A stretch of DNA of 64,000 bases. It comes from Nitratireductor sp. B36 (lineage in GTDB: Bacteria > Pseudomonadota > Alphaproteobacteria > Rhizobiales > Rhizobiaceae). Below the pieces are notes generated by a model, which saw only the letters and a list, made by a program, of their open reading frames with translations, was not told where the DNA came from and did not search any database. Made by a program: the position numbers and the translations under genes. The stretch lies in assembly GCF_020833685.1 (NCBI RefSeq), contig NZ_JACKZY010000002.1:558001-622000 (forward strand), written 5' to 3'. This document shows, one piece after another, positions 1-64,000 of the stretch; the first letter of the stretch is position 1, and each line of letters begins with the position of its first letter.

Positions 1-265
1 TAAGCGGGACGTCATATGCCGTGGGCATGCCGGGGGAGAAGGCCAACATGGCGACGAAGTGCGTGGCCCAGACACCAAAACCGAAGCAAATGGCGGCTAC
101 TGTCGTCCATAAGAGGCGGGTTTGGCCCGTCGATTTGCGCAGATGCCTAAGAAGCGTCACCGCCGCAAACGAGGCGATCGCCCCCAGAACGCCAGCCAGC
201 ACAACCAGCCGGAGATCGTGTTCATTGACAATGCAGTTGTAAACCGTAAGCACGTGTACCGCCAT
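1..265 (-). CDS. MHYT-domain membrane protein (5' part only, runs off the left edge)
   Basis: The reverse strand from an ATG at 265 stays open to base 1 and encodes about 88 residues of a membrane protein. It reads MAVHVLTVYNCIV followed by a hydrophobic helix, a basic loop (RHLRKSTGQTR) and a second helix ending in WATHFVAMLAF. The W-x-T-H-F-V-A-M pattern is the hallmark of the MHYT sensor domain, a repeated membrane module with proposed metal binding, usually fused to diguanylate cyclase (GGDEF) and phosphodiesterase (EAL) domains. Only the first MHYT unit is visible, so the output domain is unknown. The gene is divergent from dnaG. The start has a weak upstream purine stretch. The family call rests on the motif and helix pattern; any c-di-GMP role is inferred. 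Confidence 0.8.
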   Translation of the reverse strand, partial: MAVHVLTVYNCIVNEHDLRLVVLAGVLGAIASFAAVTLLRHLRKSTGQTRLLWTTVAAICFGFGVWATHFVAMLAFSPGMPTAYDVPL

Positions 266-471
266 CCTGATGCTTGCAATGCCGGCCTTGTTGGCCGGTC
301 CGTATCCAATCGATCTCCGGGGTTTAGCATCTGCGCTTGAACAATCGGTTAAGTTGTATGATGGGCGGCTCCCTCTCTTGTCTTTTCCGGCTGTGAATAC
401 CGTGAAGAAGCCTCTTCAAGAGTCGCGGTCGCCGACGATCGTGCTTATATGATCCGGTAGGCAGGATAAAA
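266..471. promoter_or_regulatory. Divergent intergenic region between the MHYT gene and dnaG
   Basis: These 206 bases separate two divergent starts and must carry both promoters. No convincing -35/-10 pair, operator palindrome or terminator was picked out by eye. A purine-rich stretch just before 472 (GGTAGGCAGGA) provides the dnaG ribosome-binding site. Confidence 0.35.
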
Positions 472-2409
472 ATGCGCTTTCCGAACTCCTTTCTCGATGA
501 ACTCCGTGACCGCGTGCCCATATCGCAGGTGGTGGGAACGCGCGTCACGTTCGATCGCAAGAAGACAAATGCGTCGCGTGGAGATTACTGGGCGTGCTGC
601 CCCTTTCATGGAGAGAACACACCGAGTTTTCATTGCGAAGACAGGAAGGGGCGCTACCATTGCTTCGGTTGCGGGGTTTCGGGAGACCACTTCCGATTTC
701 TGTCAGAACTCGATGGCATTGGTTTTCCAGAAGCCGTGGAGCGGGTGGCCGACATGGCTGGCGTGCCCATGCCGCAGCGCGATCCGCAGGCCGAGCGGCG
801 CGAGCAGCAGCGCGCGTCCCTGTCTGACGTCATGGAGATGGCGGCGGGTTTCTTTCAGAGCATGCTGCAGGAGCAACAGGGGGCGGAAGCGCGCGCCTAT
901 TTGCGCGGACGGGGGCTTTCCAGCGCTACTCAGCAGGCTTTTCGCATTGGCTTTGCTCCTTCCAGCCGGAATGCCCTCAAGGAATACCTGGCTGGCAAAG
1001 GGGTAACAAAGGACCAGATCGAGGCTTGTGGTCTTGTTGTGTTCGGCCCCGATATACCGGTTTCCTATGATCGCTTCCGTGACCGGATCATGTTTCCGAT
1101 CGAGGACGCCAGAGGGCGTGTGATCGCTTTCGGCGGGCGCGCCATGTCGAAAGACGTGCCGGCCAAATATCTGAATTCCCCCGACACCGAGCTCTTCCAC
1201 AAGGGAACGGTCCTTTACAATCTCGCCCGCGCGCGACGGTCGGCAGCCAAGGGCACCCCCGTGATCGCGGTGGAAGGCTATATGGACGTGATCGGGCTCG
1301 CACAGGCTGGCTTCGAGAATGCCGTTGCGCCATTGGGCACAGCCTTGACCGAGAATCAGCTGGATCTCCTTTGGCGCATGTCAGGAGAGCCGGTTCTGTG
1401 TTTCGACGGGGACGAGGCTGGCTTGCGGGCCGCCTGGCGTGCGGCAGATCTCGCGCTGCCGCTTGTGCAGCCGGGGAAAAGCCTGCGCTTCGCGCTCCTG
1501 CCTGAGGGCAAGGATCCCGATGATCTCGTGCGGGAGGAGGGGCCTGATGCGTTTGCTGCAGTTCTTGCCGGAGCGCGGCCGCTTGCCGATATGCTTTGGA
1601 TGCGAGAGACGTCCGGCAAAGTGTTCGACACTCCAGAACGCCGGGCCGAACTGGAGCGCAACCTGCAGGCATTGACGGGGCGGATCGGTGACGAAAATCT
1701 GAGGCGCCATTACAGTCAGGACATGAGGGAGCGCGCGCGTGCTTTCTTTGGCGGAAACCAGGCGCAACGCGGCGGTGGGCGCGGGTTCCGTGATGGTGGC
1801 ACAGGAGGACGAAGCCGCGGCTTCGGTGGGCGCCCTGGTGGCGCATCCGGGCGATTGGCTGTCTCGGAGAGCCTCGCCCGTTCTGCGCTTGTTCGCAGCT
1901 CATCACCGACGATGCCGCTGCGTGAGGCAACGCTTCTTGTTTCGCTCGTCAACCATCCGCCCTTGATTGATGAGTATTTCGATGCGCTGGATCAGATGCT
2001 TTTGGCTAGCGCTGATCTCGGGCGGTTGCGCATGTCGATCCTCGATGCAGTCGCGCATAATCCGGCGCATGATCGCGAGGTTCTTCTGCGAAAGATCGAG
2101 GCGGATGGGCTTCTTCCAATCTGGCAGCAGGCCGAAGCGCGGGTGAAGTCCGCCTATATGTGGCCAGCGCTCGAAAATGCTGCGCTGGATGACGCTCGGG
2201 AAGCCTTTGCACAGACGCTCCACTTGCACCGGCGCGCAGGCTCTCTACATAAGGAGCTTAAAGCGGCCGAACTGGCGCTCGCCAATGACTGGAATGAAGA
2301 GGATGCGCGGCACTTGGTGGAAATCCAAGCCGAGCTGAGCAATCTGCAGGCAACCGAAGCGCTCATCGAAGGCTTTGGTATTCTATCGGGGCGTGCGAAT
2401 CGGTCCTGA
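472..2409 (+). CDS. dnaG: DNA primase DnaG
   Basis: DnaG makes the RNA primers for chromosome replication together with the DnaB helicase. The 645-residue protein has the expected layout. An N-terminal CHC2 zinc ribbon has C43, H46, C64 and C67. A TOPRIM catalytic core follows, with the EGYMDV acidic motif near residue 270 and CFDGDEAG near 310. A Gly/Arg-rich linker lies around 420-465, followed by a C-terminal helicase-interaction domain. The length is normal for rhizobial primases. ATG at 472 follows a GGCAGGA ribosome-binding site. It lies directly upstream of rpoD in the same direction, the usual alphaproteobacterial dnaG-rpoD order. Confidence 0.98.
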   Translation: MRFPNSFLDELRDRVPISQVVGTRVTFDRKKTNASRGDYWACCPFHGENTPSFHCEDRKGRYHCFGCGVSGDHFRFLSELDGIGFPEAVERVADMAGVPMPQRDPQAERREQQRASLSDVMEMAAGFFQSMLQEQQGAEARAYLRGRGLSSATQQAFRIGFAPSSRNALKEYLAGKGVTKDQIEACGLVVFGPDIPVSYDRFRDRIMFPIEDARGRVIAFGGRAMSKDVPAKYLNSPDTELFHKGTVLYNLARARRSAAKGTPVIAVEGYMDVIGLAQAGFENAVAPLGTALTENQLDLLWRMSGEPVLCFDGDEAGLRAAWRAADLALPLVQPGKSLRFALLPEGKDPDDLVREEGPDAFAAVLAGARPLADMLWMRETSGKVFDTPERRAELERNLQALTGRIGDENLRRHYSQDMRERARAFFGGNQAQRGGGRGFRDGGTGGRSRGFGGRPGGASGRLAVSESLARSALVRSSSPTMPLREATLLVSLVNHPPLIDEYFDALDQMLLASADLGRLRMSILDAVAHNPAHDREVLLRKIEADGLLPIWQQAEARVKSAYMWPALENAALDDAREAFAQTLHLHRRAGSLHKELKAAELALANDWNEEDARHLVEIQAELSNLQATEALIEGFGILSGRANRS

Positions 2410-2767
2410 CGACGAAGGCGCATCGCTGTGGGGTTTCGGTCTGTGAACGTCGAAAAAGCACCTGAATCACTGTTTGATTCGCTTTTTTGACACAAATCAC
2501 CATGCTTCGCCTTGACGCCGCGTCGGAATACAGGAATCAGGATCGATTCGAGAATGAGCCGTGCTGCCGCGGAAGATCGGACAGCACGCAAGAACAAGAT
2601 ACCGAAATTGGACGAGACAGGGAGTCCACCTAAGTATCAGGGTTAATCCGGCATTAACGCGGCCAGCGCTAGATCACGAATCAGGTTGCGAAATGCCGCG
2701 ACGGACAGCCGTTGCAGCGGCGGCGACGGGGTGGCATGGAACCCCGCTCGGTTGGAGAAGGCAAAGC
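2410..2767 (+). promoter_or_regulatory. dnaG-rpoD intergenic region, probable rpoD promoter
   Basis: A gap of 358 bases lies before the chosen rpoD start. It contains a consensus-like TTGACA at 2487-2492, but no good -10 hexamer at the standard spacing. The AT-rich stretch around 2470-2505 is the best place for a promoter. An open extension of the rpoD frame runs back to 2561, but it has no ribosome-binding site or family similarity, so I treat it as leader. Confidence 0.35.
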
Positions 2768-4765
2768 ATGGCGACAAAAGAGAAGGAAGAGGTCGAAACT
2801 GAACGTGAGGGCTCCGATGGTCCCTTGCTCGACCTCTCCGACGACGCAGTCAAGAAGATGATCAAAGCCGCCAAGAAGCGCGGCTATGTGACGATGGACG
2901 AGCTGAATGCCGTCCTTCCTTCCGGCGAAGTCAGTTCCGAACAGATCGAAGACACGATGGCGATGCTCTCGGATATGGGCATCAATGTGGTGGAAGAAGA
3001 TGAGGTCTCGGAAGACAATGATTCCAGTGATAGCGAGGAAGGCGGCGAGCTGACCACGCAGTCGGGAACCGCTGTCGCGACGACCACGAAGAAAGAGCCC
3101 ACAGATCGCACCGACGATCCCGTGCGTATGTATCTGCGCGAGATGGGTTCGGTGGAGCTTCTGTCGCGCGAGGGCGAAATCGCCATTGCGAAGCGCATTG
3201 AGGCCGGCCGCGAAACGATGATCGCGGGGCTTTGCGAGAGCCCGCTGACCTTCCAGGCGCTGATCATCTGGCGTGACGAACTGAACGAAGGCAAGATCCT
3301 GCTGCGCGAGATCATCGATCTTGAGGCCACTTATGCGGGCCCAGAAGCAAAGCAGGCGCCGGTCGTCCAGCGTCCCGATGAAGAAAACAAGCCGGCGGCT
3401 GAAGAAAAGCCAAAGCGTACCCGCGGTGACGACGTCACGGACGTGGGTGGTGAAGGACAGCCGGAGGAAGAGGACGACGAAGAGGATGAAGCCAATCTGT
3501 CGCTCGCCGCGATGGAGGCTGAACTCAAGCCCGGTGTCATGGAGACGCTGGACTTTATCGCCGACACCTACAAGAAGCTGCGCAAGCTGCAGGACCAGAA
3601 GGTCGAGTCGAGCCTCGCCGACGGCGATAGCCTGTCCAGCAGCCAGGAGCGACGCTACAAGCAGTTGAAGAGCGAGCTGATCACCTCGGTGAAATCTCTG
3701 TCTCTCAACAATGCGCGTATCGAGACTCTGGTCGAGCAGCTCTACGACATCAACAAGCGTCTCGTGCAGAATGAAGGTCGTCTGCTGCGGCTTGCCGAAA
3801 GCTATGGCGTCAAGCGCGAGTCGTTCCTCAAGGAGTATCAGGGCTCGGAGCTCGATACGAACTGGACCGAGCGTGTTGCGACGCTTTCCGGCAAGGGCTG
3901 GAAAGAGTTTTCGAAGAACGAGGCGAAGGCGATCGAGGATCTGCGGGCCGAGATCCAGAATCTTGCGCAGGAGACCGCGATCTCCATCGGTGAGTTCCGA
4001 CGCATCGTGAACCAGGTGCAGAAGGGTGAGCGGGAAGCGGCCATCGCCAAGAAGGAGATGGTCGAGGCCAATCTGCGCCTCGTGATCTCCATTGCCAAGA
4101 AGTACACGAACCGGGGCCTTCAATTCCTGGATCTGATCCAGGAGGGCAATATCGGCCTGATGAAGGCGGTGGACAAGTTCGAGTATCGTCGCGGCTACAA
4201 GTTCTCCACTTATGCGACCTGGTGGATCCGGCAGGCGATCACGCGTTCGATCGCTGATCAGGCCCGCACGATCCGCATTCCGGTTCACATGATCGAGACG
4301 ATCAACAAGATCGTGCGCACTTCGCGCCAGATGCTGCACGAGATCGGGCGTGAGCCGACGCCTGAAGAGCTGGCCGAGAAGCTCGCCATGCCGCTCGAAA
4401 AGGTGCGCAAGGTGCTGAAGATCGCCAAGGAGCCGATCTCGCTCGAAACGCCTGTGGGCGATGAGGAGGATTCGCATCTCGGTGACTTTATCGAGGACAA
4501 GGGTGCGGTTCTGCCCATCGATGCGGCCATTCAGGCAAACCTGCGTGAGACGACGACGCGCGTTCTTGCCTCGCTGACACCGCGCGAGGAACGCGTGCTG
4601 CGCATGCGTTTCGGCATCGGCATGAACACCGATCACACGCTGGAGGAAGTTGGTCAGCAGTTCTCGGTGACGCGTGAGCGTATCCGCCAGATCGAAGCGA
4701 AGGCGCTGCGCAAGCTCAAGCACCCGAGCCGGTCGCGCAAGTTGCGGTCGTTCCTCGACAGCTGA
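2768..4765 (+). CDS. rpoD: RNA polymerase primary sigma factor RpoD (sigma-70)
   Basis: This is the housekeeping sigma factor that directs RNA polymerase to vegetative promoters. The ATG at 2768 gives 665 residues, the usual size in rhizobia, and has a GGAGAAGG ribosome-binding site. An open upstream extension to 2561 is not supported. Visible parts are region 1.1 (residues ~10-90), an acidic non-conserved region (~190-330), region 1.2 ([11 protein letters not shown]), region 2 with the -10 reading helices ([19 protein letters not shown] and [12 protein letters not shown]), region 3, and region 4.2 with the helix-turn-helix ([19 protein letters not shown]). A strong terminator follows at once. 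Confidence 0.98.
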
Positions 4766-4790
4766 TCGACAGTCCATTCCGATCGAGAAG

Positions 4791-4816
4791 AGCCGGGCGA
4801 GGAGCCCGGCTTTTTC
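4791..4816 (+). terminator. Rho-independent terminator after rpoD
   Basis: The hairpin arms AGCCGGGC and GCCCGGCT, separated by GAGGA, are followed by TTTTT. It lies 25 bases after the rpoD stop. Confidence 0.9.
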
Positions 4817-4881
4817 TTTGCGTTTTGGGCGGAACGGCCAACCCGCTTGACAGGCTGGCCTGACCCGGGCACCACGACACG

Positions 4882-5301
4882 ATGCAACAACGGCTGCTTT
4901 CCGTTTCGACATCAGGTCCGGGTCTTTACGAGTTCACCGATCAGGTGGACCTGTTCGTAAGGCAAGCTGGGATTGATGCCGGCCTGCTTACGGTCTTTGT
5001 TCGTCACACCTCTTGTTCGCTGATCATTCAAGAGAACGCGGATCCGGATGTGTCACGCGACCTGCAGACCTTTTTTTGCAGGCTCGTGCCGCCATCCGAT
5101 GATGCGTCGATGACCTGGGTGACGCATCGTCTGGAAGGGCCCGACGACATGCCTGCTCATATAAGGGCGGCGCTGACACAGACCTCCATCGGCATACCGG
5201 TGATGAACGGCCGCCCGGGCCTCGGAACCTGGCAGGGCATTTACCTTTATGAGCACAGAAGACAGCCGCATCGCCGAGAGGTGATTCTTCATCTGGCCTG
5301 A
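4882..5301 (+). CDS. YjbQ/UPF0047 family protein
   Basis: This 139-residue protein belongs to the YjbQ (UPF0047) family of small trimeric beta-barrel proteins, annotated in databases as secondary thiamine-phosphate synthase. The signature stretch is present: FVRHTSCSLIIQENADP near residues 40-56, a WVTHRLEGPDDMPAHI segment, and a C-terminal GTWQGIYLYEHR. The His and acidic residues are those grouped around the putative active site in the family. Physiological function is poorly defined, and weak thiamine phosphate synthase activity is the only reported one. The gene is preceded by the rpoD terminator, so it has its own promoter. Confidence 0.9.
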   Translation: MQQRLLSVSTSGPGLYEFTDQVDLFVRQAGIDAGLLTVFVRHTSCSLIIQENADPDVSRDLQTFFCRLVPPSDDASMTWVTHRLEGPDDMPAHIRAALTQTSIGIPVMNGRPGLGTWQGIYLYEHRRQPHRREVILHLA

Positions 5302-5383
5302 GCAAAACGCTGAGTTCCGGTTTCGCTGGCAGTCGGGTAGGGTTAAGTTGCTATAGAGTTTTGACAGTGAGGGGAGTACGGGC

Positions 5384-5677
5384 ATGTCATTCCTGAAGCG
5401 CCTGTTCGGAGGAGGAACGGACACATCCACCGCGGGGGAAGGAAAGCCGGTAGGGGATGCTGTTGAGCACAAAGGTTTCATGATCCAGCCCACTCCGTTT
5501 TCTGAAGGCGGCCAGTTTCAGACTTGCGCGGTGATCTCCAAGGAGGTGGATGGCGTTCGCAAGGAGCATCGACTCGTTCGGGCAGATCGCTTCCCAAGTG
5601 CAGATCTCGCCGCAGAGCAGGCGATCCGCAAGGGACGGCAGGTGATCGATGAGCAGGGTGACCAGATTTTCAGCTGA
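5384..5677 (+). CDS. HlyU family protein
   Basis: This 97-residue protein begins with the typical MSFLKRLFGG segment and has the HlyU core (EHKGFMIQPTPFSEGGQFQTC and a C-terminal AIRKGRQVIDEQG). The family is named after the Vibrio haemolysin activator HlyU, but the alphaproteobacterial members are short and not winged-helix ArsR proteins. Their role is unknown, so no regulatory function should be assumed. The start is supported by a GAGGGGAG ribosome-binding site about 10 bases upstream of ATG. Confidence 0.85.
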   Translation: MSFLKRLFGGGTDTSTAGEGKPVGDAVEHKGFMIQPTPFSEGGQFQTCAVISKEVDGVRKEHRLVRADRFPSADLAAEQAIRKGRQVIDEQGDQIFS

Positions 5678-5790
5678 TCCGGTCGTCCTTTGCTCTTTAT
5701 GCGCCTTCACACAGCAATGGCTGACTGGACCAACAGCGAGGCTTCGGTCAGACTTGCAGTCTGTGATCTACAGGCTGAAAGGCATTTACA

Positions 5791-6504
5791 TTGACGCTCG
5801 CAGCTTCGCTCTTTCCCATCTTTTGCTGGGGGTTCTACACCGTTTTTGCCAGCTGGTTGGAAAAGCGCCGGCCCTCATTGTCCATCATCATGGGAGCGCA
5901 GCGCCATCGGTGGGTGCGCAACGCGGTGCATCGCGAGACACCGATGGATGCCATCCTGTCGGGCAATTTGATGGGAGCGGTGTCATTTTTCGCGTCCACA
6001 ACCGTGCTGATCATTCTGGCCATCATCGCTGTGTTCGGGCAGATCAGTGCTGTGGTGGAGGCAGTGTCCGTCATGCAGCCGACGCTGGATATCTCGAAAG
6101 CGGCCGTCGAGCGGCATCTGGTCCTGTTTCTGGTGATGTTCGTGATGGCATTTCTATCCTTCACGCTGTCGCTGCGGCAGTTCAACCACTTCTGCATCAT
6201 GCTCGGCGCAGCGGACGAGGCGGATGAATGCGACCCTGAGGAAATCTATGTCATGGCCGCGCTCAACACCATCGCGGCACGCAATTTCAATCAGGGTATT
6301 CGGGCCTACTATTTCTCATTGGGTATGATCGCCTGGTTCGTCTCCGTGTGGGCGGCTATCGGCGTCAGTGTTTTGCTGTTTGCGTCGATACTCTACCGAG
6401 AATTCTTCTCCGCGGCCCGTGAACTGGTGGCGGGTCTCAAGGTTGAGGTCACCAATCCTGCACAGAAGGGGATGGCCAGGAAGAGGAACTCGGACAAGCC
6501 ATAG
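5791..6504 (+). CDS. DUF599 family inner-membrane protein
   Basis: This 237-residue membrane protein belongs to the DUF599 family. It has an N-terminal hydrophobic segment (LFPIFCWGFYTVFASW), a conserved cytoplasmic stretch (RRPSLSIIMGAQRHRWV, near residues 26-42), and three further helices around 65-90, 108-128 and 175-205. FxNHFCIMLGAA after helix three is also family-typical. The function is unknown. The start is TTG at 5791, behind an AGGCTGAAAGGC ribosome-binding region. It converges on a TetR gene. Confidence 0.85.
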   Translation: MTLAASLFPIFCWGFYTVFASWLEKRRPSLSIIMGAQRHRWVRNAVHRETPMDAILSGNLMGAVSFFASTTVLIILAIIAVFGQISAVVEAVSVMQPTLDISKAAVERHLVLFLVMFVMAFLSFTLSLRQFNHFCIMLGAADEADECDPEEIYVMAALNTIAARNFNQGIRAYYFSLGMIAWFVSVWAAIGVSVLLFASILYREFFSAARELVAGLKVEVTNPAQKGMARKRNSDKP

Positions 6505-6508
6505 ACTG

Positions 6509-6527
6509 CCCACGCCTATGGCGTGGG
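6509..6527. terminator. Hairpin between convergent DUF599 and TetR genes
   Basis: The perfect arms CCCACGCC and GGCGTGGG flank a TAT loop. The hairpin overlaps the last codons of the TetR gene. It has no T-run, so it is a possible bidirectional terminator of moderate strength. Confidence 0.45.
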
Positions 6528-7112
6528 AACCAGCCCCTCAATCAGCCCAGCGAGAGCTGTACGGTAGGGTTCGGCATCCGCACCAGCGTCAATAGCCAGC
6601 GCTGCCCGATCGAATGCCGCGCCTAGCAAGCCGGTAAGTGCATCGAGCGGCAGATCGCGGATCTGGCGGGCCTTGATGGCGGCCTCCAGCCCCTGCTTCA
6701 AGGTTCTGTTGCCGTGGCGGTTGTCCACCTCATCCATTCCGCTTCTTCCGAGAACAGCAGGACCATCAAGCAGCAAGAGGCGTGTGCGTCCGGGCGCAGC
6801 CATCGCTTTCAGATAGGCTTCGCCGCCTTCGATCAAGGCGATAGTGGCGGTCGAAGATGTGGTTGTGTGCCTCTCGATTTCATCCGCCACTGTGCTCGCT
6901 TCACGTTCAACCACAGCGGCAAACAGAGCCTGTTTGTCCGCGAAATGATGATAGAGCGCTCCCCGCGTGACACCGGCCTCCCGGGCGATCTCCGGCGTCC
7001 CCGTCTCCGCATAGGACTTGTCCACGAAAAGACGCCGCGCGGCCTCGATGAGCCTCTCGCGTGTTTCATCACTGCGCTCGCGGTTGGAGCGCCGACCTGT
7101 TTCCTGTTGCAT
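6516..7112 (-). CDS. TetR family transcriptional repressor
   Basis: This is a TetR-family regulator of 198 residues from the ATG at 7112. The N-terminal helix-turn-helix is clear (TRERLIEAARRLFVDKSYAETGTPEIAREAGVTRGALYHHFADK). The C-terminal part is the all-helical ligand-binding half, similar in layout to regulators of hydrolase and antibiotic genes. A TTG nine codons upstream (7139) is possible, but it would place an operator inside the coding region, so ATG is preferred. Two near-identical palindromes lie directly upstream (7113-7129 and 7141-7157), between this gene and the divergent glyoxalase-fold gene. This predicts autorepression and co-repression of that neighbour. The ligand is unknown. 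Confidence 0.9.
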   Translation of the reverse strand: MQQETGRRSNRERSDETRERLIEAARRLFVDKSYAETGTPEIAREAGVTRGALYHHFADKQALFAAVVEREASTVADEIERHTTTSSTATIALIEGGEAYLKAMAAPGRTRLLLLDGPAVLGRSGMDEVDNRHGNRTLKQGLEAAIKARQIRDLPLDALTGLLGAAFDRAALAIDAGADAEPYRTALAGLIEGLVPTP

Positions 7113-7157
7113 ACATGCAGCCTGTATGTTATTTATCAATACATGCAGTCTGTATGT
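7113..7157. promoter_or_regulatory. Two tandem TetR-type operator palindromes
   Basis: ACATGCAG-C-CTGTATGT (7113-7129) and ACATGCAG-T-CTGTATGT (7141-7157) are the same imperfect palindrome repeated 28 bases apart. They lie between the TetR start and the divergent VOC gene. The first copy touches the repressor start codon, so bound repressor would block both transcription units. Confidence 0.8.
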
Positions 7158-7247
7158 TTATAGCGGCGGTCGCTGATTGCAAGTGTTTTGGGCGTCGCGG
7201 GAACAAGGCATGCAGTTGTGTCCAACGCGTCAACAGGAACCACACCG

Positions 7248-7673
7248 ATGAAAACCACCAGCTATTACCCGGTTGTCATGACGGAAAAAGTCGCCGAAAC
7301 CGCAGCGTTTTACTGCGCCCATTTCGGCTTTCATCCGGCGTTTGAGGCGGACTGGTATGTCCATCTTCAGTCAAGCAGCGACCCAAGCGTCAATCTCGCC
7401 ATACTGAACGGAAACCACGCGACCGTGCCGGAGAGCGGCAGGGGTCAGGTGTCAGGTCTGATCCTGAATTTTGAGGTCGATGATGTAGACACCGAATATG
7501 AGCGGCTGAAAGGAGCCGGGCTTCCAATGCTGCTGGAACTGCGTGACGAAGCGTTCGGGCAACGTCACTTCATCACTGCCGATCCTAATGGTGTGCTGAT
7601 CGACATCATCAAGCCGATCCCACCCTCTGCGGAGTTTGCAGATCAATATTCGCCTGATGCCGTTCCCCAGTAG
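7248..7673 (+). CDS. VOC (glyoxalase/bleomycin-resistance) fold protein
   Basis: From the ATG at 7248 the protein has 141 residues and one pair of beta-alpha-beta-beta-beta modules of the vicinal oxygen chelate superfamily. It opens with [23 protein letters not shown] and ends with the module [16 protein letters not shown], where the Asp-Pro-Asn-Gly and the following acidic residue are typical. The substrate cannot be told. The family includes glyoxalases, dioxygenases and drug-binding resistance proteins. It is divergent from the TetR repressor with shared operators, so it is probably induced by the ligand of that repressor. An upstream TTG (7188) is rejected because it lacks a ribosome-binding site and precedes the conserved start. 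Confidence 0.85.
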
Positions 7674-7699
7674 GGTTGCTGGTGAAGGGAGATCAGATT

Positions 7700-7732
7700 G
7701 GAAGCCGCGGTGCGATTGCACCAGCGGCTTCC
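7700..7732. terminator. Long hairpin between convergent VOC and FKBP genes
   Basis: The outer arms GGAAGCCGC and GCGGCTTCC and the inner GGTGC/GCACC pairs make a long stem between two convergent genes. There is no T-tract. It is probably a bidirectional terminator. Confidence 0.6.
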
Positions 7733-7744
7733 GCACTGTCGTGA

Positions 7745-8179
7745 TCAGGCGCCAACGATTTCGACGACTTCAATGTCAAAAATCAGATCGTGTCCGGCCA
7801 GCGGATGATTGGCGTCCACCGTGATTTCATCATCACCCACGCCAACCACGGTAAGGGAAATCTGGTTTCCGTCCTGCGTGGTGGCCTGGAGGTTGGAGCC
7901 CACCTTTACGTCCAGCTCCGGGGGCAATGCCGAACGTGGCACGGCCTGAACCTGGTTTTCGTCTCGGGCACCGTAGGCCTCAGCCGCGGGGATGTTGAGC
8001 GTGCCGCTCTCACCCTGCTTCATACCCTGGATCTGCCGGTCGAGGCCGGAGATTATCTGGCCGCTGCCTACCTTGAACTCGAGTGGTTCGCGTCCGGCCG
8101 AGGAATCAAACTGCGTGCCGTCGGCCAGCTTGCCTGTGTAATGGATGCGCACGACATCGCCGCTTTTGACCTGGCTCAT
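7745..8179 (-). CDS. FKBP-type peptidyl-prolyl cis-trans isomerase (SlyD-like)
   Basis: This 144-residue FKBP of SlyD type catalyses cis/trans isomerisation of prolyl bonds and usually also acts as a chaperone. It has the half-FKBP N-terminus (VVRIHYTGKLADGTQFDSS), the GLDRQIQGMKQGE loop and an inserted flap domain (about residues 65-125). It closes with the LAGHDLIFDIEVVEI strand. The His-rich metal-binding tail of E. coli SlyD is absent, as in most short homologues. No signal peptide is seen, so it should be cytoplasmic. Confidence 0.93.
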   Translation of the reverse strand: MSQVKSGDVVRIHYTGKLADGTQFDSSAGREPLEFKVGSGQIISGLDRQIQGMKQGESGTLNIPAAEAYGARDENQVQAVPRSALPPELDVKVGSNLQATTQDGNQISLTVVGVGDDEITVDANHPLAGHDLIFDIEVVEIVGA

Positions 8180-8327
8180 GTCTGTCTCTCAATCGCTTTC
8201 GTGTGAGAAGATGTTGACGCGGCATAGCGCTCTGCGTCGGCGAACAGGGATGTGGCAACGCCTCTCTTTCCCTTGTCGACACAGCCTAGTGCGTGCGGGG
8301 CACTCCTGTAAAGCGATGGAAGACAAA

Positions 8328-8354
8328 CGGCCGGGGATGTTTTGTCCCCGGCCG
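8328..8354 (-). terminator. Terminator downstream of the PhnB-like VOC gene
   Basis: The arms CGGCCGGGGA and TCCCCGGCCG are perfect, with a seven-base loop. On the reverse strand the stem is followed by TTTGTCTT. It lies about 95 bases after the stop of the VOC gene. Confidence 0.7.
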
Positions 8355-8449
8355 CCTTCCGCAGCGTGGAACGGCCCTGGGGCTTGGGGAGCACCTGGGG
8401 TGGGCCAAGCGCCGCGAAAGAGCGTGTGTCTTGCAGAAACCGAGCGCCT

Positions 8450-8869
8450 TTATTTGCCGACGATCGCCCAGGCCACACCAAAGGGATCGACGAGTTGCCC
8501 ATAGCGATCCCCCCAGAACATCCGCTCCAGAGGCATTGTTACCTTCATGCCGGCGCCCACCGCGCGTGCCCACCAACCGTCGACATCGTCAACGTTCAGG
8601 GTCAGCGTGTACCCGGCATGTTCCTGCAGAGGCTGGCCATACTCAGGGTAAGCGTCGCACAGCATGAGCGACCCGCCGTGAACGTAGAGATGAATGTGCA
8701 TGGTGCGGCCATTGTCGTCTTCCGGTTGTCGGAAAACCTCTTTTGCCGCCAGGGCCTGTTTGTAGAATTCGGCGGCTTTTGATGCGCCATCGACGATGAG
8801 ATAAGGGACTACACCACCCAGAACCTCGGGCATCTCCTGTTCATCTGCAACGTTGTGGGTTTCGGACAT
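8450..8869 (-). CDS. PhnB-like VOC family protein
   Basis: This 139-residue protein has the VOC fold of the PhnB/glyoxalase-like group. Features are VVPYLIVDGASKAAEFYKQAL at the start, HIHLYVHGGSLMLCDAYPE in the first half, and ERMFWGDRYGQLVDPFGVAWAI at the end. The final D-P-F-G-x-x-W motif is typical of the PhnB group. The enzymatic role is unknown. It lies 91 bases downstream of the ECF42 sigma gene on the same strand and may be part of that unit. Genes of this family and DGPF proteins are known companions of ECF42 sigma factors. Confidence 0.85.
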   Translation of the reverse strand: MSETHNVADEQEMPEVLGGVVPYLIVDGASKAAEFYKQALAAKEVFRQPEDDNGRTMHIHLYVHGGSLMLCDAYPEYGQPLQEHAGYTLTLNVDDVDGWWARAVGAGMKVTMPLERMFWGDRYGQLVDPFGVAWAIVGK

Positions 8870-8960
8870 GATTTTCTCCTAATAGCAAGCCCGCGATGTC
8901 GGGACTTGTCATCAGGACGAATAGTGGTGGGCAACTCCGACAGGCCTACCGATTTTTTGT

Positions 8961-10214
8961 TCAATCCACCCGGTTCTTCACGGCCAGGCGGTCAAGATGC
9001 TGACGTATATGCGCAGCTTCGGCTGGCGTGCGCGCTAAAGCTATGGCGCGGGCAAACGCTTCGCGGGCTTCTTCCGCACGACCGATTTCGCTCAGATAGG
9101 CACCGCGCACACCATGATAATAAAAATAGCCGGAAAGGCGCTCTGCAAGCGGCGCGATCAATTGCAATGCAGTTTCGGGCCCGTGCGTTTTGGAGACTGC
9201 AACTGAGCGGTTGAGCGTGATGACGGGTGACGGAGTCTGGCTTTCCAGCATCTGATAAAGAAGGTCGATTTCTTCCCAGTCGGTTTCCTCCGGCGTGCGG
9301 GCGCGGGCGTGAAGCGCCGCGATCGCCGCTTGTATCTGGTAGGAGCCGGGCCGTCCGTGACGCAGAGCCTTGTCCACCAGGGCCAATCCCTCTTCAATGC
9401 CGGTGCGGTTCCAGAGCGAGCGGTCCTGGTCATCAAGCAGAACGGCGTTGCCATCCGCATCTGTGCGGGCGGCGCTGCGGGCATGCTGGAGAAGCATGAG
9501 GGCGAGGAGACCCATGATCTCGGGTTCGGAGGGGAAAAGCCTCAACAACAGGCGGGCAAGCCGGATCGCTTCATCGCATAGCGAGGCGCGTACGACGTCT
9601 GTGCCGCTGGTCGCGGAATATCCTTCGTTGAAGACCAGGTATATCATCGCAGCGACCGCACCGAGCCGCTTCGAGCGCTCGACGGCATCGGGGGCCGCAA
9701 AGGGTACATTGGCCTCGGCGACCCGACGTTTGGCGCGGGTGATGCGCTGTTCCATTGCCTTTTCACCAACCAGAAAGGCGCTGGCGATCTCTCGCACGCT
9801 CAGACCGGAAACAATACGCAACGCAAGCGCCACCTGCTGGGTTGCGGGGAGGTCGGGGTGACAGCACACGAACATCAGCCGAAGAATGTCGTCGCGGTAG
9901 TGCGCATCGTCCAGCCGCTCTGCCATGTCGCCTTCGACATCGTCGAGGTCCGATATCCTGTCTTCGGGGGGAAGAGCGGTGTTGCGACTGTCCCGGCGAA
10001 CACCGTCTAGCGCTGCATTGCGGCCGACGAAAATCAGCCAGGCGGTCGGGTCGCGCGGCGGGCCCTTAAGGGGCCAATTCTTCAAAGCCCGCAGACATGC
10101 TTCCTGAAAAGCCTCCTCGGCCCGGTCGAGATCGCGGAAATAACGCAGAAGCGCGCCCATAGCCTGCGGGCGCGCGCTGGTCAGTGCATTCTCGATCCAG
10201 GCCAGTTCGGTCAT
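8961..10214 (-). CDS. ECF42-type RNA polymerase sigma factor with C-terminal TPR-like domain
   Basis: This 417-residue sigma factor is far longer than normal ECF sigmas. Region 2 is at about residues 15-80 (LDRAEEAFQEACLRALKNWP). Region 4 is at about 125-175 (ATQQVALALRIVSGLSVREIA). A ~240-residue helical extension follows, with GAVAAMIYLVFNEGYSA and TPR-like repeats ending in GRAEEAREAFARAIALA. This is the layout of ECF42, whose C-terminal extension is known to be required for activity in place of a classical anti-sigma factor. The start ATG overlaps the stop of the DGPF gene upstream (ATGA), which fits translational coupling. Target promoters are probably its own operon. Confidence 0.92.
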   Translation of the reverse strand: MTELAWIENALTSARPQAMGALLRYFRDLDRAEEAFQEACLRALKNWPLKGPPRDPTAWLIFVGRNAALDGVRRDSRNTALPPEDRISDLDDVEGDMAERLDDAHYRDDILRLMFVCCHPDLPATQQVALALRIVSGLSVREIASAFLVGEKAMEQRITRAKRRVAEANVPFAAPDAVERSKRLGAVAAMIYLVFNEGYSATSGTDVVRASLCDEAIRLARLLLRLFPSEPEIMGLLALMLLQHARSAARTDADGNAVLLDDQDRSLWNRTGIEEGLALVDKALRHGRPGSYQIQAAIAALHARARTPEETDWEEIDLLYQMLESQTPSPVITLNRSVAVSKTHGPETALQLIAPLAERLSGYFYYHGVRGAYLSEIGRAEEAREAFARAIALARTPAEAAHIRQHLDRLAVKNRVD

Positions 10215-10597
10215 TTGGCGGACGGTTCCCTTTCAGGCAGGTTGCCTTTCTCAAAAATCTGTACCGGACGGATCTCGAAGGTCACGCTCTCGCCTTCCTT
10301 CATGCGTTTGGCGAAATCGACAACCTCTTCCAGGTTCTCGCAATCGACGACGTAGAAGCCGAGTAACTGTTCCTTGGTCTCTGCGAAGGGGCCATCGAGC
10401 ACCAGGTGCTCGTTGCCGGAAGCGCGGAGCGTCGTTGCCGCTGAAGTGGGCATCAACCGGATTGCCGGCCCCATACGGTCCGTATCGACAAGCTCCTTCT
10501 GAACCCGCCGACGCTTGGCAAGCACTGCATCGTCCTCTTCCCGGGACCAGGACATGACGACGTCTTCATTGTGATAGCAGAGAATCGCGTAGAGCAT
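10211..10597 (-). CDS. YCII/DGPF domain protein, ECF42 partner
   Basis: This is a 128-residue protein of the YCII-related (DGPF) family, starting at the ATG at 10597 behind a GAAAGGA ribosome-binding site. The name-giving [20 protein letters not shown] motif is present near residues 68-87, preceded by the [12 protein letters not shown] start and followed by [12 protein letters not shown] proteins are dimeric ferredoxin-like folds of unknown chemistry and are the most common partner of ECF42 sigmas. It overlaps the sigma gene by four bases. Confidence 0.92.
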
Positions 10598-10771
10598 TCC
10601 GGTTCCTTTCTCGATTGGAAGACGGCGAACCTTGCCGCATTCCGACACGATGCGTCGAGAAAATTGTGGGACGGATGGTGCAAAGCCATCCACCGGAATA
10701 TTGTCGGAAAAACTTCCGCCCGGCGTTCAATCCTGATAGCTGAAAGCCGCGTCACCAAACGAGAGCCAGCC

Positions 10772-11476
10772 ATGTTCGCCAACACATTCCCCGACCGCGC
10801 CCTGATTGCCGAGACCGTGGCCAAGATGCTGATCGAGATCAAGGCGGTTCATTTCCGGGCTGACGAGCCCTATACGTTCACCTCAGGCCTGAAGAGCCCG
10901 GTCTACATCGACTGTCGGAAGCTCATCTCTTATCCGCGCATTCGCTCGGCCATCATGGACTTCGCGGCCTCAGTCGTCTTGCGCGATGCCGGCTTTGAAA
11001 AATTCGATGCGGTGGCCGGCGGCGAGACGGCGGGTATTCCCTTTGCTGCCTGGCTCTCCGACAAACTCGGCCTGCCCATGCTCTACGTTCGCAAGAAGCC
11101 TAAGGGATTTGGCCGCGATGCTCAGATCGAAGGCAATCTGAATGAAGGGGCGCGGTTGCTTTTGGTGGAAGATCTGACCACGGACGGTGGGAGTAAGCTC
11201 AAATTCGCCGAGGCCGTCCGCAAGGCGGGTGCCGAGGTGACCGACACTTTTGCCGTTTTCTACTACGGTATTTTCCCCGATACCCCGAAGCGTCTGGAGG
11301 ATGCCGGCATGCGGCTTCACTATCTCACCACTTGGTGGGACGTTTTGCAGGTAGCGCGTGCGGACAAGCTTTTTGACGAAAAGACGCTCGATGAGGTGGA
11401 GAAGTTTTTGAACCAGCCGCTTGAATGGTCTGCTGCCAATGGCGGCATCTCCGAGATCGGCGAAAAGGCTGGCTAA
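10772..11476 (+). CDS. pyrE: Orotate phosphoribosyltransferase
   Basis: PyrE joins orotate to PRPP to give orotidine 5'-phosphate, the fifth step of de novo pyrimidine synthesis. From the ATG at 10772 it has 234 residues, normal for rhizobial PyrE. Key segments are [15 protein letters not shown] near the start, the flexible loop [12 protein letters not shown], and the PRPP-binding motif [14 protein letters not shown] near residues 130-143. The frame is open further upstream to 10571 but lacks family similarity there. It is divergent from the DGPF gene. Confidence 0.95.
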
Positions 11477-11511
11477 CAGACGATCAATCGAACATCAGCA
11501 ACAAATGGCAG

Positions 11512-11544
11512 GCGGCGGTTTCGCAAAACGAAACTGCCGCTTTT
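11512..11544 (+). terminator. Terminator after pyrE
   Basis: The stem arms GCGGCGGTTTCG and CGAAACTGCCGC have one mismatch and are followed by TTTTCTGTTTT. It lies 35 bases after the pyrE stop and also just before the convergent aldolase stop. Confidence 0.8.
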
Positions 11545-11550
11545 CTGTTT

Positions 11551-12420
11551 TCACAAGGGTATCTCGTCGAGAGCCGTTTTTTGTTCGTCGGTGAGCGGCA
11601 TATGCGGCGGTAGCGGCGTGGCAAAGTCTGCGTCATCGTGCAGTCTCGCAGTCAGGTATTTCACCGCGGGAATAAGCGGGTGAGCAGAAATCGCGGTGCG
11701 TGCACTGGACGCCGCCTCCAGGGCATCATCATTGGTGGGTTCGGCCCAAAGTTTTGCAACAAGCGGCGCGGTCACGCTGGCAGTTGCCGAAATGCATCCG
11801 GCGTAATTTTCAGATTCCGCCTTCGAAATTGAGGCTTCGTTGCTCGGGAAGACGGCAAAGTCACTGATCTTTGCCAGTTCGGAAGCATAGTCGAGATCGC
11901 CTGAACTGTCTTTCGCACCGGTTATGCGATCAGGGAAGGCTTCTTTCAGACGGCGGGCAAGGGCCGGGGAGAAGGTAAGGCCCGTCATCTGGGGGAAATT
12001 ATAGAGATAGACGGGGATGGGGGTTCCGGAGGTGCCGGAGATCAGCCGCTCAAACCAGGCGAACAGGCCCTCATCACTCACTCCCTTGTAATAATAAGGT
12101 GGCAAGACCAACGCTGCGGCGAAGCCCAATTCGTGGGCGCGGCGGGTCAGCGCGATTGTTGTCTTCAGGTCTGGTGTGCCGGTACCAACCATCAGTCTGG
12201 TGGTGTCGAGGGCGCCGGCGGCGGCTTCCATGAGGGTAGTGCGCTGTTCAGGGCCGAATGAGTTGGCTTCGCCCGTGGTGCCGAGCACGTTCAGCGCATC
12301 GCATCCATTGTCCAGCGCCCATTGCGCGTGGCGCAGAAAACGGGCCGTGTCAGGGTCTCCCGAAGCTGTCACAGGTGTTGGGACGGCGGCGATAACACCA
12401 CGCAGGCCGTTGCGCGTCAT
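11551..12420 (-). CDS. Dihydrodipicolinate synthase/N-acetylneuraminate lyase family aldolase
   Basis: This is a 289-residue TIM-barrel class I aldolase of the DapA/NanA superfamily. Superfamily landmarks are visible: GTTGEANSF (substrate carboxylate loop) near residue 47, the catalytic Tyr in YLYNFPQ, and the Schiff-base Lys in GAKDSSGD. The ATG at 12420 has an excellent AAAGGAG ribosome-binding site. Its context (not with lysine genes) and sequence suggest a catabolic member (keto-deoxy sugar acid or hydroxyproline type) rather than the biosynthetic DapA. The real substrate cannot be decided here. Confidence 0.88.
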   Translation of the reverse strand: MTRNGLRGVIAAVPTPVTASGDPDTARFLRHAQWALDNGCDALNVLGTTGEANSFGPEQRTTLMEAAAGALDTTRLMVGTGTPDLKTTIALTRRAHELGFAAALVLPPYYYKGVSDEGLFAWFERLISGTSGTPIPVYLYNFPQMTGLTFSPALARRLKEAFPDRITGAKDSSGDLDYASELAKISDFAVFPSNEASISKAESENYAGCISATASVTAPLVAKLWAEPTNDDALEAASSARTAISAHPLIPAVKYLTARLHDDADFATPLPPHMPLTDEQKTALDEIPL

Positions 12421-12485
12421 GAAGGAACTCCTTTGAAGCCGGCGATGAATTCGAAGGCATCTTGCAGATTTCGCAAACACAGCAA

Positions 12486-12519
12486 AGCCCGGTCGGAGGA
12501 GGGAACATCCGACCGGGCT
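12486..12519 (-). terminator. Terminator of the OmpA-family gene
   Basis: The perfect 12-base arms AGCCCGGTCGGA and TCCGACCGGGCT are separated by 10 bases, about 55 bases after the OmpA-family stop. The T-tail on the reverse strand is short (TTTGCTGTG). Confidence 0.7.
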
Positions 12520-12571
12520 CCTTTCGCCAGCCCGCAGCCAGAGCATGGGGCGGGCAGAAAGGGGTCAGTGC

Positions 12572-14554
12572 CTATCTGGCGCTGGCCACCGGAGCGACAA
12601 GCGGGGTGATACGCCGCAGTGCCACACGCCTGTTCTCGCGTTCGCGCTCCTGGGTATCGATTTTAAGGTAGCGCTCGCCATAGCCCTGAGTGACCAGGTT
12701 TTCCGGCGGGATGCCGAACACATCCGTCAGCGCGCGGGCCACCGATTCGGCGCGGCGATCCGAGAGCGCCAGATTGGCGAGATCCGAGCCGACAGCATCC
12801 GTATGGCCTTCGATCAGAAAGGTCTCGGCAGGATTCTCGTCCAGCATGCGCTCAATGGCGGTCGCAATCGCTTCGAGCTCGTCAATCTCGCTCTCTTCGA
12901 TATCGGCCGAGCCGAAGGCGAATTCGACTGTATCGAGATCGATGCGACGAACCATATCGCGTAGGCGCGCTGAGCGTTTGACCTCTTCAAGCGAGTATAT
13001 GCGGCGCACGGGTTCTACCGGAGGCTTTTCCAGGAAAGTATAGTAACGCTCCGGATCCTCCACACGCTCTGCCTCCAGAATATAATCGCTGACGGGGATC
13101 GTCAGGCGAAGTGGTGGCAGCTCGCGAGCGGGATCATGCCACCGGTCGACGGTCTCGAGGCGCTCGTCTGGTACGAAGACGAGGACCTGTTCGCGGCCAT
13201 CCGGCGTAACCCGCACACGGCGAATGACGTCGCCATAACGGTTGCGAACGGTGATCAGGCGAACACCATTTGGACGCGTGACAACCTCTCGCACACGGCC
13301 GCGCGGCAGCTCCTCGTAATAAACTTCGTCATCCTCGCGGATAAGGCGGTCGCTGTCCTGGCTTTCGACGAAAACCTGATTGTTGATCTGGATGATCGTT
13401 CGATTGTCATTGAACTCGCGTACGACCTCCGCAGATTCGCGGCGCTCTCGCAGTTCACGCCGGCGCTCGCGGCGTTCCTCACGCGTTTGACCCAGTTCGA
13501 TCCGTTCGCCGCGCTCTTCAAGAATGTTGCGGATTTCGCTGCGAAGCGTTTCTGGATTGATCGCGTCAGCCTGCGCCTCGGCGTCGCTTTCAGGCATGGG
13601 GGCCTGTTGTGGTTCTGCCTCGGCGTTGGCATTCTCCTCTTCCGCGGCGCTCTCCGCCTCGGATGCTTCGGCTGGAGCGGAGGACTGCGCTCCTCCGTTG
13701 GCCTCTGGCTCCTTTTCGCTATCCAAAACAGGCGCGGCGTTTTCAGGGAGAGGCTCGATTTCCTGCGCTTCGGGCTCGTTGCCGCTCTCTGGCTGAGTTT
13801 CAATCACTTCATTTGTACGCTCTTCCGCGGGCGTGGGAGCAGCGTCCTCCGCTTTTCCGGAAGGCTCTTCTTCAGCCGACCGTTCCTCGGCGGGCTGCTG
13901 AGCGGCTGGCGCCACCTCTTCAACAGGCTGGTCTTCTGCGGGTTCTTCCGTGCTAGGCGAGGGGGTGGCTTCTGCCGGCAGATCTGTGTCGTCGGAAGCT
14001 GGTTGAGAACCTGCCTCAGGCTGAGAAGCGGTGCCTTCCCCGGCGTCCGGAGTGCCCTCTTCTGCACCAGAAGTCGATTCTCCCTCGGCAGGAGCGCTTT
14101 CCGCAGGAGCCGTTTCTTCAGCGGCTTCGGGCTCGACGGGGGGCGTAGGCTGCTCTTCCGGTGCTTCAAGACCGGAGGGGGCGTCCTCAGGCGCTCCTGC
14201 GTTGTCGGTTCCAGGCTCTTCCTGTGTGCCCGGTTCGTCGGCGGCTGCCGGCTGCTCGGCTTGAGTTTCGGCAGCAGGTGCAGTTGCCTCAGGCTCCGAT
14301 GTCGGCTCGGGTTTCGACGCTGGCGCGGCCTCGTTCTCAGCTGGAGCCTTGTCCTTGTCCTTCTGCTTTTTTTCGCCGCGCTTTTTCAAGAGCGCCCGCC
14401 AGGCTTCTTCGGTCATGCCTTTGGGCTTTTCGGCCTGTGCCAGAACCACCCCGGAGGAGCGCTCCGTTGCGATGCTCGGCTGCGTTGCCAAAGGTGCGGC
14501 AGCAATGAGCAGACCGAGGGCAGTTGTCGTCATGATCCGCTTTCGCGTCGTCAT
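12572..14554 (-). CDS. OmpA-family protein with long acidic low-complexity spacer
   Basis: This 660-residue exported protein begins with a signal peptide (cleavage around residues 28-40) and a short conserved TEEAWRALLKKRGEK segment. A stretch of about 270 residues made almost only of Glu, Pro, Ala, Ser and Thr follows. An Arg/Glu-rich coiled segment comes next (near 345-380), then a beta-rich region. The C-terminal OmpA peptidoglycan-binding domain has FAFGSADI, FLIEGHTDAVGSDLANLALSDRRAESV and GYGERYLKIDT. The OmpA domain ties it to the cell wall. The acidic spacer probably spans the periplasm or keeps the domain extended. No beta-barrel is evident. Confidence 0.88.
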   Translation of the reverse strand: MTTRKRIMTTTALGLLIAAAPLATQPSIATERSSGVVLAQAEKPKGMTEEAWRALLKKRGEKKQKDKDKAPAENEAAPASKPEPTSEPEATAPAAETQAEQPAAADEPGTQEEPGTDNAGAPEDAPSGLEAPEEQPTPPVEPEAAEETAPAESAPAEGESTSGAEEGTPDAGEGTASQPEAGSQPASDDTDLPAEATPSPSTEEPAEDQPVEEVAPAAQQPAEERSAEEEPSGKAEDAAPTPAEERTNEVIETQPESGNEPEAQEIEPLPENAAPVLDSEKEPEANGGAQSSAPAEASEAESAAEEENANAEAEPQQAPMPESDAEAQADAINPETLRSEIRNILEERGERIELGQTREERRERRRELRERRESAEVVREFNDNRTIIQINNQVFVESQDSDRLIREDDEVYYEELPRGRVREVVTRPNGVRLITVRNRYGDVIRRVRVTPDGREQVLVFVPDERLETVDRWHDPARELPPLRLTIPVSDYILEAERVEDPERYYTFLEKPPVEPVRRIYSLEEVKRSARLRDMVRRIDLDTVEFAFGSADIEESEIDELEAIATAIERMLDENPAETFLIEGHTDAVGSDLANLALSDRRAESVARALTDVFGIPPENLVTQGYGERYLKIDTQERERENRRVALRRITPLVAPVASAR

Positions 14555-14737
14555 AAAATCTCTCCTGTATGCAGGCGTCCCATCGCCGCTTTAACCGCTT
14601 CGATGGCGTTCGGTTCCCTTTTTCCCGCAATTGATACTCCTGCGTGTGGAAGCGTGACTGCGAAGTGACGAGAACGTGTCTGAAACGGGGCCCTTACGAT
14701 GCTTGACGTGCGATCCTTGGCGGTTCAAAGCTCGAGC

Positions 14738-15187
14738 ATGACGACGAAGAAATTCTGGAAGACCAAGACGCTGGCAGAGCTCAACGACCAGGAATGGGAA
14801 GCTCTTTGCGATGGCTGTGGCAAATGCTGCCTCGCCAAACTCGAGGACGAGGACACCGGTGAGATTTACTGGACGAGTGTGGGATGCCGCTTGTTCGACG
14901 GCGAAACGTGCCGATGCAGCGACTATGGGAACCGGCTGAAGCGCGTTCCTGATTGCGTGCGGCTTACACCGGACAATGTGGGCAATATCCCCTGGCTTCC
15001 CAGCACTTGCGGATATCGCCTCGTGGCAGAGGGCAAGGAACTGCCATGGTGGCATCCGCTGGTTTCGGGTGATCCAAACACTGTGCACGAAGCCGGCATT
15101 TCCATTCGTGGCCGGGTGAAGACCAACGAAGATCAATTGGCAGAGCCGGAAGACTATTTTGCCTTCATCCTGGATGAGGAACCATAG
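14738..15187 (+). CDS. YcgN/UPF0260 family cysteine-cluster protein
   Basis: This protein of about 149 residues belongs to the UPF0260 (YcgN) family with a conserved cysteine cluster (DGCGKCC, then [15 protein letters not shown], then CVRL and CGYRL), probably binding a metal. The conserved start [19 protein letters not shown] fits the ATG at 14738. An ATG at 14699 is also in frame. The closing segment [11 protein letters not shown] is family-typical. The biochemical role is unknown. Confidence 0.88.
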
Positions 15188-15233
15188 ACATCACACGATG
15201 TTTCCTTCTGGGGCGCTTTACGAATGAGGAGTT

Positions 15234-15656
15234 ATGCCGATGTCCGATGAAAAGGCGCTGAGCCTTGTGCAATCCTTTCTGAATGCCCTGAACGCCAGCG
15301 ATCACGATGCTGCTCTGGCATTGGTAAGCGATGATGTAGCGCACGATCCGTTCGACGGAGAGCGAGAGATCGGCCGAGAGAAACTGCGTTGGCGTCTCGG
15401 ATTGAGGACTCGGCATTTCGACGAGCGCCTTGCAGATATCACCGTCATGAATGCCCCAGGTGGCATTCGTGCGGCTGCGGAGTTTACGGTTCGCGGCACC
15501 TACCGAACAACTGCAGAAGGCCTGCCGGAGGCGACAGGGCAGACTTATACGCTCCCCGGCGGAATGTTTTTCGAGATCGATGGCGGCGAAATTACGCGGA
15601 TCAGCGAGCATCGAAATCCGGTCCAGTGGAACGCGGCTTTGTCGGCCATCGGCTGA
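15234..15656 (+). CDS. NTF2-like/SnoaL-fold protein
   Basis: This 140-residue protein has the alpha+beta cone fold of the NTF2/SnoaL group. An N-terminal helix with FLNALNASDHDAALALVSDDVAHDPF is followed by strands ending with PGGMFFEIDGGEITRISEHRNP. This resembles the ketosteroid isomerase-related family. Members include isomerases, epoxide hydrolases and non-catalytic binding proteins, and no specific substrate can be assigned. ATG at 15234 follows GAGGAG; a second ATG lies at 15240. Confidence 0.7.
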   Translation: MPMSDEKALSLVQSFLNALNASDHDAALALVSDDVAHDPFDGEREIGREKLRWRLGLRTRHFDERLADITVMNAPGGIRAAAEFTVRGTYRTTAEGLPEATGQTYTLPGGMFFEIDGGEITRISEHRNPVQWNAALSAIG

Positions 15657-15756
15657 ATGCGATATGAACAGCCCATTCCTCATTGGTTCAGGAGTGTTTT
15701 GAGATTGTCATCTCCATCAGGGGCGCGAGAGGGTCCCAAACACCAAGGAGAGCACA

Positions 15757-16110
15757 ATGTTCGAGAAACTCAAGATTGCCACGCTGTCAGCCATGATCGG
15801 GTTGGGCACGCTGCTTGCGGCGCCGGCAACAGCGCAGGCGGACAGCCTTTATTTCGGCTTTGGCATTGGTGGCCCCTCGGGCGGTTATCTTTACGGAAAT
15901 AGCGCCCGCAGTCATCGTGCCGAGCGTCCTCGTCGCCATCACAGTGCGTGCACCCCTAGACAGGCGGTTCGCAAGGCGGAACGCATGGGTATCCGTCGCG
16001 CCCGGGTGGTCAGGGCCAATCGGAACATCATTCGCGTTGCAGGACGCACCCATTGGGGGCGGCAGCATGTTGTTTTTGCTCGCGCCCCACGGTGCCCGGT
16101 TATCCGTTGA
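15757..16110 (+). CDS. Small secreted basic protein, function unknown
   Basis: This 117-residue protein has a clear signal peptide (cleavage after TAQA, near residue 28), a Gly/Tyr-rich segment and a His/Arg stretch. A conserved C-terminal domain follows, with two Cys (CTPRQAVRKAERMGIRRARVV and CPVI), typical of small periplasmic proteins of Rhizobiales. I cannot assign a function. It has a good ribosome-binding site (AAGGAGAG) and a terminator 26 bases after its stop. Confidence 0.75.
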   Translation: MFEKLKIATLSAMIGLGTLLAAPATAQADSLYFGFGIGGPSGGYLYGNSARSHRAERPRRHHSACTPRQAVRKAERMGIRRARVVRANRNIIRVAGRTHWGRQHVVFARAPRCPVIR

Positions 16111-16136
16111 GTGCGGATTGACCGAGATAAAACACG

Positions 16137-16164
16137 AAAGCCGCCGGCGAGCGCCGGCGGCTTT
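16137..16164. terminator. Bidirectional terminator
   Basis: AAAGCCGCCGGCG and CGCCGGCGGCTTT form a near-perfect stem with a two-base apical AG. It sits between the convergent secreted-protein and SIMPL genes and carries A and T runs on its two flanks. Confidence 0.88.
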
Positions 16165-16190
16165 CCATTTCTGATATTCGATCGTCGGGT

Positions 16191-16919
16191 TTACCGGTCG
16201 AGTTCAAAGGTCACATTGACCTGTACCTGATAGGCGTTCTCGCCTGCTTCCACGGGGACAGCCTCGGCTGAGGCCTGCATCCGAACAGCCTTGCCAGCAT
16301 AGGGCATCGGGGGGCGCTGATGCATCTGTTCGGAGATCTCAACGATGTCGCCCAATTTCACGCCGGCAGCCTCTGCCAATGTCTTGGCCTTGTCGAGTGC
16401 ATCCTTCACGGCGCGCTTTCGGGCCTCGGTGATGGCCTCGGATGGATCGTCGTTGGTGAAAGTAAGTCCGCCGCCCTGATTCACACCAAGACTTACCGAC
16501 CGATCGAGAACAGTCCCGACTTTAGCGAGATCGCGGATGCGTACCGTGAGCGTATTGCCGACCTCGTAGCCCACGATGCGTGGCGTCTTTTCCTCGTTCT
16601 TCTCGTTGGGGTACACATAGCGCGGGTTGATGGACAGACCGCCTGTCTGCAAATCACGCGCTTCAATGCCGTCTTCCTTCATCGCATCGATGACTGCGGT
16701 CATTGCCTGATTGTTTGCGTCGAGAGCGTCGCGTGCCGTTTCTGCTTCACGCACCACGGCGATTGTGAGAATTGCCATATCGGGGCTGACAGCGGCTTCT
16801 CCCTCGCCAGTCACGATGATTCGCTTATCCCTATCGTCTGCCAAAGTTGGAACAGCGCTGAGCAGGGAAGCAGCAAGCACGGGAGCAGCGAATACGGCGG
16901 GGAAGACGGATTTGGTCAT
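16191..16919 (-). CDS. SIMPL (DUF541) domain periplasmic protein
   Basis: From the ATG at 16919, with a strong AAAAGGAG site, this is a 242-residue exported protein. A signal peptide ([19 protein letters not shown]) precedes a SIMPL/DUF541 domain ([54 protein letters not shown]). SIMPL proteins form large ring-like oligomers in bacterial envelopes and have been linked to oxidative stress, but the precise function is open. A longer frame to 17012 lacks a signal peptide, so it is rejected. Confidence 0.92.
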
Positions 16920-17029
16920 GGAAATCTCCTTTTGCGATGTCCCGAAAAGCGACCTAGCTATGGATTGTGTGTCGATTGCGGCAAGATGGCTTGTGCGCGG
17001 CGAAAAAAGCAATTAATCCATCGGCCACC

Positions 17030-17106
17030 GGGCCTGTAGCTCAATTGGTTAGAGCCGGCGGCTCATAACCGCTTGGTTGGGGGTTCGAGTCCCTCCGGGC
17101 CCACCA
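17030..17106 (+). tRNA. tRNA with CAT anticodon, probably tRNA-Ile2 (lysidine-modified)
   Basis: A complete cloverleaf with encoded CCA: acceptor GGGCCTG/CGGGCCC, D-arm GCTC-AATTGGTTA-GAGC, anticodon loop CTCATAA, T-loop GGTTCGAGTCC. The anticodon CAT could be initiator Met, elongator Met or Ile2. The acceptor pairs C4-G69 and C5-G68 are those used by TilS to recognise tRNA-Ile2, and the body differs from the usual rhizobial elongator Met tRNA. Ile2 is therefore favoured. The call of a tRNA gene itself is secure. Confidence 0.9.
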
Positions 17107-17144
17107 TCGACCAGACTTTTGGTGGTGCAGGTCTATCCCGGCTG

Positions 17145-17161
17145 TTTGATCCGGTTTTTTT
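17145..17161 (+). terminator. Weak candidate terminator downstream of the tRNA
   Basis: A short CCGG...CCGG stem is followed by a run of seven T. The stem is only four pairs, so this is weak, but the T-run is clear. Confidence 0.3.
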
Positions 17162-17206
17162 ATCATAACTGATTAAGTTTTTATTAATCCACGGATTCCC
17201 CAAGAA

Positions 17207-20200
17207 TTGGTGTTTCCGGTGGAGAACCTACTACTACGATCTATATTTTTATTCGTACTTTGTCTTTTTCCGGACTTTGCCTTTTCCCAAATCGGCATCG
17301 GTTTCCGTGGAGATGGCAGTTATGTAGGGACGATCGGATCGAACAAGGGATCAGTCGAAGCTTATAAATGTCCGGCCGGAACAGTGCTTCGAGGTCTCCA
17401 CCACGCCGACGTCTCCATGAGCGCAAATGCTTCCAGCGTTCGCGGTATGACAGCACAGGTGGGGCTTTATTGCGCGTCGATATCTGTTCTTCCGAACGGA
17501 ACGGTTGAAACCATCAACACGTCAGCCAATGGTACCCCGGAAGTCTCGGGTTACGGCTATCCCACTCAAGGAACCCAACGGCACGGATATTGTCCGCCTG
17601 GACAGATTGTTCAGAGGCTGGGTGGGTATGACCGGGTCGGGCCTGGGGCTACTATCCCCTGGGCTTCCAGTCTGCGAATGGCGTGTCGTCCTCTTCAACT
17701 CGGTGCATCGGATTGGGTTTCCGTCAATACGGCTGCTACAGCTGGCGTTCAGACCGTTGGGGTGAATGAGGGCAATGCCACGCACACTTTCCGGGGCTGG
17801 TTTTGCAACAATGAGGCCTATCGAGCAGCCTCGGGTATTCATAGGCAGGCTGGAGGGAGGGGCTACGATGGCATCAATGTCTATTGCGGCCAATTGGAGC
17901 AAGCGCGCCACTCGGCGGCTCTGAATTTTTCCGACTTTGCTTGGGATCAAACGATTGGCGGCACAGGCTGGCTGCTCAATTTGACCAAGGATGGCATTCT
18001 TCTCGACAATGGAAGCGGACTTTCGGGAGAAGATGTTGAGCCATATCTCGCTGCTTCCGACAACGATACGGCTGATTACGATTCCAGCAAGGAGGTTTAT
18101 GTTCTGCCGGGATCCGGCTATGGGGCCACGGCCTCACAAAGACCGGCAGGCATTCCTGAAAACTCTTTTGCGGAAACAGGCAGTTGCGCGAGCAACATCC
18201 TAAAGGTCGACCAGGAAGACAGCACCTGTTCTCTCACGGTTACGGGGCGACCCGATCTTTCGATTTCCATCTCAGCGCCGGCGGGTGTCTACCACGCGCC
18301 AGGCGACACGATGGATATGAGTGTGAGTGCCACCAATCTTGGCCCCGGTACTGTCCAAACCTCTGATGGATTCGCCATCACGGTTTCCGTGCCGGCAGGG
18401 TGGACAGCCAGCCCGGTTCCCGGGTGTACGGTCTCAGGGCAAACGGTGTCGTGTGTTATAAACACGCCTCTTTCGCCCGCTCCAGTCCCTGGAGGCAGCG
18501 GCGGAAACATAGGCTTCACAATCCCGCTGGTCGCAAACTCGGATGCCGTTTCAGGAAGCTATCCGCTTGTTGCCTCGCTTGACCGGTCTGTCTCCGACGG
18601 AGACACCGACCCGACGAACGATGATTTTGTTCTGTCAAACGATCAGGCGCAGGGGACTGTGCAGTTCGTCAAATTGCCCAGACTCACGCTTCGCAAGACC
18701 ACCTTGGATGATGTCGGCAGCTTCACCTTCACCGGCAACAATGGGTGGGAAACTCAGACGATCACCACTGTGTCCCAGGGCGTTGCTCAACCGGGGGTCA
18801 CGCAGATCCTGGCAGAGGTCGACGTCCAGACGGTCATTTCAGAGACTTTGCCGCCCAATTGGGTTCTCGACGACGTTGTCTGTTTGGGAATGGGGACAGG
18901 GGGAACAGTGTCGTTTGATGAGAATTCCTTCACACTTTCTCCTGAGGCGGTGGCGGTCGATAGCGAGATCGACTGTGCGGTTATCAATCAGAAGGTTCTG
19001 TTGAATACTTCGAAGAGCTCGGATGTTGGCAACGGTGTCGGCGTCCAGGCGGGGGACACGATCACCTACACGCTGACGACCCAGGTGACCGGAGGGACGA
19101 CCTCTCAGGATCTGGTTTTATCAGACACGTTGGGGGCGGGGCTCGACTTTGACAGTGTCACGGCGCCGGGGGCTTTCGTTGCAGATACTAGCGGCGCGCC
19201 GAACCTGTCATTCACGCTTCCTGCAGGCACAGCAGCGGGAACCTACAGCGTGTCCTATACGGCCACGGTCTCTGATGGTGCTTCGGGATCGGTTTCCAAC
19301 AGCGCTGTGGCCAACATCGGCGACTGCTCTCCCTGTGCGACCACGAACCGGCTGGTGGAACTGAGCACGTCGAAGGCTTCGGATGTGGGCGATGGTGTCG
19401 GCGTCCAGGCGGGGGACACGATCACCTATACGCTGACGACCCAGGTGACGGGGGGAACGACGACACAGGAGCTGGTTCTGACCGACACGCTGGGGGCGGG
19501 GCTCGACTTTGGCAGTGTCACGGCGCCGGGGGCTTTCGTTGCAGATACTAGCGGCGCGCCGAACCTGTCATTCACGCTTCCTGCAGGCACAGCAGCGGGA
19601 ACCTACAGCGTGTCCTATACGGCCACGGTCTCTGATGGTGCTTCGGGATCGGTTTCCAACAGCGCTGTGGCCAACATCGGCGACTGCTCTCCCTGCGCGA
19701 CCACGAACCCGCTTGTTGAACTCAGTACATCGAAGGCTTCGGATGTGGGCGACGGTGTCGGCGTACAGGCGGGGGACACGATCACCTATACGCTGACGAC
19801 CCAGGTGACGGGAGGAACGACGACACAGGAGTTGGTTCTCACCGACACGCTGGGGGCGGGGCTCGATTTTGGCAGTGTCACGGCGCCAGGGGCCTTCGTT
19901 TCAGATACGAGCGGCGCACCCACCCTGACCTTCACCTTGCCCACCGGCACGGCAGCGGGAACCTACAGCGTCTCCTACACAACGACGGTATCAGACAGTG
20001 CGTCGGATTCGGTTTCGAACGCAGCGACTGCTGATATTGGCGAATGCAGCCCCTGTTCCACAAACAATCCTCTTGTGACGACCAGCACCTCGAAAGCTGT
20101 CGATGTGGGCGATGGTGTAGGCGTTCAGGTTGGAGATACGCTCACCTATACGCTAACGGCCGTTATTGCAGCCGGCGTCTCAACACAGGACCTGGTTCTC

Positions 20201-23200
20201 AGTGATGTTCTGGGGCCGGGCCTGGAGTTTGGCAGCGTTACGGCGTCGGGCTCGTTTGTTCCAGACACAGGCAGTGCGCCCAATCTGTCATTCACGCTTC
20301 CCTCAGGAACACCTGCAGGAAGCTATGCCGTTTCCTACACAGCGACAGTGACCGATTTGGCTTCGGGGCAGGTGTCAAACGCGGTGAGTTCAAATTTTGG
20401 GAGCTGCGCGCCCTGCGCTACGACGAACCCTTTGGTGGAACTGAGCACATCGAAGGCTTCGGATGTGGGTGACGGTGTTGGTGTTCAGGCGGGGGACACG
20501 ATCACCTACACGCTGACCACACTCGTGACTGGAGGGACCACAACACAGGATCTGGTGCTGACCGATACGTTGGGACCGGGGCTCGACTTCGGCAGCGTCA
20601 CGACGCCCGGGGCTTTCGTTCCAGATACGGGAAGCGCGCCGAACCTGTCGTTCACGCTTCCTGCCGGCACGGCAGCGGGAACCTATAGCGTGTCCTATAC
20701 GGCGACGGTGTCCGAGAGTGCATCGGGCTCGGTTTCCAACAGTGCAGTGGCCGATGTGGGCGAGTGTTCGCCCTGTGCAACCACGAACCCGCTTGTTGAA
20801 CTTAGTACATCGAAGGCGTCGGATGTGGGTGATGGTGTTGGTGTTCAGGCGGGCGATACGATCACCTACACGCTGACCACTGTGGTGACGGGCGGCGTGA
20901 CGACACAGGATCTGGTGCTGACCGACACGCTGGGGGCGGGGCTCGACTTTGGCAGTGTCACGGCGCCAGGGGCTTTCGTTCCAGATACGAGCGGAGCACC
21001 GAGCCTGTCGTTCACGCTTCCTGCCGGCACGGCAGCGGGAACCTATAGCGTGTCCTACACGGCAACGGTTTCTGACAGTGCATCGGGATCGGTTTCGAAC
21101 AGCGCCGTCGCCAACATCGGCGACTGCTCTCCTTGCGCGACCACGAACCCGCTTGTTGAACTGAGCACATCGAAGGCTTCGGATGTGGGTGACGGTGTCG
21201 GGGTTCAGGCAGGGGATACGCTTACCTACACGCTGACCACTGTGGTGACGGGGGGCGTGACGACGCAGGATTTGGTTGTGACCGACACGCTGGGGGCGGG
21301 GCTCGACTTTGGCAGTGTCACCGCGCCGGGGGCTTTCGTCTCAGATACGGGGAGCGCGCCCAACCTCTCCTTCACCTTGCCTGCTGGCACGGCAGCGGGA
21401 ACCTACAGCGTCTCCTACACAGCGACGGTATCAGACAGTGCATCGGGATGGGTCTCCAACAGTGCGGTGGCCGATGTGGGGGATTGTTCTCCCTGCGCGA
21501 CCACGAACCCGCTGGTGGAATTGAGCACGTCGAAGGCTTCGGATGTGGGTGACGGTGTCGGCGTACAGGCGGGGGACACGATCACCTATACGCTGACCAC
21601 ACTCGTAACCGGAGGGACCACAACACAGGATCTGGTTCTGACCGACACGTTGGGGGCGGGGCTCGACTTTGGCAGTGTCACGGCGCCGGGTTCGTTCGTT
21701 CCGGAGACGGGAAGCGCGCCGAACCTCTCCTTCACCTTGCCTGCCGGCACGGCAGCGGGAACCTATAGCGTGTCCTACACGGCAACGGTTTCTGACAGTG
21801 CTTCGGGACCGGTTTCCAACAGTGCGGTGGCCAACATCGGCGACTGCTCTCCTTGCGCGACCACGAACCCGCTGGTGGAACTGAGCACGTCGAAGGCTTC
21901 GGATGTGGGCAACAGTGTCGGGGTTCAGGCGGGCGACACGATCACCTACACGCTGACCACACTCGTAACCGGAGGGACCACAACACAGGAGCTGGTTCTG
22001 ACCGACACGTTGGGGGCGGGGCTTGACTTTGGCAGTGTCACGGCGCCGGGTTTGTTTGTTCCGGAGACAGGGAGTGCGCCGAGCCTGTCCTTCACCTTGC
22101 CCGCCGGCACGGCAGCGGGAACCTACAGCGTGTCCTACACGGCAACGGTTTCTGACAGTGCTTCGGGATCGGTTTCCAACAGTGCGGTGGCCAACATCGG
22201 CGACTGCTCTCCCTGCGCGACCACGAACCCCTTGGTGGAACTGAGCACATCGAAGGCTTCGGATGTGGGTGACGGTGTCGGCGTACAGGCGGGGGACACG
22301 ATCACCTACACGCTGACGGTCCAGGTGACGGGTGGAACGACGACACAGGATCTGGTTGTGACCGACACGCTGGGGGCGGGGCTCGACTTCGGCAATGTGA
22401 CTGCATTGGGGCCATTCGCAGCCGACACCGGCAGTGCGCCCGAGCTCTCCTTCACACTTCCCGTTGGAACGTCGGAGGGGACCCATAGTGTGTCCTATAC
22501 GGCGACAGTATCGGACAGTGCCACTCTGGAAGTACAAAACAATGCAGTTGCCAACATCGGGGATTGCTCACCCTGCACGACCACAAATCCACTTGTTGAA
22601 CTGAGTACCTCGAAAATCTCGGATGTTGGCAATGGCGTTGGCGTCCAGGCGGGCGACACGATCACCTATACGCTGACCACGGTGGTGACGGGCGGCGTGA
22701 CGACACAGGACCTGGTTGTGACCGACACGCTGGGGGCGGGGCTCGACTTTGGCAGTGTCACGGCGCCGGGGGCTTTCGTTCCAGATACGGGAAGCGCGCC
22801 GAACCTCTCCTTCACCTTGCCTGCAGGCACGGCAGAGGGAACCTACAGCGTGTCCTACACGGCAACGGTTTCTGACAGTGCATCGGGATCGGTTTCGAAC
22901 AGCGCCGTGGCCAACATCGGCGACTGCTCTCCCTGCGCGACCACGAACCCGCTGGTGGAACTGAGCACATCGAAGGCTTCGGATGTGAGTGACGGAGTTG
23001 GTGTTCAGGCGGGCGATATGATCACCTACACGCTGACCACACTCGTAACCGGAGGGACCACAACACAGGATCTGGTTCTGACCGACACGCTGGGGGCGGG
23101 GCTCGACTTTGGCAGCGTCACGGCGCCGGGGGCTTTCGTTCCAGATACGGGAAGCGCGCCGAACCTGTCCTTCACCTTGCCTGCTGGCACGGCAGCGGGA

Positions 23201-26200
23201 ACCTACAGCGTCTCCTACACAGCGACGGTATCAGACAGTGCATCGGGATCGGTCTCCAACAGTGCGGTGGCCAACATCGGCGACTGCTCTCCCTGCGCGA
23301 CCACGAACCCGCTTGTTGAACTGAGCACATCAAAGGCTTCGGATGGGGGTGACGGTGTGGGCGTACAGGCGGGGGACACGATCACCTACACGCTGACCAC
23401 TGTGGTGACGGGTGGCGTGACAACACAGGATCTGGTTGTGACCGACGCGCTGGGGGCGGGGCTCGACTTTGGCAGTGTCACGGCGCCAGGGGCCTTCGTT
23501 TCAGATGCGAGCGGAGCACCCGTCCTGTCCTTCACCTTGCCCACCGGCACGGCAGCGGGCACCTACAGCGTCTCCTACACAGCGACGGTATCGGACAGTG
23601 CGTCGGGATCGGTTTCGAACAGCGTCGTGGCCAATGTGGGCGATTGTTCGCCCTGCATGACCTCCAATCCACTCGTTGAATTGAGCTCATCCAAAACATC
23701 GGATGTAGGGGACGGTGTCGGGGTTCAGGCGGGGGACACGATCACCTATACGCTTACGGCCGAGGTGACGGGAGGAACGACAACACAGGATCTGGTTCTG
23801 ACCGACACGCTTGGGCCGGGGCTCGATTTCAACACTGTAACCGGGCCTGGCCCATTTATTGCCGATGCCGGTTCCGCGCCGGTGCTGTCCTTCAGGCTTC
23901 CCGCGGGATCGGCAGCGGGGACACACAGCGTTTCCTATACGGCGACGGTCTCCGAGAGTGCTACCGGACCCCTGTCCAACGCGGTGGTCGCGAATGTGGG
24001 AGAATGCAAATCCTGTACAACGGCAAATCCGCTGGTCCGGCTTGGTACGTCAAAGACGTCGGATGTGGGCGACGGTGCGTCCGTCGAAATCGGAGATACG
24101 CTGACCTACACATTAACGACGGTGGTTGCAGACGGGAGGACAACGCAGGATCTCGAATTAACCGATACGCTCGGGCCCGGGCTCAAATTCGGCAGTGTGG
24201 TCAGTTCCGGCCTGTTCGAAGCAGAAACAGGTGCAGCACCGGAGCTTTCCTTCAAGCTTCCCGCGGGAACGCCGGCTGGAACTCACAGTATCACCTATAC
24301 GGCTGTCGTTGACGAGGATGCACCGGTGACCTTGTCCAACACAGTGGTTGCCAGCAATGGGGCGTGTGCACCTTGCCGAACGGAAAACCATATTCCTCCG
24401 GATGTGAGTGTTGCAAAATCGCTTGTGACGGAGGGAGGCGTGGTTCCGGGGCTCGCCGAATTGGGAGAGCCCCTTACATTCGAGATCGTGCTGACCAATG
24501 TCGGTAGCGCTGCCATCGACTTTTCCGTGCTCGATGTTCTGGACCCGCATTTGCGGTTTGTGGCCGCCAGCCACGGTGGACGCCACAGCAGCGGTACTGT
24601 CGAGTGGACAGGCTTGACTGTCCCGCAGCGCGAGGGGAGCACCAACGGTCAACTTGTTCTGAGGGTTGATGCCTCTGTGGTCGAACGACTGGCACACCCG
24701 GCGGATACGGTAGTCAACTTTGCCAAAGTCCCCGCTGAAGCGGACCCAGATTGCCCCTCCGAACAATGCGTTGTCCTGCCTCTCCAGTTCCCCGGGCTTA
24801 GCTTGGCCAAAACCGGTGGATTCTCGGATATGGATGGCGACGGTCTGGCTTCACCCGGCGATGTTCTCCTATACGAGTTTGAAGTCACCAATACCGGCAA
24901 GCTTCCGGTCACCGACATTCGGATCGAGGACCATGGCCCTAAGTTCAACGGGCATGCTGCGAATGGCCGCCTGTCTGATGTACAGCCGGCAACGTTAGCG
25001 CTGGAGGTAGGGGAGACGGAGCGCTTTTCAGCCAGCTATCTGCTCACGCAGGCTGATATCAAGAATGGTGCGGGAACGTCCGAGGCGGTTGTGAACACAG
25101 CAATTGCTTATGGCTCAGTTTTGGATGGCGGCGGAGCGGTGTTTTCGCTCGCTTCGAACGAAAGCACGCTGCCACTGACATTACCGGCTGGGGCCGGCAA
25201 CCTTACAATCAGCAAAACTGCGGAAAGAACGACAATCCGGCGGGGTGAGCTGGCGCCATTCACGATCATCGTAACCAACAATAGCGATGGGCCCGTTCGA
25301 GGATTGAAAGTGGAGGATCGGCTTCCGCCGGGGTTTCGCTTTGTTGAAGGTTCTGCACTGGTGGATGAAGCGCCGGCAGCCCCGGTCGTGAATGGCCGCT
25401 TGTTGCGCTTCGATGACATTTCGCTGGCGGCACGCAGTTCCATTGAAATCCGCCTGAGCATGAACGCCCCGGCGTCTATAGGCCCAGGAGTTTACATCAA
25501 CACAGCGGTGCTGACCGATCCCCTCGGGCGCCGGATATCCTCCGAAGCTCAAGCCAGTGTCCGGATAGAAGAGGAGCCGGTTTTCGACTGCGGTGATGTG
25601 ATCGGTAAAGTTTTCGATGACACAAACCGAAACGGGTATCCGGACGATGGTGAACCGGGACTGCCGGGGGTGCGATTGGCCGCAGTAGAAGGGAAGTTGA
25701 TAACAACCGATGCGGCGGGTCGCTTTCATATTCCATGCGCGTCGCTGCCAGATCAGCGATTGGGGACCAACTTCGTTGTCAAGCTCGATGCTCGAACCCT
25801 GCCTTCCGGCTATCGCCTGACGACGGAACATGTCCGGGTGGTTCGTTTGACGGCGGGCAAAATGACGAAAATCAATTTCGGCGCATCGATTCAGCGCCTG
25901 GTGCGGTTTGATCTTCGGAGCGACGCCTTCGTACGAGGGAAAAATACGCTGAAACAGGACTGGCTCTCCGCTGTCGACCAGCTGATTGAGATTCTCGACA
26001 GGGAGCCCTCCGTCCTGCGGGTGAGCTATCTGGATGAAGAAGGCAGCCATACGCTCGCGAGACATCGTCTTGCATGGGTTGAAAAACGTATCACGAACCA
26101 TTGGCGCCGGTGGGGCGGCCGGTACCGTCTGGACATTGAAACCCGTGTTCTCACCGGGAAAGTCCGACCCCCTGGATATTCGGGGTTTGACCTGGACCAG

Positions 26201-26215
26201 GCTATCGGTGAGTGA
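17207..26215 (+). CDS. Giant secreted repeat protein (15 DUF11-type repeats, SdrD-B-like and OmpA-like C-terminus)
   Basis: This is one uninterrupted frame of 3002 codons. The start is uncertain: TTG 17207, GTG 17210 or GTG 17219, all without a strong ribosome-binding site. A signal peptide (LLLRSIFLFVLCLFPDFAFS) is followed by three related Cys-rich segments (residues ~50-230; CPAGTVLRGL, CPPGQIVQRLGG, FCNNEAYRAASGI). Then come a DUF11 domain (~345-480) and a SpaA-like segment (~489-597). Fifteen 120-residue repeats span ~598-2397. Three divergent DUF11 domains (~2400-2795) and an SdrD-B-like domain (GKVFDDTNRNGYPDDGEPG) come next. A C-terminal OmpA-like segment (from ~2890) may hold the protein at the cell wall. 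DUF11 domains are Ig-like and typical of large surface proteins; adhesion or a structural surface role is inferred. It is followed by a terminator. Confidence 0.85.
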   Translation: MVFPVENLLLRSIFLFVLCLFPDFAFSQIGIGFRGDGSYVGTIGSNKGSVEAYKCPAGTVLRGLHHADVSMSANASSVRGMTAQVGLYCASISVLPNGTVETINTSANGTPEVSGYGYPTQGTQRHGYCPPGQIVQRLGGYDRVGPGATIPWASSLRMACRPLQLGASDWVSVNTAATAGVQTVGVNEGNATHTFRGWFCNNEAYRAASGIHRQAGGRGYDGINVYCGQLEQARHSAALNFSDFAWDQTIGGTGWLLNLTKDGILLDNGSGLSGEDVEPYLAASDNDTADYDSSKEVYVLPGSGYGATASQRPAGIPENSFAETGSCASNILKVDQEDSTCSLTVTGRPDLSISISAPAGVYHAPGDTMDMSVSATNLGPGTVQTSDGFAITVSVPAGWTASPVPGCTVSGQTVSCVINTPLSPAPVPGGSGGNIGFTIPLVANSDAVSGSYPLVASLDRSVSDGDTDPTNDDFVLSNDQAQGTVQFVKLPRLTLRKTTLDDVGSFTFTGNNGWETQTITTVSQGVAQPGVTQILAEVDVQTVISETLPPNWVLDDVVCLGMGTGGTVSFDENSFTLSPEAVAVDSEIDCAVINQKVLLNTSKSSDVGNGVGVQAGDTITYTLTTQVTGGTTSQDLVLSDTLGAGLDFDSVTAPGAFVADTSGAPNLSFTLPAGTAAGTYSVSYTATVSDGASGSVSNSAVANIGDCSPCATTNRLVELSTSKASDVGDGVGVQAGDTITYTLTTQVTGGTTTQELVLTDTLGAGLDFGSVTAPGAFVADTSGAPNLSFTLPAGTAAGTYSVSYTATVSDGASGSVSNSAVANIGDCSPCATTNPLVELSTSKASDVGDGVGVQAGDTITYTLTTQVTGGTTTQELVLTDTLGAGLDFGSVTAPGAFVSDTSGAPTLTFTLPTGTAAGTYSVSYTTTVSDSASDSVSNAATADIGECSPCSTNNPLVTTSTSKAVDVGDGVGVQVGDTLTYTLTAVIAAGVSTQDLVLSDVLGPGLEFGSVTASGSFVPDTGSAPNLSFTLPSGTPAGSYAVSYTATVTDLASGQVSNAVSSNFGSCAPCATTNPLVELSTSKASDVGDGVGVQAGDTITYTLTTLVTGGTTTQDLVLTDTLGPGLDFGSVTTPGAFVPDTGSAPNLSFTLPAGTAAGTYSVSYTATVSESASGSVSNSAVADVGECSPCATTNPLVELSTSKASDVGDGVGVQAGDTITYTLTTVVTGGVTTQDLVLTDTLGAGLDFGSVTAPGAFVPDTSGAPSLSFTLPAGTAAGTYSVSYTATVSDSASGSVSNSAVANIGDCSPCATTNPLVELSTSKASDVGDGVGVQAGDTLTYTLTTVVTGGVTTQDLVVTDTLGAGLDFGSVTAPGAFVSDTGSAPNLSFTLPAGTAAGTYSVSYTATVSDSASGWVSNSAVADVGDCSPCATTNPLVELSTSKASDVGDGVGVQAGDTITYTLTTLVTGGTTTQDLVLTDTLGAGLDFGSVTAPGSFVPETGSAPNLSFTLPAGTAAGTYSVSYTATVSDSASGPVSNSAVANIGDCSPCATTNPLVELSTSKASDVGNSVGVQAGDTITYTLTTLVTGGTTTQELVLTDTLGAGLDFGSVTAPGLFVPETGSAPSLSFTLPAGTAAGTYSVSYTATVSDSASGSVSNSAVANIGDCSPCATTNPLVELSTSKASDVGDGVGVQAGDTITYTLTVQVTGGTTTQDLVVTDTLGAGLDFGNVTALGPFAADTGSAPELSFTLPVGTSEGTHSVSYTATVSDSATLEVQNNAVANIGDCSPCTTTNPLVELSTSKISDVGNGVGVQAGDTITYTLTTVVTGGVTTQDLVVTDTLGAGLDFGSVTAPGAFVPDTGSAPNLSFTLPAGTAEGTYSVSYTATVSDSASGSVSNSAVANIGDCSPCATTNPLVELSTSKASDVSDGVGVQAGDMITYTLTTLVTGGTTTQDLVLTDTLGAGLDFGSVTAPGAFVPDTGSAPNLSFTLPAGTAAGTYSVSYTATVSDSASGSVSNSAVANIGDCSPCATTNPLVELSTSKASDGGDGVGVQAGDTITYTLTTVVTGGVTTQDLVVTDALGAGLDFGSVTAPGAFVSDASGAPVLSFTLPTGTAAGTYSVSYTATVSDSASGSVSNSVVANVGDCSPCMTSNPLVELSSSKTSDVGDGVGVQAGDTITYTLTAEVTGGTTTQDLVLTDTLGPGLDFNTVTGPGPFIADAGSAPVLSFRLPAGSAAGTHSVSYTATVSESATGPLSNAVVANVGECKSCTTANPLVRLGTSKTSDVGDGASVEIGDTLTYTLTTVVADGRTTQDLELTDTLGPGLKFGSVVSSGLFEAETGAAPELSFKLPAGTPAGTHSITYTAVVDEDAPVTLSNTVVASNGACAPCRTENHIPPDVSVAKSLVTEGGVVPGLAELGEPLTFEIVLTNVGSAAIDFSVLDVLDPHLRFVAASHGGRHSSGTVEWTGLTVPQREGSTNGQLVLRVDASVVERLAHPADTVVNFAKVPAEADPDCPSEQCVVLPLQFPGLSLAKTGGFSDMDGDGLASPGDVLLYEFEVTNTGKLPVTDIRIEDHGPKFNGHAANGRLSDVQPATLALEVGETERFSASYLLTQADIKNGAGTSEAVVNTAIAYGSVLDGGGAVFSLASNESTLPLTLPAGAGNLTISKTAERTTIRRGELAPFTIIVTNNSDGPVRGLKVEDRLPPGFRFVEGSALVDEAPAAPVVNGRLLRFDDISLAARSSIEIRLSMNAPASIGPGVYINTAVLTDPLGRRISSEAQASVRIEEEPVFDCGDVIGKVFDDTNRNGYPDDGEPGLPGVRLAAVEGKLITTDAAGRFHIPCASLPDQRLGTNFVVKLDARTLPSGYRLTTEHVRVVRLTAGKMTKINFGASIQRLVRFDLRSDAFVRGKNTLKQDWLSAVDQLIEILDREPSVLRVSYLDEEGSHTLARHRLAWVEKRITNHWRRWGGRYRLDIETRVLTGKVRPPGYSGFDLDQAIGE
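18998..24397 (+). repeat. Fifteen tandem 360-bp coding repeats
   Basis: The stretch contains exactly 15 units of 360 bp with no insertion or deletion. The marker GATGTxGG recurs at 19021, 19381, 19741 and so on to 24061. Each unit encodes 120 residues: STSKASDVGDGVGVQAGDT, then TYTLTT, TDTLGAGLDFGSVTAPG, SFTLPAGTAAGTYSVSYTA, closing with a Cys-x-x-Cys (usually GDCSPCATTN). The units up to about 23.7 kb are mostly near-identical, except unit 4 (from 20078). Units 14 and 15 are clearly diverged. Recent duplication or gene conversion in the centre is inferred. Confidence 0.97.
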
Positions 26216-26237
26216 AGTTCATTGAGGAAGGATAAAT

Positions 26238-26262
26238 GCCCCGCCGGCAAAACCGGCGGGGC
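26238..26262. terminator. Bidirectional terminator between the two large DUF11 genes
   Basis: The perfect arms GCCCCGCCGG and CCGGCGGGGC flank a CAAAA loop. It sits in the 68-base gap between convergent genes. Confidence 0.85.
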
Positions 26263-26283
26263 CATTTTCGAGAGGTGCTCCGA

Positions 26284-29200
26284 CTACTGGAGCTGATTGC
26301 CCCTGTCGCGCGGCCGCAGGAGTTGCGGATTGATGCGCAGGGGACGATCAAGCTGCTGCCGGGGCACCCGGTTTACCGGTGGCGTCACGCGGATCTGCCG
26401 GCAATTCGGGTATTTGCCCGTGGTGCCCGGCGGGCAGCGGCGCTGCACGACCGGACGACAGTTCGGGAAGGTTCCCGTTGTGCCCTGCGGGCAGCGGCGC
26501 TGCACAACCGGGCGGCAGTTGGGGAACGTGCCAGTCGTTCCACGCGGGCAGCGGGGCCGCACGATGGGTGCGCAGTTGGGATAGCGCCCCGTGGTTCCCG
26601 GCGGGCACTGACGCTGCACCTCCGGCTTGCGGCAGGCACCGGCCACCAGACGTGTTCCACGCGGACAGACGCATTGTCCGTCCTGGGTGCGGATCATGCC
26701 CGGAAGAAGCCGGCATTGCTGGCGGATTGGCCGGCAATTGGGCGGCGTGCCCGTCGTGCCGCGCGGGCATTCGCGCTCGACCTGCGGCTTGACGCAACGG
26801 CCGTTTGCCAGGCGCGTTCCGCGTGGGCAGACACAGCGGCCATCGCGCGTGCGGATCTGGCCCGGCAGGAGCCGGCATTGCGGCCGGGGATCTGCCTGCG
26901 GCTTCGGATCGGGCTCGCGCGGCGGTGTTGGCCGCGGCGTGGGCAGCGGAACCGGAGCGGTCTGCGTGCCGACGCACTGGCCATTGCGGAAGGTGGTGCC
27001 TTCCGGACAGACACAGCGCCCGTCATTGTTGAGAACGAGACCCGGCGAACATTGCTGGTCCTCATCCTCATCCGCCAGAACCGTGAAGTCATGGCAGTCA
27101 TAGGCACGGCCATCTCCAGCACCATCCGGCGCACCTGAGAGCGAGGGCGCGGTGCGCACATCCGCTTCACGGTCGATCACCGCAGCGCAGTTGCGTCCCG
27201 ATGCACCATTGCCCACTGCGTTGGCGAGACCGCCATCTTCCGGCAGCTCGACAACCACCTCATGCGTGCGGCTTTCGCCACTGGCAAGGGTGAGGTCGGC
27301 TTCGCAGGCGAAGGGAAGCTCGGACGGCTCGGGCGAACAGCCGAAGGGCGGATTTACCGAGACGATCCGGGCCGGAACGCCGCCAAACCCTTCGACCCGA
27401 AGCGCATCGCCGATGCGAACCGGACCGGAGATCGATGACGGACCTTCGTTGCGGATGGTGATCTGGAACGTGCAGGGCTGGCCAAGCAGGCACTCTGCAT
27501 CGCCGGCCTTCTCGACCGTGATCTGCGTGCCGCCCTGAGCACAGGCCTCGCCGATGGGATAGACGATGTCGTCTCCCGGAGCCGGGCCGAAGGAACCGCG
27601 TGCGCAGTTCTCGAACCGCTCATTGGGTGAGACATTGACCGTCACATCGAAGTGCCGCGCGGTCCCGGGTGTCATGACAGCGCCGGGGATCTCACAGGTG
27701 AGATTTGCCGCAGGCACCGCGCTGCACGACCATTCCGGGCCGTCAGGCGTGACAGTCTGGATATTGACCGGTGCACCGCTGCCGATGATCTTGGCGGCGT
27801 CGTTGACGCGAACCGGACCGACGGGTGCTGCCGTTCCGGCATTGCTGACCGTGATCCGGCAGGCCACACCTTCTGCGAGCGACACGGTGGGCTCACAGGT
27901 CTTCTGGATGCGCATTTGCGGCTGGCCGCCCGGGATGCCCGGTATGGTCGCCGTTGCACAGGCCTCGTTGTTGGCGAGATTGGTTTCGCCTTCAAGCGCG
28001 GTCACCTTCGCACAGTTCTCGACCTCGCTTGTCGGATAGTCGCCAACAATCGTGGTCACGAGAATGTCCGTCGATGCGCCCGGCACAAGGTTCAGGCCCG
28101 GATGATCGCACTGGAACGTGTTGCCGGCGAGCGGCGCGCACGACCAGGGCGGTGAGGGGCTGAAGGATGCCGAAGCGACATCGCCGGCCGGGAACGTGTC
28201 CACGAAGCTGACGGGACCGTTGATCGGCGTGGCACCGGCATTGAGGATGGTCACGACATAGGTGCAAAGACCATCCGGCGTGCAGACCGTGGGTTCTGCG
28301 CGCTTGCGCACGGCGATATCCGGAATGTCGTTCTCCGGCGGCGTGCAGGCCGGATCGCCCGGCAGGCAGATCGCGATTGTGGCGCAGGCCTTGTCGTTGG
28401 TCGGATCGCCAAACGGATCCTTGCCGCTGGCCGTGTAGTCATATTCGGCGCAGTTGCGGATCGCGCTCCAGCTCCATGCCGGCCCCGGCTGGAAACCGAG
28501 TTTCAGCTCCACGAATTCGCCCGGATTGAGGGTCGTTTCGGGGTGCTCGCACGACATGGGGCTCATCATCGGCACGCAGGTCCATGGCGCATTTGGCCCT
28601 GAGACCACCGTTGCATTGCCGGGCGTCGTCACCTCATCCAGTACGATCTTGCCGGTGTAAGGAGCGTCACCCGCATTGGAGACGCGAATGGTGAAATCGC
28701 ATGAACCGTCGATCTCGCATTCGGCCTCATCGGCGCGCTTTTCGACCTTGATGTCGGGCTTGCCCTCATCGTCGGGCGGGCATTCGAGGTCTTCGGGGAT
28801 TTCAATGTCGACCACCTGTGAACAGCATAGCCCAACGCCCTCGGCCGGACCCGCATAGGTCTCGATGCCGGTGACGAGCAGATGAACCGTATCGCCAGGC
28901 AGCGCGCCGGTGATTTCCCATTCCAGCGTCCCGCCGCCGGCCGGAACGGCCTGGCTCGGCGGATCGATGATGATGCCGGGCGTGGTGGAGGTCACGGTGA
29001 CGACATTGCCTGCCATCTCCGGGCCGACATCCATGCGGTAGATATAGGCGCCACCGCCGGGAAGGCAGTCCAGCTCACCGGTCTCGACCGAGAAACAGGC
29101 CTCTTCCGGCCCGTCGCCGGGCGGCGGCGGCGGCGGATCGCAATCCGTTACATCGATGGTGATGGTGGTCGGGTCGCCCGTCTTCCAGTCGCCATCGTCC

Positions 29201-29949
29201 GGCAGGGCGGGATCGTGCGACGGAATGGTGGCGACAAGCCCGCCGGTTGCCGTGCGGATCACGGCCACGTTGGCCTGATTGTCGACATTGGTTGCGGCAG
29301 GGAACGCCGCCTGGTCGATCTTTGCCTTGATGGTGATGTCGATGGCGCGCTCAGTCAGGCTACCGTCGCCGTCGAGATCGGCGGCGGAAAGGTGGAAGTC
29401 CGACTGGGTGAGCGTGTCGTTTAGGGTTGCGGTCGTGCTGACCACATGGGGTGGAACGGCTCCACCGCCGACACCGATGATGTCGCCGCTGAACGTGGCG
29501 TCGACAATCGACAGATTGGCGGGAAGTTGATCGGTAAACTCGAAGGTCACATTGGTGAGAAACGCGTCGAGGCCCGGGTGGGCGATCATATCAGGTGTGC
29601 CGCGCACGCCGAGGCGCAGGCGGTATTCCACATAATCGCAATTGAGCTGTGCTCCGCGCTTTTCAAGGAAAGGCGTCAGATCAGGCTCGACTTCGGGCAC
29701 TTCCGGTTCAAGTTCAATGCGTGGGCCTTCGGCGTCGCCCGGCGTTTCGAGAACCTCAAGCTCCTCGATCGTCCGGTCCTGTGCTCTGGCCTGATTGATG
29801 CCGGAAAGCGGTATGAGCGCGGTGGAGAGCGCCATGCCCGCCACCAGCAGCCAGCGCGGCGAGCGCGCTTTTTCTGCAAGGGGTTTCATGATCGTCTCCA
29901 TGACGTTGTTGACCGTGGTCCGGTCGGTGGGAAAAGTGAACATGATCAT
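26284..29949 (-). CDS. Secreted cysteine-rich DUF11 protein
   Basis: From the ATG at 29949 (behind GAGGAGGGAGAG) the protein has about 1221 residues; ATG at 29943 or 29907 is also possible. A signal peptide (WLLVAGMALSTALIPLSG, ending near ARAQ) precedes an N-terminal beta-rich region. A domain ending GLCCSQVVDIEIP follows, and then four DUF11-like domains that each carry several Cys. The last ~240 residues are Cys-rich repeats of two kinds: LLPGxIRTxDGxCVCPRGTRL and CPxGTTGxxPNC, with a Pro-rich linker between. Disulfides point to a location outside the cytoplasm. It is the second gene of an operon with the propeller protein and is separated from it by 10 bases. Function unknown; surface structure is inferred. 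Confidence 0.85.
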   Translation of the reverse strand: MIMFTFPTDRTTVNNVMETIMKPLAEKARSPRWLLVAGMALSTALIPLSGINQARAQDRTIEELEVLETPGDAEGPRIELEPEVPEVEPDLTPFLEKRGAQLNCDYVEYRLRLGVRGTPDMIAHPGLDAFLTNVTFEFTDQLPANLSIVDATFSGDIIGVGGGAVPPHVVSTTATLNDTLTQSDFHLSAADLDGDGSLTERAIDITIKAKIDQAAFPAATNVDNQANVAVIRTATGGLVATIPSHDPALPDDGDWKTGDPTTITIDVTDCDPPPPPPGDGPEEACFSVETGELDCLPGGGAYIYRMDVGPEMAGNVVTVTSTTPGIIIDPPSQAVPAGGGTLEWEITGALPGDTVHLLVTGIETYAGPAEGVGLCCSQVVDIEIPEDLECPPDDEGKPDIKVEKRADEAECEIDGSCDFTIRVSNAGDAPYTGKIVLDEVTTPGNATVVSGPNAPWTCVPMMSPMSCEHPETTLNPGEFVELKLGFQPGPAWSWSAIRNCAEYDYTASGKDPFGDPTNDKACATIAICLPGDPACTPPENDIPDIAVRKRAEPTVCTPDGLCTYVVTILNAGATPINGPVSFVDTFPAGDVASASFSPSPPWSCAPLAGNTFQCDHPGLNLVPGASTDILVTTIVGDYPTSEVENCAKVTALEGETNLANNEACATATIPGIPGGQPQMRIQKTCEPTVSLAEGVACRITVSNAGTAAPVGPVRVNDAAKIIGSGAPVNIQTVTPDGPEWSCSAVPAANLTCEIPGAVMTPGTARHFDVTVNVSPNERFENCARGSFGPAPGDDIVYPIGEACAQGGTQITVEKAGDAECLLGQPCTFQITIRNEGPSSISGPVRIGDALRVEGFGGVPARIVSVNPPFGCSPEPSELPFACEADLTLASGESRTHEVVVELPEDGGLANAVGNGASGRNCAAVIDREADVRTAPSLSGAPDGAGDGRAYDCHDFTVLADEDEDQQCSPGLVLNNDGRCVCPEGTTFRNGQCVGTQTAPVPLPTPRPTPPREPDPKPQADPRPQCRLLPGQIRTRDGRCVCPRGTRLANGRCVKPQVERECPRGTTGTPPNCRPIRQQCRLLPGMIRTQDGQCVCPRGTRLVAGACRKPEVQRQCPPGTTGRYPNCAPIVRPRCPRGTTGTFPNCRPVVQRRCPQGTTGTFPNCRPVVQRRCPPGTTGKYPNCRQIRVTPPVNRVPRQQLDRPLRINPQLLRPRDRGNQLQ

Positions 29950-29959
29950 CTCTCCCTCC

Positions 29960-31951
29960 TCACGGCGCACAGGATTCAAGCGGCGTTTCAAGCGGCAACG
30001 TCACCTTGCAACAGGGGAAGTAGCCACCCGCCTCGGCGTCGGACTGCTTATAGAAGCACAGGCCGAGATCGACGGTTTCGCCAGGGATGTGGCCGTTGAT
30101 GCCGAGAGTGAACGGCGTGGCCAGGCTGGGGACCGTCTGCTTGGACGGGGAAACGCCGACGCCGGGCGTCAGCGATTTCGCGGAAAGCGAATCGCCACCG
30201 ATGCCGGCGCGGTCATGGATATAGAGATCGGCTTCAAGCCCCGCGGGCGTACAGAAATACGCTGCAGTCTCCAGCTCGATACAGGGCGGGAGATCGTTGG
30301 GCGGCGGGAAGCCGGGCGGCCAGCCGGGGACGGGAATGTCGCCCGGATAGGGGATAGGCTCGTAGTAGCCTGCGCGGCCCTCACAGGGACGCCAGACCTC
30401 CACGTCGCCGACATGCCCCTTGACCTCGGGGTCTTCGAAGAAACCGTCGTAATCGGCAAACCACGAGCCGAAGGGCGGTTCGTTTTTTGGCCGCACGAGC
30501 GTGCTTCTCGTAAGCTGTACGCCATGAACGGCAAGCGGCCCGCCTTCGATGAGCTGGTCTTCAAGGGCGGGGTTGTCGCGCAGCCTGTCGCCGGTTTTGA
30601 CCAGCGTGGCAGCGCAGGCATTGCGATTGAAGAAGCCTTCGGCGTCATAGCCATATTGCAGATCGATGCCGCCGGCTCCCTGTCGGTATGGTTCGGGAAA
30701 ACCGACTGCATATTCCTGCGGTGCCGGCACCCAGATGCTTTCGGTTTCGGGATCGTCGGGGCTTTCACGCCAGTAGCGCAGCACCGACGCCTCGCCGCTG
30801 TCGGCGAAGCTTGAGTAGTCATAGCGGTTTTCGATCTCGCCCCGCTGGGCAAGGTACATGAAGCCGCGCGTGTCGAAGGCGATGTCGGTGACCGGAAGGT
30901 CTTCGTCCGCTTCCACCGTCAGCTCCCAGCGCGGGTCGCCGGCGAAGGTGCCGTCGCGGGCGATGCCCACGGACCAGATTTCCGCTTCCTCACCGACTGC
31001 GTAGTAGAGGCGTCCGCCATGCATGGCGAGGCCATGGACGCGACGCTCTTCCTGCGTGTAGCCCCAGCTTTTGGGCTCTTCCGCGTCGAAAGCAGCACCC
31101 TGTATATCCATCACGGCGCCATCGTCGCCCACCGGATCGAGCCCGCGTGCCGGCCTGCCATCGACACCATGATCGAACGTGTCGATGAGATTGCCGTCGA
31201 TGTCGATGCGGTGAATGAGACCGCTGTCTAGATCGGAAGCGAAGAACTGGCGGTGTGACCGGTCAAAGGCGATGTTGCCGATGCCGGGTCCGCTGTTGGT
31301 GTCGATATTGGCAAACAGGGTCACGGCACCGGTGATACCGTCGATTTTCCAGATCGAACCGGGGCCGCCGCCATTCTTCTCGCCGAATTGCCCATCCATG
31401 AAGCGTGCGCCGGCTTCGCCGCGGCGCTGCCGTTCGGGCCGCCCGTCCTCGTCTTCGTCTTCCGTGACGATCTGAAGGCCGTGCAGGGACGTGGCCGCCG
31501 CATAGAGGTTCGGCACGATGGCTGTGGTCTCTTCGCGCTTGCCGTCATCATAGGCAAGGCCGAACACCTGGCCGATTTCGGAGGCCGGCACTTCGAAGGG
31601 CGGTGGCGTAAAGACCACCTGCCCGCTGGGTGGGGCGCCGAGCCAGGTCATGTCGAAGATGCGCAGCGAGGCGCGCTCGGTGTCGATGAAGGTTTCGTCG
31701 ACCGGGTCGACGCCGGGCAGGAGACCTTCCTCGAAACCGGGGATGAGCGTGCCGGGAAAACCGGTCACGGCCATGAAACCCGGCTGGATGATCGCGTTTT
31801 CCTGCGCGCTCGCTGGCGCATGTGTTGAAAAGCCCGCCATGATTGCGAGCGCTATGGCGGCGGTGCTTTCAAGAAAGCGTTTGGCGATTCTGCCAGAACG
31901 CGCATGTGCGTTTTCTTCGCACCGTGCCGGGAACTGCCGGTTATGCCCCAT
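29960..31951 (-). CDS. Secreted beta-propeller protein with C-terminal CC domain
   Basis: The ATG at 31951 with a GGGAGG ribosome-binding site gives 663 residues. A longer frame to 32377 would cross the promoter region and has no signal sequence at its N-terminus. A signal peptide (FLESTAAIALAIMAGFSTHAPASAQ) is followed by a propeller-like region with repeats such as GSIWKIDGITGAVTLFAN, HRIDIDGNLIDTF and VTDIAFDTRGFMYLAQRG. These are reminiscent of SMP-30/NHL-type or TolB-like blades. The last ~90 residues form a domain with FPCCKVTLPLE that matches the GLCCSQVVDIEIP domain of the next gene. Co-transcription and the shared domain suggest that the two proteins assemble or act together. Function unknown. 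Confidence 0.8.
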   Translation of the reverse strand: MGHNRQFPARCEENAHARSGRIAKRFLESTAAIALAIMAGFSTHAPASAQENAIIQPGFMAVTGFPGTLIPGFEEGLLPGVDPVDETFIDTERASLRIFDMTWLGAPPSGQVVFTPPPFEVPASEIGQVFGLAYDDGKREETTAIVPNLYAAATSLHGLQIVTEDEDEDGRPERQRRGEAGARFMDGQFGEKNGGGPGSIWKIDGITGAVTLFANIDTNSGPGIGNIAFDRSHRQFFASDLDSGLIHRIDIDGNLIDTFDHGVDGRPARGLDPVGDDGAVMDIQGAAFDAEEPKSWGYTQEERRVHGLAMHGGRLYYAVGEEAEIWSVGIARDGTFAGDPRWELTVEADEDLPVTDIAFDTRGFMYLAQRGEIENRYDYSSFADSGEASVLRYWRESPDDPETESIWVPAPQEYAVGFPEPYRQGAGGIDLQYGYDAEGFFNRNACAATLVKTGDRLRDNPALEDQLIEGGPLAVHGVQLTRSTLVRPKNEPPFGSWFADYDGFFEDPEVKGHVGDVEVWRPCEGRAGYYEPIPYPGDIPVPGWPPGFPPPNDLPPCIELETAAYFCTPAGLEADLYIHDRAGIGGDSLSAKSLTPGVGVSPSKQTVPSLATPFTLGINGHIPGETVDLGLCFYKQSDAEAGGYFPCCKVTLPLETPLESCAP

Positions 31952-32375
31952 AACGTGCCTCCCGAAGCCGTTTCGGAAGGTTGCCGGATGGGCATCTTTC
32001 TCGAGCCCTGTTCCCCTTGTTCCGGTGTATCCCCCCGAAGCGAGGTTCATTTCAACCCCGTCATGGGAGAGCCTACGCCTCGGCTTACGCAAGGTCAACA
32101 AAACCGCCCCAGCCATGCGCCGCGGCGGCTTCAACGACCGTTTGCAGTCGATATGCCGTGTCATCAGAACACTCCTTTCCGGGTGCGCACCATGCGTACC
32201 CTGCAGGGTTTGTCTGACGAGGCTGTGAAAAGGTTCACACTGAAGAGCGCCGTAAAGCCGATAGAGGGAGGCAATTCTGTTTCCACCGAACCGCAAATGG
32301 ACTAGCTTTTCAGAAACTGGGGGAAGCGATGAACCGAAACGCACCGTCGCGCAACACACTGCCGAAGAGCCAGGC
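31952..32375. promoter_or_regulatory. Divergent control region between the propeller operon and the ECF sigma gene
   Basis: This 424-base region must hold the promoters of both the secreted-protein operon and the sigma operon. It contains one perfect inverted repeat, TGTGAA-AAGG-TTCACA, at 32224-32239. No clear ECF-type GGAAC/CGTC promoter pair at normal spacing was found by eye in either direction. Confidence 0.5.
32224..32239. promoter_or_regulatory. Candidate operator palindrome upstream of the ECF sigma gene
   Basis: The perfect palindrome TGTGAA-AAGG-TTCACA lies about 137 bases upstream of the sigma start and 273 bases upstream of the propeller gene. The shape suits a dimeric repressor or a CRP-type regulator. 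No regulator in the window is clearly matched to it. Confidence 0.4.
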
Positions 32376-32945
32376 ATGAGTGGTGCGGATCAGACATCCG
32401 ATGCTGCACTCGTGGCCAGAACGGCGCGCGGCGATAGGGCGGCGCTCCGGCTCTTGTTCATGCGGCATCACACGCGGGTGTTCCGTTTCGTGATGCGCCA
32501 GACGGGATCGGAAACCATGGCGGACGAGATTGCGAATGAAGTGTTTCTGGAGGTGTGGCGCCAGGCGCCGCGCTTCGAGGCGCGCTCTCAGGTCTCCACC
32601 TGGCTGCTTGGCATCGCCCGTTTCAAGGCGCTTTCGGCCTTGCGCAAGCGTTGGGAAAGCACGCTGGATGACGGGCAGGCGGAGGCAATTGAAGACAGCG
32701 CCGACACGCCCGAGGTCACCACAATGAAGGATGACAAGGCGGCGGCGCTGCGCTCATTCGTCAACGCGCTGTCCGAGGAGCATCGCACCGTGGTGGATCT
32801 CGCCTATTATCACGGCAAGTCGGTGACCGAGATCGGCGAAATCCTTTCCGTCCCCGTCGCCACCGTCAAAACCAGAATGTTTTACGCCCGCAAGAAGCTT
32901 GGAGAAGCCCTGCAGGCGGCAGGATATGATCGAGGCTGGCCATGA
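32376..32945 (+). CDS. ECF RNA polymerase sigma factor
   Basis: This 189-residue group-4 sigma factor has region 2 (RVFRFVMRQTGSETMADEIANEVFLEVWR, residues ~33-62), a short linker, and region 4 (EEHRTVVDLAYYHGKSVTEIGEILSVPVATVKTRMFYARKKL, ~130-172). The stop overlaps the start of the anti-sigma gene (ATGA), the classical arrangement of a sigma/anti-sigma pair. It should direct transcription of its own operon and probably the divergent secreted-protein operon. ATG 32376 was chosen because the conserved region follows at the normal distance. Confidence 0.94.
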   Translation: MSGADQTSDAALVARTARGDRAALRLLFMRHHTRVFRFVMRQTGSETMADEIANEVFLEVWRQAPRFEARSQVSTWLLGIARFKALSALRKRWESTLDDGQAEAIEDSADTPEVTTMKDDKAAALRSFVNALSEEHRTVVDLAYYHGKSVTEIGEILSVPVATVKTRMFYARKKLGEALQAAGYDRGWP

Positions 32946-33598
32946 GCGAGAACGCACAATCAAACCGCCGCGACCGGCTTGAGGCGCTGTTGCCCTTCTT
33001 TCTGAACGGCACGCTTTCGGGCGCGGAACTGCGCGAGGTCGAGGAATGGCTCGCTTCCGACCCGCAGGCCATGGCCTCGTTGGCTGAAGCTGAGGGTGAA
33101 TATTCGGCAACGATTGCCGACAATGAGGCGATCCGTCCGCCGGACGATGCGTTGACCCGTTTTTCCAGAGCGTTGGCCGAAGAAGCAGGGCCTGAAAGGG
33201 CCGCGAAATCCTCGCTGCGTGAAAGACTGGCCGGTTTTCTGCCTTCGCTGCCGGTGCAGGCTGCGTGGGTGGCCGCCGGGCTTGCGCTCGCCATTCTTGT
33301 GGGCCAGACGGTCTGGCTCAATCTTTCGCAGACCGAGCAATATTCCGTGGCGGGTGCGGATCGTGAGGATGCACCCTTCGCCTTCGTGACGTTTGCGGCG
33401 GATGCCTCCATGGCCGATGTCTCGGCACTATTGGAGGAAAGCGGTGCCGAGATCGCCGCCGGACCGTTGCCGGGTGGGCTCTACCGTGTTCTTGTGCCCG
33501 CAGAGACGGCGGAGCAGTACGACGCAATTGTTGCCGGGCTCGAAAAGGCTGAATTCGTGGAAACCGTCGTCATCGGACGCAGACCCGGCGATGACTAG
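32942..33598 (+). CDS. Membrane-anchored anti-sigma factor
   Basis: This 218-residue protein has an N-terminal anti-sigma-like helical domain without zinc ligands (RLEALLPFFLNGTLSGAELREVEEWLASDP, residues ~12-41). One transmembrane helix lies at ~105-127 (VQAAWVAAGLALAILVGQTVW), followed by a C-terminal domain of ~75 residues, predicted periplasmic. That domain has an FVTF strand, a helix (ADVSALLEES), GLYRVLVP, and a second helix (YDAIVAGLEKAEFV). The pattern resembles the propeptide-like region of the protease next door. It overlaps the sigma gene by four bases and the protease by eight. It should hold the sigma factor inactive until a periplasmic signal arrives. Confidence 0.85.
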   Translation: MSENAQSNRRDRLEALLPFFLNGTLSGAELREVEEWLASDPQAMASLAEAEGEYSATIADNEAIRPPDDALTRFSRALAEEAGPERAAKSSLRERLAGFLPSLPVQAAWVAAGLALAILVGQTVWLNLSQTEQYSVAGADREDAPFAFVTFAADASMADVSALLEESGAEIAAGPLPGGLYRVLVPAETAEQYDAIVAGLEKAEFVETVVIGRRPGDD

Positions 33599-34991
33599 GT
33601 TGGTTTCGCGCATGCTGGCGGCTATCGCCATCACAGCCCAACTGGCAATGGCCGCGCACGCTCAGACCACCGCACCAGCCGAGGCTGGGGGCGGTGAAAC
33701 GCAGGCTCGCGCAGCCTCCGGCGAACGGCGCGTGGTTTATCTGCCGCAGATGCTGGCGGAGCTTTTTGGTCCGGGGACGGGCGAGGCTGCACTGGCGCAG
33801 CCCGCGGCATCCGGCGACGCGCCTGAGACAGATGGCAATGCTTCAGGCGGCGGGGCTGGCCAGACCGTTCCTCCTCCCACAACGGCGGGAGCGGGCGCCA
33901 ATGCCCGGCCTGTCGCGCCGCAACGCGCCATCTCCGGGGCTTTTGTGCCGGACGAGGTGCTTGTCACTCTTGACGGCGATGCGGATGTGGCCGCCGCCGT
34001 GGCCGCACAGTTCGGCCTGGAGCTGCGTTCGGCCCGTGGATCGGCTTTGCTCGGGCGCACCGTTGCCCGGTTCGGCATCCCCGACGTGCGTCCGGTGGCC
34101 TTTGTGCTTGCACAGCTCGAGGGTGACGGCCGGCTGTCAGATCGTGTGCCGAACCACGTGTTTCAGCTTCAGCAGGCGGCAGGCGTCGTCAATTATGCGT
34201 TCGAACGGATCGCACTCGATGCCGGTGCGGCGAGCGGCGAGAATGTGAGCGTGGCCGTGATAGATACGGCGCTGGATGAGGCGCATCCGGCCCTTGTCGA
34301 CCGTGTGGCACGCGTGTTTGACGCGCTCCCCGACATGGCGGTGAAAGACCGGGAGCATGGCACGTCCATCTCTGGGCTGATTGCTGGCGATGGGCCGTTT
34401 CGCGGCATGGCGCCCGGCGTGCGGCTCCTCCATGCACGGGCTTTCGAGGGCGGTATCTCCAGCACGAATGTGCTTCTGGCCGCACTCGACTGGGCGGTGG
34501 AAGAGGGGGCGCAAATCGTGAATATGAGCTTTGTCGGGCCGGAGAACCCGCTTTTCTCGTCCGCCTGCCGCAATGCGATGGCGCGGGGTGTCGTGCTTGT
34601 TGCTGCGGCCGGCAATAACGGACCGGGCGCGCCTTTCGGCTATCCTGCGGCCTATGATGGCGTGATCGCCGTGACGGCAACGGATGTGCATGACCGGGTG
34701 ATGGGAAAGGCCAATCGCGGTCGCTATATCGATCTTTCAGCACCCGGCGTGAACGTGGTGGCGCCAATTCCCGGCGGCATGGATGTGGTTACCGGCACAT
34801 CTTTTGCCGCTGCAATCGTCTCAGGTGCGATTGCCAATCTGATCCATGCCGGCGAGGACGCCGAACCAGAGACGCTTTCGCAACTGCTGCGGACGACTGC
34901 GGTGGATCTGGGCCGACCTGGACGGGATGATGATTTCGGCGACGGACTTCTGAACACACGGGCGGCAATGGAAGGACGGACTGCCAATTAG
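33591..34991 (+). CDS. Secreted S8-family (subtilisin-like) serine protease
   Basis: The ATG at 33591 gives 466 residues with a signal peptide (ending near AAHAQ, residue ~25), a Pro/Ala-rich linker to ~115, and an N-terminal prodomain (~118-190). The S8 catalytic domain carries the triad D225 (VAVIDTALDE), H256 (EHGTSISGLIAG) and S404 (TGTSFAAAIVSG), with the oxyanion Asn342 in AAGNNGP. All residues needed for activity are present. It is translated from the sigma/anti-sigma operon with an 8-base overlap. This suggests a role either in processing the exported proteins or in releasing the anti-sigma factor; neither is shown. Its stop overlaps the convergent btuD stop by four bases. Confidence 0.92.
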   Translation: MTRLVSRMLAAIAITAQLAMAAHAQTTAPAEAGGGETQARAASGERRVVYLPQMLAELFGPGTGEAALAQPAASGDAPETDGNASGGGAGQTVPPPTTAGAGANARPVAPQRAISGAFVPDEVLVTLDGDADVAAAVAAQFGLELRSARGSALLGRTVARFGIPDVRPVAFVLAQLEGDGRLSDRVPNHVFQLQQAAGVVNYAFERIALDAGAASGENVSVAVIDTALDEAHPALVDRVARVFDALPDMAVKDREHGTSISGLIAGDGPFRGMAPGVRLLHARAFEGGISSTNVLLAALDWAVEEGAQIVNMSFVGPENPLFSSACRNAMARGVVLVAAAGNNGPGAPFGYPAAYDGVIAVTATDVHDRVMGKANRGRYIDLSAPGVNVVAPIPGGMDVVTGTSFAAAIVSGAIANLIHAGEDAEPETLSQLLRTTAVDLGRPGRDDDFGDGLLNTRAAMEGRTAN

Positions 34992-35773
34992 CCGCCTGTG
35001 GAAGCCTTCCTGAGACCTACAGGCGCGATGACCAGGCCCTGATCGTCCTGGGCACGATGGGCTGTCACGCCGTAAATTATCGCAAGGTTTTCATCCGAGA
35101 GCACGGTTTCCGGCGTTCCAAGCGCCGCCAGCTTTCCTTCGTTGAGAAGCATGACCTGGTCGCACCATCGGGCGGCCAGTGTGAGATCGTGGAGCGAAAC
35201 CAGAACGGTTCTTCCTTCGGCGGCCAGCCGTTTCAGCGATTGCATCAGCATGATCTGGTGCGCTGCATCCAGGCCCGAGGCTGGTTCATCGGCCATGAGA
35301 AGCGGTGTTTCCTGCACGATTGCACGCGCCATCAGAACGCGAGCCTGCTCGCCGCCCGACAGCTCCTTTGCGACCCGGTCGGCAAGCGGTGCAATGTCTG
35401 CCATTGCCATGGCGCGGGCGATTGCGGATTCGTCCCGGGCGTTCGGACGCTGACCGAAGGCTCGCCATGGCAGGCGGCCAAGGGCCACCAGATCGCGCAC
35501 GGACAGACGCCAGCCTATGGTTCTCTGCTGCGGCAGATAGGCGATGAGGCGGGCGCGTTGGGCTGGGCCGATCGCCGCGAGATCGTGTTCGCCGAGCTGC
35601 ATGGCGCCCGCGGCGGCTATGTGCCCGTTGAGCGCGCGCATGAGCGTGGATTTACCGGCGCCATTCGGCCCCAGTAGACCGATCACCTGTCCGGGTTCAA
35701 TATCGAAGCTGATGGCATCAAGGACCTGCCTCTTTCCAAGTACTACGCTCAGATTTTTGACTTGGAGGTTCAT
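34988..35773 (-). CDS. btuD: Cobalamin/iron-complex ABC transporter ATP-binding protein
   Basis: This is a 261-residue ABC ATPase of the FecE/BtuD/HmuV group. Walker A (GPNGAGKST), Q-loop (YLPQQR), signature (LSGGEQAR), Walker B (LLMADEP) and the H-loop His (VSLHDLTLA) are intact. It is the last gene of the riboswitch-controlled operon receptor-binding protein-permease-ATPase, so cobalamin is the likely substrate. ATG 35773 overlaps the permease stop (ATGA). Gene symbol is by context. Confidence 0.88.
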   Translation of the reverse strand: MNLQVKNLSVVLGKRQVLDAISFDIEPGQVIGLLGPNGAGKSTLMRALNGHIAAAGAMQLGEHDLAAIGPAQRARLIAYLPQQRTIGWRLSVRDLVALGRLPWRAFGQRPNARDESAIARAMAMADIAPLADRVAKELSGGEQARVLMARAIVQETPLLMADEPASGLDAAHQIMLMQSLKRLAAEGRTVLVSLHDLTLAARWCDQVMLLNEGKLAALGTPETVLSDENLAIIYGVTAHRAQDDQGLVIAPVGLRKASTGG

Positions 35774-36753
35774 CACAGCATCTCCCGGCGGGCGCGGACA
35801 ACGAGCCACAGGAAGAACGGTGCGCCGATAAGCGCCGTCAGAACGCCGACATTGAGCTCGCCGGCTGGCAGAACGATCCGCGCGGCGATGTCTGCCGCGA
35901 GGAGCAATGCTGCGCCGCCAAGGCCGGCTGGTAGCAGGAGACTGCTTGGCATCCTGTTGGTGAGCGGGCGGATAAGATGAGGCACAACCAGGCCGATGAA
36001 GCCGATCGTGCCGCTCACCGCAGTGGCCGCACCGACGGAGAGTGCGACACCGGCTACAATCATGAAGCGTGCGCGGCCCATATGAATCCCGAGACTGGAG
36101 GCTGCTTCCTCCCCAAGTGAAAGCGCGTCTATCGCGCGGGCTGAGAGCGAAATCAGGAACCAGCCCACAGCCATCAGCGGCAAGGCGATCGCCACAAATT
36201 CCATGGACCGGTCTTTGAGAGACCCGAGCAGCCAGAAGATGATCTCGTAGGAGGCAAAAGGGTTGGGCGACAGGTTGAGAACGAGTGAGGTAAGCGCTCC
36301 TGCGAGACTGGAGAGCGCAACGCCCGCCAGAATAAGTGTAAGCGTTGAGCCCTGGCGGGCGGCGATCGCAAGCAAGATGAGAACTGCGAGGAGTGCGCCG
36401 AACAGCGCACCGGCGGGGAGGGCGTAGAGCGAGCTTCCGGCAAGCCCCGAGTAGAAGACCAGCACCGCTCCGAGCGCTGCCATGGAGGACACGCCGATCA
36501 CGCCGGGTTCGGCCAGCGGATTGCGCAAAAACCCCTGAAGCACCGCGCCGGAAAGCCCGAGTGAAATGCCGATGGCGAGACCAAGAATGGCGCGCGGCAG
36601 GCGAATTTCGCGCATGATGATGGCCGCTGCCTCTCCTCCGCCAGCAAAAAGGCCGGCAACGCTGTCTCCTGAGGACAGTTCAGCTGGGCCGACCAATAGC
36701 GACACGACGAACAGCGCGAGAGCCAGGAGTGTAAGCGATATGGAAAGCCTCAT
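35773..36753 (-). CDS. btuC: FecCD/BtuC-type ABC transporter permease (cobalamin)
   Basis: This 326-residue permease has about ten hydrophobic helices of the FecCD family. Family segments are REIRLPRAILGLAIGISLGLSGAVLQGFLRNPLAEPGVIGVSSMA and GTIGFIGLVVPHLIR; the latter touches the ATPase coupling helix. ATG at 36753 overlaps the stop of the binding-protein gene by the ATGA pattern. A longer frame to 36840 overlaps that gene and is rejected. It moves the B12-type substrate across the inner membrane. Confidence 0.92.
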   Translation of the reverse strand: MRLSISLTLLALALFVVSLLVGPAELSSGDSVAGLFAGGGEAAAIIMREIRLPRAILGLAIGISLGLSGAVLQGFLRNPLAEPGVIGVSSMAALGAVLVFYSGLAGSSLYALPAGALFGALLAVLILLAIAARQGSTLTLILAGVALSSLAGALTSLVLNLSPNPFASYEIIFWLLGSLKDRSMEFVAIALPLMAVGWFLISLSARAIDALSLGEEAASSLGIHMGRARFMIVAGVALSVGAATAVSGTIGFIGLVVPHLIRPLTNRMPSSLLLPAGLGGAALLLAADIAARIVLPAGELNVGVLTALIGAPFFLWLVVRARREML

Positions 36754-37619
36754 GGCGCGGCGCTTTCGGGGCAGGGGGCCATCGTGGAGCGGAGCGCTGC
36801 CAATGCCCGCACGGCTTTGATCACCAGGGGCGTTCCGCAAGACAGAGAGCCTTCAGGCACGAATGCGCCGACGCGCGTCTGCGGAAGAGCGGCTATGGCG
36901 GGATGACGTGGTACGTATTCTCCAAGCGTTGGCGCCGTTTGAGGTGTGCTCATGTTGATGACATCAGGTTGTGCGGCGATCACCTGCTCAAGCGGAAAGG
37001 GTGCTACGCCAACGATGCCCATTTCGGCGGCAAGATTGACAAAGCCCGCAGCCTGCATCACGGAATCGGCCAGCGTGCCGCGCCCCGAGGCGATGCCATT
37101 CTGATCATAGGCGATCATCGTCGGGTGCTTGCCGCATTGTCGGGCGGCAATCGCTTTGAGTTCGCTGTCGAAATCGTTTGCTATGGTTTCGGCTTTTTTC
37201 TCCTGTCCGATGAGCGCACCCATGCGCCGGATTTCACCGGGAATGGTTTCAAGTGTCTGCGCGAAGGAAAACTCTTCGACATGAAAGCCGAGACGTTTCA
37301 GCAGCGCGGTGGTGTTGTGCAATGAGTAAGTGCCGGTGACGACCAGGTCGGGATTTTCCAGAAACACTTCTTCTGCAAGCCCGTGATTGACCGGGTAGCC
37401 CTGCGCTTTCTCATGCAGCATGGAGAGGCTCGGTTCGCGCGCCAGAAAAGAGACGGACACCAGCTGGCCCGGTTCTGCCAATGTCATGGCAAGCTGGTCA
37501 GTGCACAGATTGAGCGACATGACCCGTTTCGGCATGGCTAGGACCGGCGCGACAAGCAGCGCGCCGGCCAGAAGAACAAGGCCGGAAAGGCAGGGGAGGC
37601 GTTTCCGGCGCTTCAACAT
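36750..37619 (-). CDS. btuF: Cobalamin-binding periplasmic protein (BtuF-like)
   Basis: This 289-residue substrate-binding protein is of the helical-backbone class III type. A signal peptide (LSGLVLLAGALLVAPVLA) is followed by RVMSLNLCTDQLAMTLAEP, the usual BtuF/FecB-like opening, and by VFLENPDLVVTG near residue 85. No lipobox Cys stands at the cleavage site, so it is a soluble periplasmic protein. Its start at 37619 touches the receptor stop. Under the same riboswitch as the rest, it should carry cobalamin to the permease. Confidence 0.88.
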   Translation of the reverse strand: MLKRRKRLPCLSGLVLLAGALLVAPVLAMPKRVMSLNLCTDQLAMTLAEPGQLVSVSFLAREPSLSMLHEKAQGYPVNHGLAEEVFLENPDLVVTGTYSLHNTTALLKRLGFHVEEFSFAQTLETIPGEIRRMGALIGQEKKAETIANDFDSELKAIAARQCGKHPTMIAYDQNGIASGRGTLADSVMQAAGFVNLAAEMGIVGVAPFPLEQVIAAQPDVINMSTPQTAPTLGEYVPRHPAIAALPQTRVGAFVPEGSLSCGTPLVIKAVRALAALRSTMAPCPESAAP

Positions 37620-39472
37620 CAGGGAGCGAACTTTGCCCGGAAGCCGGCAAACACGCCGAAGCCGGGTGTGCCATAGCCCTGAACGACTTCATATTTCTGA
37701 TCGAGCAGGTTTTCGCCTCTCAGATAGAGTTCCGTGTTTTCGTTCGGCTTGTAGGCGATTTTCGCGTTGAGAAGAACGTAGTCATCCAGCGCCGAGCGCG
37801 GGCCGTCGACATAACCGTCCACCGTATCGAGAGCGATTTTCGCCGTTGCTCCGATCTCCCAGCGTTCGGCTGGACGGATGGTAGCGCCGAGGGCGATGTC
37901 GTGCTTCGGGATGCGCACTTCCCGCAGTCCGTCGGTCTGTGTTGCTTTCGTGTAGGTGTAAGCGCCACGCAGGTCGAGCCAGTCGGTTGCCGCGTAGGCA
38001 AAGGACGCCTCCACGCCGCGCGTTTTCACCACGCCATCGGTCTGGATGTTCTGATAGGTGACCGGGTGGTAGCCGATATAGTCCTCGACATCGATCATGA
38101 AGAAGGTGAGGTCGGTGACGAGCCTGTCATCCAGAAAACGCTGTTCGACACCAATATCAAAGCCGATGCTGGTTTCTGGCTTCAGGTTGATATTGCCATA
38201 GAATGGTGCGTAGAGCTCATAGAGGCTCGGCGCGCGATAACCCGTTCCGACCGAGGAGTGGAAACGGGTTCCGGTGCTGGCAAATTCGTAGGAGCCGGTG
38301 GCACGCCAGGATGTGTGCCCGCCGAAGGTGCTGTGTTCGTCGTGGCGGAGGCCCGCTGTCAAAGTCAGCGCGTCAAACGGGCTGTAGATCGCGTCGATCC
38401 AGCCGCCGCCCATCGAAACGTTTTTATCGACACTTGCGGTAAGGGCGGTCTGACGCTCCCAATCCGCGCCGAAATTGAGCGTCAATTGGGGAGAGATTTC
38501 CAGAGAACCGAGATAATCCAGCTTGTAGCGCAATCCGTCAAAGGTTGAGGTGGAACCGAAGCCGCTGGTGCTTTCGCGGGCAGTATCGGATATCTGCGCC
38601 GACACCGTGTTGTTCAATTGACCGTCAAACAGAGAGAATTCGGCACCAACCCGCCCGGCTGCCTGACGAAACGTGCCATTCGCCGGGCTGTCAGCGATGG
38701 GATACCCATCATCCGTCTCCGTCGAACCATTCAACAAAAGCCCGCTGGCGAAGACGGCCAGATCGTCGCTGATCTCGTATCGGCCGCTGAATGTCCCGGT
38801 CAGATTGGTGTACCCATCATCTTCAACACCGGATGATGCCATTGAGAAACCATCGGTGGTGAAGCCAGATAGAGACAGGCCAAACTCGCCGCGGTCGAAA
38901 CCGCCCGTCAGCGTGTAGTTGCCGAAGCCGGTTTTGCGCGACCCGCCTTCGACATGAATGCCGTGTTCGATGCCCTGCGGAATGCCGCCAAGCGTCGAGA
39001 GATTGACCACGCCGGCAATTGCATCGGAGCCATAGAGCGTGCTCTGCGAGCCTTTCAGAACTTCGATTCGCCCAATGCCGCCGGAGAGAAGATGACCATA
39101 GGCGGACTGCACGGTGGGGCCCGAAACCTCCGAAATATCGATGCCCTCGAAGAGGGTCTTTACATACTGCCCGCGAAGGCCGCGCATGATCAGCGTGGTG
39201 GTGTTGCCCGGACCGCCATTCGGGGAGAGATTGAGACCAGGCAGTTGATTGAGATAATCCTGTACCAGTGGCAAAGACTGTTCCTCGATCTCATCGCGCT
39301 CGATGATTTCCACGGTCGAGCCCACTTTGGATGCCTCTGTGGGCGTGCGGCTGGGGGTGATGACCAGGGTGTCGAGCTCAAAGTCCTCGGCCTGCGTGGT
39401 GAGCGCGGAGAAGCCAAGTATCAGTGCGGTCGTGCTGGACAGGATAGAATTGCGGTGTCGGCGTGAATGCAT
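37619..39472 (-). CDS. btuB: TonB-dependent vitamin B12 receptor
   Basis: This outer-membrane receptor has 617 residues from the ATG at 39472 (GGAG upstream). It has a signal peptide (ALILGFSALTTQA), a TonB box-like segment (DTLVITPSRTP) and a plug domain (VQDYLNQLPGLNLSP, TLIMRGLRGQYVKTLFEG, RIEVLKGSQSTLYGSDAIAGVVNL). A 22-strand barrel follows, ending in an aromatic-rich C-terminus with a final ...FRAKFAP. The length and plug match BtuB. The cobalamin riboswitch upstream supports the substrate. Confidence 0.94.
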   Translation of the reverse strand: MHSRRHRNSILSSTTALILGFSALTTQAEDFELDTLVITPSRTPTEASKVGSTVEIIERDEIEEQSLPLVQDYLNQLPGLNLSPNGGPGNTTTLIMRGLRGQYVKTLFEGIDISEVSGPTVQSAYGHLLSGGIGRIEVLKGSQSTLYGSDAIAGVVNLSTLGGIPQGIEHGIHVEGGSRKTGFGNYTLTGGFDRGEFGLSLSGFTTDGFSMASSGVEDDGYTNLTGTFSGRYEISDDLAVFASGLLLNGSTETDDGYPIADSPANGTFRQAAGRVGAEFSLFDGQLNNTVSAQISDTARESTSGFGSTSTFDGLRYKLDYLGSLEISPQLTLNFGADWERQTALTASVDKNVSMGGGWIDAIYSPFDALTLTAGLRHDEHSTFGGHTSWRATGSYEFASTGTRFHSSVGTGYRAPSLYELYAPFYGNINLKPETSIGFDIGVEQRFLDDRLVTDLTFFMIDVEDYIGYHPVTYQNIQTDGVVKTRGVEASFAYAATDWLDLRGAYTYTKATQTDGLREVRIPKHDIALGATIRPAERWEIGATAKIALDTVDGYVDGPRSALDDYVLLNAKIAYKPNENTELYLRGENLLDQKYEVVQGYGTPGFGVFAGFRAKFAP

Positions 39473-39609
39473 GCGTGTGCTCCAGGACCAGGTTCTTAGG
39501 TGTGCTGGAGAGCGACAGACGCCTGAGTTCGGTCTCCCCGCCAGCGATGACAATCGCCACCACTGCGAGAAACACAGCCCCGGAAGCGTCCCGCATCCGG
39601 TCGGTGACG

Positions 39610-39794
39610 GCCTGAGGCAGGTTTCCTGGCTCGCGCTTCACTGGCTTCCTCGCCTTCCCGGGCCTTGCACCCAGTGGCATTCGAGGAGCCTCTGCGCTCA
39701 CAGTTGCGGGAGCAGCCACGGCTTCGGTTCGAAACGACCGTTCCGTGTTCCCTTTTCTCTGGCGGATGAACACCCTGCCAGAGCACCTCAAGCG
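39610..39794 (-). promoter_or_regulatory. Cobalamin riboswitch
   Basis: On the reverse strand the sequence carries the typical adenosylcobalamin aptamer. P1 is closed by GCTTGAGG (39794-39787) with CCTCAGGC (39617-39610). The conserved elements GGGAAGGCG, AAGCCAGTGAAGCGCGAGCCAGG and the B12 box GCCAGGAAACCTGCC are present. It precedes btuB by 137 bases and should shut off the uptake operon when coenzyme B12 is abundant. Confidence 0.95.
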
Positions 39795-40081
39795 AACCGA
39801 AATCGCTTAGCAACTGGCCGTGACAGCGTCAATCGCAAGGTTGGCGCAGACCCCTGGAACGTGACTCCTGACGTCAGGGTTTGGCAGCAACGAAACGCAT
39901 CTCTTGTTGCGAAATCGGCTCTTCATGTAATTTTTGCGGCAATGCTGTCGCAAATCCGTCATTGGGTTTGTCGAAAAAGTTGCAGAATTCCCTCCTCCAA
40001 CCTCGAGGCAATTTTGACATCGGGGTCGGGATGGGAAATGCTAACGGCGAACCGAAAACGGTAAATAATGGGAGTGCGTCG
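39795..40081. promoter_or_regulatory. Intergenic region upstream of the peptide ABC operon
   Basis: This divergent region contains a perfect 12-base palindrome CCTGACGTCAGG (39867-39878) and a looser inverted repeat TTTGCG-N10-CGCAAA (39933-39954). Either could be a regulator site. A promoter was not identified with confidence. Confidence 0.35.
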
Positions 40082-41734
40082 ATGACGTTTTTCAAGAGCA
40101 ATGGCGAGAATGTGCCGGCACACGTCGCCGACATGGCGAATGAGGCACGTGCCGGCAGAATGGACCGGCGAGAGTTTCTTGCGCTCGCAAGTGCGCTCGG
40201 CGCATCGACAGCAACCGCCTACGGCATGCTGGGGCTCGCAGCCCCCACACACGCAATGGCGCAGGAGCCGAAAAAAGGCGGTACGCTGCGTGTGGCGATG
40301 TTCATCAAGGATCCGAAAGATCCACGTACGGCCGACTGGTCGGAGATCGCCAACGCCATGCGCCAGACGCTTGAGCCGCTGGTAAAGTACACGCGCGATT
40401 TCACCTTTGAGGGCAAGCTTCTCGAAAGTTGGGAAGTCAACGAGGACGCGACTGAGTACATTCTTCACGTGCGGCCGGGCGTGACCTGGAACAACGGCGA
40501 CGCCTTCACCGCGGATGACGTGATCTACAACTTCAACCGCTGGTGCGATCAGACCGTGGAAGGCAATTCCATGCCGGCCCGCATGGCTTCGCTCGTCGAT
40601 CCGGAGACCAAGAAGGCGCGCGAGGGCGCGATCGAAAAGGTCGACGACATGACGGTGAAGCTCAACCTGTCGGCACCAGATATTTCGATCATTCCGGGCA
40701 TGTCGGACTATCCGGCCCTTATTGTTCACCCAAGCTTTGATGAAACGGGCCGCGATTTCGTTGCAAATCCCATCGGGACCGGTCCGTTTGAACTCGTGTC
40801 CTATGAGGTCGGCAACCGTGTGGAGCTGAAGAAGCGGGCCGACGGCAAATGGTGGGGCGGCGAGGCCTATCTCGATGGAATCGAGTTCATCGACTACGGC
40901 ACGGATCCGTCCGCGACCGTCAGCGCCTTTGAATCCGGAGAAATACACACGAACTACGAGACTACCGCCGATTTCGTCGACATTCTGGATTCACTTGGAC
41001 TGGTGAAATCCGAGGTCACCACGGCGACAACCATCGTGGCGCGCACCAATGTCGACAACGCGCCCTATGACGACGAGAAGGTGCGCCGGGCGCTGCAGCG
41101 CGCCGTCGACAACACGACCGTGCTGGCGCTTGGTTACAACAATGCCGGCGAGGTGGCCGAGAACCACCATGTCTGCCCGATCCATCCCGAATATGCGGAG
41201 CTGCCGAAGCTCGAGCGCAATCTCGACGAGGCCAAGGCCCTGATGGAGGAAGCCGGCCAAATGGACTATGAGCACGAGCTCATCACCGTGGACGAGGACT
41301 GGCACAAGAACACGGGCGACGCCATCGCCGCCCAGTTGCGCGAGGCCGGCTTCAAGGTGAAGCGCACGGTCCTGCCCGGCTCCACCTTCTGGAACGACTG
41401 GACGAAGTATCCCTTCTCCATGACCAACTGGAACATGCGTCCGCTGGGCATCCAGGTGGTGGCGCTCGCTTACCGCACGGGCGAGGCTTGGAACGAATCC
41501 GCCTATTCCAATCCGGAGCTTGACAAGCTGATCGAGGAGGCGCTGGCCATTCCCGATCCGGACAATCGCCGCGAGGTGATGAAGAAGATCGAGGAGATCA
41601 TCCAGGGCTCGGGCATCATTCTCCAGCCCTACTGGCGCAAGCTCTACAACCACTCGGTGGAGGCCGTGAAGAACCACGGGATGCACCAGACCTTCGAGAT
41701 CGATCTGGAAAAGGTCTGGCTCGACGAGGGCTGA
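40082..41734 (+). CDS. Family-5 extracellular solute-binding protein of a peptide-type ABC importer
   Basis: This is a 550-residue periplasmic binding protein of the SBP family 5 (Opp/Dpp type). It has a twin-arginine signal ([15 protein letters not shown]) near residues 27-41, so it is probably exported folded by Tat. Family motifs are [43 protein letters not shown], then [16 protein letters not shown] 40082 follows GGGAGTG. The ligand (peptide, opine, or glycoside) is not determinable. It is first in an operon with two permeases and a fused ATPase. Confidence 0.94.
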
Positions 41735-41745
41735 GACTGAACCAG

Positions 41746-41770
41746 AAAGGGGGCCATGAGGCCCCCTTTT
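41746..41770 (+). terminator. Attenuating hairpin after the binding-protein gene
   Basis: AAAGGGGGCC-ATGA-GGCCCCCTTT followed by TTG lies in the gap between the binding protein and the first permease. It probably reduces read-through so that the binding protein is made in excess. Confidence 0.75.
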
Positions 41771-41817
41771 GCGCAGGCAATCAATAACAACCTCCGCAAA
41801 CGGGGGAAGGGGAAACC

Positions 41818-42855
41818 GTGCTTGGGTTTATTCTAAGACGTCTGGGCGTCATGGCATTGACGATGCTTTGTCTGACCCTTGTTGTTTTCTTTCTGGTCAA
41901 TCTTGAGCCGAACCTCAAAAAGCTGGCGATCAGCCAGCTTGACATGCGTTCCTCTGCTGCGGAGCTGGAAAGTTGGCTTCAGAAGAACGGGTACCGCCAG
42001 AATTTCTTCGTGCGCTACGGCCAGTGGCTCGGCGTGGTGCAGAAGCAGCCGAATGTCGATCCGGAAACCGGTGTGTCTTCGCCACGGTTCTCCTATTGCG
42101 ATGAACCGGCCGAGCCCTATTACGGCGGCATTTTACAGGGAGACTTCGGCTGCTCGACCAAGTTCAAGGTGCCGGTCGCCGAAAAGCTCTTTCCGGCCCT
42201 TGGCGCTACCGGCATCCTGATGTTCTGGGTCATGGTGGTGATGGTTCCCGTCGCACTTCTGATCGGTGTCCTTGCGGGGATGCGGGAGGGGACGCGAACG
42301 GACCGAACACTCTCTGTCGCCTCGATTGCCACCACGGCAACACCGGAATATGTGTCCGGCGTGATCTTTGCGGTCATCTTCGCCTCATGGCTGGGATGGT
42401 TGAACGGCTCGGCCGCGACAGCCACGCGCCAGGGCATTTCCTTCTACAATTTCACCCTGCCGGTGATGACGATGGCGATTTACGGCATTGGCTATATCGC
42501 GCGCATGACACGGGCCTCCATGGTGGAGGTGATGACGCAGCAATATATCCGCACTGCCCGCCTCAAGGGGCTGGGCTTTCGTGCCGTGGTGATCAAGCAC
42601 GCGCTGCGCAATGCGCTGATCGCCCCCTTCACCGTCATCATGCTGCAGTTCCCCTGGCTTCTGACGGGCGTTGTCATCGTCGAGGTGATGTTCCGCTATC
42701 AGGGTTTTGGCTTCACGCTGGTGGAGGCGGCGAGCAACAACGACATCGATCTGCTTTTAGGCTGTTCTCTGGTGTCGGTCTTCGTCGTCCTGTCCACGCA
42801 GCTCATTTCGGATGTGGGCTATGCCTATCTCAACCCGCGCATCCGCGTGCAATAG
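41818..42855 (+). CDS. Peptide-type ABC transporter permease (DppB/OppB-like)
   Basis: This is a 345-residue inner-membrane permease starting with GTG at 41818 behind GGGGAAGGGGAAA. An N-terminal helix (GVMALTMLCLTLVVFFLVN) is followed by a periplasmic insert and the transmembrane block with the EAA loop (YIRTARLKGLGFRAVVIKHALRNALIAP). This is the OppB/DppB signature. It should pair with the next gene. Confidence 0.92.
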   Translation: MLGFILRRLGVMALTMLCLTLVVFFLVNLEPNLKKLAISQLDMRSSAAELESWLQKNGYRQNFFVRYGQWLGVVQKQPNVDPETGVSSPRFSYCDEPAEPYYGGILQGDFGCSTKFKVPVAEKLFPALGATGILMFWVMVVMVPVALLIGVLAGMREGTRTDRTLSVASIATTATPEYVSGVIFAVIFASWLGWLNGSAATATRQGISFYNFTLPVMTMAIYGIGYIARMTRASMVEVMTQQYIRTARLKGLGFRAVVIKHALRNALIAPFTVIMLQFPWLLTGVVIVEVMFRYQGFGFTLVEAASNNDIDLLLGCSLVSVFVVLSTQLISDVGYAYLNPRIRVQ

Positions 42856-42867
42856 GGAGGACGCGCG

Positions 42868-44025
42868 ATGCAGGTAGAAACCCTTGGCATTTTCGGCATT
42901 ATCTTCGGCGTGCTGGCGCGCTTCTGGCCGGTGTGGATAGCGCTGGCCATCATCCTGTTCTTCAGCCTGCGCTTTCGTGAGCGGCTCGGCCTCTATGGAC
43001 AGCTTTTTGAAACGGGCGTCGGCGTTGCCGGCGTCATGATCTGCTTCTTCTGGCTGTTCACCGCAATCTTCGCCGGCACGGTCGCGCCCTTCGATCCGTT
43101 GGCGCAGTTTCCGATCATGAAGAATGTGCTTCCAGGCGGGATCGAGCCGGAAAGCGGACAGGCCTTTCTGTTCGGGGGCGACCGGCTGGCGCGCGACGTG
43201 TTCTCGCGCATGGTCTATGGCAGCCAGATCGTTCTGATCATCGCGCCAGCGGCGACGCTCTTCGCCCTCATGGTGGGCACCACGCTTGGCCTGCCGGCGG
43301 GTTATTATGGCGGGCGGATCGACAGTTTCCTGTCCTTCCTCGCCAATCTGGTGCTCGCCTTTCCGGTCATCCTGCTCTTCTATCTTCTGGTGACGCCGGG
43401 CATCCGCGAAACACCCATTCCGCAATGGATGGCCGGTGTGTTCTTCATCTTCCCCATTGTCTTTTTCGTGACGCTTTTCTGGACGCGCTACAGAAGCCGC
43501 CCGCAGCTTCTGGCGATCCAGCTTGCGCTGACATTGCTCATCGGTGGCTGGGCCTATCTGGGGCTCGTGTTCGATGCCGATCCGCTCGGCATCATCTCGA
43601 TCAGCTCCAACCAGCTTAACATCTTCGTGGCGGTTGTCTTCGCCTCGGCACCGGGCGTGTTTCGCATCGTTCGCGGGCTGGTGATGGACATCAAGACGCG
43701 TGACTATGTGGCAGCCGCCCAGACGCGTGGCGAAACGCCCTGGTACATCATGCTGTGGGAAGTGCTGCCCAATGCGCGCGGGCCACTCATTGTCGATGTG
43801 TGCCTGCGTATTGGCTACACGACCATCCTTCTTGGAACGCTCGGTTATTTCGGCCTCGGTCTCGCGCCTGAAAGCCCGGACTGGGGTACGGGCATCAAGG
43901 AATCGAGCCGTCTGCTCCGGGCCTATGTGCACCCGGCGCTGCCCCCCGTTTTTGCCCTCATGTCCTTCGTGCTCGGGCTGAACCTGCTTGCCGATGCGCT
44001 GCGCGAACAATCGCTGAAGGATTGA
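42868..44025 (+). CDS. Peptide-type ABC transporter permease (DppC/OppC-like)
   Basis: This is a 385-residue partner permease. It has the N-terminal OppC-like segment (GTVAPFDPLAQFP, LFGGDRLARDVFSRMVYGSQI) and the EAA loop (YVAAAQTRGETPWYIMLWEVLPNA). It is longer than typical DppC (about 300) because of an extra N-terminal helix and an inserted hydrophobic stretch near residues 150-240. The start has GGAGGA about 10 bases upstream. Confidence 0.92.
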   Translation: MQVETLGIFGIIFGVLARFWPVWIALAIILFFSLRFRERLGLYGQLFETGVGVAGVMICFFWLFTAIFAGTVAPFDPLAQFPIMKNVLPGGIEPESGQAFLFGGDRLARDVFSRMVYGSQIVLIIAPAATLFALMVGTTLGLPAGYYGGRIDSFLSFLANLVLAFPVILLFYLLVTPGIRETPIPQWMAGVFFIFPIVFFVTLFWTRYRSRPQLLAIQLALTLLIGGWAYLGLVFDADPLGIISISSNQLNIFVAVVFASAPGVFRIVRGLVMDIKTRDYVAAAQTRGETPWYIMLWEVLPNARGPLIVDVCLRIGYTTILLGTLGYFGLGLAPESPDWGTGIKESSRLLRAYVHPALPPVFALMSFVLGLNLLADALREQSLKD

Positions 44026-44027
44026 GG

Positions 44028-46667
44028 ATGAACACTGAGAGCGACGCCATGAACGAAGCCATCAGCATCACACGCGGTCAAAAGAGCGGTCAGCCGATCC
44101 TCGAAATCGAAAACCTCTCTATTTCCTTTTTCACGCGCGCCGGCGAAATCCCGGCAGTGATGGATTTTTCCTGCGAGGTCATGCCCGGTGAGGCGATGGG
44201 CATTGTGGGCGAATCCGGCTGCGGAAAGTCGACCGTTTCGCTCGGCATCATGCGCGATCTTTCCAATGTCGGGCAGATCGTCGGCGGGCGTATCAAGTTC
44301 AAGGGCCGCGACATGGCCGAGATGAGCGAGGAGGAACTGCGCCAGATCCGCGGCAATGAGATTGCCATGATCTATCAGGAGCCGATGGCGAGCCTCAACC
44401 CGGCCATGAAGATCGGCCAGCAGCTTATGGAAGTGCCGCTCATCCACGACAATGTGTCGAAGGACGAGGCGTGGCGCCGCGCGCTGGAGATGGTGGACGC
44501 GGTGCGGCTGCCCGATCCCGAACGCATGATGCGGTCTTACCCGCACCAGCTCTCTGGCGGCCAGCAGCAGCGCATCGTCATCGCCATGGCGCTTCTGTCG
44601 AAGCCGGCACTGCTCTTGCTGGATGAGCCGACCACCGCGCTCGACGTGACAGTCGAGGCGGGAATCGTCGAACTGGTGAAGGGACTGGGCAAGAAATACG
44701 GCACGTCGATGATCTTCGTGTCGCACAATCTGGGCCTTATCCTTGAAACCTGTGACCGTGTAACAGTGATGTATTCGGGTGAGGCGGTGGAAACGGGCCG
44801 CGTTGAAGACGTGTTCGACCGGATGCGCCATCCCTATACGCAGGGGCTCTTCCGCTCCATCCCGCTGCCGGGTGCCGACAAGAATGAGAGGCCCTTAATT
44901 GCTATTCCCGGCCAGTTGCCGCTACCGCACGAGCGCCCAAAGGGCTGCAATTTCGGCCCGCGCTGCCAGCATTTCAAGGAAGGTCTGTGCGATGCCGGCG
45001 ACGTGCCCATGCTGCCGGTTGAAGGGCATCAACGGCACCATTCCCGCTGCCTGCGCTTTGATGAGATCGACTGGAATGCGCTGCCGGAAGGTGCGATTGT
45101 GGACAATGAGCCGATAGAGCCCGGCAAGCCGATGCTCCGCATCGAAAATCTCAAGAAATACTACCACGTCGCCGCCAACAGCATCTTCGGTGGCGGCGAT
45201 ACCAAGACCGTCAAGGCCAATGAGCAGATCAGCTTTGAGGCGCGGGAATCGGAAACCGTCGCGATTGTTGGCGAATCCGGCTGCGGAAAATCGACCCTCG
45301 CCAAGGTGCTCCTCGGGCTGGAGACAGCGACGGATGGCGAAGTGGTGCTGGCAAACGAGCCCATTCAGTCCACGGCGGTCGAGGACCGGGATACGGGCAC
45401 GGTAGCCGGCATCCAGATGGTGTTTCAAAACCCGTTCGACACGCTCAATCCAAGCCACTCCGTGGGGTCGCAGATCGTGCGCACGCTGGAGAAGTTCAAC
45501 ATCGGCAAGACGCTGGCCGACCGCAGGCAGCGCATGCTGGAACTGCTCGATCTGGTAAAGCTGCCACGCGCCTTCGCAGAACGTATGCCGCGCCAGCTTT
45601 CCGGCGGGCAGAAGCAGCGCATCGGTGTCGCCCGTGCCTTTGCCGGCAATGCCAAGGTGGTGGTGGCGGACGAGCCCGTCTCCGCGCTCGACGTTTCCGT
45701 GCAGGCGGCGGTGACCGAACTCCTGATGGACATTCAGCGCAAGAACAAGACCACCATGCTGTTCATCAGCCATGATCTTTCCGTGGTGCGCTATCTGGCC
45801 GACCGTGTGGTTGTCATGTATCTCGGCCATATCGTGGAGCAGGGGACGACCGACCAGATATTCGCGCCGCCCTATCACCCCTATACGGAGGCGCTGCTCT
45901 CGGCGATCCCGATTGCCGACACGTCTGTCCGCAAGAAGCATATCGTGCTCGAAGGGGACATACCCTCGGCGATGAACCCGCCCTCGGGCTGCCCCTTCCA
46001 GACGCGATGCCGGTACAAGGACCAGGTCCCAGGCGGCAAATGCGAACGGGAGGTGCCGCCGTTGAAGGATCTGGGCAACGGACATTTCAGCCTTTGCTGG
46101 CTGGACGATGACGTTCTGAAATCCATGGAGCCGGTGATCAGTTTCGATGCGCCGCGGAAAGCCGGCAAACCGGCGCGCCGGCAGGGGAAGGCAAAGGCGG
46201 CCAGTCAGAAACCGAAGGCAAAGGGCGAAATCCGGCCGATTGCCGGAGGTCGAAAGCCGGTCAGGGCTTCCGCGGCGGGCCTGTCTGCGGTGCCGGGCTC
46301 CTCCTCGCCGAAACGTGTTCAGGCGGAGGCCGGAGGCGGGCGTCAGGCGGCATCTACCCGCGTGAAGCCGGCAACCGCAAAGGCGGCAAAAGACGCGAAG
46401 CCCGCCCGCATCCGCCAGCCCAAAAAGCCGGATGATCTGAAGCTGATTTCCGGCGTGGGGCCGAAGCTGGAGGCGCGGCTCAACGATCTCGGCGTCTACA
46501 CCTTTGCGCAGATCGCGGCCTGGAAAAAGGCCGAGCGCGACTGGGTGGATGATCATCTGAGCTTCAAGGGCCGGATCGAACGCGACGACTGGGTGAAACA
46601 GGCCAAGGCGCTGGCCAAAGGCGGTGTCGAGGAGTATGTGCGGGTTTTTGGCAAGAAGCCGCGCTGA
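44028..46667 (+). CDS. Fused double ABC ATPase with C-terminal helix-hairpin-helix tail
   Basis: This protein of about 879 residues fuses the two ATPases that are normally OppD and OppF. Both halves carry Walker A (GESGCGKST), signature (LSGGQQQR and LSGGQKQR), Walker B (LLLDEPTT, VVADEPVS), and the Cys-rich oligopeptide C-terminal motif (CNFGPRCQH..., CPFQTRCRYKD). After a basic Ala/Lys linker (~700-800) follow 75 residues with DDLKLISGVGPKLEARLNDLGVYTFAQIAAWKKAE. These are like the helix-hairpin-helix tail of alphaproteobacterial NuoE. ATG 44028 was chosen; the preceding gene ends at 44025. Confidence 0.92.
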   Translation: MNTESDAMNEAISITRGQKSGQPILEIENLSISFFTRAGEIPAVMDFSCEVMPGEAMGIVGESGCGKSTVSLGIMRDLSNVGQIVGGRIKFKGRDMAEMSEEELRQIRGNEIAMIYQEPMASLNPAMKIGQQLMEVPLIHDNVSKDEAWRRALEMVDAVRLPDPERMMRSYPHQLSGGQQQRIVIAMALLSKPALLLLDEPTTALDVTVEAGIVELVKGLGKKYGTSMIFVSHNLGLILETCDRVTVMYSGEAVETGRVEDVFDRMRHPYTQGLFRSIPLPGADKNERPLIAIPGQLPLPHERPKGCNFGPRCQHFKEGLCDAGDVPMLPVEGHQRHHSRCLRFDEIDWNALPEGAIVDNEPIEPGKPMLRIENLKKYYHVAANSIFGGGDTKTVKANEQISFEARESETVAIVGESGCGKSTLAKVLLGLETATDGEVVLANEPIQSTAVEDRDTGTVAGIQMVFQNPFDTLNPSHSVGSQIVRTLEKFNIGKTLADRRQRMLELLDLVKLPRAFAERMPRQLSGGQKQRIGVARAFAGNAKVVVADEPVSALDVSVQAAVTELLMDIQRKNKTTMLFISHDLSVVRYLADRVVVMYLGHIVEQGTTDQIFAPPYHPYTEALLSAIPIADTSVRKKHIVLEGDIPSAMNPPSGCPFQTRCRYKDQVPGGKCEREVPPLKDLGNGHFSLCWLDDDVLKSMEPVISFDAPRKAGKPARRQGKAKAASQKPKAKGEIRPIAGGRKPVRASAAGLSAVPGSSSPKRVQAEAGGGRQAASTRVKPATAKAAKDAKPARIRQPKKPDDLKLISGVGPKLEARLNDLGVYTFAQIAAWKKAERDWVDDHLSFKGRIERDDWVKQAKALAKGGVEEYVRVFGKKPR

Positions 46668-46752
46668 TCCCGATCCTGTCACGCATTTTAAGCGATCTCT
46701 TCTGGATATCGTTACGACTTTGCATCACTTTGCGCGGGCCAGCCCATATGCG

Positions 46753-47724
46753 ATGGAGAATCGTGTGCCTGCCCGGATCGTTCCCATGTTGCTTGTCCTG
46801 CTGACCCTGGCAGGAATGTCGATCCCCCTTTCGAGCTCTGCCCATGCGCAGCGTGGTGTTGCCGCCGAGGCGACTGCCGATGTGAAGATGCGCGAAGGGC
46901 CGGGCATGCGTTATCGCGCCGTGCTTACCATCCCGCGGGGCGCCCGTGTTGCGACACTGCGCTGTACACGGCGCTATGAGTGGTGCGAGGTGGGGTATGC
47001 CGCGCGAAAAGGATGGGTCTCTGCGAGACATCTGCGTGATACGCGTCCGCGCTATCGTGATCGCCCGATTTCCGATGTCGGTGCTTTGATCGGTTTGGAA
47101 ATCTTTGATTTCGTGATGCGAGAGCTGGAGGACCGCGACCGCGACGATGCGTTTGATGAGATTGCGGGCTCTGGCGGTGATCGCCGCCCGACACCGCGCA
47201 ACGCCTGTTTCTACGATCGTCCGAACTTTCAGGGGCGCCAGTATTGCGTGGGCATTGGTGAAGACGTTCGCGTCCTTGCGCCCGGGTGGCGTGGGCGCAT
47301 TGCCTCGGTTCGTGTGGGGCAGCGCACCACGGTCGAGATCTGTTCGCGCCCTGGCAATGATGGACGCTGCAGTCTGCTCACGCGTGATGTGCCGTTCGTG
47401 CGCAGCGGCCATGCGGTATCGTCTTTCCGTGTGCTCCGTCGGCGGGCAGGTGATGAACCCGATGTCGAGCCGGTGCGTCGGGCGTGCTTTTTCGAACGTC
47501 GTGAGTTTCGCGGTGCAAGCATCTGTTTCGATGCAGGTGATGGGAACCCGGCGCTGCCGCGTGACTGGGTGCGCCGCATTGCGTCGGTGCGTCTTGAAGG
47601 CGGTGCCGAGGTGCGCATCTGTGACCGGCGTAATTATGGCGGTTGGTGCGAAACGATCGAGCGCAGTGTGGGCCGTCTGAGCGATGTCTTCGACGATCCT
47701 GTTCGTTCCATAGAGGTCTATTGA
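46753..47724 (+). CDS. Secreted SH3 and double beta/gamma-crystallin-type protein
   Basis: From the ATG at 46753 the protein has 323 residues: signal peptide (PMLLVLLTLAGMSIPLSSSAHAQ), an SH3-like domain (ADVKMREGPGMRYRAVLTIPRGARVATLRC), and a linker. Two Greek-key repeats follow: ACFYDRPNFQGRQYCVG, RIASVRVG, and then ACFFERREFRGASICFD, RIASVRLEG. The repeats resemble beta/gamma crystallin or the peptidase inhibitor I36 family, which often bind calcium. Role unknown; a wall-binding SH3 with a protease inhibitor-like pair would suit an envelope protein. It is 85 bases after the ABC ATPase but probably unrelated. Confidence 0.85.
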   Translation: MENRVPARIVPMLLVLLTLAGMSIPLSSSAHAQRGVAAEATADVKMREGPGMRYRAVLTIPRGARVATLRCTRRYEWCEVGYAARKGWVSARHLRDTRPRYRDRPISDVGALIGLEIFDFVMRELEDRDRDDAFDEIAGSGGDRRPTPRNACFYDRPNFQGRQYCVGIGEDVRVLAPGWRGRIASVRVGQRTTVEICSRPGNDGRCSLLTRDVPFVRSGHAVSSFRVLRRRAGDEPDVEPVRRACFFERREFRGASICFDAGDGNPALPRDWVRRIASVRLEGGAEVRICDRRNYGGWCETIERSVGRLSDVFDDPVRSIEVY

Positions 47725-47751
47725 TCGGACCATCGGAATGGTTCTTGCAAG

Positions 47752-47775
47752 TGCGCCGGCCCTCGGGCCCGCGCA
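47752..47775. terminator. Candidate hairpin after the SH3/crystallin gene
   Basis: TGCGC-C-GGCCC-TC-GGGCC-C-GCGCA forms a strong stem with one C-C mismatch and only two loop bases. It has no clear T-run. Confidence 0.45.
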
Positions 47776-47891
47776 TTCGCTTGGAATGTCTGTGTTGCTA
47801 AAACATGAGTATAAATATCATATAATATCAATGCCATGCACCGCATTCCAAAATTTGACCGATTGATAAAAAAATGAAACTGCGTTAGCCT

Positions 47892-47913
47892 TTCCCCAAT
47901 AATAAAAGGGGAA
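47892..47913 (+). promoter_or_regulatory. Hairpin covering the preT ribosome-binding site
   Basis: TTCCCC (47892-47897) and GGGGAA (47908-47913) are perfectly complementary around an A-rich loop. The second arm is the only purine-rich Shine-Dalgarno candidate, seven bases from the preT ATG, so folding would hide it. The surrounding 47.80-47.91 kb is strikingly AT-rich and includes TTGACC. Confidence 0.55.
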
Positions 47914-47919
47914 TACGGA

Positions 47920-49272
47920 ATGGCTGATGGTCTCTATGCGGACGGCATCGCCGCCGGCCGCCTTTCCGGTGAGGAGTACGACAGGAACTTCTCCGACCTG
48001 CATCCACCGCTCGACCGCCATGAGGCGGCCGTGGAGGCGGATCGCTGTTACTTCTGCTTCGATGCGCCGTGCATGACGGCGTGTCCGACATCGATCGACA
48101 TACCCATGTTCATCCGCCAGATTGCCACGGACAATCCGCTGGGCTCTGCCAGGACGATCTTCGACCAGAACATTCTTGGCGGAATGTGCGCCCGCGTTTG
48201 CCCGACGGAGACGCTGTGCGAAGAAGCCTGCGTGCGCGAGGAGGCGGAGGGCAAGCCGGTGCAGATCGGCCGTCTGCAACGCTATGCCACCGATGCGGCG
48301 ATGGCCGTAGGCGCACAGTTTTATGAGCGTGCCGCGCCAACCGGCAAGCGGGTTGCCATTGTCGGAGCGGGGCCTGCGGGGCTTGCCTGCGCGCATCGAC
48401 TGGCCATGCACGGGCATGACGTCACCATCTTCGAGGCTAGATCAAAGCCTGGCGGCCTGAACGAGTTCGGCATTGCAGTCTACAAGACACCGGATGGGTT
48501 CGCCCAGGCCGAGGTGGACTATGTGATGGCGATTGGCGGCATCACGCTTGAGGAAGGCAAGGCGCTGGGGCGGGACTTTTCGCTCGGTGACCTTAGCCGG
48601 GATTTCGACGCCGTGTTTCTCGGCATGGGGCTGGCCGGCGTCAACGCGCTCGGCGCGGACGGCGAAGATGTGGAAGGTGTTGAGAGTGCGGTGGATTATA
48701 TCGCACATCTGCGTCAGGCGCAGGATCTCGCCAGCCTGCCGATCGGTCGCCGTGTCGTCGTGATCGGCGGCGGGATGACGGCCATCGACGCTGCCGTTCA
48801 GGCAAGGCTCCTTGGCGCCGAGGAGGTGACGATCTGCTATCGCCGGGGCCAGGAACACATGAACGCATCCGAATTCGAGCAGGATCTGGCTGCCTCCAAA
48901 GGCGTTGTCATCCGGCACTGGCTGCAGCCCCAGCGCATTCTCGCGGAGAATGGCAAGGTCACGGGGATCGAACTTGAATACACGGCGCTGAAGGACGGAA
49001 AGCTGTCCGGAACCGGTGAGACACTGACCCTGCGCGCCGACCAGGTGTTCAAGGCCATTGGCCAGTCTTTCGAGGCCGGGGTTCTGAACGGCTCCGGCGC
49101 ATCGATTTCGCTTGAGGGGCGTCGCATCAAGGTCGACGAGGAAGGGCGAACCTCCTTGTCGAAGGTCTGGGCCGGCGGCGACTGCATCGCCGGCGGCGAC
49201 GACCTCACCGTTTCGGCAGTCGCGCAGGGGCGCGACGCGGCCGAGAGCATCCACCGCGCATTGGCCGGCTGA
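47920..49272 (+). CDS. preT: NAD(P)-dependent dihydropyrimidine dehydrogenase subunit PreT
   Basis: This 450-residue flavin/iron-sulfur subunit of dihydropyrimidine dehydrogenase feeds electrons for the reduction of uracil and thymine. N-terminal four-cysteine clusters (CYFCFDAPCMTACPTS, CARVCPTETLCEEAC) precede the FAD-binding GAGPAGLACAHRLAMHG near residues 147-163, the NAD(P)-binding GGGMTAIDAA and a closing GGDCIAGGDDLTV. It partners with PreA encoded 14 bases downstream. No hydantoinase or beta-ureidopropionase gene lies next to it, although such genes normally follow in the pathway. Confidence 0.95.
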   Translation: MADGLYADGIAAGRLSGEEYDRNFSDLHPPLDRHEAAVEADRCYFCFDAPCMTACPTSIDIPMFIRQIATDNPLGSARTIFDQNILGGMCARVCPTETLCEEACVREEAEGKPVQIGRLQRYATDAAMAVGAQFYERAAPTGKRVAIVGAGPAGLACAHRLAMHGHDVTIFEARSKPGGLNEFGIAVYKTPDGFAQAEVDYVMAIGGITLEEGKALGRDFSLGDLSRDFDAVFLGMGLAGVNALGADGEDVEGVESAVDYIAHLRQAQDLASLPIGRRVVVIGGGMTAIDAAVQARLLGAEEVTICYRRGQEHMNASEFEQDLAASKGVVIRHWLQPQRILAENGKVTGIELEYTALKDGKLSGTGETLTLRADQVFKAIGQSFEAGVLNGSGASISLEGRRIKVDEEGRTSLSKVWAGGDCIAGGDDLTVSAVAQGRDAAESIHRALAG

Positions 49273-49286
49273 GGAGCGAGAAACCC

Positions 49287-50597
49287 ATGGCAGACATTCG
49301 CAGCAATTTCGTTGGTATCAAGTCTCCAAATCCCTTCTGGCTTGCTTCCGCACCGCCCACCGACAAGGCCTACAACGTCGAACGCGCCTTCAAGGCGGGC
49401 TGGGGCGGTGTCGTCTGGAAGACGCTTGGCGAGGAGGGCCCACCGGTCGTCAATGTCAATGGGCCGCGCTATGGCGCGATCTGGGGGGCTGACCGCCGGC
49501 TTCTCGGCCTCAACAATATCGAGCTCATCACCGACCGCGATCTTTATCTGAACCTGCGTGAAATCAAGCAGGTGAAGAAGAACTGGCCTGATCGCGCACT
49601 GATCGTTTCGCTCATGGTGCCGTGTGAGGAACAGGCCTGGAAGGCAATCCTTCCCTTGGTCGAGGAAACCGAAGCCGATGGCATCGAGCTCAATTTCGGC
49701 TGTCCGCATGGCATGAGCGAGCGTGGTATGGGGTCTGCTGTTGGACAGGTGCCCGAATATGTCGAGATGGTGGTGCGCTGGTGCAAGCAGACCACGCGCA
49801 TGCCTGTCATCACCAAGCTCACGCCGAACATCACCGATGTGCGCAAACCGGCTCGCGCCGCTCATGCCGGCGGCACGGATGCGGTGTCGCTCATCAACAC
49901 GATCAACTCGATCACGGGAGTGGACCTCGACAGCTTTGCTCCCGAGCCCACCATTGATGGCAAGGGCTCTCATGGTGGCTATTGCGGCCCGGCGGTGAAG
50001 CCGATTGCGCTCAACATGGTGGCCGAGATCGCGCGCGATCCCGAGACTGCCGGTCTGCCGATTTCCGGCATCGGCGGTGTCACCACATGGCGCGATGCGG
50101 CCGAGTTCCTGGCGCTGGGGGCAGGAACGGTGCAGGTGTGCACCGCGGCCATGACCTATGGCTTCAAGATCGTCGAGGAAATGATCGAGGGGCTGGAAAA
50201 CTGGATGGACGCCAAGGGGCACACCACGCTTGATGACGTGATCGGCCGGGCGACACCAAACGTGACCGACTGGCAGTATCTCAATCTAAACTACGTGACC
50301 AAGGCGCGGATCGATCAGGATCAGTGCATCAAATGCGGGCGCTGTCACATTGCCTGCGAAGACACTTCTCATCAGGCGATCACCGCCATGGTGGATGGCA
50401 AACGCCATTTTGAGGTGATGGAAGAGGAATGCGTTGGCTGCAATCTTTGTGTCAATGTCTGCCCGGTGGAAGGCTGTATCGACATGGTGCCGCTGGCCGC
50501 CGGCGCGCTCGACAAGCGCACGGGCGAGACAGTCCAGCCCGTCTACGCCAACTGGACGACGCATCCCAACAACCCGGCCAAAGTGGCTGCGGAATAG
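49287..50597 (+). CDS. preA: Dihydropyrimidine dehydrogenase catalytic subunit PreA
   Basis: This 436-residue subunit is an FMN TIM-barrel that reduces uracil and thymine to dihydro forms. The catalytic Cys is in ELNFGCPHGMSERGMGSA. FMN-binding is seen in GIGGVTTWRDAAEFLALGAGTVQVCTAAM. The C-terminal tail carries two 4Fe-4S ferredoxin motifs (CIKCGRCHIAC, CVGCNLCVNVCP) that take electrons from PreT. ATG 49287 follows GAGGAGCGAG. Confidence 0.96.
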   Translation: MADIRSNFVGIKSPNPFWLASAPPTDKAYNVERAFKAGWGGVVWKTLGEEGPPVVNVNGPRYGAIWGADRRLLGLNNIELITDRDLYLNLREIKQVKKNWPDRALIVSLMVPCEEQAWKAILPLVEETEADGIELNFGCPHGMSERGMGSAVGQVPEYVEMVVRWCKQTTRMPVITKLTPNITDVRKPARAAHAGGTDAVSLINTINSITGVDLDSFAPEPTIDGKGSHGGYCGPAVKPIALNMVAEIARDPETAGLPISGIGGVTTWRDAAEFLALGAGTVQVCTAAMTYGFKIVEEMIEGLENWMDAKGHTTLDDVIGRATPNVTDWQYLNLNYVTKARIDQDQCIKCGRCHIACEDTSHQAITAMVDGKRHFEVMEEECVGCNLCVNVCPVEGCIDMVPLAAGALDKRTGETVQPVYANWTTHPNNPAKVAAE

Positions 50598-50606
50598 CGA
50601 GAGCGG

Positions 50607-50630
50607 CGGCGGCATACTGCCGCCGTTTTC
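50607..50630 (+). terminator. Terminator after preA
   Basis: CGGCGGC-ATACT-GCCGCCG is followed by TTTTCC, ten bases after the preA stop. Confidence 0.85.
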
Positions 50631-50739
50631 CTGTACACCCTCTTCACACGCATCCCTGCACTAAAAGCCTGCCGCCCGTCTGACCGAGCAACACGGCCAT
50701 CTGTCAGGAGATGGCAATTGGCGGTTTTGCTTCTATTGC

Positions 50740-50770
50740 GGATATAAAATATCCAGGATATTAAATATCG
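50740..50770. promoter_or_regulatory. Tandem palindromic operator before the Rrf2 gene
   Basis: GGATAT-AAA-ATATCC (50740-50754) and GGATAT-TAA-ATATCG (50756-50770) are two copies of one palindrome 16 bases apart, directly upstream of the rrf2-like gene. They are probably the regulator's own binding sites. Confidence 0.7.
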
Positions 50771-50787
50771 ATATTATGGAGGTCGAT

Positions 50788-51279
50788 ATGAAACTAAGCG
50801 AGGGTGTCGAGGCTGCTGTTCATTGCGCCACGCTTCTGGCGCAGCTGGATGAGGGACGAACCATGCCTGCCAGTGCGCTGGCCGAATATCACGGTCTTTC
50901 GCAAAGTTATCTTCTGAAACATCTCAAGCAGCTCACGGCGGCAGGCCTTCTGGAATCTGTTCCCGGCCCCCATGGGGGCTATCGGTTGGCGCGCTCCGCG
51001 GATGCGGTCACGCTGCTTGACGTGGTGTTGGCGATCGAAGGTCCCAGACCTGCCTTTCGTTGTGCGGAAATCCGCCAGCGCGGGCCGGGGGCTCTGGAGC
51101 CGAAGGCCTATGCGAAACCATGCGGTATCAACGCTGCCATGCTGCGCGCCGAGCAGGCTTACCGTGCCGAGCTTCGCAAGACGCGGCTCTCAGATGTGAT
51201 TTCCGACTATCAGGCGAGCGCGGATCCCCGTTCGCTTGCCTTTGGTTGCGCCTTTGTCGAGCGTCATCAACGTCCATAG
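50788..51279 (+). CDS. Rrf2 family transcriptional regulator
   Basis: This 163-residue winged-helix regulator has the Rrf2 layout: KLSEGVEAAVHCATLLAQL, the recognition segment (MPASALAEYHGLSQSYLLKHLKQLTAAGLLESVPGPHGGYRLAR), and a C-terminal helix. Three Cys (CAEIR, CGIN, FGCAF) might bind an Fe-S cluster or sense redox, as in IscR/NsrR relatives, but the spacing is not identical. ATG 50788 is preferred over 50776 because GGAGG lies correctly before it. It is first in an operon with AhpD-like and DoxX genes. Confidence 0.9.
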   Translation: MKLSEGVEAAVHCATLLAQLDEGRTMPASALAEYHGLSQSYLLKHLKQLTAAGLLESVPGPHGGYRLARSADAVTLLDVVLAIEGPRPAFRCAEIRQRGPGALEPKAYAKPCGINAAMLRAEQAYRAELRKTRLSDVISDYQASADPRSLAFGCAFVERHQRP

Positions 51280-51314
51280 GGCAGTGCCCGCATTTAGAAG
51301 AGAAGGACAGGACC

Positions 51315-51782
51315 ATGCAGGAACGTCTGAACTACATGAAAACCCAGCCCGAATTGATCGGCGCCGTGCTTGATCTGAAGAAGGCGGTGGACAAATCCGG
51401 GCTGGATCGCGGGCTGATCCATCTGGTGAACCTGCGTGCCTCGCAGATCAATGGCTGCAGCTATTGCGTCGACATGCACACGCGCGAGGCGCGGAGGGAT
51501 GGCGAGAGCGAGCAACGCGTGCATCTTGTCTCGGCCTGGCGGGAATCTCCCCTGTTTACGGAACGGGAGCGCGCGGCCCTCGGGTGGACCGAACGCCTCA
51601 CAAAGATTGCCGAAGGCCCGGTGGAGGATGAGGATTACGAAAACATGCTTGAGCATTTTTCAGAACCGGAACTGGTCCAACTCACGGTTCTGGTCGGCCT
51701 GATCAACGTCTGGAACCGGATCGCGATCCCGTTCCGCTCCGTACATCCTGTCGTTCCGGATAGCGCGCGGAACGTGGCGTAG
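51315..51782 (+). CDS. AhpD-like carboxymuconolactone decarboxylase family protein
   Basis: This 155-residue AhpD-like all-helical protein has the redox motif INGCSYCVDMHTREA near residues 50-65 and a helix EPELVQLTVLVGLINVWNR. The CxxC and following His form the peroxidase-type active site of AhpD. It may reduce peroxides. It lies behind the Rrf2 regulator, whose control by redox or metal seems plausible. Confidence 0.9.
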   Translation: MQERLNYMKTQPELIGAVLDLKKAVDKSGLDRGLIHLVNLRASQINGCSYCVDMHTREARRDGESEQRVHLVSAWRESPLFTERERAALGWTERLTKIAEGPVEDEDYENMLEHFSEPELVQLTVLVGLINVWNRIAIPFRSVHPVVPDSARNVA

Positions 51783-51822
51783 GGAGAGTGGCCATTTCAT
51801 CTGCAATCGATTGGAGTGGATG

Positions 51823-52197
51823 ATGTTTGAAACAGTACCCACGTTCATTCCTGTTCTGGGGCGTTTGCTTCTTGGTGGAGCCTTCGTCTTCGCGGGATTG
51901 CGCAATCTTGGCAGTATGTCCTTTCTGACGGGTGCGCTGTCCGCGCGCGGGGTGCCCCTGGCTTCAATCGTGCTGATAACCGGTATAGCGATCCAGTGTG
52001 TGGCCGGGCTCTTGCTGATGATCGGTCTGTATTCCGCATTTGCGGCTTTGGGATTGATTGTATTCCTGATCGTCGCAACCCTGATCTTTCACAATTTCTG
52101 GGATTATCAGGGAGAGGAGCGGGTCGCGCACCTCAATGGTGTGATCACCAACACTGCTCTTGCCGGGAGTTTTCTGCTCGTCGTCGCGTACGGATGA
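51823..52197 (+). CDS. DoxX family membrane protein
   Basis: This is a protein of about 124 residues with four transmembrane helices of the DoxX type: LGRLLLGGAFVFAGLRNL, LASIVLITGIAIQCVAGLLLMIG, YSAFAALGLIVFLIVATLIFHNFW, and NTALAGSFLLVVAYG. The H-x-FW-x-Y segment after helix three is family-typical. DoxX proteins are linked to quinone or thiosulfate chemistry and oxidative-stress complexes. ATG 51820 and 51823 are both possible. It follows the AhpD-like gene by 40 bases and is followed by a terminator. Confidence 0.88.
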   Translation: MFETVPTFIPVLGRLLLGGAFVFAGLRNLGSMSFLTGALSARGVPLASIVLITGIAIQCVAGLLLMIGLYSAFAALGLIVFLIVATLIFHNFWDYQGEERVAHLNGVITNTALAGSFLLVVAYG

Positions 52198-52223
52198 TCC
52201 AAGCCTTGCAAGTTTACGGAAGA

Positions 52224-52258
52224 GCCCGGAAACCGGTTTCGGTTTCCGGGCCTTTTCT
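52224..52258 (+). terminator. Terminator after the DoxX gene
   Basis: GCCCGGAAACC and GGTTTCCGGGC form a perfect 11-base stem with a GGTTTC loop, followed by CTTTTCTTT. Confidence 0.92.
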
Positions 52259-52289
52259 TTAAACATCGGGGGGAGAAAGGGAGGCGGGT

Positions 52290-53234
52290 TTGACCGACAC
52301 CGTGGACACCAAGGCGGCGCGCCGCGCTGCACATCGCTCAAGCGCGACCGGTATTCAGAAGAAGCTTGGGCATCTTGCCATGCTCGGCTTCGCAACATTG
52401 GTGGCCGGATCGTTTTCGCTAGGGTCCTTGGCTGCGCCGCATATTGGCCCGGTGGCCCTCAATGCGGCACGATTCCTGATCGGGATTGTCTTCATGGGCG
52501 TGATGGTGCGGCTTGTTCTGCGCCAGCCGCTGCCTCTCCCCAAAGCCCCATGGCGCTTTCTGGTGCTGGGCGGGCTGATGGCATTCTATTTCGTCACCAT
52601 GTTCATGGCGCTTGGCATGACAAGCCCGGTGTCGACCGGGGCGGTGTTCACGTTGATGCCACTGCTCAGCGCCTTTTTCGGGTTTCTCATTCTCCGACAG
52701 GTGCCGCGCGGGCTTGTCATACCAAGTCTCGTCCTGGCGGGTCTGGGCTCGGTCTGGGTCATTTTCGACGGGAATCTGGAGGCCATGCGTCGCTTCGATC
52801 TGGGCAAGGGAGAGTTGATCTTCTTCGCCGGTGTGGTTGCGCACGCCGCCTATGCCTCATTGGTGCGGCTTTACAACCGCGGTGAACCCATCATCGCATT
52901 TACGTTCTGGACGCTTCTGGCAACCGGTTTACTGATAGCGATATATGGCGTACCGGAGATCGCTGCGACTGAATGGAGTGCATTGCCGTCGGTTACCTGG
53001 ATCGCGATCTTTTATCTCGCGATTTTCACGACGGCGGGCACCTTTTTCCTGCTCCAGTTTGCCGCTCTGCGTCTGCCGGCCTCAAAAGTTCTGGCTTATA
53101 ACTATCTGACGCCGACGCTGATCATTGTGTTCGAGGGGTTGCTCGGTCATGGCTGGGCCAGCCTTTCGGTGATCGCAGGCGCGGTTCTCACCATCTTCGG
53201 ATTGATCATTCTGGCATTGTCGCCCGAAAGGTGA
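52290..53234 (+). CDS. EamA (DMT superfamily) transporter
   Basis: This is a 314-residue ten-helix permease of the drug/metabolite transporter superfamily with two EamA repeats. The first half has FATLVAGSFSLGSLAAPHIGPVALNAARFL and the second half has LYNRGEPIIAFTFWTLLATGLLIAI. It closes with FEGLLGHGWASLSVIAGAVLTIFGLIIL. The start is TTG at 52290 with GGGAGG upstream. The substrate is unknown. Its stop is only two bases from the convergent PaaX stop. Confidence 0.88.
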   Translation: MTDTVDTKAARRAAHRSSATGIQKKLGHLAMLGFATLVAGSFSLGSLAAPHIGPVALNAARFLIGIVFMGVMVRLVLRQPLPLPKAPWRFLVLGGLMAFYFVTMFMALGMTSPVSTGAVFTLMPLLSAFFGFLILRQVPRGLVIPSLVLAGLGSVWVIFDGNLEAMRRFDLGKGELIFFAGVVAHAAYASLVRLYNRGEPIIAFTFWTLLATGLLIAIYGVPEIAATEWSALPSVTWIAIFYLAIFTTAGTFFLLQFAALRLPASKVLAYNYLTPTLIIVFEGLLGHGWASLSVIAGAVLTIFGLIILALSPER

Positions 53235-53236
53235 AC

Positions 53237-54136
53237 CTATCCGACAAACCGGCGCTGGAAGGTGTCGGCGTTCCTGAGCGGCGGCAGGCCTGTCTGATCA
53301 AGCCAGCGTTCGCTGGGCTCGACAAGCCGGCGATAGATATCGTGAACCAGGCTCCTTGCCTTTTCTCCGGGCCAGTCCTTTGGCAGGAGAGCCATTGGCA
53401 GGCCGGGATCGCGCAGAACGATCCGTCGCCAGTCATGGATAAGCAGGGTTCGCGCTGCCATCGCGTCCACTGGGGTTGGAAGCGGCGTTTTAGAAAGGCT
53501 GTCAGCTAGGGGTGTATACTCGGCAACCAGTTGGCGATAGGCGCCAGCGATCTCTTCTGAAGGCCAGAGGTTTCGCAGCATTTCGGGGTGCTCGGCGCTC
53601 GAGCCGTGGATCACCAGCATCTCGCTCAAAGGAGCATCGCCGGGTGCCGTGCTGTCGGGTGGCTCTACGGTGCGTGGAAGAAGATAGATTCCATCGGCGA
53701 TCTTGAGAAATCCGCCGTCCTTTAGAGTGGCATCATGCATGCCATTGCTGCCGGGTGCGGCGATAGCAACGGTCCACGAACCATCCCAGGCTGGTGGCCC
53801 GCCCGCATAGATACGACGGGTCGCAAGGTCAAAGGCGTGCCGTCCGTGCTTGTCGAGGGAGAAAAACGAGTTGCGACCGCGTCGCTCGCGCACCACCCAA
53901 CCGTCGCTGGCAAGCCGTGACATGGCTGTGCGCAATGCTCCCGCTTCGATGCCAAGCCGCGCCATGACCTCTTGGAGCCCCGCTAGCGGTGCTTCGCCGC
54001 CGCGCGGCACAATGGCGTCGCCGAAGAGGGTGATCACCAAAGACCAGACACGAACACGCCCGCGCTGATGCAGACGTTCGATCAGGTCGGCAAGGGCGGA
54101 TTCGGAAGGTTCTGCGGGCACATCCATTCTCTTCAA
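53237..54136 (-). CDS. paaX: PaaX family transcriptional repressor
   Basis: This 299-residue regulator resembles PaaX, the phenylacetyl-CoA-responsive repressor of phenylacetate genes. It has a winged-helix N-terminus (RGRVRVWSLVITLFGDAIVPRGGEAP), a conserved ALRTAMSRLASDGWVVRERRGRNSFF segment, and a C-terminal PaaX domain (VAAPGSNGMHDATLKDGG-like segment and RRIVLRDPGLPMALLPKDWPG). It is the last gene of the paaI-paaK-tetR-paaX unit. It gives the cluster two regulators, one of TetR and one of PaaX type. Confidence 0.9.
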   Translation of the reverse strand: MKRMDVPAEPSESALADLIERLHQRGRVRVWSLVITLFGDAIVPRGGEAPLAGLQEVMARLGIEAGALRTAMSRLASDGWVVRERRGRNSFFSLDKHGRHAFDLATRRIYAGGPPAWDGSWTVAIAAPGSNGMHDATLKDGGFLKIADGIYLLPRTVEPPDSTAPGDAPLSEMLVIHGSSAEHPEMLRNLWPSEEIAGAYRQLVAEYTPLADSLSKTPLPTPVDAMAARTLLIHDWRRIVLRDPGLPMALLPKDWPGEKARSLVHDIYRRLVEPSERWLDQTGLPPLRNADTFQRRFVG

Positions 54137-54167
54137 ATGCCATGGCAGAACGGGGCGGGCAAGACTG

Positions 54168-54764
54168 TCAGTCGAGCGTGGAGACGCCGCTCACAAGCAG
54201 ATGGGTCGCGAGCCTTGCATAGTCCTGCCTCGAAATTCCGCGATCCTCGCGAAACCACATGTAGAACCAGTTGAGCATACCGAAAAGGCTCATCGTGACC
54301 GGTTTCAGAAGTGGCCTGTTGTCGAAGGCCGTGGGATTAACCTGACGCACCGCTTCGGCGAAGATCGCCACCAATTGCCGCTCCAAAGCCTTCAACTGTT
54401 CCTGTTGTCGCTCGGGGAGAAGCTGAAGGCCGGAAAGTTGAACGCGGTGCTCATTGTCGGCGTCGCGATAGGCTTCGAGCAGGGCCGTGACCAGCCGTTC
54501 GAGTCGTGCACGAGGCCCGGCCTCCGGATCATCCGCCTCTTCCACCGCCTCCACCAGTTCCTGCAGATGCGTTTCGATGATATCGAAGAGCAGCGCTTCC
54601 TTGGAGGCGTAGTAGTGGTAGAGCAGCGCCTTGGAGACACCCAGTTCTGTTGCAAGCTGGTTCATTGAGGCGCGGTCGTAGCCATCACGCGCGAAAATGC
54701 GCGCGGCGCCATGCAGCATGGCGTCGCGCTTGTCGTCGTAGTCCTTGGCGCGTGTGCGGGCCAT
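54168..54764 (-). CDS. TetR family regulator of the phenylacetate cluster (PaaR-like)
   Basis: This 198-residue TetR-family repressor has the helix-turn-helix MLHGAARIFARDGYDRASMNQLATELGVSKALLYHYYASKEALL near the N-terminus. It lies 43 bases downstream of paaK. The 14-base palindrome ACCGACCGGTCGGT between paaI and the P450 gene is a classic TetR operator and is probably its site. The ligand is likely phenylacetyl-CoA or an intermediate, but this is inferred. Confidence 0.88.
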   Translation of the reverse strand: MARTRAKDYDDKRDAMLHGAARIFARDGYDRASMNQLATELGVSKALLYHYYASKEALLFDIIETHLQELVEAVEEADDPEAGPRARLERLVTALLEAYRDADNEHRVQLSGLQLLPERQQEQLKALERQLVAIFAEAVRQVNPTAFDNRPLLKPVTMSLFGMLNWFYMWFREDRGISRQDYARLATHLLVSGVSTLD

Positions 54765-54807
54765 CAGTTTCCTTCGAAATCAGGATGCTTGGAAATGTCG
54801 GTTAAGA

Positions 54808-56118
54808 TCACTGTTTTACCCGCTTGTCGATGATGCGCACGGCCTTGCCCTGGCTGCGGGCCACACTGCCGGGATCGGTCGCGTGGACGCGCACCGTCAC
54901 CCCGACCACATCCTTGATGCGTTCGCCGAGCTGGCGGCAGGCGGCGAGGCGAACATCTTCACTCGCTTCGAGCGAGGCCATCTCCACATGGATGGTCATG
55001 GCGTCCATGCGGCCTTCCTGCGTGAGCTCGATCTGGAAATGGGGCGCAAGGCCCTTCACGGTCAAAATCTGTTCCTCGATCTGGGTCGGGAAGACGTTCA
55101 CTCCGCGAAGGATCATCATGTCGTCCGAGCGGCCGGTGATCTTTTCCATGCGACGCATGGATCGCGCTGTTCCGGGAAGAAGCCGTGTCAGATCGCGGGT
55201 GCGGTAGCGCACGATGGGGAAGGCCTCCTTGGTGAGCGAGGTGAACACCAGTTCGCCCATTTCGCCATCCGGCAGCACTTCGCCGGTTTCCGGGTCGATG
55301 ATCTCGGGATAGAAATGATCTTCCCAGATGTGCAGCCCGTCCTTCGTCTCCACGCATTCATTGGCAACGCCCGGTCCCATCACCTCCGACAGGCCGTAAA
55401 TGTCGACCGCGTGCATGTCGAATGCGTCTTCGATCTCGGCCCGCATGGCATTGGTCCAGGGTTCGGCACCAAAGATTCCCACCTGCAGCGGGCTCTTGCG
55501 CGGGTCCAGCCCCTGCGCCCGGTATTCGTCCAGGATCGAGAGCATGTAGGAGGGGGTGACCATGATGGTCTGCGCCCGAAAATCCTCGATCAGCGTGACC
55601 TGGCGTGCGGTCATGCCGCCGGATGCGGGCACCACAGTGGCTCCAAGCCGTTCCGCGCCATAGTGCGCGCCAAGCCCGCCGGTGAAGAGCCCATAGCCAT
55701 AAGCCACATGCACGACATCACCGGGGCGTGTGCCAGACGCGCGGATCGAGCGCGCCATGACCTCCGCCCAGGTGTCGATGTCCTTTTCCGTGTATCCCAC
55801 CACGGTTGGCTTGCCGGTGGTTCCGGAAGAAGCGTGAATACGCACCACTTTCTCACGCGGCACGGCAAACATGCCGAAGGGATAGTTGTCGCGCAGATCC
55901 GTTTTTACGGTGAAGGGGAATTTCGAGAGATCGGAGAGCTCTTTCAGGTCGTCGGGGTGAACGCCGGCAGCATCGAAACTCTTCCTGTAGTGCGGCACAT
56001 TCTCATAGGCGTGGTTCAACGACCATTTGAGACGTACCAGCTGCAACGCCTGGATTTCATCGCGCGAGGCGATTTCAATGGGATCCAGCTCTTCTTTTCT
56101 TGGGGTCAGGTCTTTCAT
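54808..56118 (-). CDS. paaK: Phenylacetate-CoA ligase
   Basis: This 436-residue adenylate-forming ligase activates phenylacetate to phenylacetyl-CoA. Motifs: IHASSGTTGKPTVVGYTEKD (ATP loop), YGLFTGGLGAHYGAERLG, YGLSEVMGPGVANEC, YRTRDLTRLL and ITGRSDDMMILRGVNVFPTQIEEQIL. The length and motifs are diagnostic. It lies 18 bases downstream of paaI. Confidence 0.97.
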   Translation of the reverse strand: MKDLTPRKEELDPIEIASRDEIQALQLVRLKWSLNHAYENVPHYRKSFDAAGVHPDDLKELSDLSKFPFTVKTDLRDNYPFGMFAVPREKVVRIHASSGTTGKPTVVGYTEKDIDTWAEVMARSIRASGTRPGDVVHVAYGYGLFTGGLGAHYGAERLGATVVPASGGMTARQVTLIEDFRAQTIMVTPSYMLSILDEYRAQGLDPRKSPLQVGIFGAEPWTNAMRAEIEDAFDMHAVDIYGLSEVMGPGVANECVETKDGLHIWEDHFYPEIIDPETGEVLPDGEMGELVFTSLTKEAFPIVRYRTRDLTRLLPGTARSMRRMEKITGRSDDMMILRGVNVFPTQIEEQILTVKGLAPHFQIELTQEGRMDAMTIHVEMASLEASEDVRLAACRQLGERIKDVVGVTVRVHATDPGSVARSQGKAVRIIDKRVKQ

Positions 56119-56136
56119 GTGTCTCTCCCGAAGCTC

Positions 56137-56583
56137 TCAGGCCTCCTCCTCGAAATGTTTGCCGCTGATCACGCGAGAATTGCCACGGAATTCCGCGATC
56201 AGCTTGCCGTCCTGATTTTCGACCCGCACGTCATAAATCCCGGAGCGGCCGAACCGCGCAACCTCCCTCGCGACTGCTTTCAGCCGGTCGCCGAGCGCGG
56301 CGGGCGCAATGAAGGTGATGGAATTGTGCTGTGCGACAACGATCTGATTGTAGGAGTTGCAGGCAAAGGCGAAGGCCGAATCCGCCAGCGTGAAGATGTA
56401 GCCACCATGGCAAATGTCGTGCCCGTTGGTGTGGTGTTTCTCCACCGTCATGGAGAGGGTCGCGCTGCCCGGGGCCACCGCATCGAGGCTGCATCCCAGC
56501 CATTTGGACGCATCGTCGCGCGCCCACATCGCCTGCGCGCTACGCTCTGCGATCTCCTGTGGAGACAGTTGCATTTGTGACAT
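56137..56583 (-). CDS. paaI: Hydroxyphenylacetyl-CoA thioesterase PaaI
   Basis: This is a 148-residue hot-dog thioesterase. The active-site segment HTNGHDICHGGYIFTLADSAFAFACNS is present, with the family-typical GGYIFTLAD. It rescues CoA trapped in dead-end hydroxylated intermediates during phenylacetate degradation. It is the first gene of the leftward operon. Confidence 0.95.
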   Translation of the reverse strand: MSQMQLSPQEIAERSAQAMWARDDASKWLGCSLDAVAPGSATLSMTVEKHHTNGHDICHGGYIFTLADSAFAFACNSYNQIVVAQHNSITFIAPAALGDRLKAVAREVARFGRSGIYDVRVENQDGKLIAEFRGNSRVISGKHFEEEA

Positions 56584-56626
56584 TTAGGCTCCTCCCGAGG
56601 CCATCAATGCAATCAGACTTGCATAA

Positions 56627-56640
56627 ACCGACCGGTCGGT
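56627..56640. promoter_or_regulatory. TetR-type operator between the divergent paa operons
   Basis: The perfect 14-base palindrome ACCGACCGGTCGGT lies between paaI and the P450 gene. It can control both divergent units and is the only strong operator in the cluster. Confidence 0.85.
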
Positions 56641-56689
56641 CAATAATACTGTTGTGAGGAGGCGGTGGCGCCGCTTCCGGGAGGATAGC

Positions 56690-57928
56690 ATGACGAAAAC
56701 GGCACAGATCGCTGTGGCGGAAAGCCAGAAACTGGCGCAAGAGTTCGAATTGACGGCACTGCCATCGGGTTTCGTGAATGACCCATTTCCGGTCTATCAT
56801 GCGCTTCTGGAGCATGCACCCTTGAAGCGCTTTTCCGATGGCTCCGTTATGCTGTCGCGCTATGCCGATCTCGATCGCGTCTACCGCGACACGAAAACCT
56901 TCTCCTCCGACAAGAAGGCGGAGTTCCGGCCGAAATTCGGCGACACACCGCTCTATGAACATCATACGACAAGCCTCGTCTTCAATGATCCGCCGCTCCA
57001 CACGCGGGTGCGCAAGATCATGATGGGGGCGCTGACGCCGCGCGCGCTGGCAGCCCTTGAGCCGGGCCTGATCACGCTGGTCGATGGCCTGCTCGACCGT
57101 ATGGAAGAGAAGGGCGAGGTCGATCTGATCGAGGATTTTGCCGCGGCGATTCCGGTCGAGGTGATCGGCAATCTGTTCGATATTCCCCATGAGGAACGCG
57201 AGCCGCTGCGCGACTGGTCGCTCGCCATTCTCGGGGCGCTGGAACCGGTTCTCAGCGATGAACAACTCAGATGGGGCAACACCTCCGTCACCGATTTCAA
57301 GGCCTATCTCAAGGACATCGCCGATGATCGCCGACGCAATCCCGGCGATCCGGCGACCGACGTTCTGACCCGTCTCATCAACGGCAATGATGGGGAAGAG
57401 CTCTCCGAGGTGGAGCTTTTGCAGAACTGCATCTTCATCCTCAATGCCGGTCACGAGACCACCACGAACCTGATCGGCAACGCCCTTTATGAGCTGTTGC
57501 AATGGCCCGAAGAGAAAGCGCGGCTTGAAGCGGACCCGGACCTGATCGCAACGGCTGTCGATGAGTTCTTACGCTTCCAGAGCCCCAATCAGTTTGGCAA
57601 CCGCATGGCGGTGGAGCCGGTGGAGTTTTATGGCGAAACCGTGGAGCCTGGCACACCGATCCATTTGTGCATTGGTGCTGCCAACCGCGACCCACGCCAG
57701 TTCGCCGAGCCGGACCGGCTCGATGTGGGGCGCAAGCCGAACAAGCATCTGGCCTTTGCCGGCGGCCCTCATCTGTGCGCGGGCTTCTCGCTTGCGCGCA
57801 TGGAAGGACGCATCGGCATTTCGCATTTTCTCAAACGTTTTCCCGATTACCGGCTGACCGGCGAACCCGAACGCACCGGACGTGTGCGCTTCCGCGGCTT
57901 TTCCCGACTGCCGGCGCGGGTGCGCTGA
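56690..57928 (+). CDS. Cytochrome P450 in the phenylacetate cluster
   Basis: From the ATG at 56690 (GGGAGGAT upstream) this is a 412-residue soluble bacterial P450. The I-helix has AGHETTTNLIGN, the ExxR-like FLRFQSPNQ segment follows, and the heme loop FAGGPHLCAGFSLARME has the ligand Cys363. All catalytic elements are intact. It shares an operator with the paa genes and lies 18 bases upstream of paaZ. It might oxidise a phenylacetate-related precursor, but the substrate is unknown. Ferredoxin and reductase partners are not adjacent. Confidence 0.93.
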   Translation: MTKTAQIAVAESQKLAQEFELTALPSGFVNDPFPVYHALLEHAPLKRFSDGSVMLSRYADLDRVYRDTKTFSSDKKAEFRPKFGDTPLYEHHTTSLVFNDPPLHTRVRKIMMGALTPRALAALEPGLITLVDGLLDRMEEKGEVDLIEDFAAAIPVEVIGNLFDIPHEEREPLRDWSLAILGALEPVLSDEQLRWGNTSVTDFKAYLKDIADDRRRNPGDPATDVLTRLINGNDGEELSEVELLQNCIFILNAGHETTTNLIGNALYELLQWPEEKARLEADPDLIATAVDEFLRFQSPNQFGNRMAVEPVEFYGETVEPGTPIHLCIGAANRDPRQFAEPDRLDVGRKPNKHLAFAGGPHLCAGFSLARMEGRIGISHFLKRFPDYRLTGEPERTGRVRFRGFSRLPARVR

Positions 57929-57946
57929 CCAGTAAAGGAGTTTTCC

Positions 57947-59980
57947 ATGAGCGTGATGCGGCTTGAAAGCTATGTGGCGGGGGCGTGGGTTGCGCCCTCG
58001 GGCGACCTCAAACCCCTGCGGAGTGCGGTCACCGGCGATGTCGTTGCCGAACTCGGCTCTCAAAAGCTGGATTTCGCCCGCATGGCCGATCATGCCCGCC
58101 AGGTGGGCGGGCCGGCGCTGCGCGCGATGACGTTCCACGACCGCGCCTTCGCCATCAAGGCGTTGGCGCAATATCTGAACGACCGCCGCGAAGCGCTCTA
58201 CGAGCTTTCTTACGAGACCGGCGCGACCAAGCCTGACTCGATGATCGACATCGATGGCGGCATCGGCACGTTGTTCGTCTATTCGTCCAAGGCCCGGCGC
58301 GAGCTGCCGGACGATCACGTCTATGTGGATGGCGCGCTGGAGCAGCTTTCGCGCTCCGGAAACTTCGTTGGCCAGCACGTGGCGACCCCGCTTCAGGGCG
58401 TGGCCGTCCACATCAACGCTTTCAACTTCCCGGTTTGGGGCATGTTGGAGAAGCTTGCGCCGACACTGATTGCCGGCGTTCCGGCCATCGTCAAGCCGGC
58501 CTCCGCCACCGCGTGGCTTGCCGAAGCCTGTTTCCGCATGATCGTGGAATCCGACCTGTTCCCGGAAGGCGCGGTGCAGTTCATCGCCGGCTCCACCGGA
58601 GACCTGCTCGACCGCCTGACCGGTCAGGACGTGGTGTCCTTCACGGGCTCCGCCTCCACCGCATCCATGCTGCGCGCCAACCCGAAGATCATCGGCAATT
58701 CCGTGCGCTTCGTGGCCGAGCAGGATTCGCTCAACGCTTCGGTGCTCGGGCCGGATGCAGCACCTGGAACGCCTGAATTCGATGCCTTCATCAAGGAAGT
58801 GCACCGCGAGATGACCGCGAAGGCCGGCCAGAAATGCACCGCTGTGCGCCGTATTTTCGTGTCCGACGCGCACCGCGAGGCGGTCACCGACGCGCTCATT
58901 GCCCGGCTTGAGAAGACCGTGGTCGGCAATCCGCGCAGCGAAGGCGTGCGGATGGGCGCGCTCGCAAGCCTCGCCCAGCGCGACGACGTTCTTGAAAAGG
59001 CCGGCATTCTGGCCACCGAGGCCCGCCGTGTCTTTGGCGACCCGGATGCCTTTTCGGTCACCGATGCGGATGCCGGCGCGGGCGCTTTCGTGCCGCCCAT
59101 GCTGTTCTCCTGCGACGATCCCGATGGCGCTCAGAAGCTGCATTCCGTCGAGGCCTTCGGCCCCGTGTCCACCATCATGCCATACCGTGATCTCGGCCAT
59201 GCGCTGAAACTCGCCAATCGCGGCGAGGGGTCTCTCGTCGCTTCAGTCTTCACCCATGATCCGGCGGTGGCCCGCCAAGCGGTTCTGGAGGCAGGCGCCT
59301 TCCATGGCCGGCTCTATTTCGCCAACCGCGACACCGGCAAGGAAGCAACCGGCCACGGTTCGCCGCTGCCGCACATGGTGCATGGCGGTCCTGGCCGCGC
59401 CGGCGGCGGTGAAGAGCTTGGCGGTGTGCGTGGCGTGATGCACTACATGCAGCGCACCGCGATCCAGGCAAGCCCCGACCTTATCGCCGGCATCACCAAT
59501 CGCTATGTGGCGGGCGCTTCGACCGAAGAGAAAGAGCCGCACCCCTTCCGCCTGACCTTTGGCGAATTGGAGCCGGGCCGCACACTCTGGGCCGGTCCGC
59601 GCGAGGTGACGTTGGCGGACATCGAGCATTTCGCCGAGTTCACCGGCGATACATTCTACGCGCATATGGACGAGGAGGCGGCTGCCGCCAATCCGTTCTT
59701 CCCCGGGCGTGTCGCGCACGGCTATCTGATCCTGTCCTTTGCGGCGGGCATGTTTGTCGATCCGGCACCGGGCCCGGTGCTCGCCAATTATGGTCTCGAC
59801 AATCTGCGCTTTATGAAACCGGTTTCTCCTGGTGATGCGCTCAAGGTGCGCCTTACGGTCAAGCAGAAGACGCGCCGCAAGGACGAATATGGCGAAGTGC
59901 GCTGGGATGTCGGCGTTTACAATCAGGAAGGCGAACAGGTTGCCGCCTATGAACTCCTGACGATGAACGCCATGGAGTGA
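57947..59980 (+). CDS. paaZ: Bifunctional oxepin-CoA hydrolase/3-oxo-5,6-dehydrosuberyl-CoA semialdehyde dehydrogenase PaaZ
   Basis: This 677-residue fusion protein opens the oxepin ring and oxidises the resulting aldehyde in phenylacetate degradation. An aldehyde dehydrogenase domain covers residues ~1-515 ([35 protein letters not shown], catalytic Cys in [10 protein letters not shown]). A C-terminal MaoC-type hydratase domain spans ~535-677 ([36 protein letters not shown]). It has AAAGGAG before ATG. The rest of the ring epoxidase genes are not in the window. Confidence 0.96.
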
Positions 59981-60031
59981 CAGTTCAAAACCGCTTCACG
60001 TTCCTCCGGCCTGATCTTTTTCGGTTTCGCG

Positions 60032-62219
<2,188 letters not shown>

Positions 62220-62228
62220 TACCGGTAA

Positions 62229-63212
62229 TCACATAGCTTTCTTGGTCACCTCGTGGGTGAAAGCGCCTTCCGGCTGCTTGGTGATCACCGGATCGGATCC
62301 GCCCTGCAGCAATGTCTCCACCGTCTGCTGATAGGCGGCCTCATCCAGTGTGGCATCTTCACCCAAAAGCTTGGCAATTTCGCCCATCATACGCGTCTGG
62401 TGCTTTTCGGTCTGCGCACCGGTTTCGTCATTATCGAGCACGATCATAGCCGCTTCTTCCGGGTTGTCCTTTGCCCACATCCAGCCCTTCATCGAAGCCC
62501 TTACAAAACGCGCCATCCTGTCCACGAATTCGGGGTCCTCAAGCTTTTCCTCCAATACGTAGAGCCCGTCTTCCAGCGTCGCCACGCCTTCGTCGGTGTA
62601 GTTGAAGACCACGATATCGTCTTCGGTCAGACCGGCATCAATCACCTGCCAATATTCATTGTAGGTCATAGCGGTGATGCAGTCGGCCTGTTTCTGCAAA
62701 AGCGGGTCGACATTGAATCCGATCTTCTGGATCGTCACTCCGTCTTCCGAACCGTCTCGCGGCAGGCCAAGTTTCGACAGCCAGTTGTATAGCGGATACT
62801 CATTGCCGAAGAACCAGGTGCCCAGCGTCTTGCCCTTGAAGTCTTCCGGTTTCTCGATGCCGGTTTCCTTGCGGCAGACCATGGTAAGGCCGGACCTGGC
62901 GAAGGGCTGGGCGATGTTGACCACCGGGGCGCCCTTTTCCCGTGCGGCAAGCGCGGAGGGGAGCCAGTCCACCATAACATCGGCGCCGCCACCCACGAGG
63001 ACCTGAACCGGGGCAGCATCGGGGCCTCCCGGCTTGATCTCAACGTTCAGATCTTCTTCTTCGTAGAAGCCCTTGTCCTTGGCCACGTAATATCCGGCAA
63101 ACTGTGCCTGCGTCACCCATTTGAGCTGCAAGGTCACATCGTCTGCGGCGATTGCCTGTGAGGCGGTGAGCATCAGTACGCCGGACAATAGTCCTTTCAC
63201 TGCGTGTTTCAT
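62229..63212 (-). CDS. NMT1/THI5-type ABC transporter substrate-binding protein
   Basis: This is a 327-residue periplasmic binding protein of the NMT1/THI5 group. A signal peptide (GLLSGVLMLTASQAIA) is followed by QLKWVTQAQFAGYYVAKDKGFYEEEDLNVEIKPGGPD. That opening is characteristic of proteins binding pyrimidines, riboflavin-like or thiamine precursors. The ligand is undetermined. It follows a permease gene by 45 bases in the same direction. Confidence 0.9.
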   Translation of the reverse strand: MKHAVKGLLSGVLMLTASQAIAADDVTLQLKWVTQAQFAGYYVAKDKGFYEEEDLNVEIKPGGPDAAPVQVLVGGGADVMVDWLPSALAAREKGAPVVNIAQPFARSGLTMVCRKETGIEKPEDFKGKTLGTWFFGNEYPLYNWLSKLGLPRDGSEDGVTIQKIGFNVDPLLQKQADCITAMTYNEYWQVIDAGLTEDDIVVFNYTDEGVATLEDGLYVLEEKLEDPEFVDRMARFVRASMKGWMWAKDNPEEAAMIVLDNDETGAQTEKHQTRMMGEIAKLLGEDATLDEAAYQQTVETLLQGGSDPVITKQPEGAFTHEVTKKAM

Positions 63213-63257
63213 CTTCGCTTCCCTCTTTGATTGGGCCGCCGTTCTCCACGCGGCCGG

Positions 63258-64000
63258 TTATCCACTCCTCATGGATGGATGCCAGAAGGTGACAGCGCGC
63301 TCCAGAAGCGCCACCGCACCATAGAAAAGTGAGCCTGCCAGAGCCGCCATCGCGATCTCTGCCCACACCATATCGATGTTCATGCGCCCCACCTCGGTGG
63401 AAATGCGGAACCCCATGCCCACGATCGGCGTGCCGAAAAATTCGGCGACGATGGCCCCGATCAGCGCCAGCGTGGAGTTGATTTTCAGTGCATTGAAGAT
63501 GAAGGGGGCTGCCGCCGGCAGGCGCAGCTTGAAAAGCGTCTGCCAGTAGGACGAGGCATAGGTGCGCATCAGATCGCGGTCGATGGCGGAGGAGGCTGAA
63601 AGCCCCTCGACCGTGTTCACCAGCATGGGAAAGAAGGTCATGATGATGACGACAGCGGCCTTGGAGGGCCAGTCGAAGCCGAACCACATGACCATGATCG
63701 GCGCGACGCCGATGATCGGCAGGGCGGAGACGAAGTTTCCAAGCGGCATCAGGCCGCGCTGCAGGAAGGGCGAGCGGTCGATGGCGATGGCGGTCAGGAA
63801 GCCGGCGCCGCAGCCGATGGCGTAGCCGATCAGAACCGCCTTCAGGAAGGTTTGCTGGAAATCGGCCCAGAGTGTCGGCAGGGAGGATGTGATACGGGTC
63901 CAGATGGCGCTGGGTGGCGTGAGGAGCACGGGCGAAATGTCGAAACCGCGCACCACGCCCTCCCACACCACTAGAAGCGTGATACCGAAGATCGCCGGGA
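63258..64000 (-). CDS. ABC transporter permease (partial at the right edge)
   Basis: This is an inner-membrane permease of the SsuC/TauC-like family. The frame remains open at the right edge, so the N-terminus and start lie outside. About 247 residues are visible, with helices around FGITLLVVWEGVVRGF, LIGYAIGCGAGFLTAIAID and SALPIIGVAPIMVMWFGFD. The family EAA-like segment is ASSYWQTLFKLRLPAAAPFIFNALKI. It pairs with the downstream NMT1/THI5 binding protein. The ATPase is not in the window. Confidence 0.9.
   Translation of the reverse strand, partial: PAIFGITLLVVWEGVVRGFDISPVLLTPPSAIWTRITSSLPTLWADFQQTFLKAVLIGYAIGCGAGFLTAIAIDRSPFLQRGLMPLGNFVSALPIIGVAPIMVMWFGFDWPSKAAVVIIMTFFPMLVNTVEGLSASSAIDRDLMRTYASSYWQTLFKLRLPAAAPFIFNALKINSTLALIGAIVAEFFGTPIVGMGFRISTEVGRMNIDMVWAEIAMAALAGSLFYGAVALLERAVTFWHPSMRSG

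Follow-up and report, generated by a model that had tools for sequence, protein, structure and literature searches.

A predicted ECF sigma/anti-sigma/subtilase switch for exported proteins, with a prodomain-like domain on the anti-sigma factor

Five neighbouring genes in a Nitratireductor genome, coding for an ECF sigma factor, an anti-sigma factor, an S8 subtilase, a propeller-like protein and a DUF7929/DUF11 protein, are a system conserved in rhizobia-like bacteria. By computation we established the gene unit, a promoter shared by its two arms, a predicted regulon and the co-occurrence of the genes, and the system appears to be a switch that activates a group of exported proteins about which little is known. 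We consider it slightly better than an even bet that this switch is a self-amplifying envelope-signalling device, in which the protease recognises the anti-sigma factor through a prodomain-like domain and thereby triggers the release of the sigma factor.

The window, i. e. the whole stretch of 64,000 nucleotides that was analysed, comes from a member of Nitratireductor that is closely related to N. aquibiodomus. The genes of the sigma factor (189 aa; 32376..32945, plus strand), the anti-sigma factor with one transmembrane helix (32942..33598, plus strand) and the S8 subtilase with its catalytic triad (33591..34991, plus strand) form an operon of overlapping genes, the first two sharing 4 bp. 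For the S8 gene the most likely start is ATG 33591, which gives an 8-bp overlap with the anti-sigma gene, and not TTG 33393, which falls inside the latter. Divergent from this operon lie the gene of the propeller-like exported protein (734 aa; 29960..32164, minus strand) and, behind it, that of the Cys-rich DUF7929/DUF11 protein (26284..29949, minus strand; start at ATG 29949). The arrangement of the two divergent operons had been described in the earlier note and was confirmed. The start of the propeller gene is probably not 32377 but the ATG at 32164, which is preceded by a Shine-Dalgarno sequence and lies 47 nt downstream of a sigma-type promoter. The leader is open in the frame of this ATG in 72 of 74 loci of relatives, the other frames in 2 and 21 of the 74. 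The signal-like N-termini of the window proteins were judged by eye; in the propeller protein about 100 residues of translated leader precede the hydrophobic stretch.

The sigma factor consists of regions 2 and 4 only (Pfam Sigma70_r2 at residues 27-93, Sigma70_r4_2 at 124-175) and matches NCBIfam NF009168 (PRK12515) with 282.8 bits, the cut-off being 236. A predicted promoter of the type TGAACC-N16-CGAC is common to both divergent arms, as TGAACC-N16-CAAC in front of the sigma operon (32330..32355, plus strand) and as TGAACC-N16-AGAC in front of the propeller operon (32212..32237, minus strand). These are the only two exact matches in the window, and the count by itself carries little weight: TGAACC-N17-RAC gave 2 exact matches where 0.86 would be expected, and 2 were also reached in 17 of 100 shuffles; TGAACC-N16-CGAC with one mismatch gave 8 matches where 5.4 would be expected. 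In relatives the motif is conserved. TGAACC-N15..17-C[GA][AT]C precedes the sigma gene in 26 of the 28 order-level loci with upstream DNA; in order-level regions the promoter was present on the propeller side in 11/11 and on the sigma side in 16/17, counts that have many genomes in common with the set of 28. Of 80 named relatives, mostly Mesorhizobium, 79 carry it in front of the propeller gene, although the sigma gene is nearby in only 10. The linkage of a regulatory and an exported half, as proposed in the earlier note, holds through a promoter common to both even where the halves lie apart. Exceptions were the loci L334, L283 and L294, three class-level loci and the propeller gene of L330; L190 has a variant. 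Three weaker propeller homologues (L058, L060, L061) had no promoter in front of them. The genome from which L058 comes (G068) carries a distant anti-sigma factor.

In 12 sigma-positive genomes the strict motif occurred at 70 sites (7 for the reversed pattern), and in 19 genomes without an anti-sigma match, with G068 set aside, at 19 sites. Sigma or propeller promoters account for 16 of the 70; 40 further sites, chosen from the matched letters and not at random, were examined and 14 were left out. Downstream of 19 of these 40 we found an exported ORF, as compared with 217 of 20000 random control sites (1.1%) and 0 of the 19 motif sites in genomes without the anti-sigma factor. The shared promoter and this enrichment of exported ORFs make the predicted link between the sigma factor and its targets, as read from the sequence, a well supported one.

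The two exported proteins form a pair of their own. The DUF7929/DUF11 gene lies beside the propeller gene in all 80 named loci, and in some loci the two are fused. The DUF7929/DUF11 protein (PF25551, 5.8e-80; PF01345) contains 55 Cys and ends in CPxG..C repeats. The propeller protein had six matches among PDB profiles at E up to 1, five to DFPase and one to EnT1.3 C; these matches to DFPase-type propellers are weak, the best having E 0.0015 and spanning about 90 residues, and the structure model of the protein had a pLDDT of 44. The S8 gene was near the anti-sigma gene in 29 of the 30 best order-level loci and in 8/8 class-level loci, the own copy being counted in each set. At the family level, the anti-sigma factor was found at E 1e-13 in 11 genomes, every one of which also has the propeller at E 1e-100 (p 2.9e-13, with no control for phylogeny); when all family-level matches are counted, G082 has a partial anti-sigma match and no propeller. 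With a threshold of E 1e-5, the anti-sigma profile has a match in 101 of the 297 genomes at the order level. Co-occurrence is weaker here: with loose thresholds 48 of the 297 genomes have both, 53 only the anti-sigma factor and 41 only the propeller, and of 81 genomes in which the anti-sigma factor is a good match, 40 are without a close propeller (E 1e-100). P0005 had no match in plasmids.

The anti-sigma factor is composed of a cytoplasmic anti-sigma domain, one transmembrane helix and a periplasmic domain, as seen in the AlphaFold model (helical N-terminus, helix 105-129, periplasmic domain), in the orthologue alignments A1 and A4 and in NCBIfam anti-sigma matches, which fall below cut-off. 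With E-values of up to 10 counted, 16 of 23 relatives matched zf-HC2, those inspected in detail being below cut-off as well. Residues 146-211 (33377..33574, plus strand) are modelled with confidence (pLDDT 81-93) in the order beta-alpha-beta-beta-alpha-beta. It is moderately supported that this domain resembles a subtilisin prodomain and is related to that of the neighbouring protease. In Foldseek pro-subtilisin E ranked first with E 0.014; no E-value reached 0.001, and NapD had a probability of 1.00, too. With VIA-align, Lrp (Z 8.5) and NapD (8.3) scored above the propeptides (7.0-7.6), other ferredoxin-like folds being level or higher.

Aligned with hhalign to the N-terminal prodomain of the neighbouring S8 protease (33945..34170, plus strand, limits approximate), the anti-sigma domain gave P 2.3e-5, and none of 150 shuffles scored as high. 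Controls (S8 outside the prodomain, sigma factor, anti-sigma N-terminus, propeller windows) reached at most 13.6 versus 30.6, whereas windows of an automatic full-length S8 alignment that overlap the prodomain gave 14.7, 20.4 and 20.9 (the maximum, Prob 12). The clear result was obtained with deeper profiles (46 vs 41 sequences) and a curated cut of the prodomain; a first comparison with small profiles (12 vs 12) hardly rose above noise (Prob 1.7, P 0.03), and the anti-sigma alignment A4 versus A3 gave Prob 6 and P 0.006. PF22148 (Fervidolysin_NPro-like) matched 3 of 23 anti-sigma factors with 17.7-20.3 bits, just under the cut-off of 21, at E-values similar to that of a chance-looking TetR_C_31 match of one member (8.6e-4). 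With a limit of E 1, 12 of 18 S8 relatives matched PF22148, too, the best with 6.6e-7. In the Pfam search neither the anti-sigma factor nor the S8 protein of the window itself matched PF22148, and a PDB sequence search with the anti-sigma profile returned nothing useful. The S8 protein (PF00082, 7.6e-41) has a signal-like N-terminus and its catalytic residues at about 34263 (Asp), 34356 (His) and 34800 (Ser); Asp, His and Asn are present in 18/18 aligned relatives and Ser in 16/18, the other two being gaps.

Subtilases bind their own prodomains tightly. Hence the subtilase, once exported and matured, would recognise the anti-sigma factor by the latter's periplasmic domain, which putatively is related to, or mimics, the prodomain of this neighbouring protease. 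At rest, the sigma factor would be held at the membrane by the anti-sigma factor. When free active protease appears, the anti-sigma factor would be cut at site 1, and subsequent intramembrane proteolysis would release the sigma factor. The sigma factor would then switch on the operon that encodes it; from TGAACC-N16-CGAC promoters it would also drive the propeller/DUF11 operon and scattered small exported proteins (BA14K-like, ScsC/DsbA-like, Cys-containing). Binding, cleavage, direction of control and signal we infer. The suggestion of the earlier note that the protease acts on the anti-sigma factor has with the prodomain-like domain gained a concrete basis, the action itself still being presumed. 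More tentatively, with somewhat less than even confidence, we propose that the anti-sigma factor captured a copy of a subtilase prodomain as its sensor, that a dedicated subtilase reads it as its own prodomain, and that the switch reports protease activity that is free outside the cytoplasm (or the titration of this activity by exported Cys-rich substrates) and runs an exported-protein regulon conserved order-wide.

The control could also run the other way, the anti-sigma factor being a membrane-tethered inhibitor of the S8 protease and the sigma factor being freed by another route of the DegS/RseP type. Free-standing prodomain homologues of the I9 family are known as subtilisin inhibitors, the S8 gene remains adjacent to the anti-sigma gene, and the chain of the window protein stops 7 residues past the last strand, which would suit an inhibitory tail. 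The evidence fits inhibitor and substrate alike; yet inhibition alone leaves the presence of the protease in the regulatory operon of nearly every locus unexplained, and we regard this reading as unlikely. Another unlikely view takes the protease as an effector only, a co-regulated maturation protease for the propeller and DUF11 proteins, and the anti-sigma domain as an unrelated ferredoxin-like sensor. The fold is indeed common to many unrelated families, and the S8 protein of G065 carries CPxG..C repeats resembling those of the DUF11 protein, a hint that both act in the same place. However, the S8 gene stays beside the anti-sigma gene in nearly all of the best order-level loci, although about half of the order-level genomes with a good anti-sigma factor have no close propeller (counts above), and the match to the prodomain of the neighbour exceeded all controls.

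An ordinary switch of the Sinorhizobium meliloti RpoE6/SMa0142 type (group ECF26), with the protease as a target only, seems very improbable. There, rpoE6 activates a serine protease gene that is divergently oriented to it, a layout said to be widely conserved in ECF26 (PMC6180224). The promoter of that group, GGAATA/GT (PMC6180224), differs from TGAACC/CGAC, so that membership of the window sigma factor in ECF26 was rejected, and the protease is the third gene of the operon here rather than divergent. Finally, the six-gene surface-building system of the earlier note, which rests on adjacency and on DUF11 repeats, deserves hardly any credence, since the 3002-codon gene is not conserved nearby, has no exact promoter match before it in the window scan and sits insertion-like beside a tRNA-Met. 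This gene, which codes for a giant DUF11/isopeptide-domain protein (17207..26215, plus strand), is convergent with the propeller/DUF11 operon as described, but was rejected as a member; of the six genes expected to stay together in relatives, the other five do. The giant protein had no match in the regions of 20 relatives and one in the 80 named loci, where the sequence covered extends no more than about 2 kb past the DUF gene. The DUF gene of N. aquimarinus ends about 1 kb away from a tRNA-Met; in the window the 9-kb gene stands between the DUF gene and a tRNA-Met that may be its counterpart.

In searches of the open-licence full-text literature, for some queries among the top-listed matches only, we did not find this system described. 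New is the likening of an anti-sigma periplasmic domain to the prodomain of the adjacent protease; if it is true, a sensor could evolve simply by moving a protease's inhibitor domain onto an anti-sigma factor. What the analysis supplies for this order-level ECF system is a promoter motif together with a predicted regulon and a candidate protease-sensor pairing; it also ties DUF7929/DUF11, propeller-like, BA14K-like and small Cys proteins, all without known role, to one regulator.

As in Escherichia coli RpoE (sigma-E)/RseA, a membrane anti-sigma factor with a periplasmic domain would here free an autoregulated ECF sigma factor by stepwise proteolysis (PMC8103513; predicted here). In the RpoE/RseA/DegS/RseP pathway the site-1 protease DegS is an inner-membrane HtrA-family protein with a PDZ sensor (PMC8103513), whereas here an exported subtilase is encoded in the operon, the anti-sigma domain resembles its prodomain, and the promoter is another one. 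With S. meliloti RpoE6-EcfR6 the system shares a rhizobial ECF/anti-sigma pair adjoining a serine protease gene under its control (predicted here); unlike there, the protease is inside the operon and a propeller/DUF11 partner is present, none being described in the excerpted part of that account, which likens the C-terminal domains of EcfR to RsiW (PMC6180224). DUF11 repeats (TIGR01451) occur in the DUF7929 protein and in its giant neighbour; the conserved partner is set apart from other such proteins by DUF7929, its many Cys, the tail repeats and the propeller-like companion. With subtilisin prodomains (I9, PF22148), which S8 relatives carry, the anti-sigma domain shares the order of secondary structure, the fold and a weak profile similarity, but it would be placed in trans on the anti-sigma factor and not in cis on the protease.

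The window occupies G000:C2:558001-622000 of its own 4.2-Mb genome. The genes for the ECF sigma factor (32376-32945), the anti-sigma (32942-33598) and the S8 subtilase (most likely 33591-34991) run rightwards (+), each overlapping the next, and the S8 gene meets the minus-strand gene of an ABC transporter ATPase (34988-35809) tail to tail with a 4-bp overlap. Divergent from this operon, the propeller-like gene (29960-32164) and the DUF7929/DUF11 gene (26284-29949) run leftwards (-). The earlier note had set two starts too early: a propeller reading frame from its start would cross both divergent promoters, and its S8 start falls within the anti-sigma gene. The propeller leader (31951-32164, -) comprises 71 residues before an internal ATG at 31951 that is preceded by a Shine-Dalgarno (SD) sequence. 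The leader is predicted to be translated, placing about 100 residues ahead of the signal-like stretch, and 72 of 74 relatives keep its frame open. In its best segment the propeller protein is 99% identical to its counterpart in Nitratireductor aquibiodomus NL21 and 97% to that in Nitratireductor sp. pb3.

The two arms co-occur in the family. Among 121 genomes, the anti-sigma was found at E <=1e-13 in 11 and the propeller at E <=1e-100 in the same 11; three had the propeller without the anti-sigma (the sigma gene of one, G086, is truncated by the contig end) and 107 lacked both (Fisher p 2.9e-13, without control for phylogeny). Of the 11 genomes holding both, 7 have the halves side by side and divergent; the others keep both, but about 37 kb (G059), 160 kb (G067) and 175 kb (G038) apart or, in G073, on different contigs. 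Across the 297 genomes of the order, thresholds of E 1e-20 for the anti-sigma and E 1e-200 for the propeller gave 20 genomes with both, 2 with the propeller only and 61 with the anti-sigma only. With the propeller threshold at E 1e-100 these numbers became 41, 23 and 40; thus a close propeller is lacking in many genomes that retain the regulator. The anti-sigma is seldom found beyond the order: at E 1e-10 it occurs in 8 of 240 genomes, a count that includes the window's own. In 29/30 order-level and 8/8 class-level loci, the window's own copy counted in each, the anti-sigma has an S8 gene nearby.

On the other side, the DUF7929 gene adjoins the propeller in all 80 named loci, the best 80 of 131 relatives and chiefly from Mesorhizobium, Aminobacter and Nitratireductor. 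Eight of the 11 order-level loci holding both were checked; in 5 of these 8, propeller and DUF7929/DUF11-matching sequence share a single reading frame. The propeller C-terminus and residues ~299-399 of the DUF7929 protein have about 100 residues in common at roughly 30% identity. The DUF7929 C-terminus (26284-26600, -) is a tail rich in proline and arginine that often includes an 'INP' element, and 9 of 10 such proteins (window plus nine relatives) end in Q; the tail is possibly a sorting or processing signal. In G065 (L056:1-1789) the S8 protein carries an N-terminal CPxG..C repeat array resembling the tail at the C-terminus of the DUF7929 protein in the window. The neighbouring 3002-codon DUF11/RrgB-type isopeptide-domain repeat protein (region 17030-26215) begins 100 bp past a tRNA-Met. 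In N. aquimarinus (L043) a tRNA-Met lies ~1 kb from the DUF7929 gene, which makes the window's 9-kb gene look like a lineage-specific insertion, or else like a loss in N. aquimarinus.

Within the window TGAACC-N17-RAC matches exactly twice, both times between the divergent arms. Since 0.86 matches are expected by chance and 17 of 100 shuffles held at least two, this count alone means little, and the weight of the promoter evidence rests on the cross-genome comparison. TGAACC-N15..17-C[GA][AT]C occurs within 200 nt upstream of sigma in 26/28 order-level and 5/8 class-level loci. On the propeller side of order-level divergent regions the motif is present in 11/11 (CGTC accepted as -10), and it also precedes the detached propeller-side copies in family genomes. 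TGAACC-N16-[CA][GA]AC stands at near-constant distance upstream of the propeller in 79 of the 80 named loci, which include many closely related Mesorhizobium; sigma was found in only 10 of the 80 within the DNA covered (~6 kb upstream, less at contig ends). An additional copy precedes a separate DUF gene in 3/6 loci of one family. The motif is absent from L060 and L061, propeller homologues in genomes without an anti-sigma match.

The strict pattern TGAACCTT-N14-CGAC gave 70 sites in 12 sigma-positive genomes, compared with 7 for the reversed pattern. Twenty control genomes, selected by absence of an anti-sigma match alone and not by sigma, held 25 sites, 6 of them in G068, which carries a distant anti-sigma. 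An SD-preceded reading frame with a signal-like N-terminus (judged by our own crude hydrophobicity rule) lay at promoter distance in 19 of 40 further sites, hand-picked from 54 rather than random, in 217 of 20000 random sites and in 5 of the 25 control sites, all five from G068 (0/19 in the other 19 genomes). Predicted targets comprise BA14K-like proteins from five genomes (two of the proteins run against Pfam), the window's own genome contributing one at C2:509438; a thiol protein resembling DsbA/ScsC from three genomes (one run against Pfam); and a patatin. Small exported proteins lacking a Pfam family also occur, several of them containing Cys; they account for five of the nine targets run against Pfam. 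Two sites ~14 kb apart on contig C80 of G066 (L147, L148) are identical from the -10 onward and have no SD-preceded reading frame within 260 nt downstream; their products are perhaps non-coding or very short. Similar sites in both Nitratireductor genomes (L121, L125) likewise have no SD-preceded reading frame within 260 nt downstream.

In the model, the N-terminal part of the anti-sigma is helical; a transmembrane helix follows, and then, at residues 146-211, a confidently modelled beta-alpha-beta-beta-alpha-beta domain. Against the PDB, Foldseek matched this domain best to pro-subtilisin E (E 0.014, probability 1.00) and also gave probability 1.00 to the propeptides 1scj_B, 1spb_P and 2z58_B and likewise to the unrelated NapD; no PDB match reached E 0.001. 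With VIA-align the propeptides scored Z 7.0-7.6 and other ferredoxin-like folds equally or higher, up to 8.5, thus the fold alone is not decisive. The sequence evidence points to prodomains. Aligned by hhalign, 46 periplasmic domains and 41 S8 prodomains gave Prob 75.8, P 2.3e-5 and a score of 30.6; none of 150 column shuffles exceeded 17.6 and unrelated profile windows scored at most 13.6. Pfam Fervidolysin_NPro-like was found in 12/18 S8 proteins and, at the same place, in 3/23 anti-sigmas (E 7.4e-4, 2.0e-3 and 4.7e-3), these three falling just under the gathering score. As one lone anti-sigma matched another Pfam family at E 8.6e-4, the weight lies on the agreement of the three. This chance-level match and lower-scoring prodomain windows weaken the prodomain evidence somewhat and slightly lower our confidence in the best explanation and in the novel reading of it. 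The periplasmic domain is likely, though not proven, to be related to subtilase prodomains. That the anti-sigma captured such a prodomain as a sensor, read by a dedicated subtilase, is a tentative reading to which we give a little less than even weight.

Binding between subtilases and their own prodomains is tight, and the cut falls behind the prodomain. Membrane anti-sigmas, RseA among them, are degraded in two steps, first by a site-1 protease and then by an intramembrane protease (PMC8103513). Put together, prodomain binding and this type of proteolysis suggest that the exported protease would engage the anti-sigma through its prodomain-like domain. Either the domain would hold the protease, the first rival, or, in the best model, the protease would cut the anti-sigma, the level of free protease being the signal. 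With cleavage, sigma would then raise expression of the operon that encodes it and of the exported regulon. We hold such a protease-prodomain sensor switch to be the best explanation overall, with confidence just past the even mark.

No such system is described in the passages matched in PMC3420878, PMC3426412, PMC7406223, PMC3989490 and PMC10880074. Among the open-licence matches listed, titles and abstract beginnings named neither a sigma/anti-sigma/subtilase operon of this kind nor an anti-sigma with a subtilisin prodomain. RpoE6 of S. meliloti (PMC6180224) is an ECF26 sigma factor divergent from a serine protease which it activates; it differs from the window's sigma system in its promoter.
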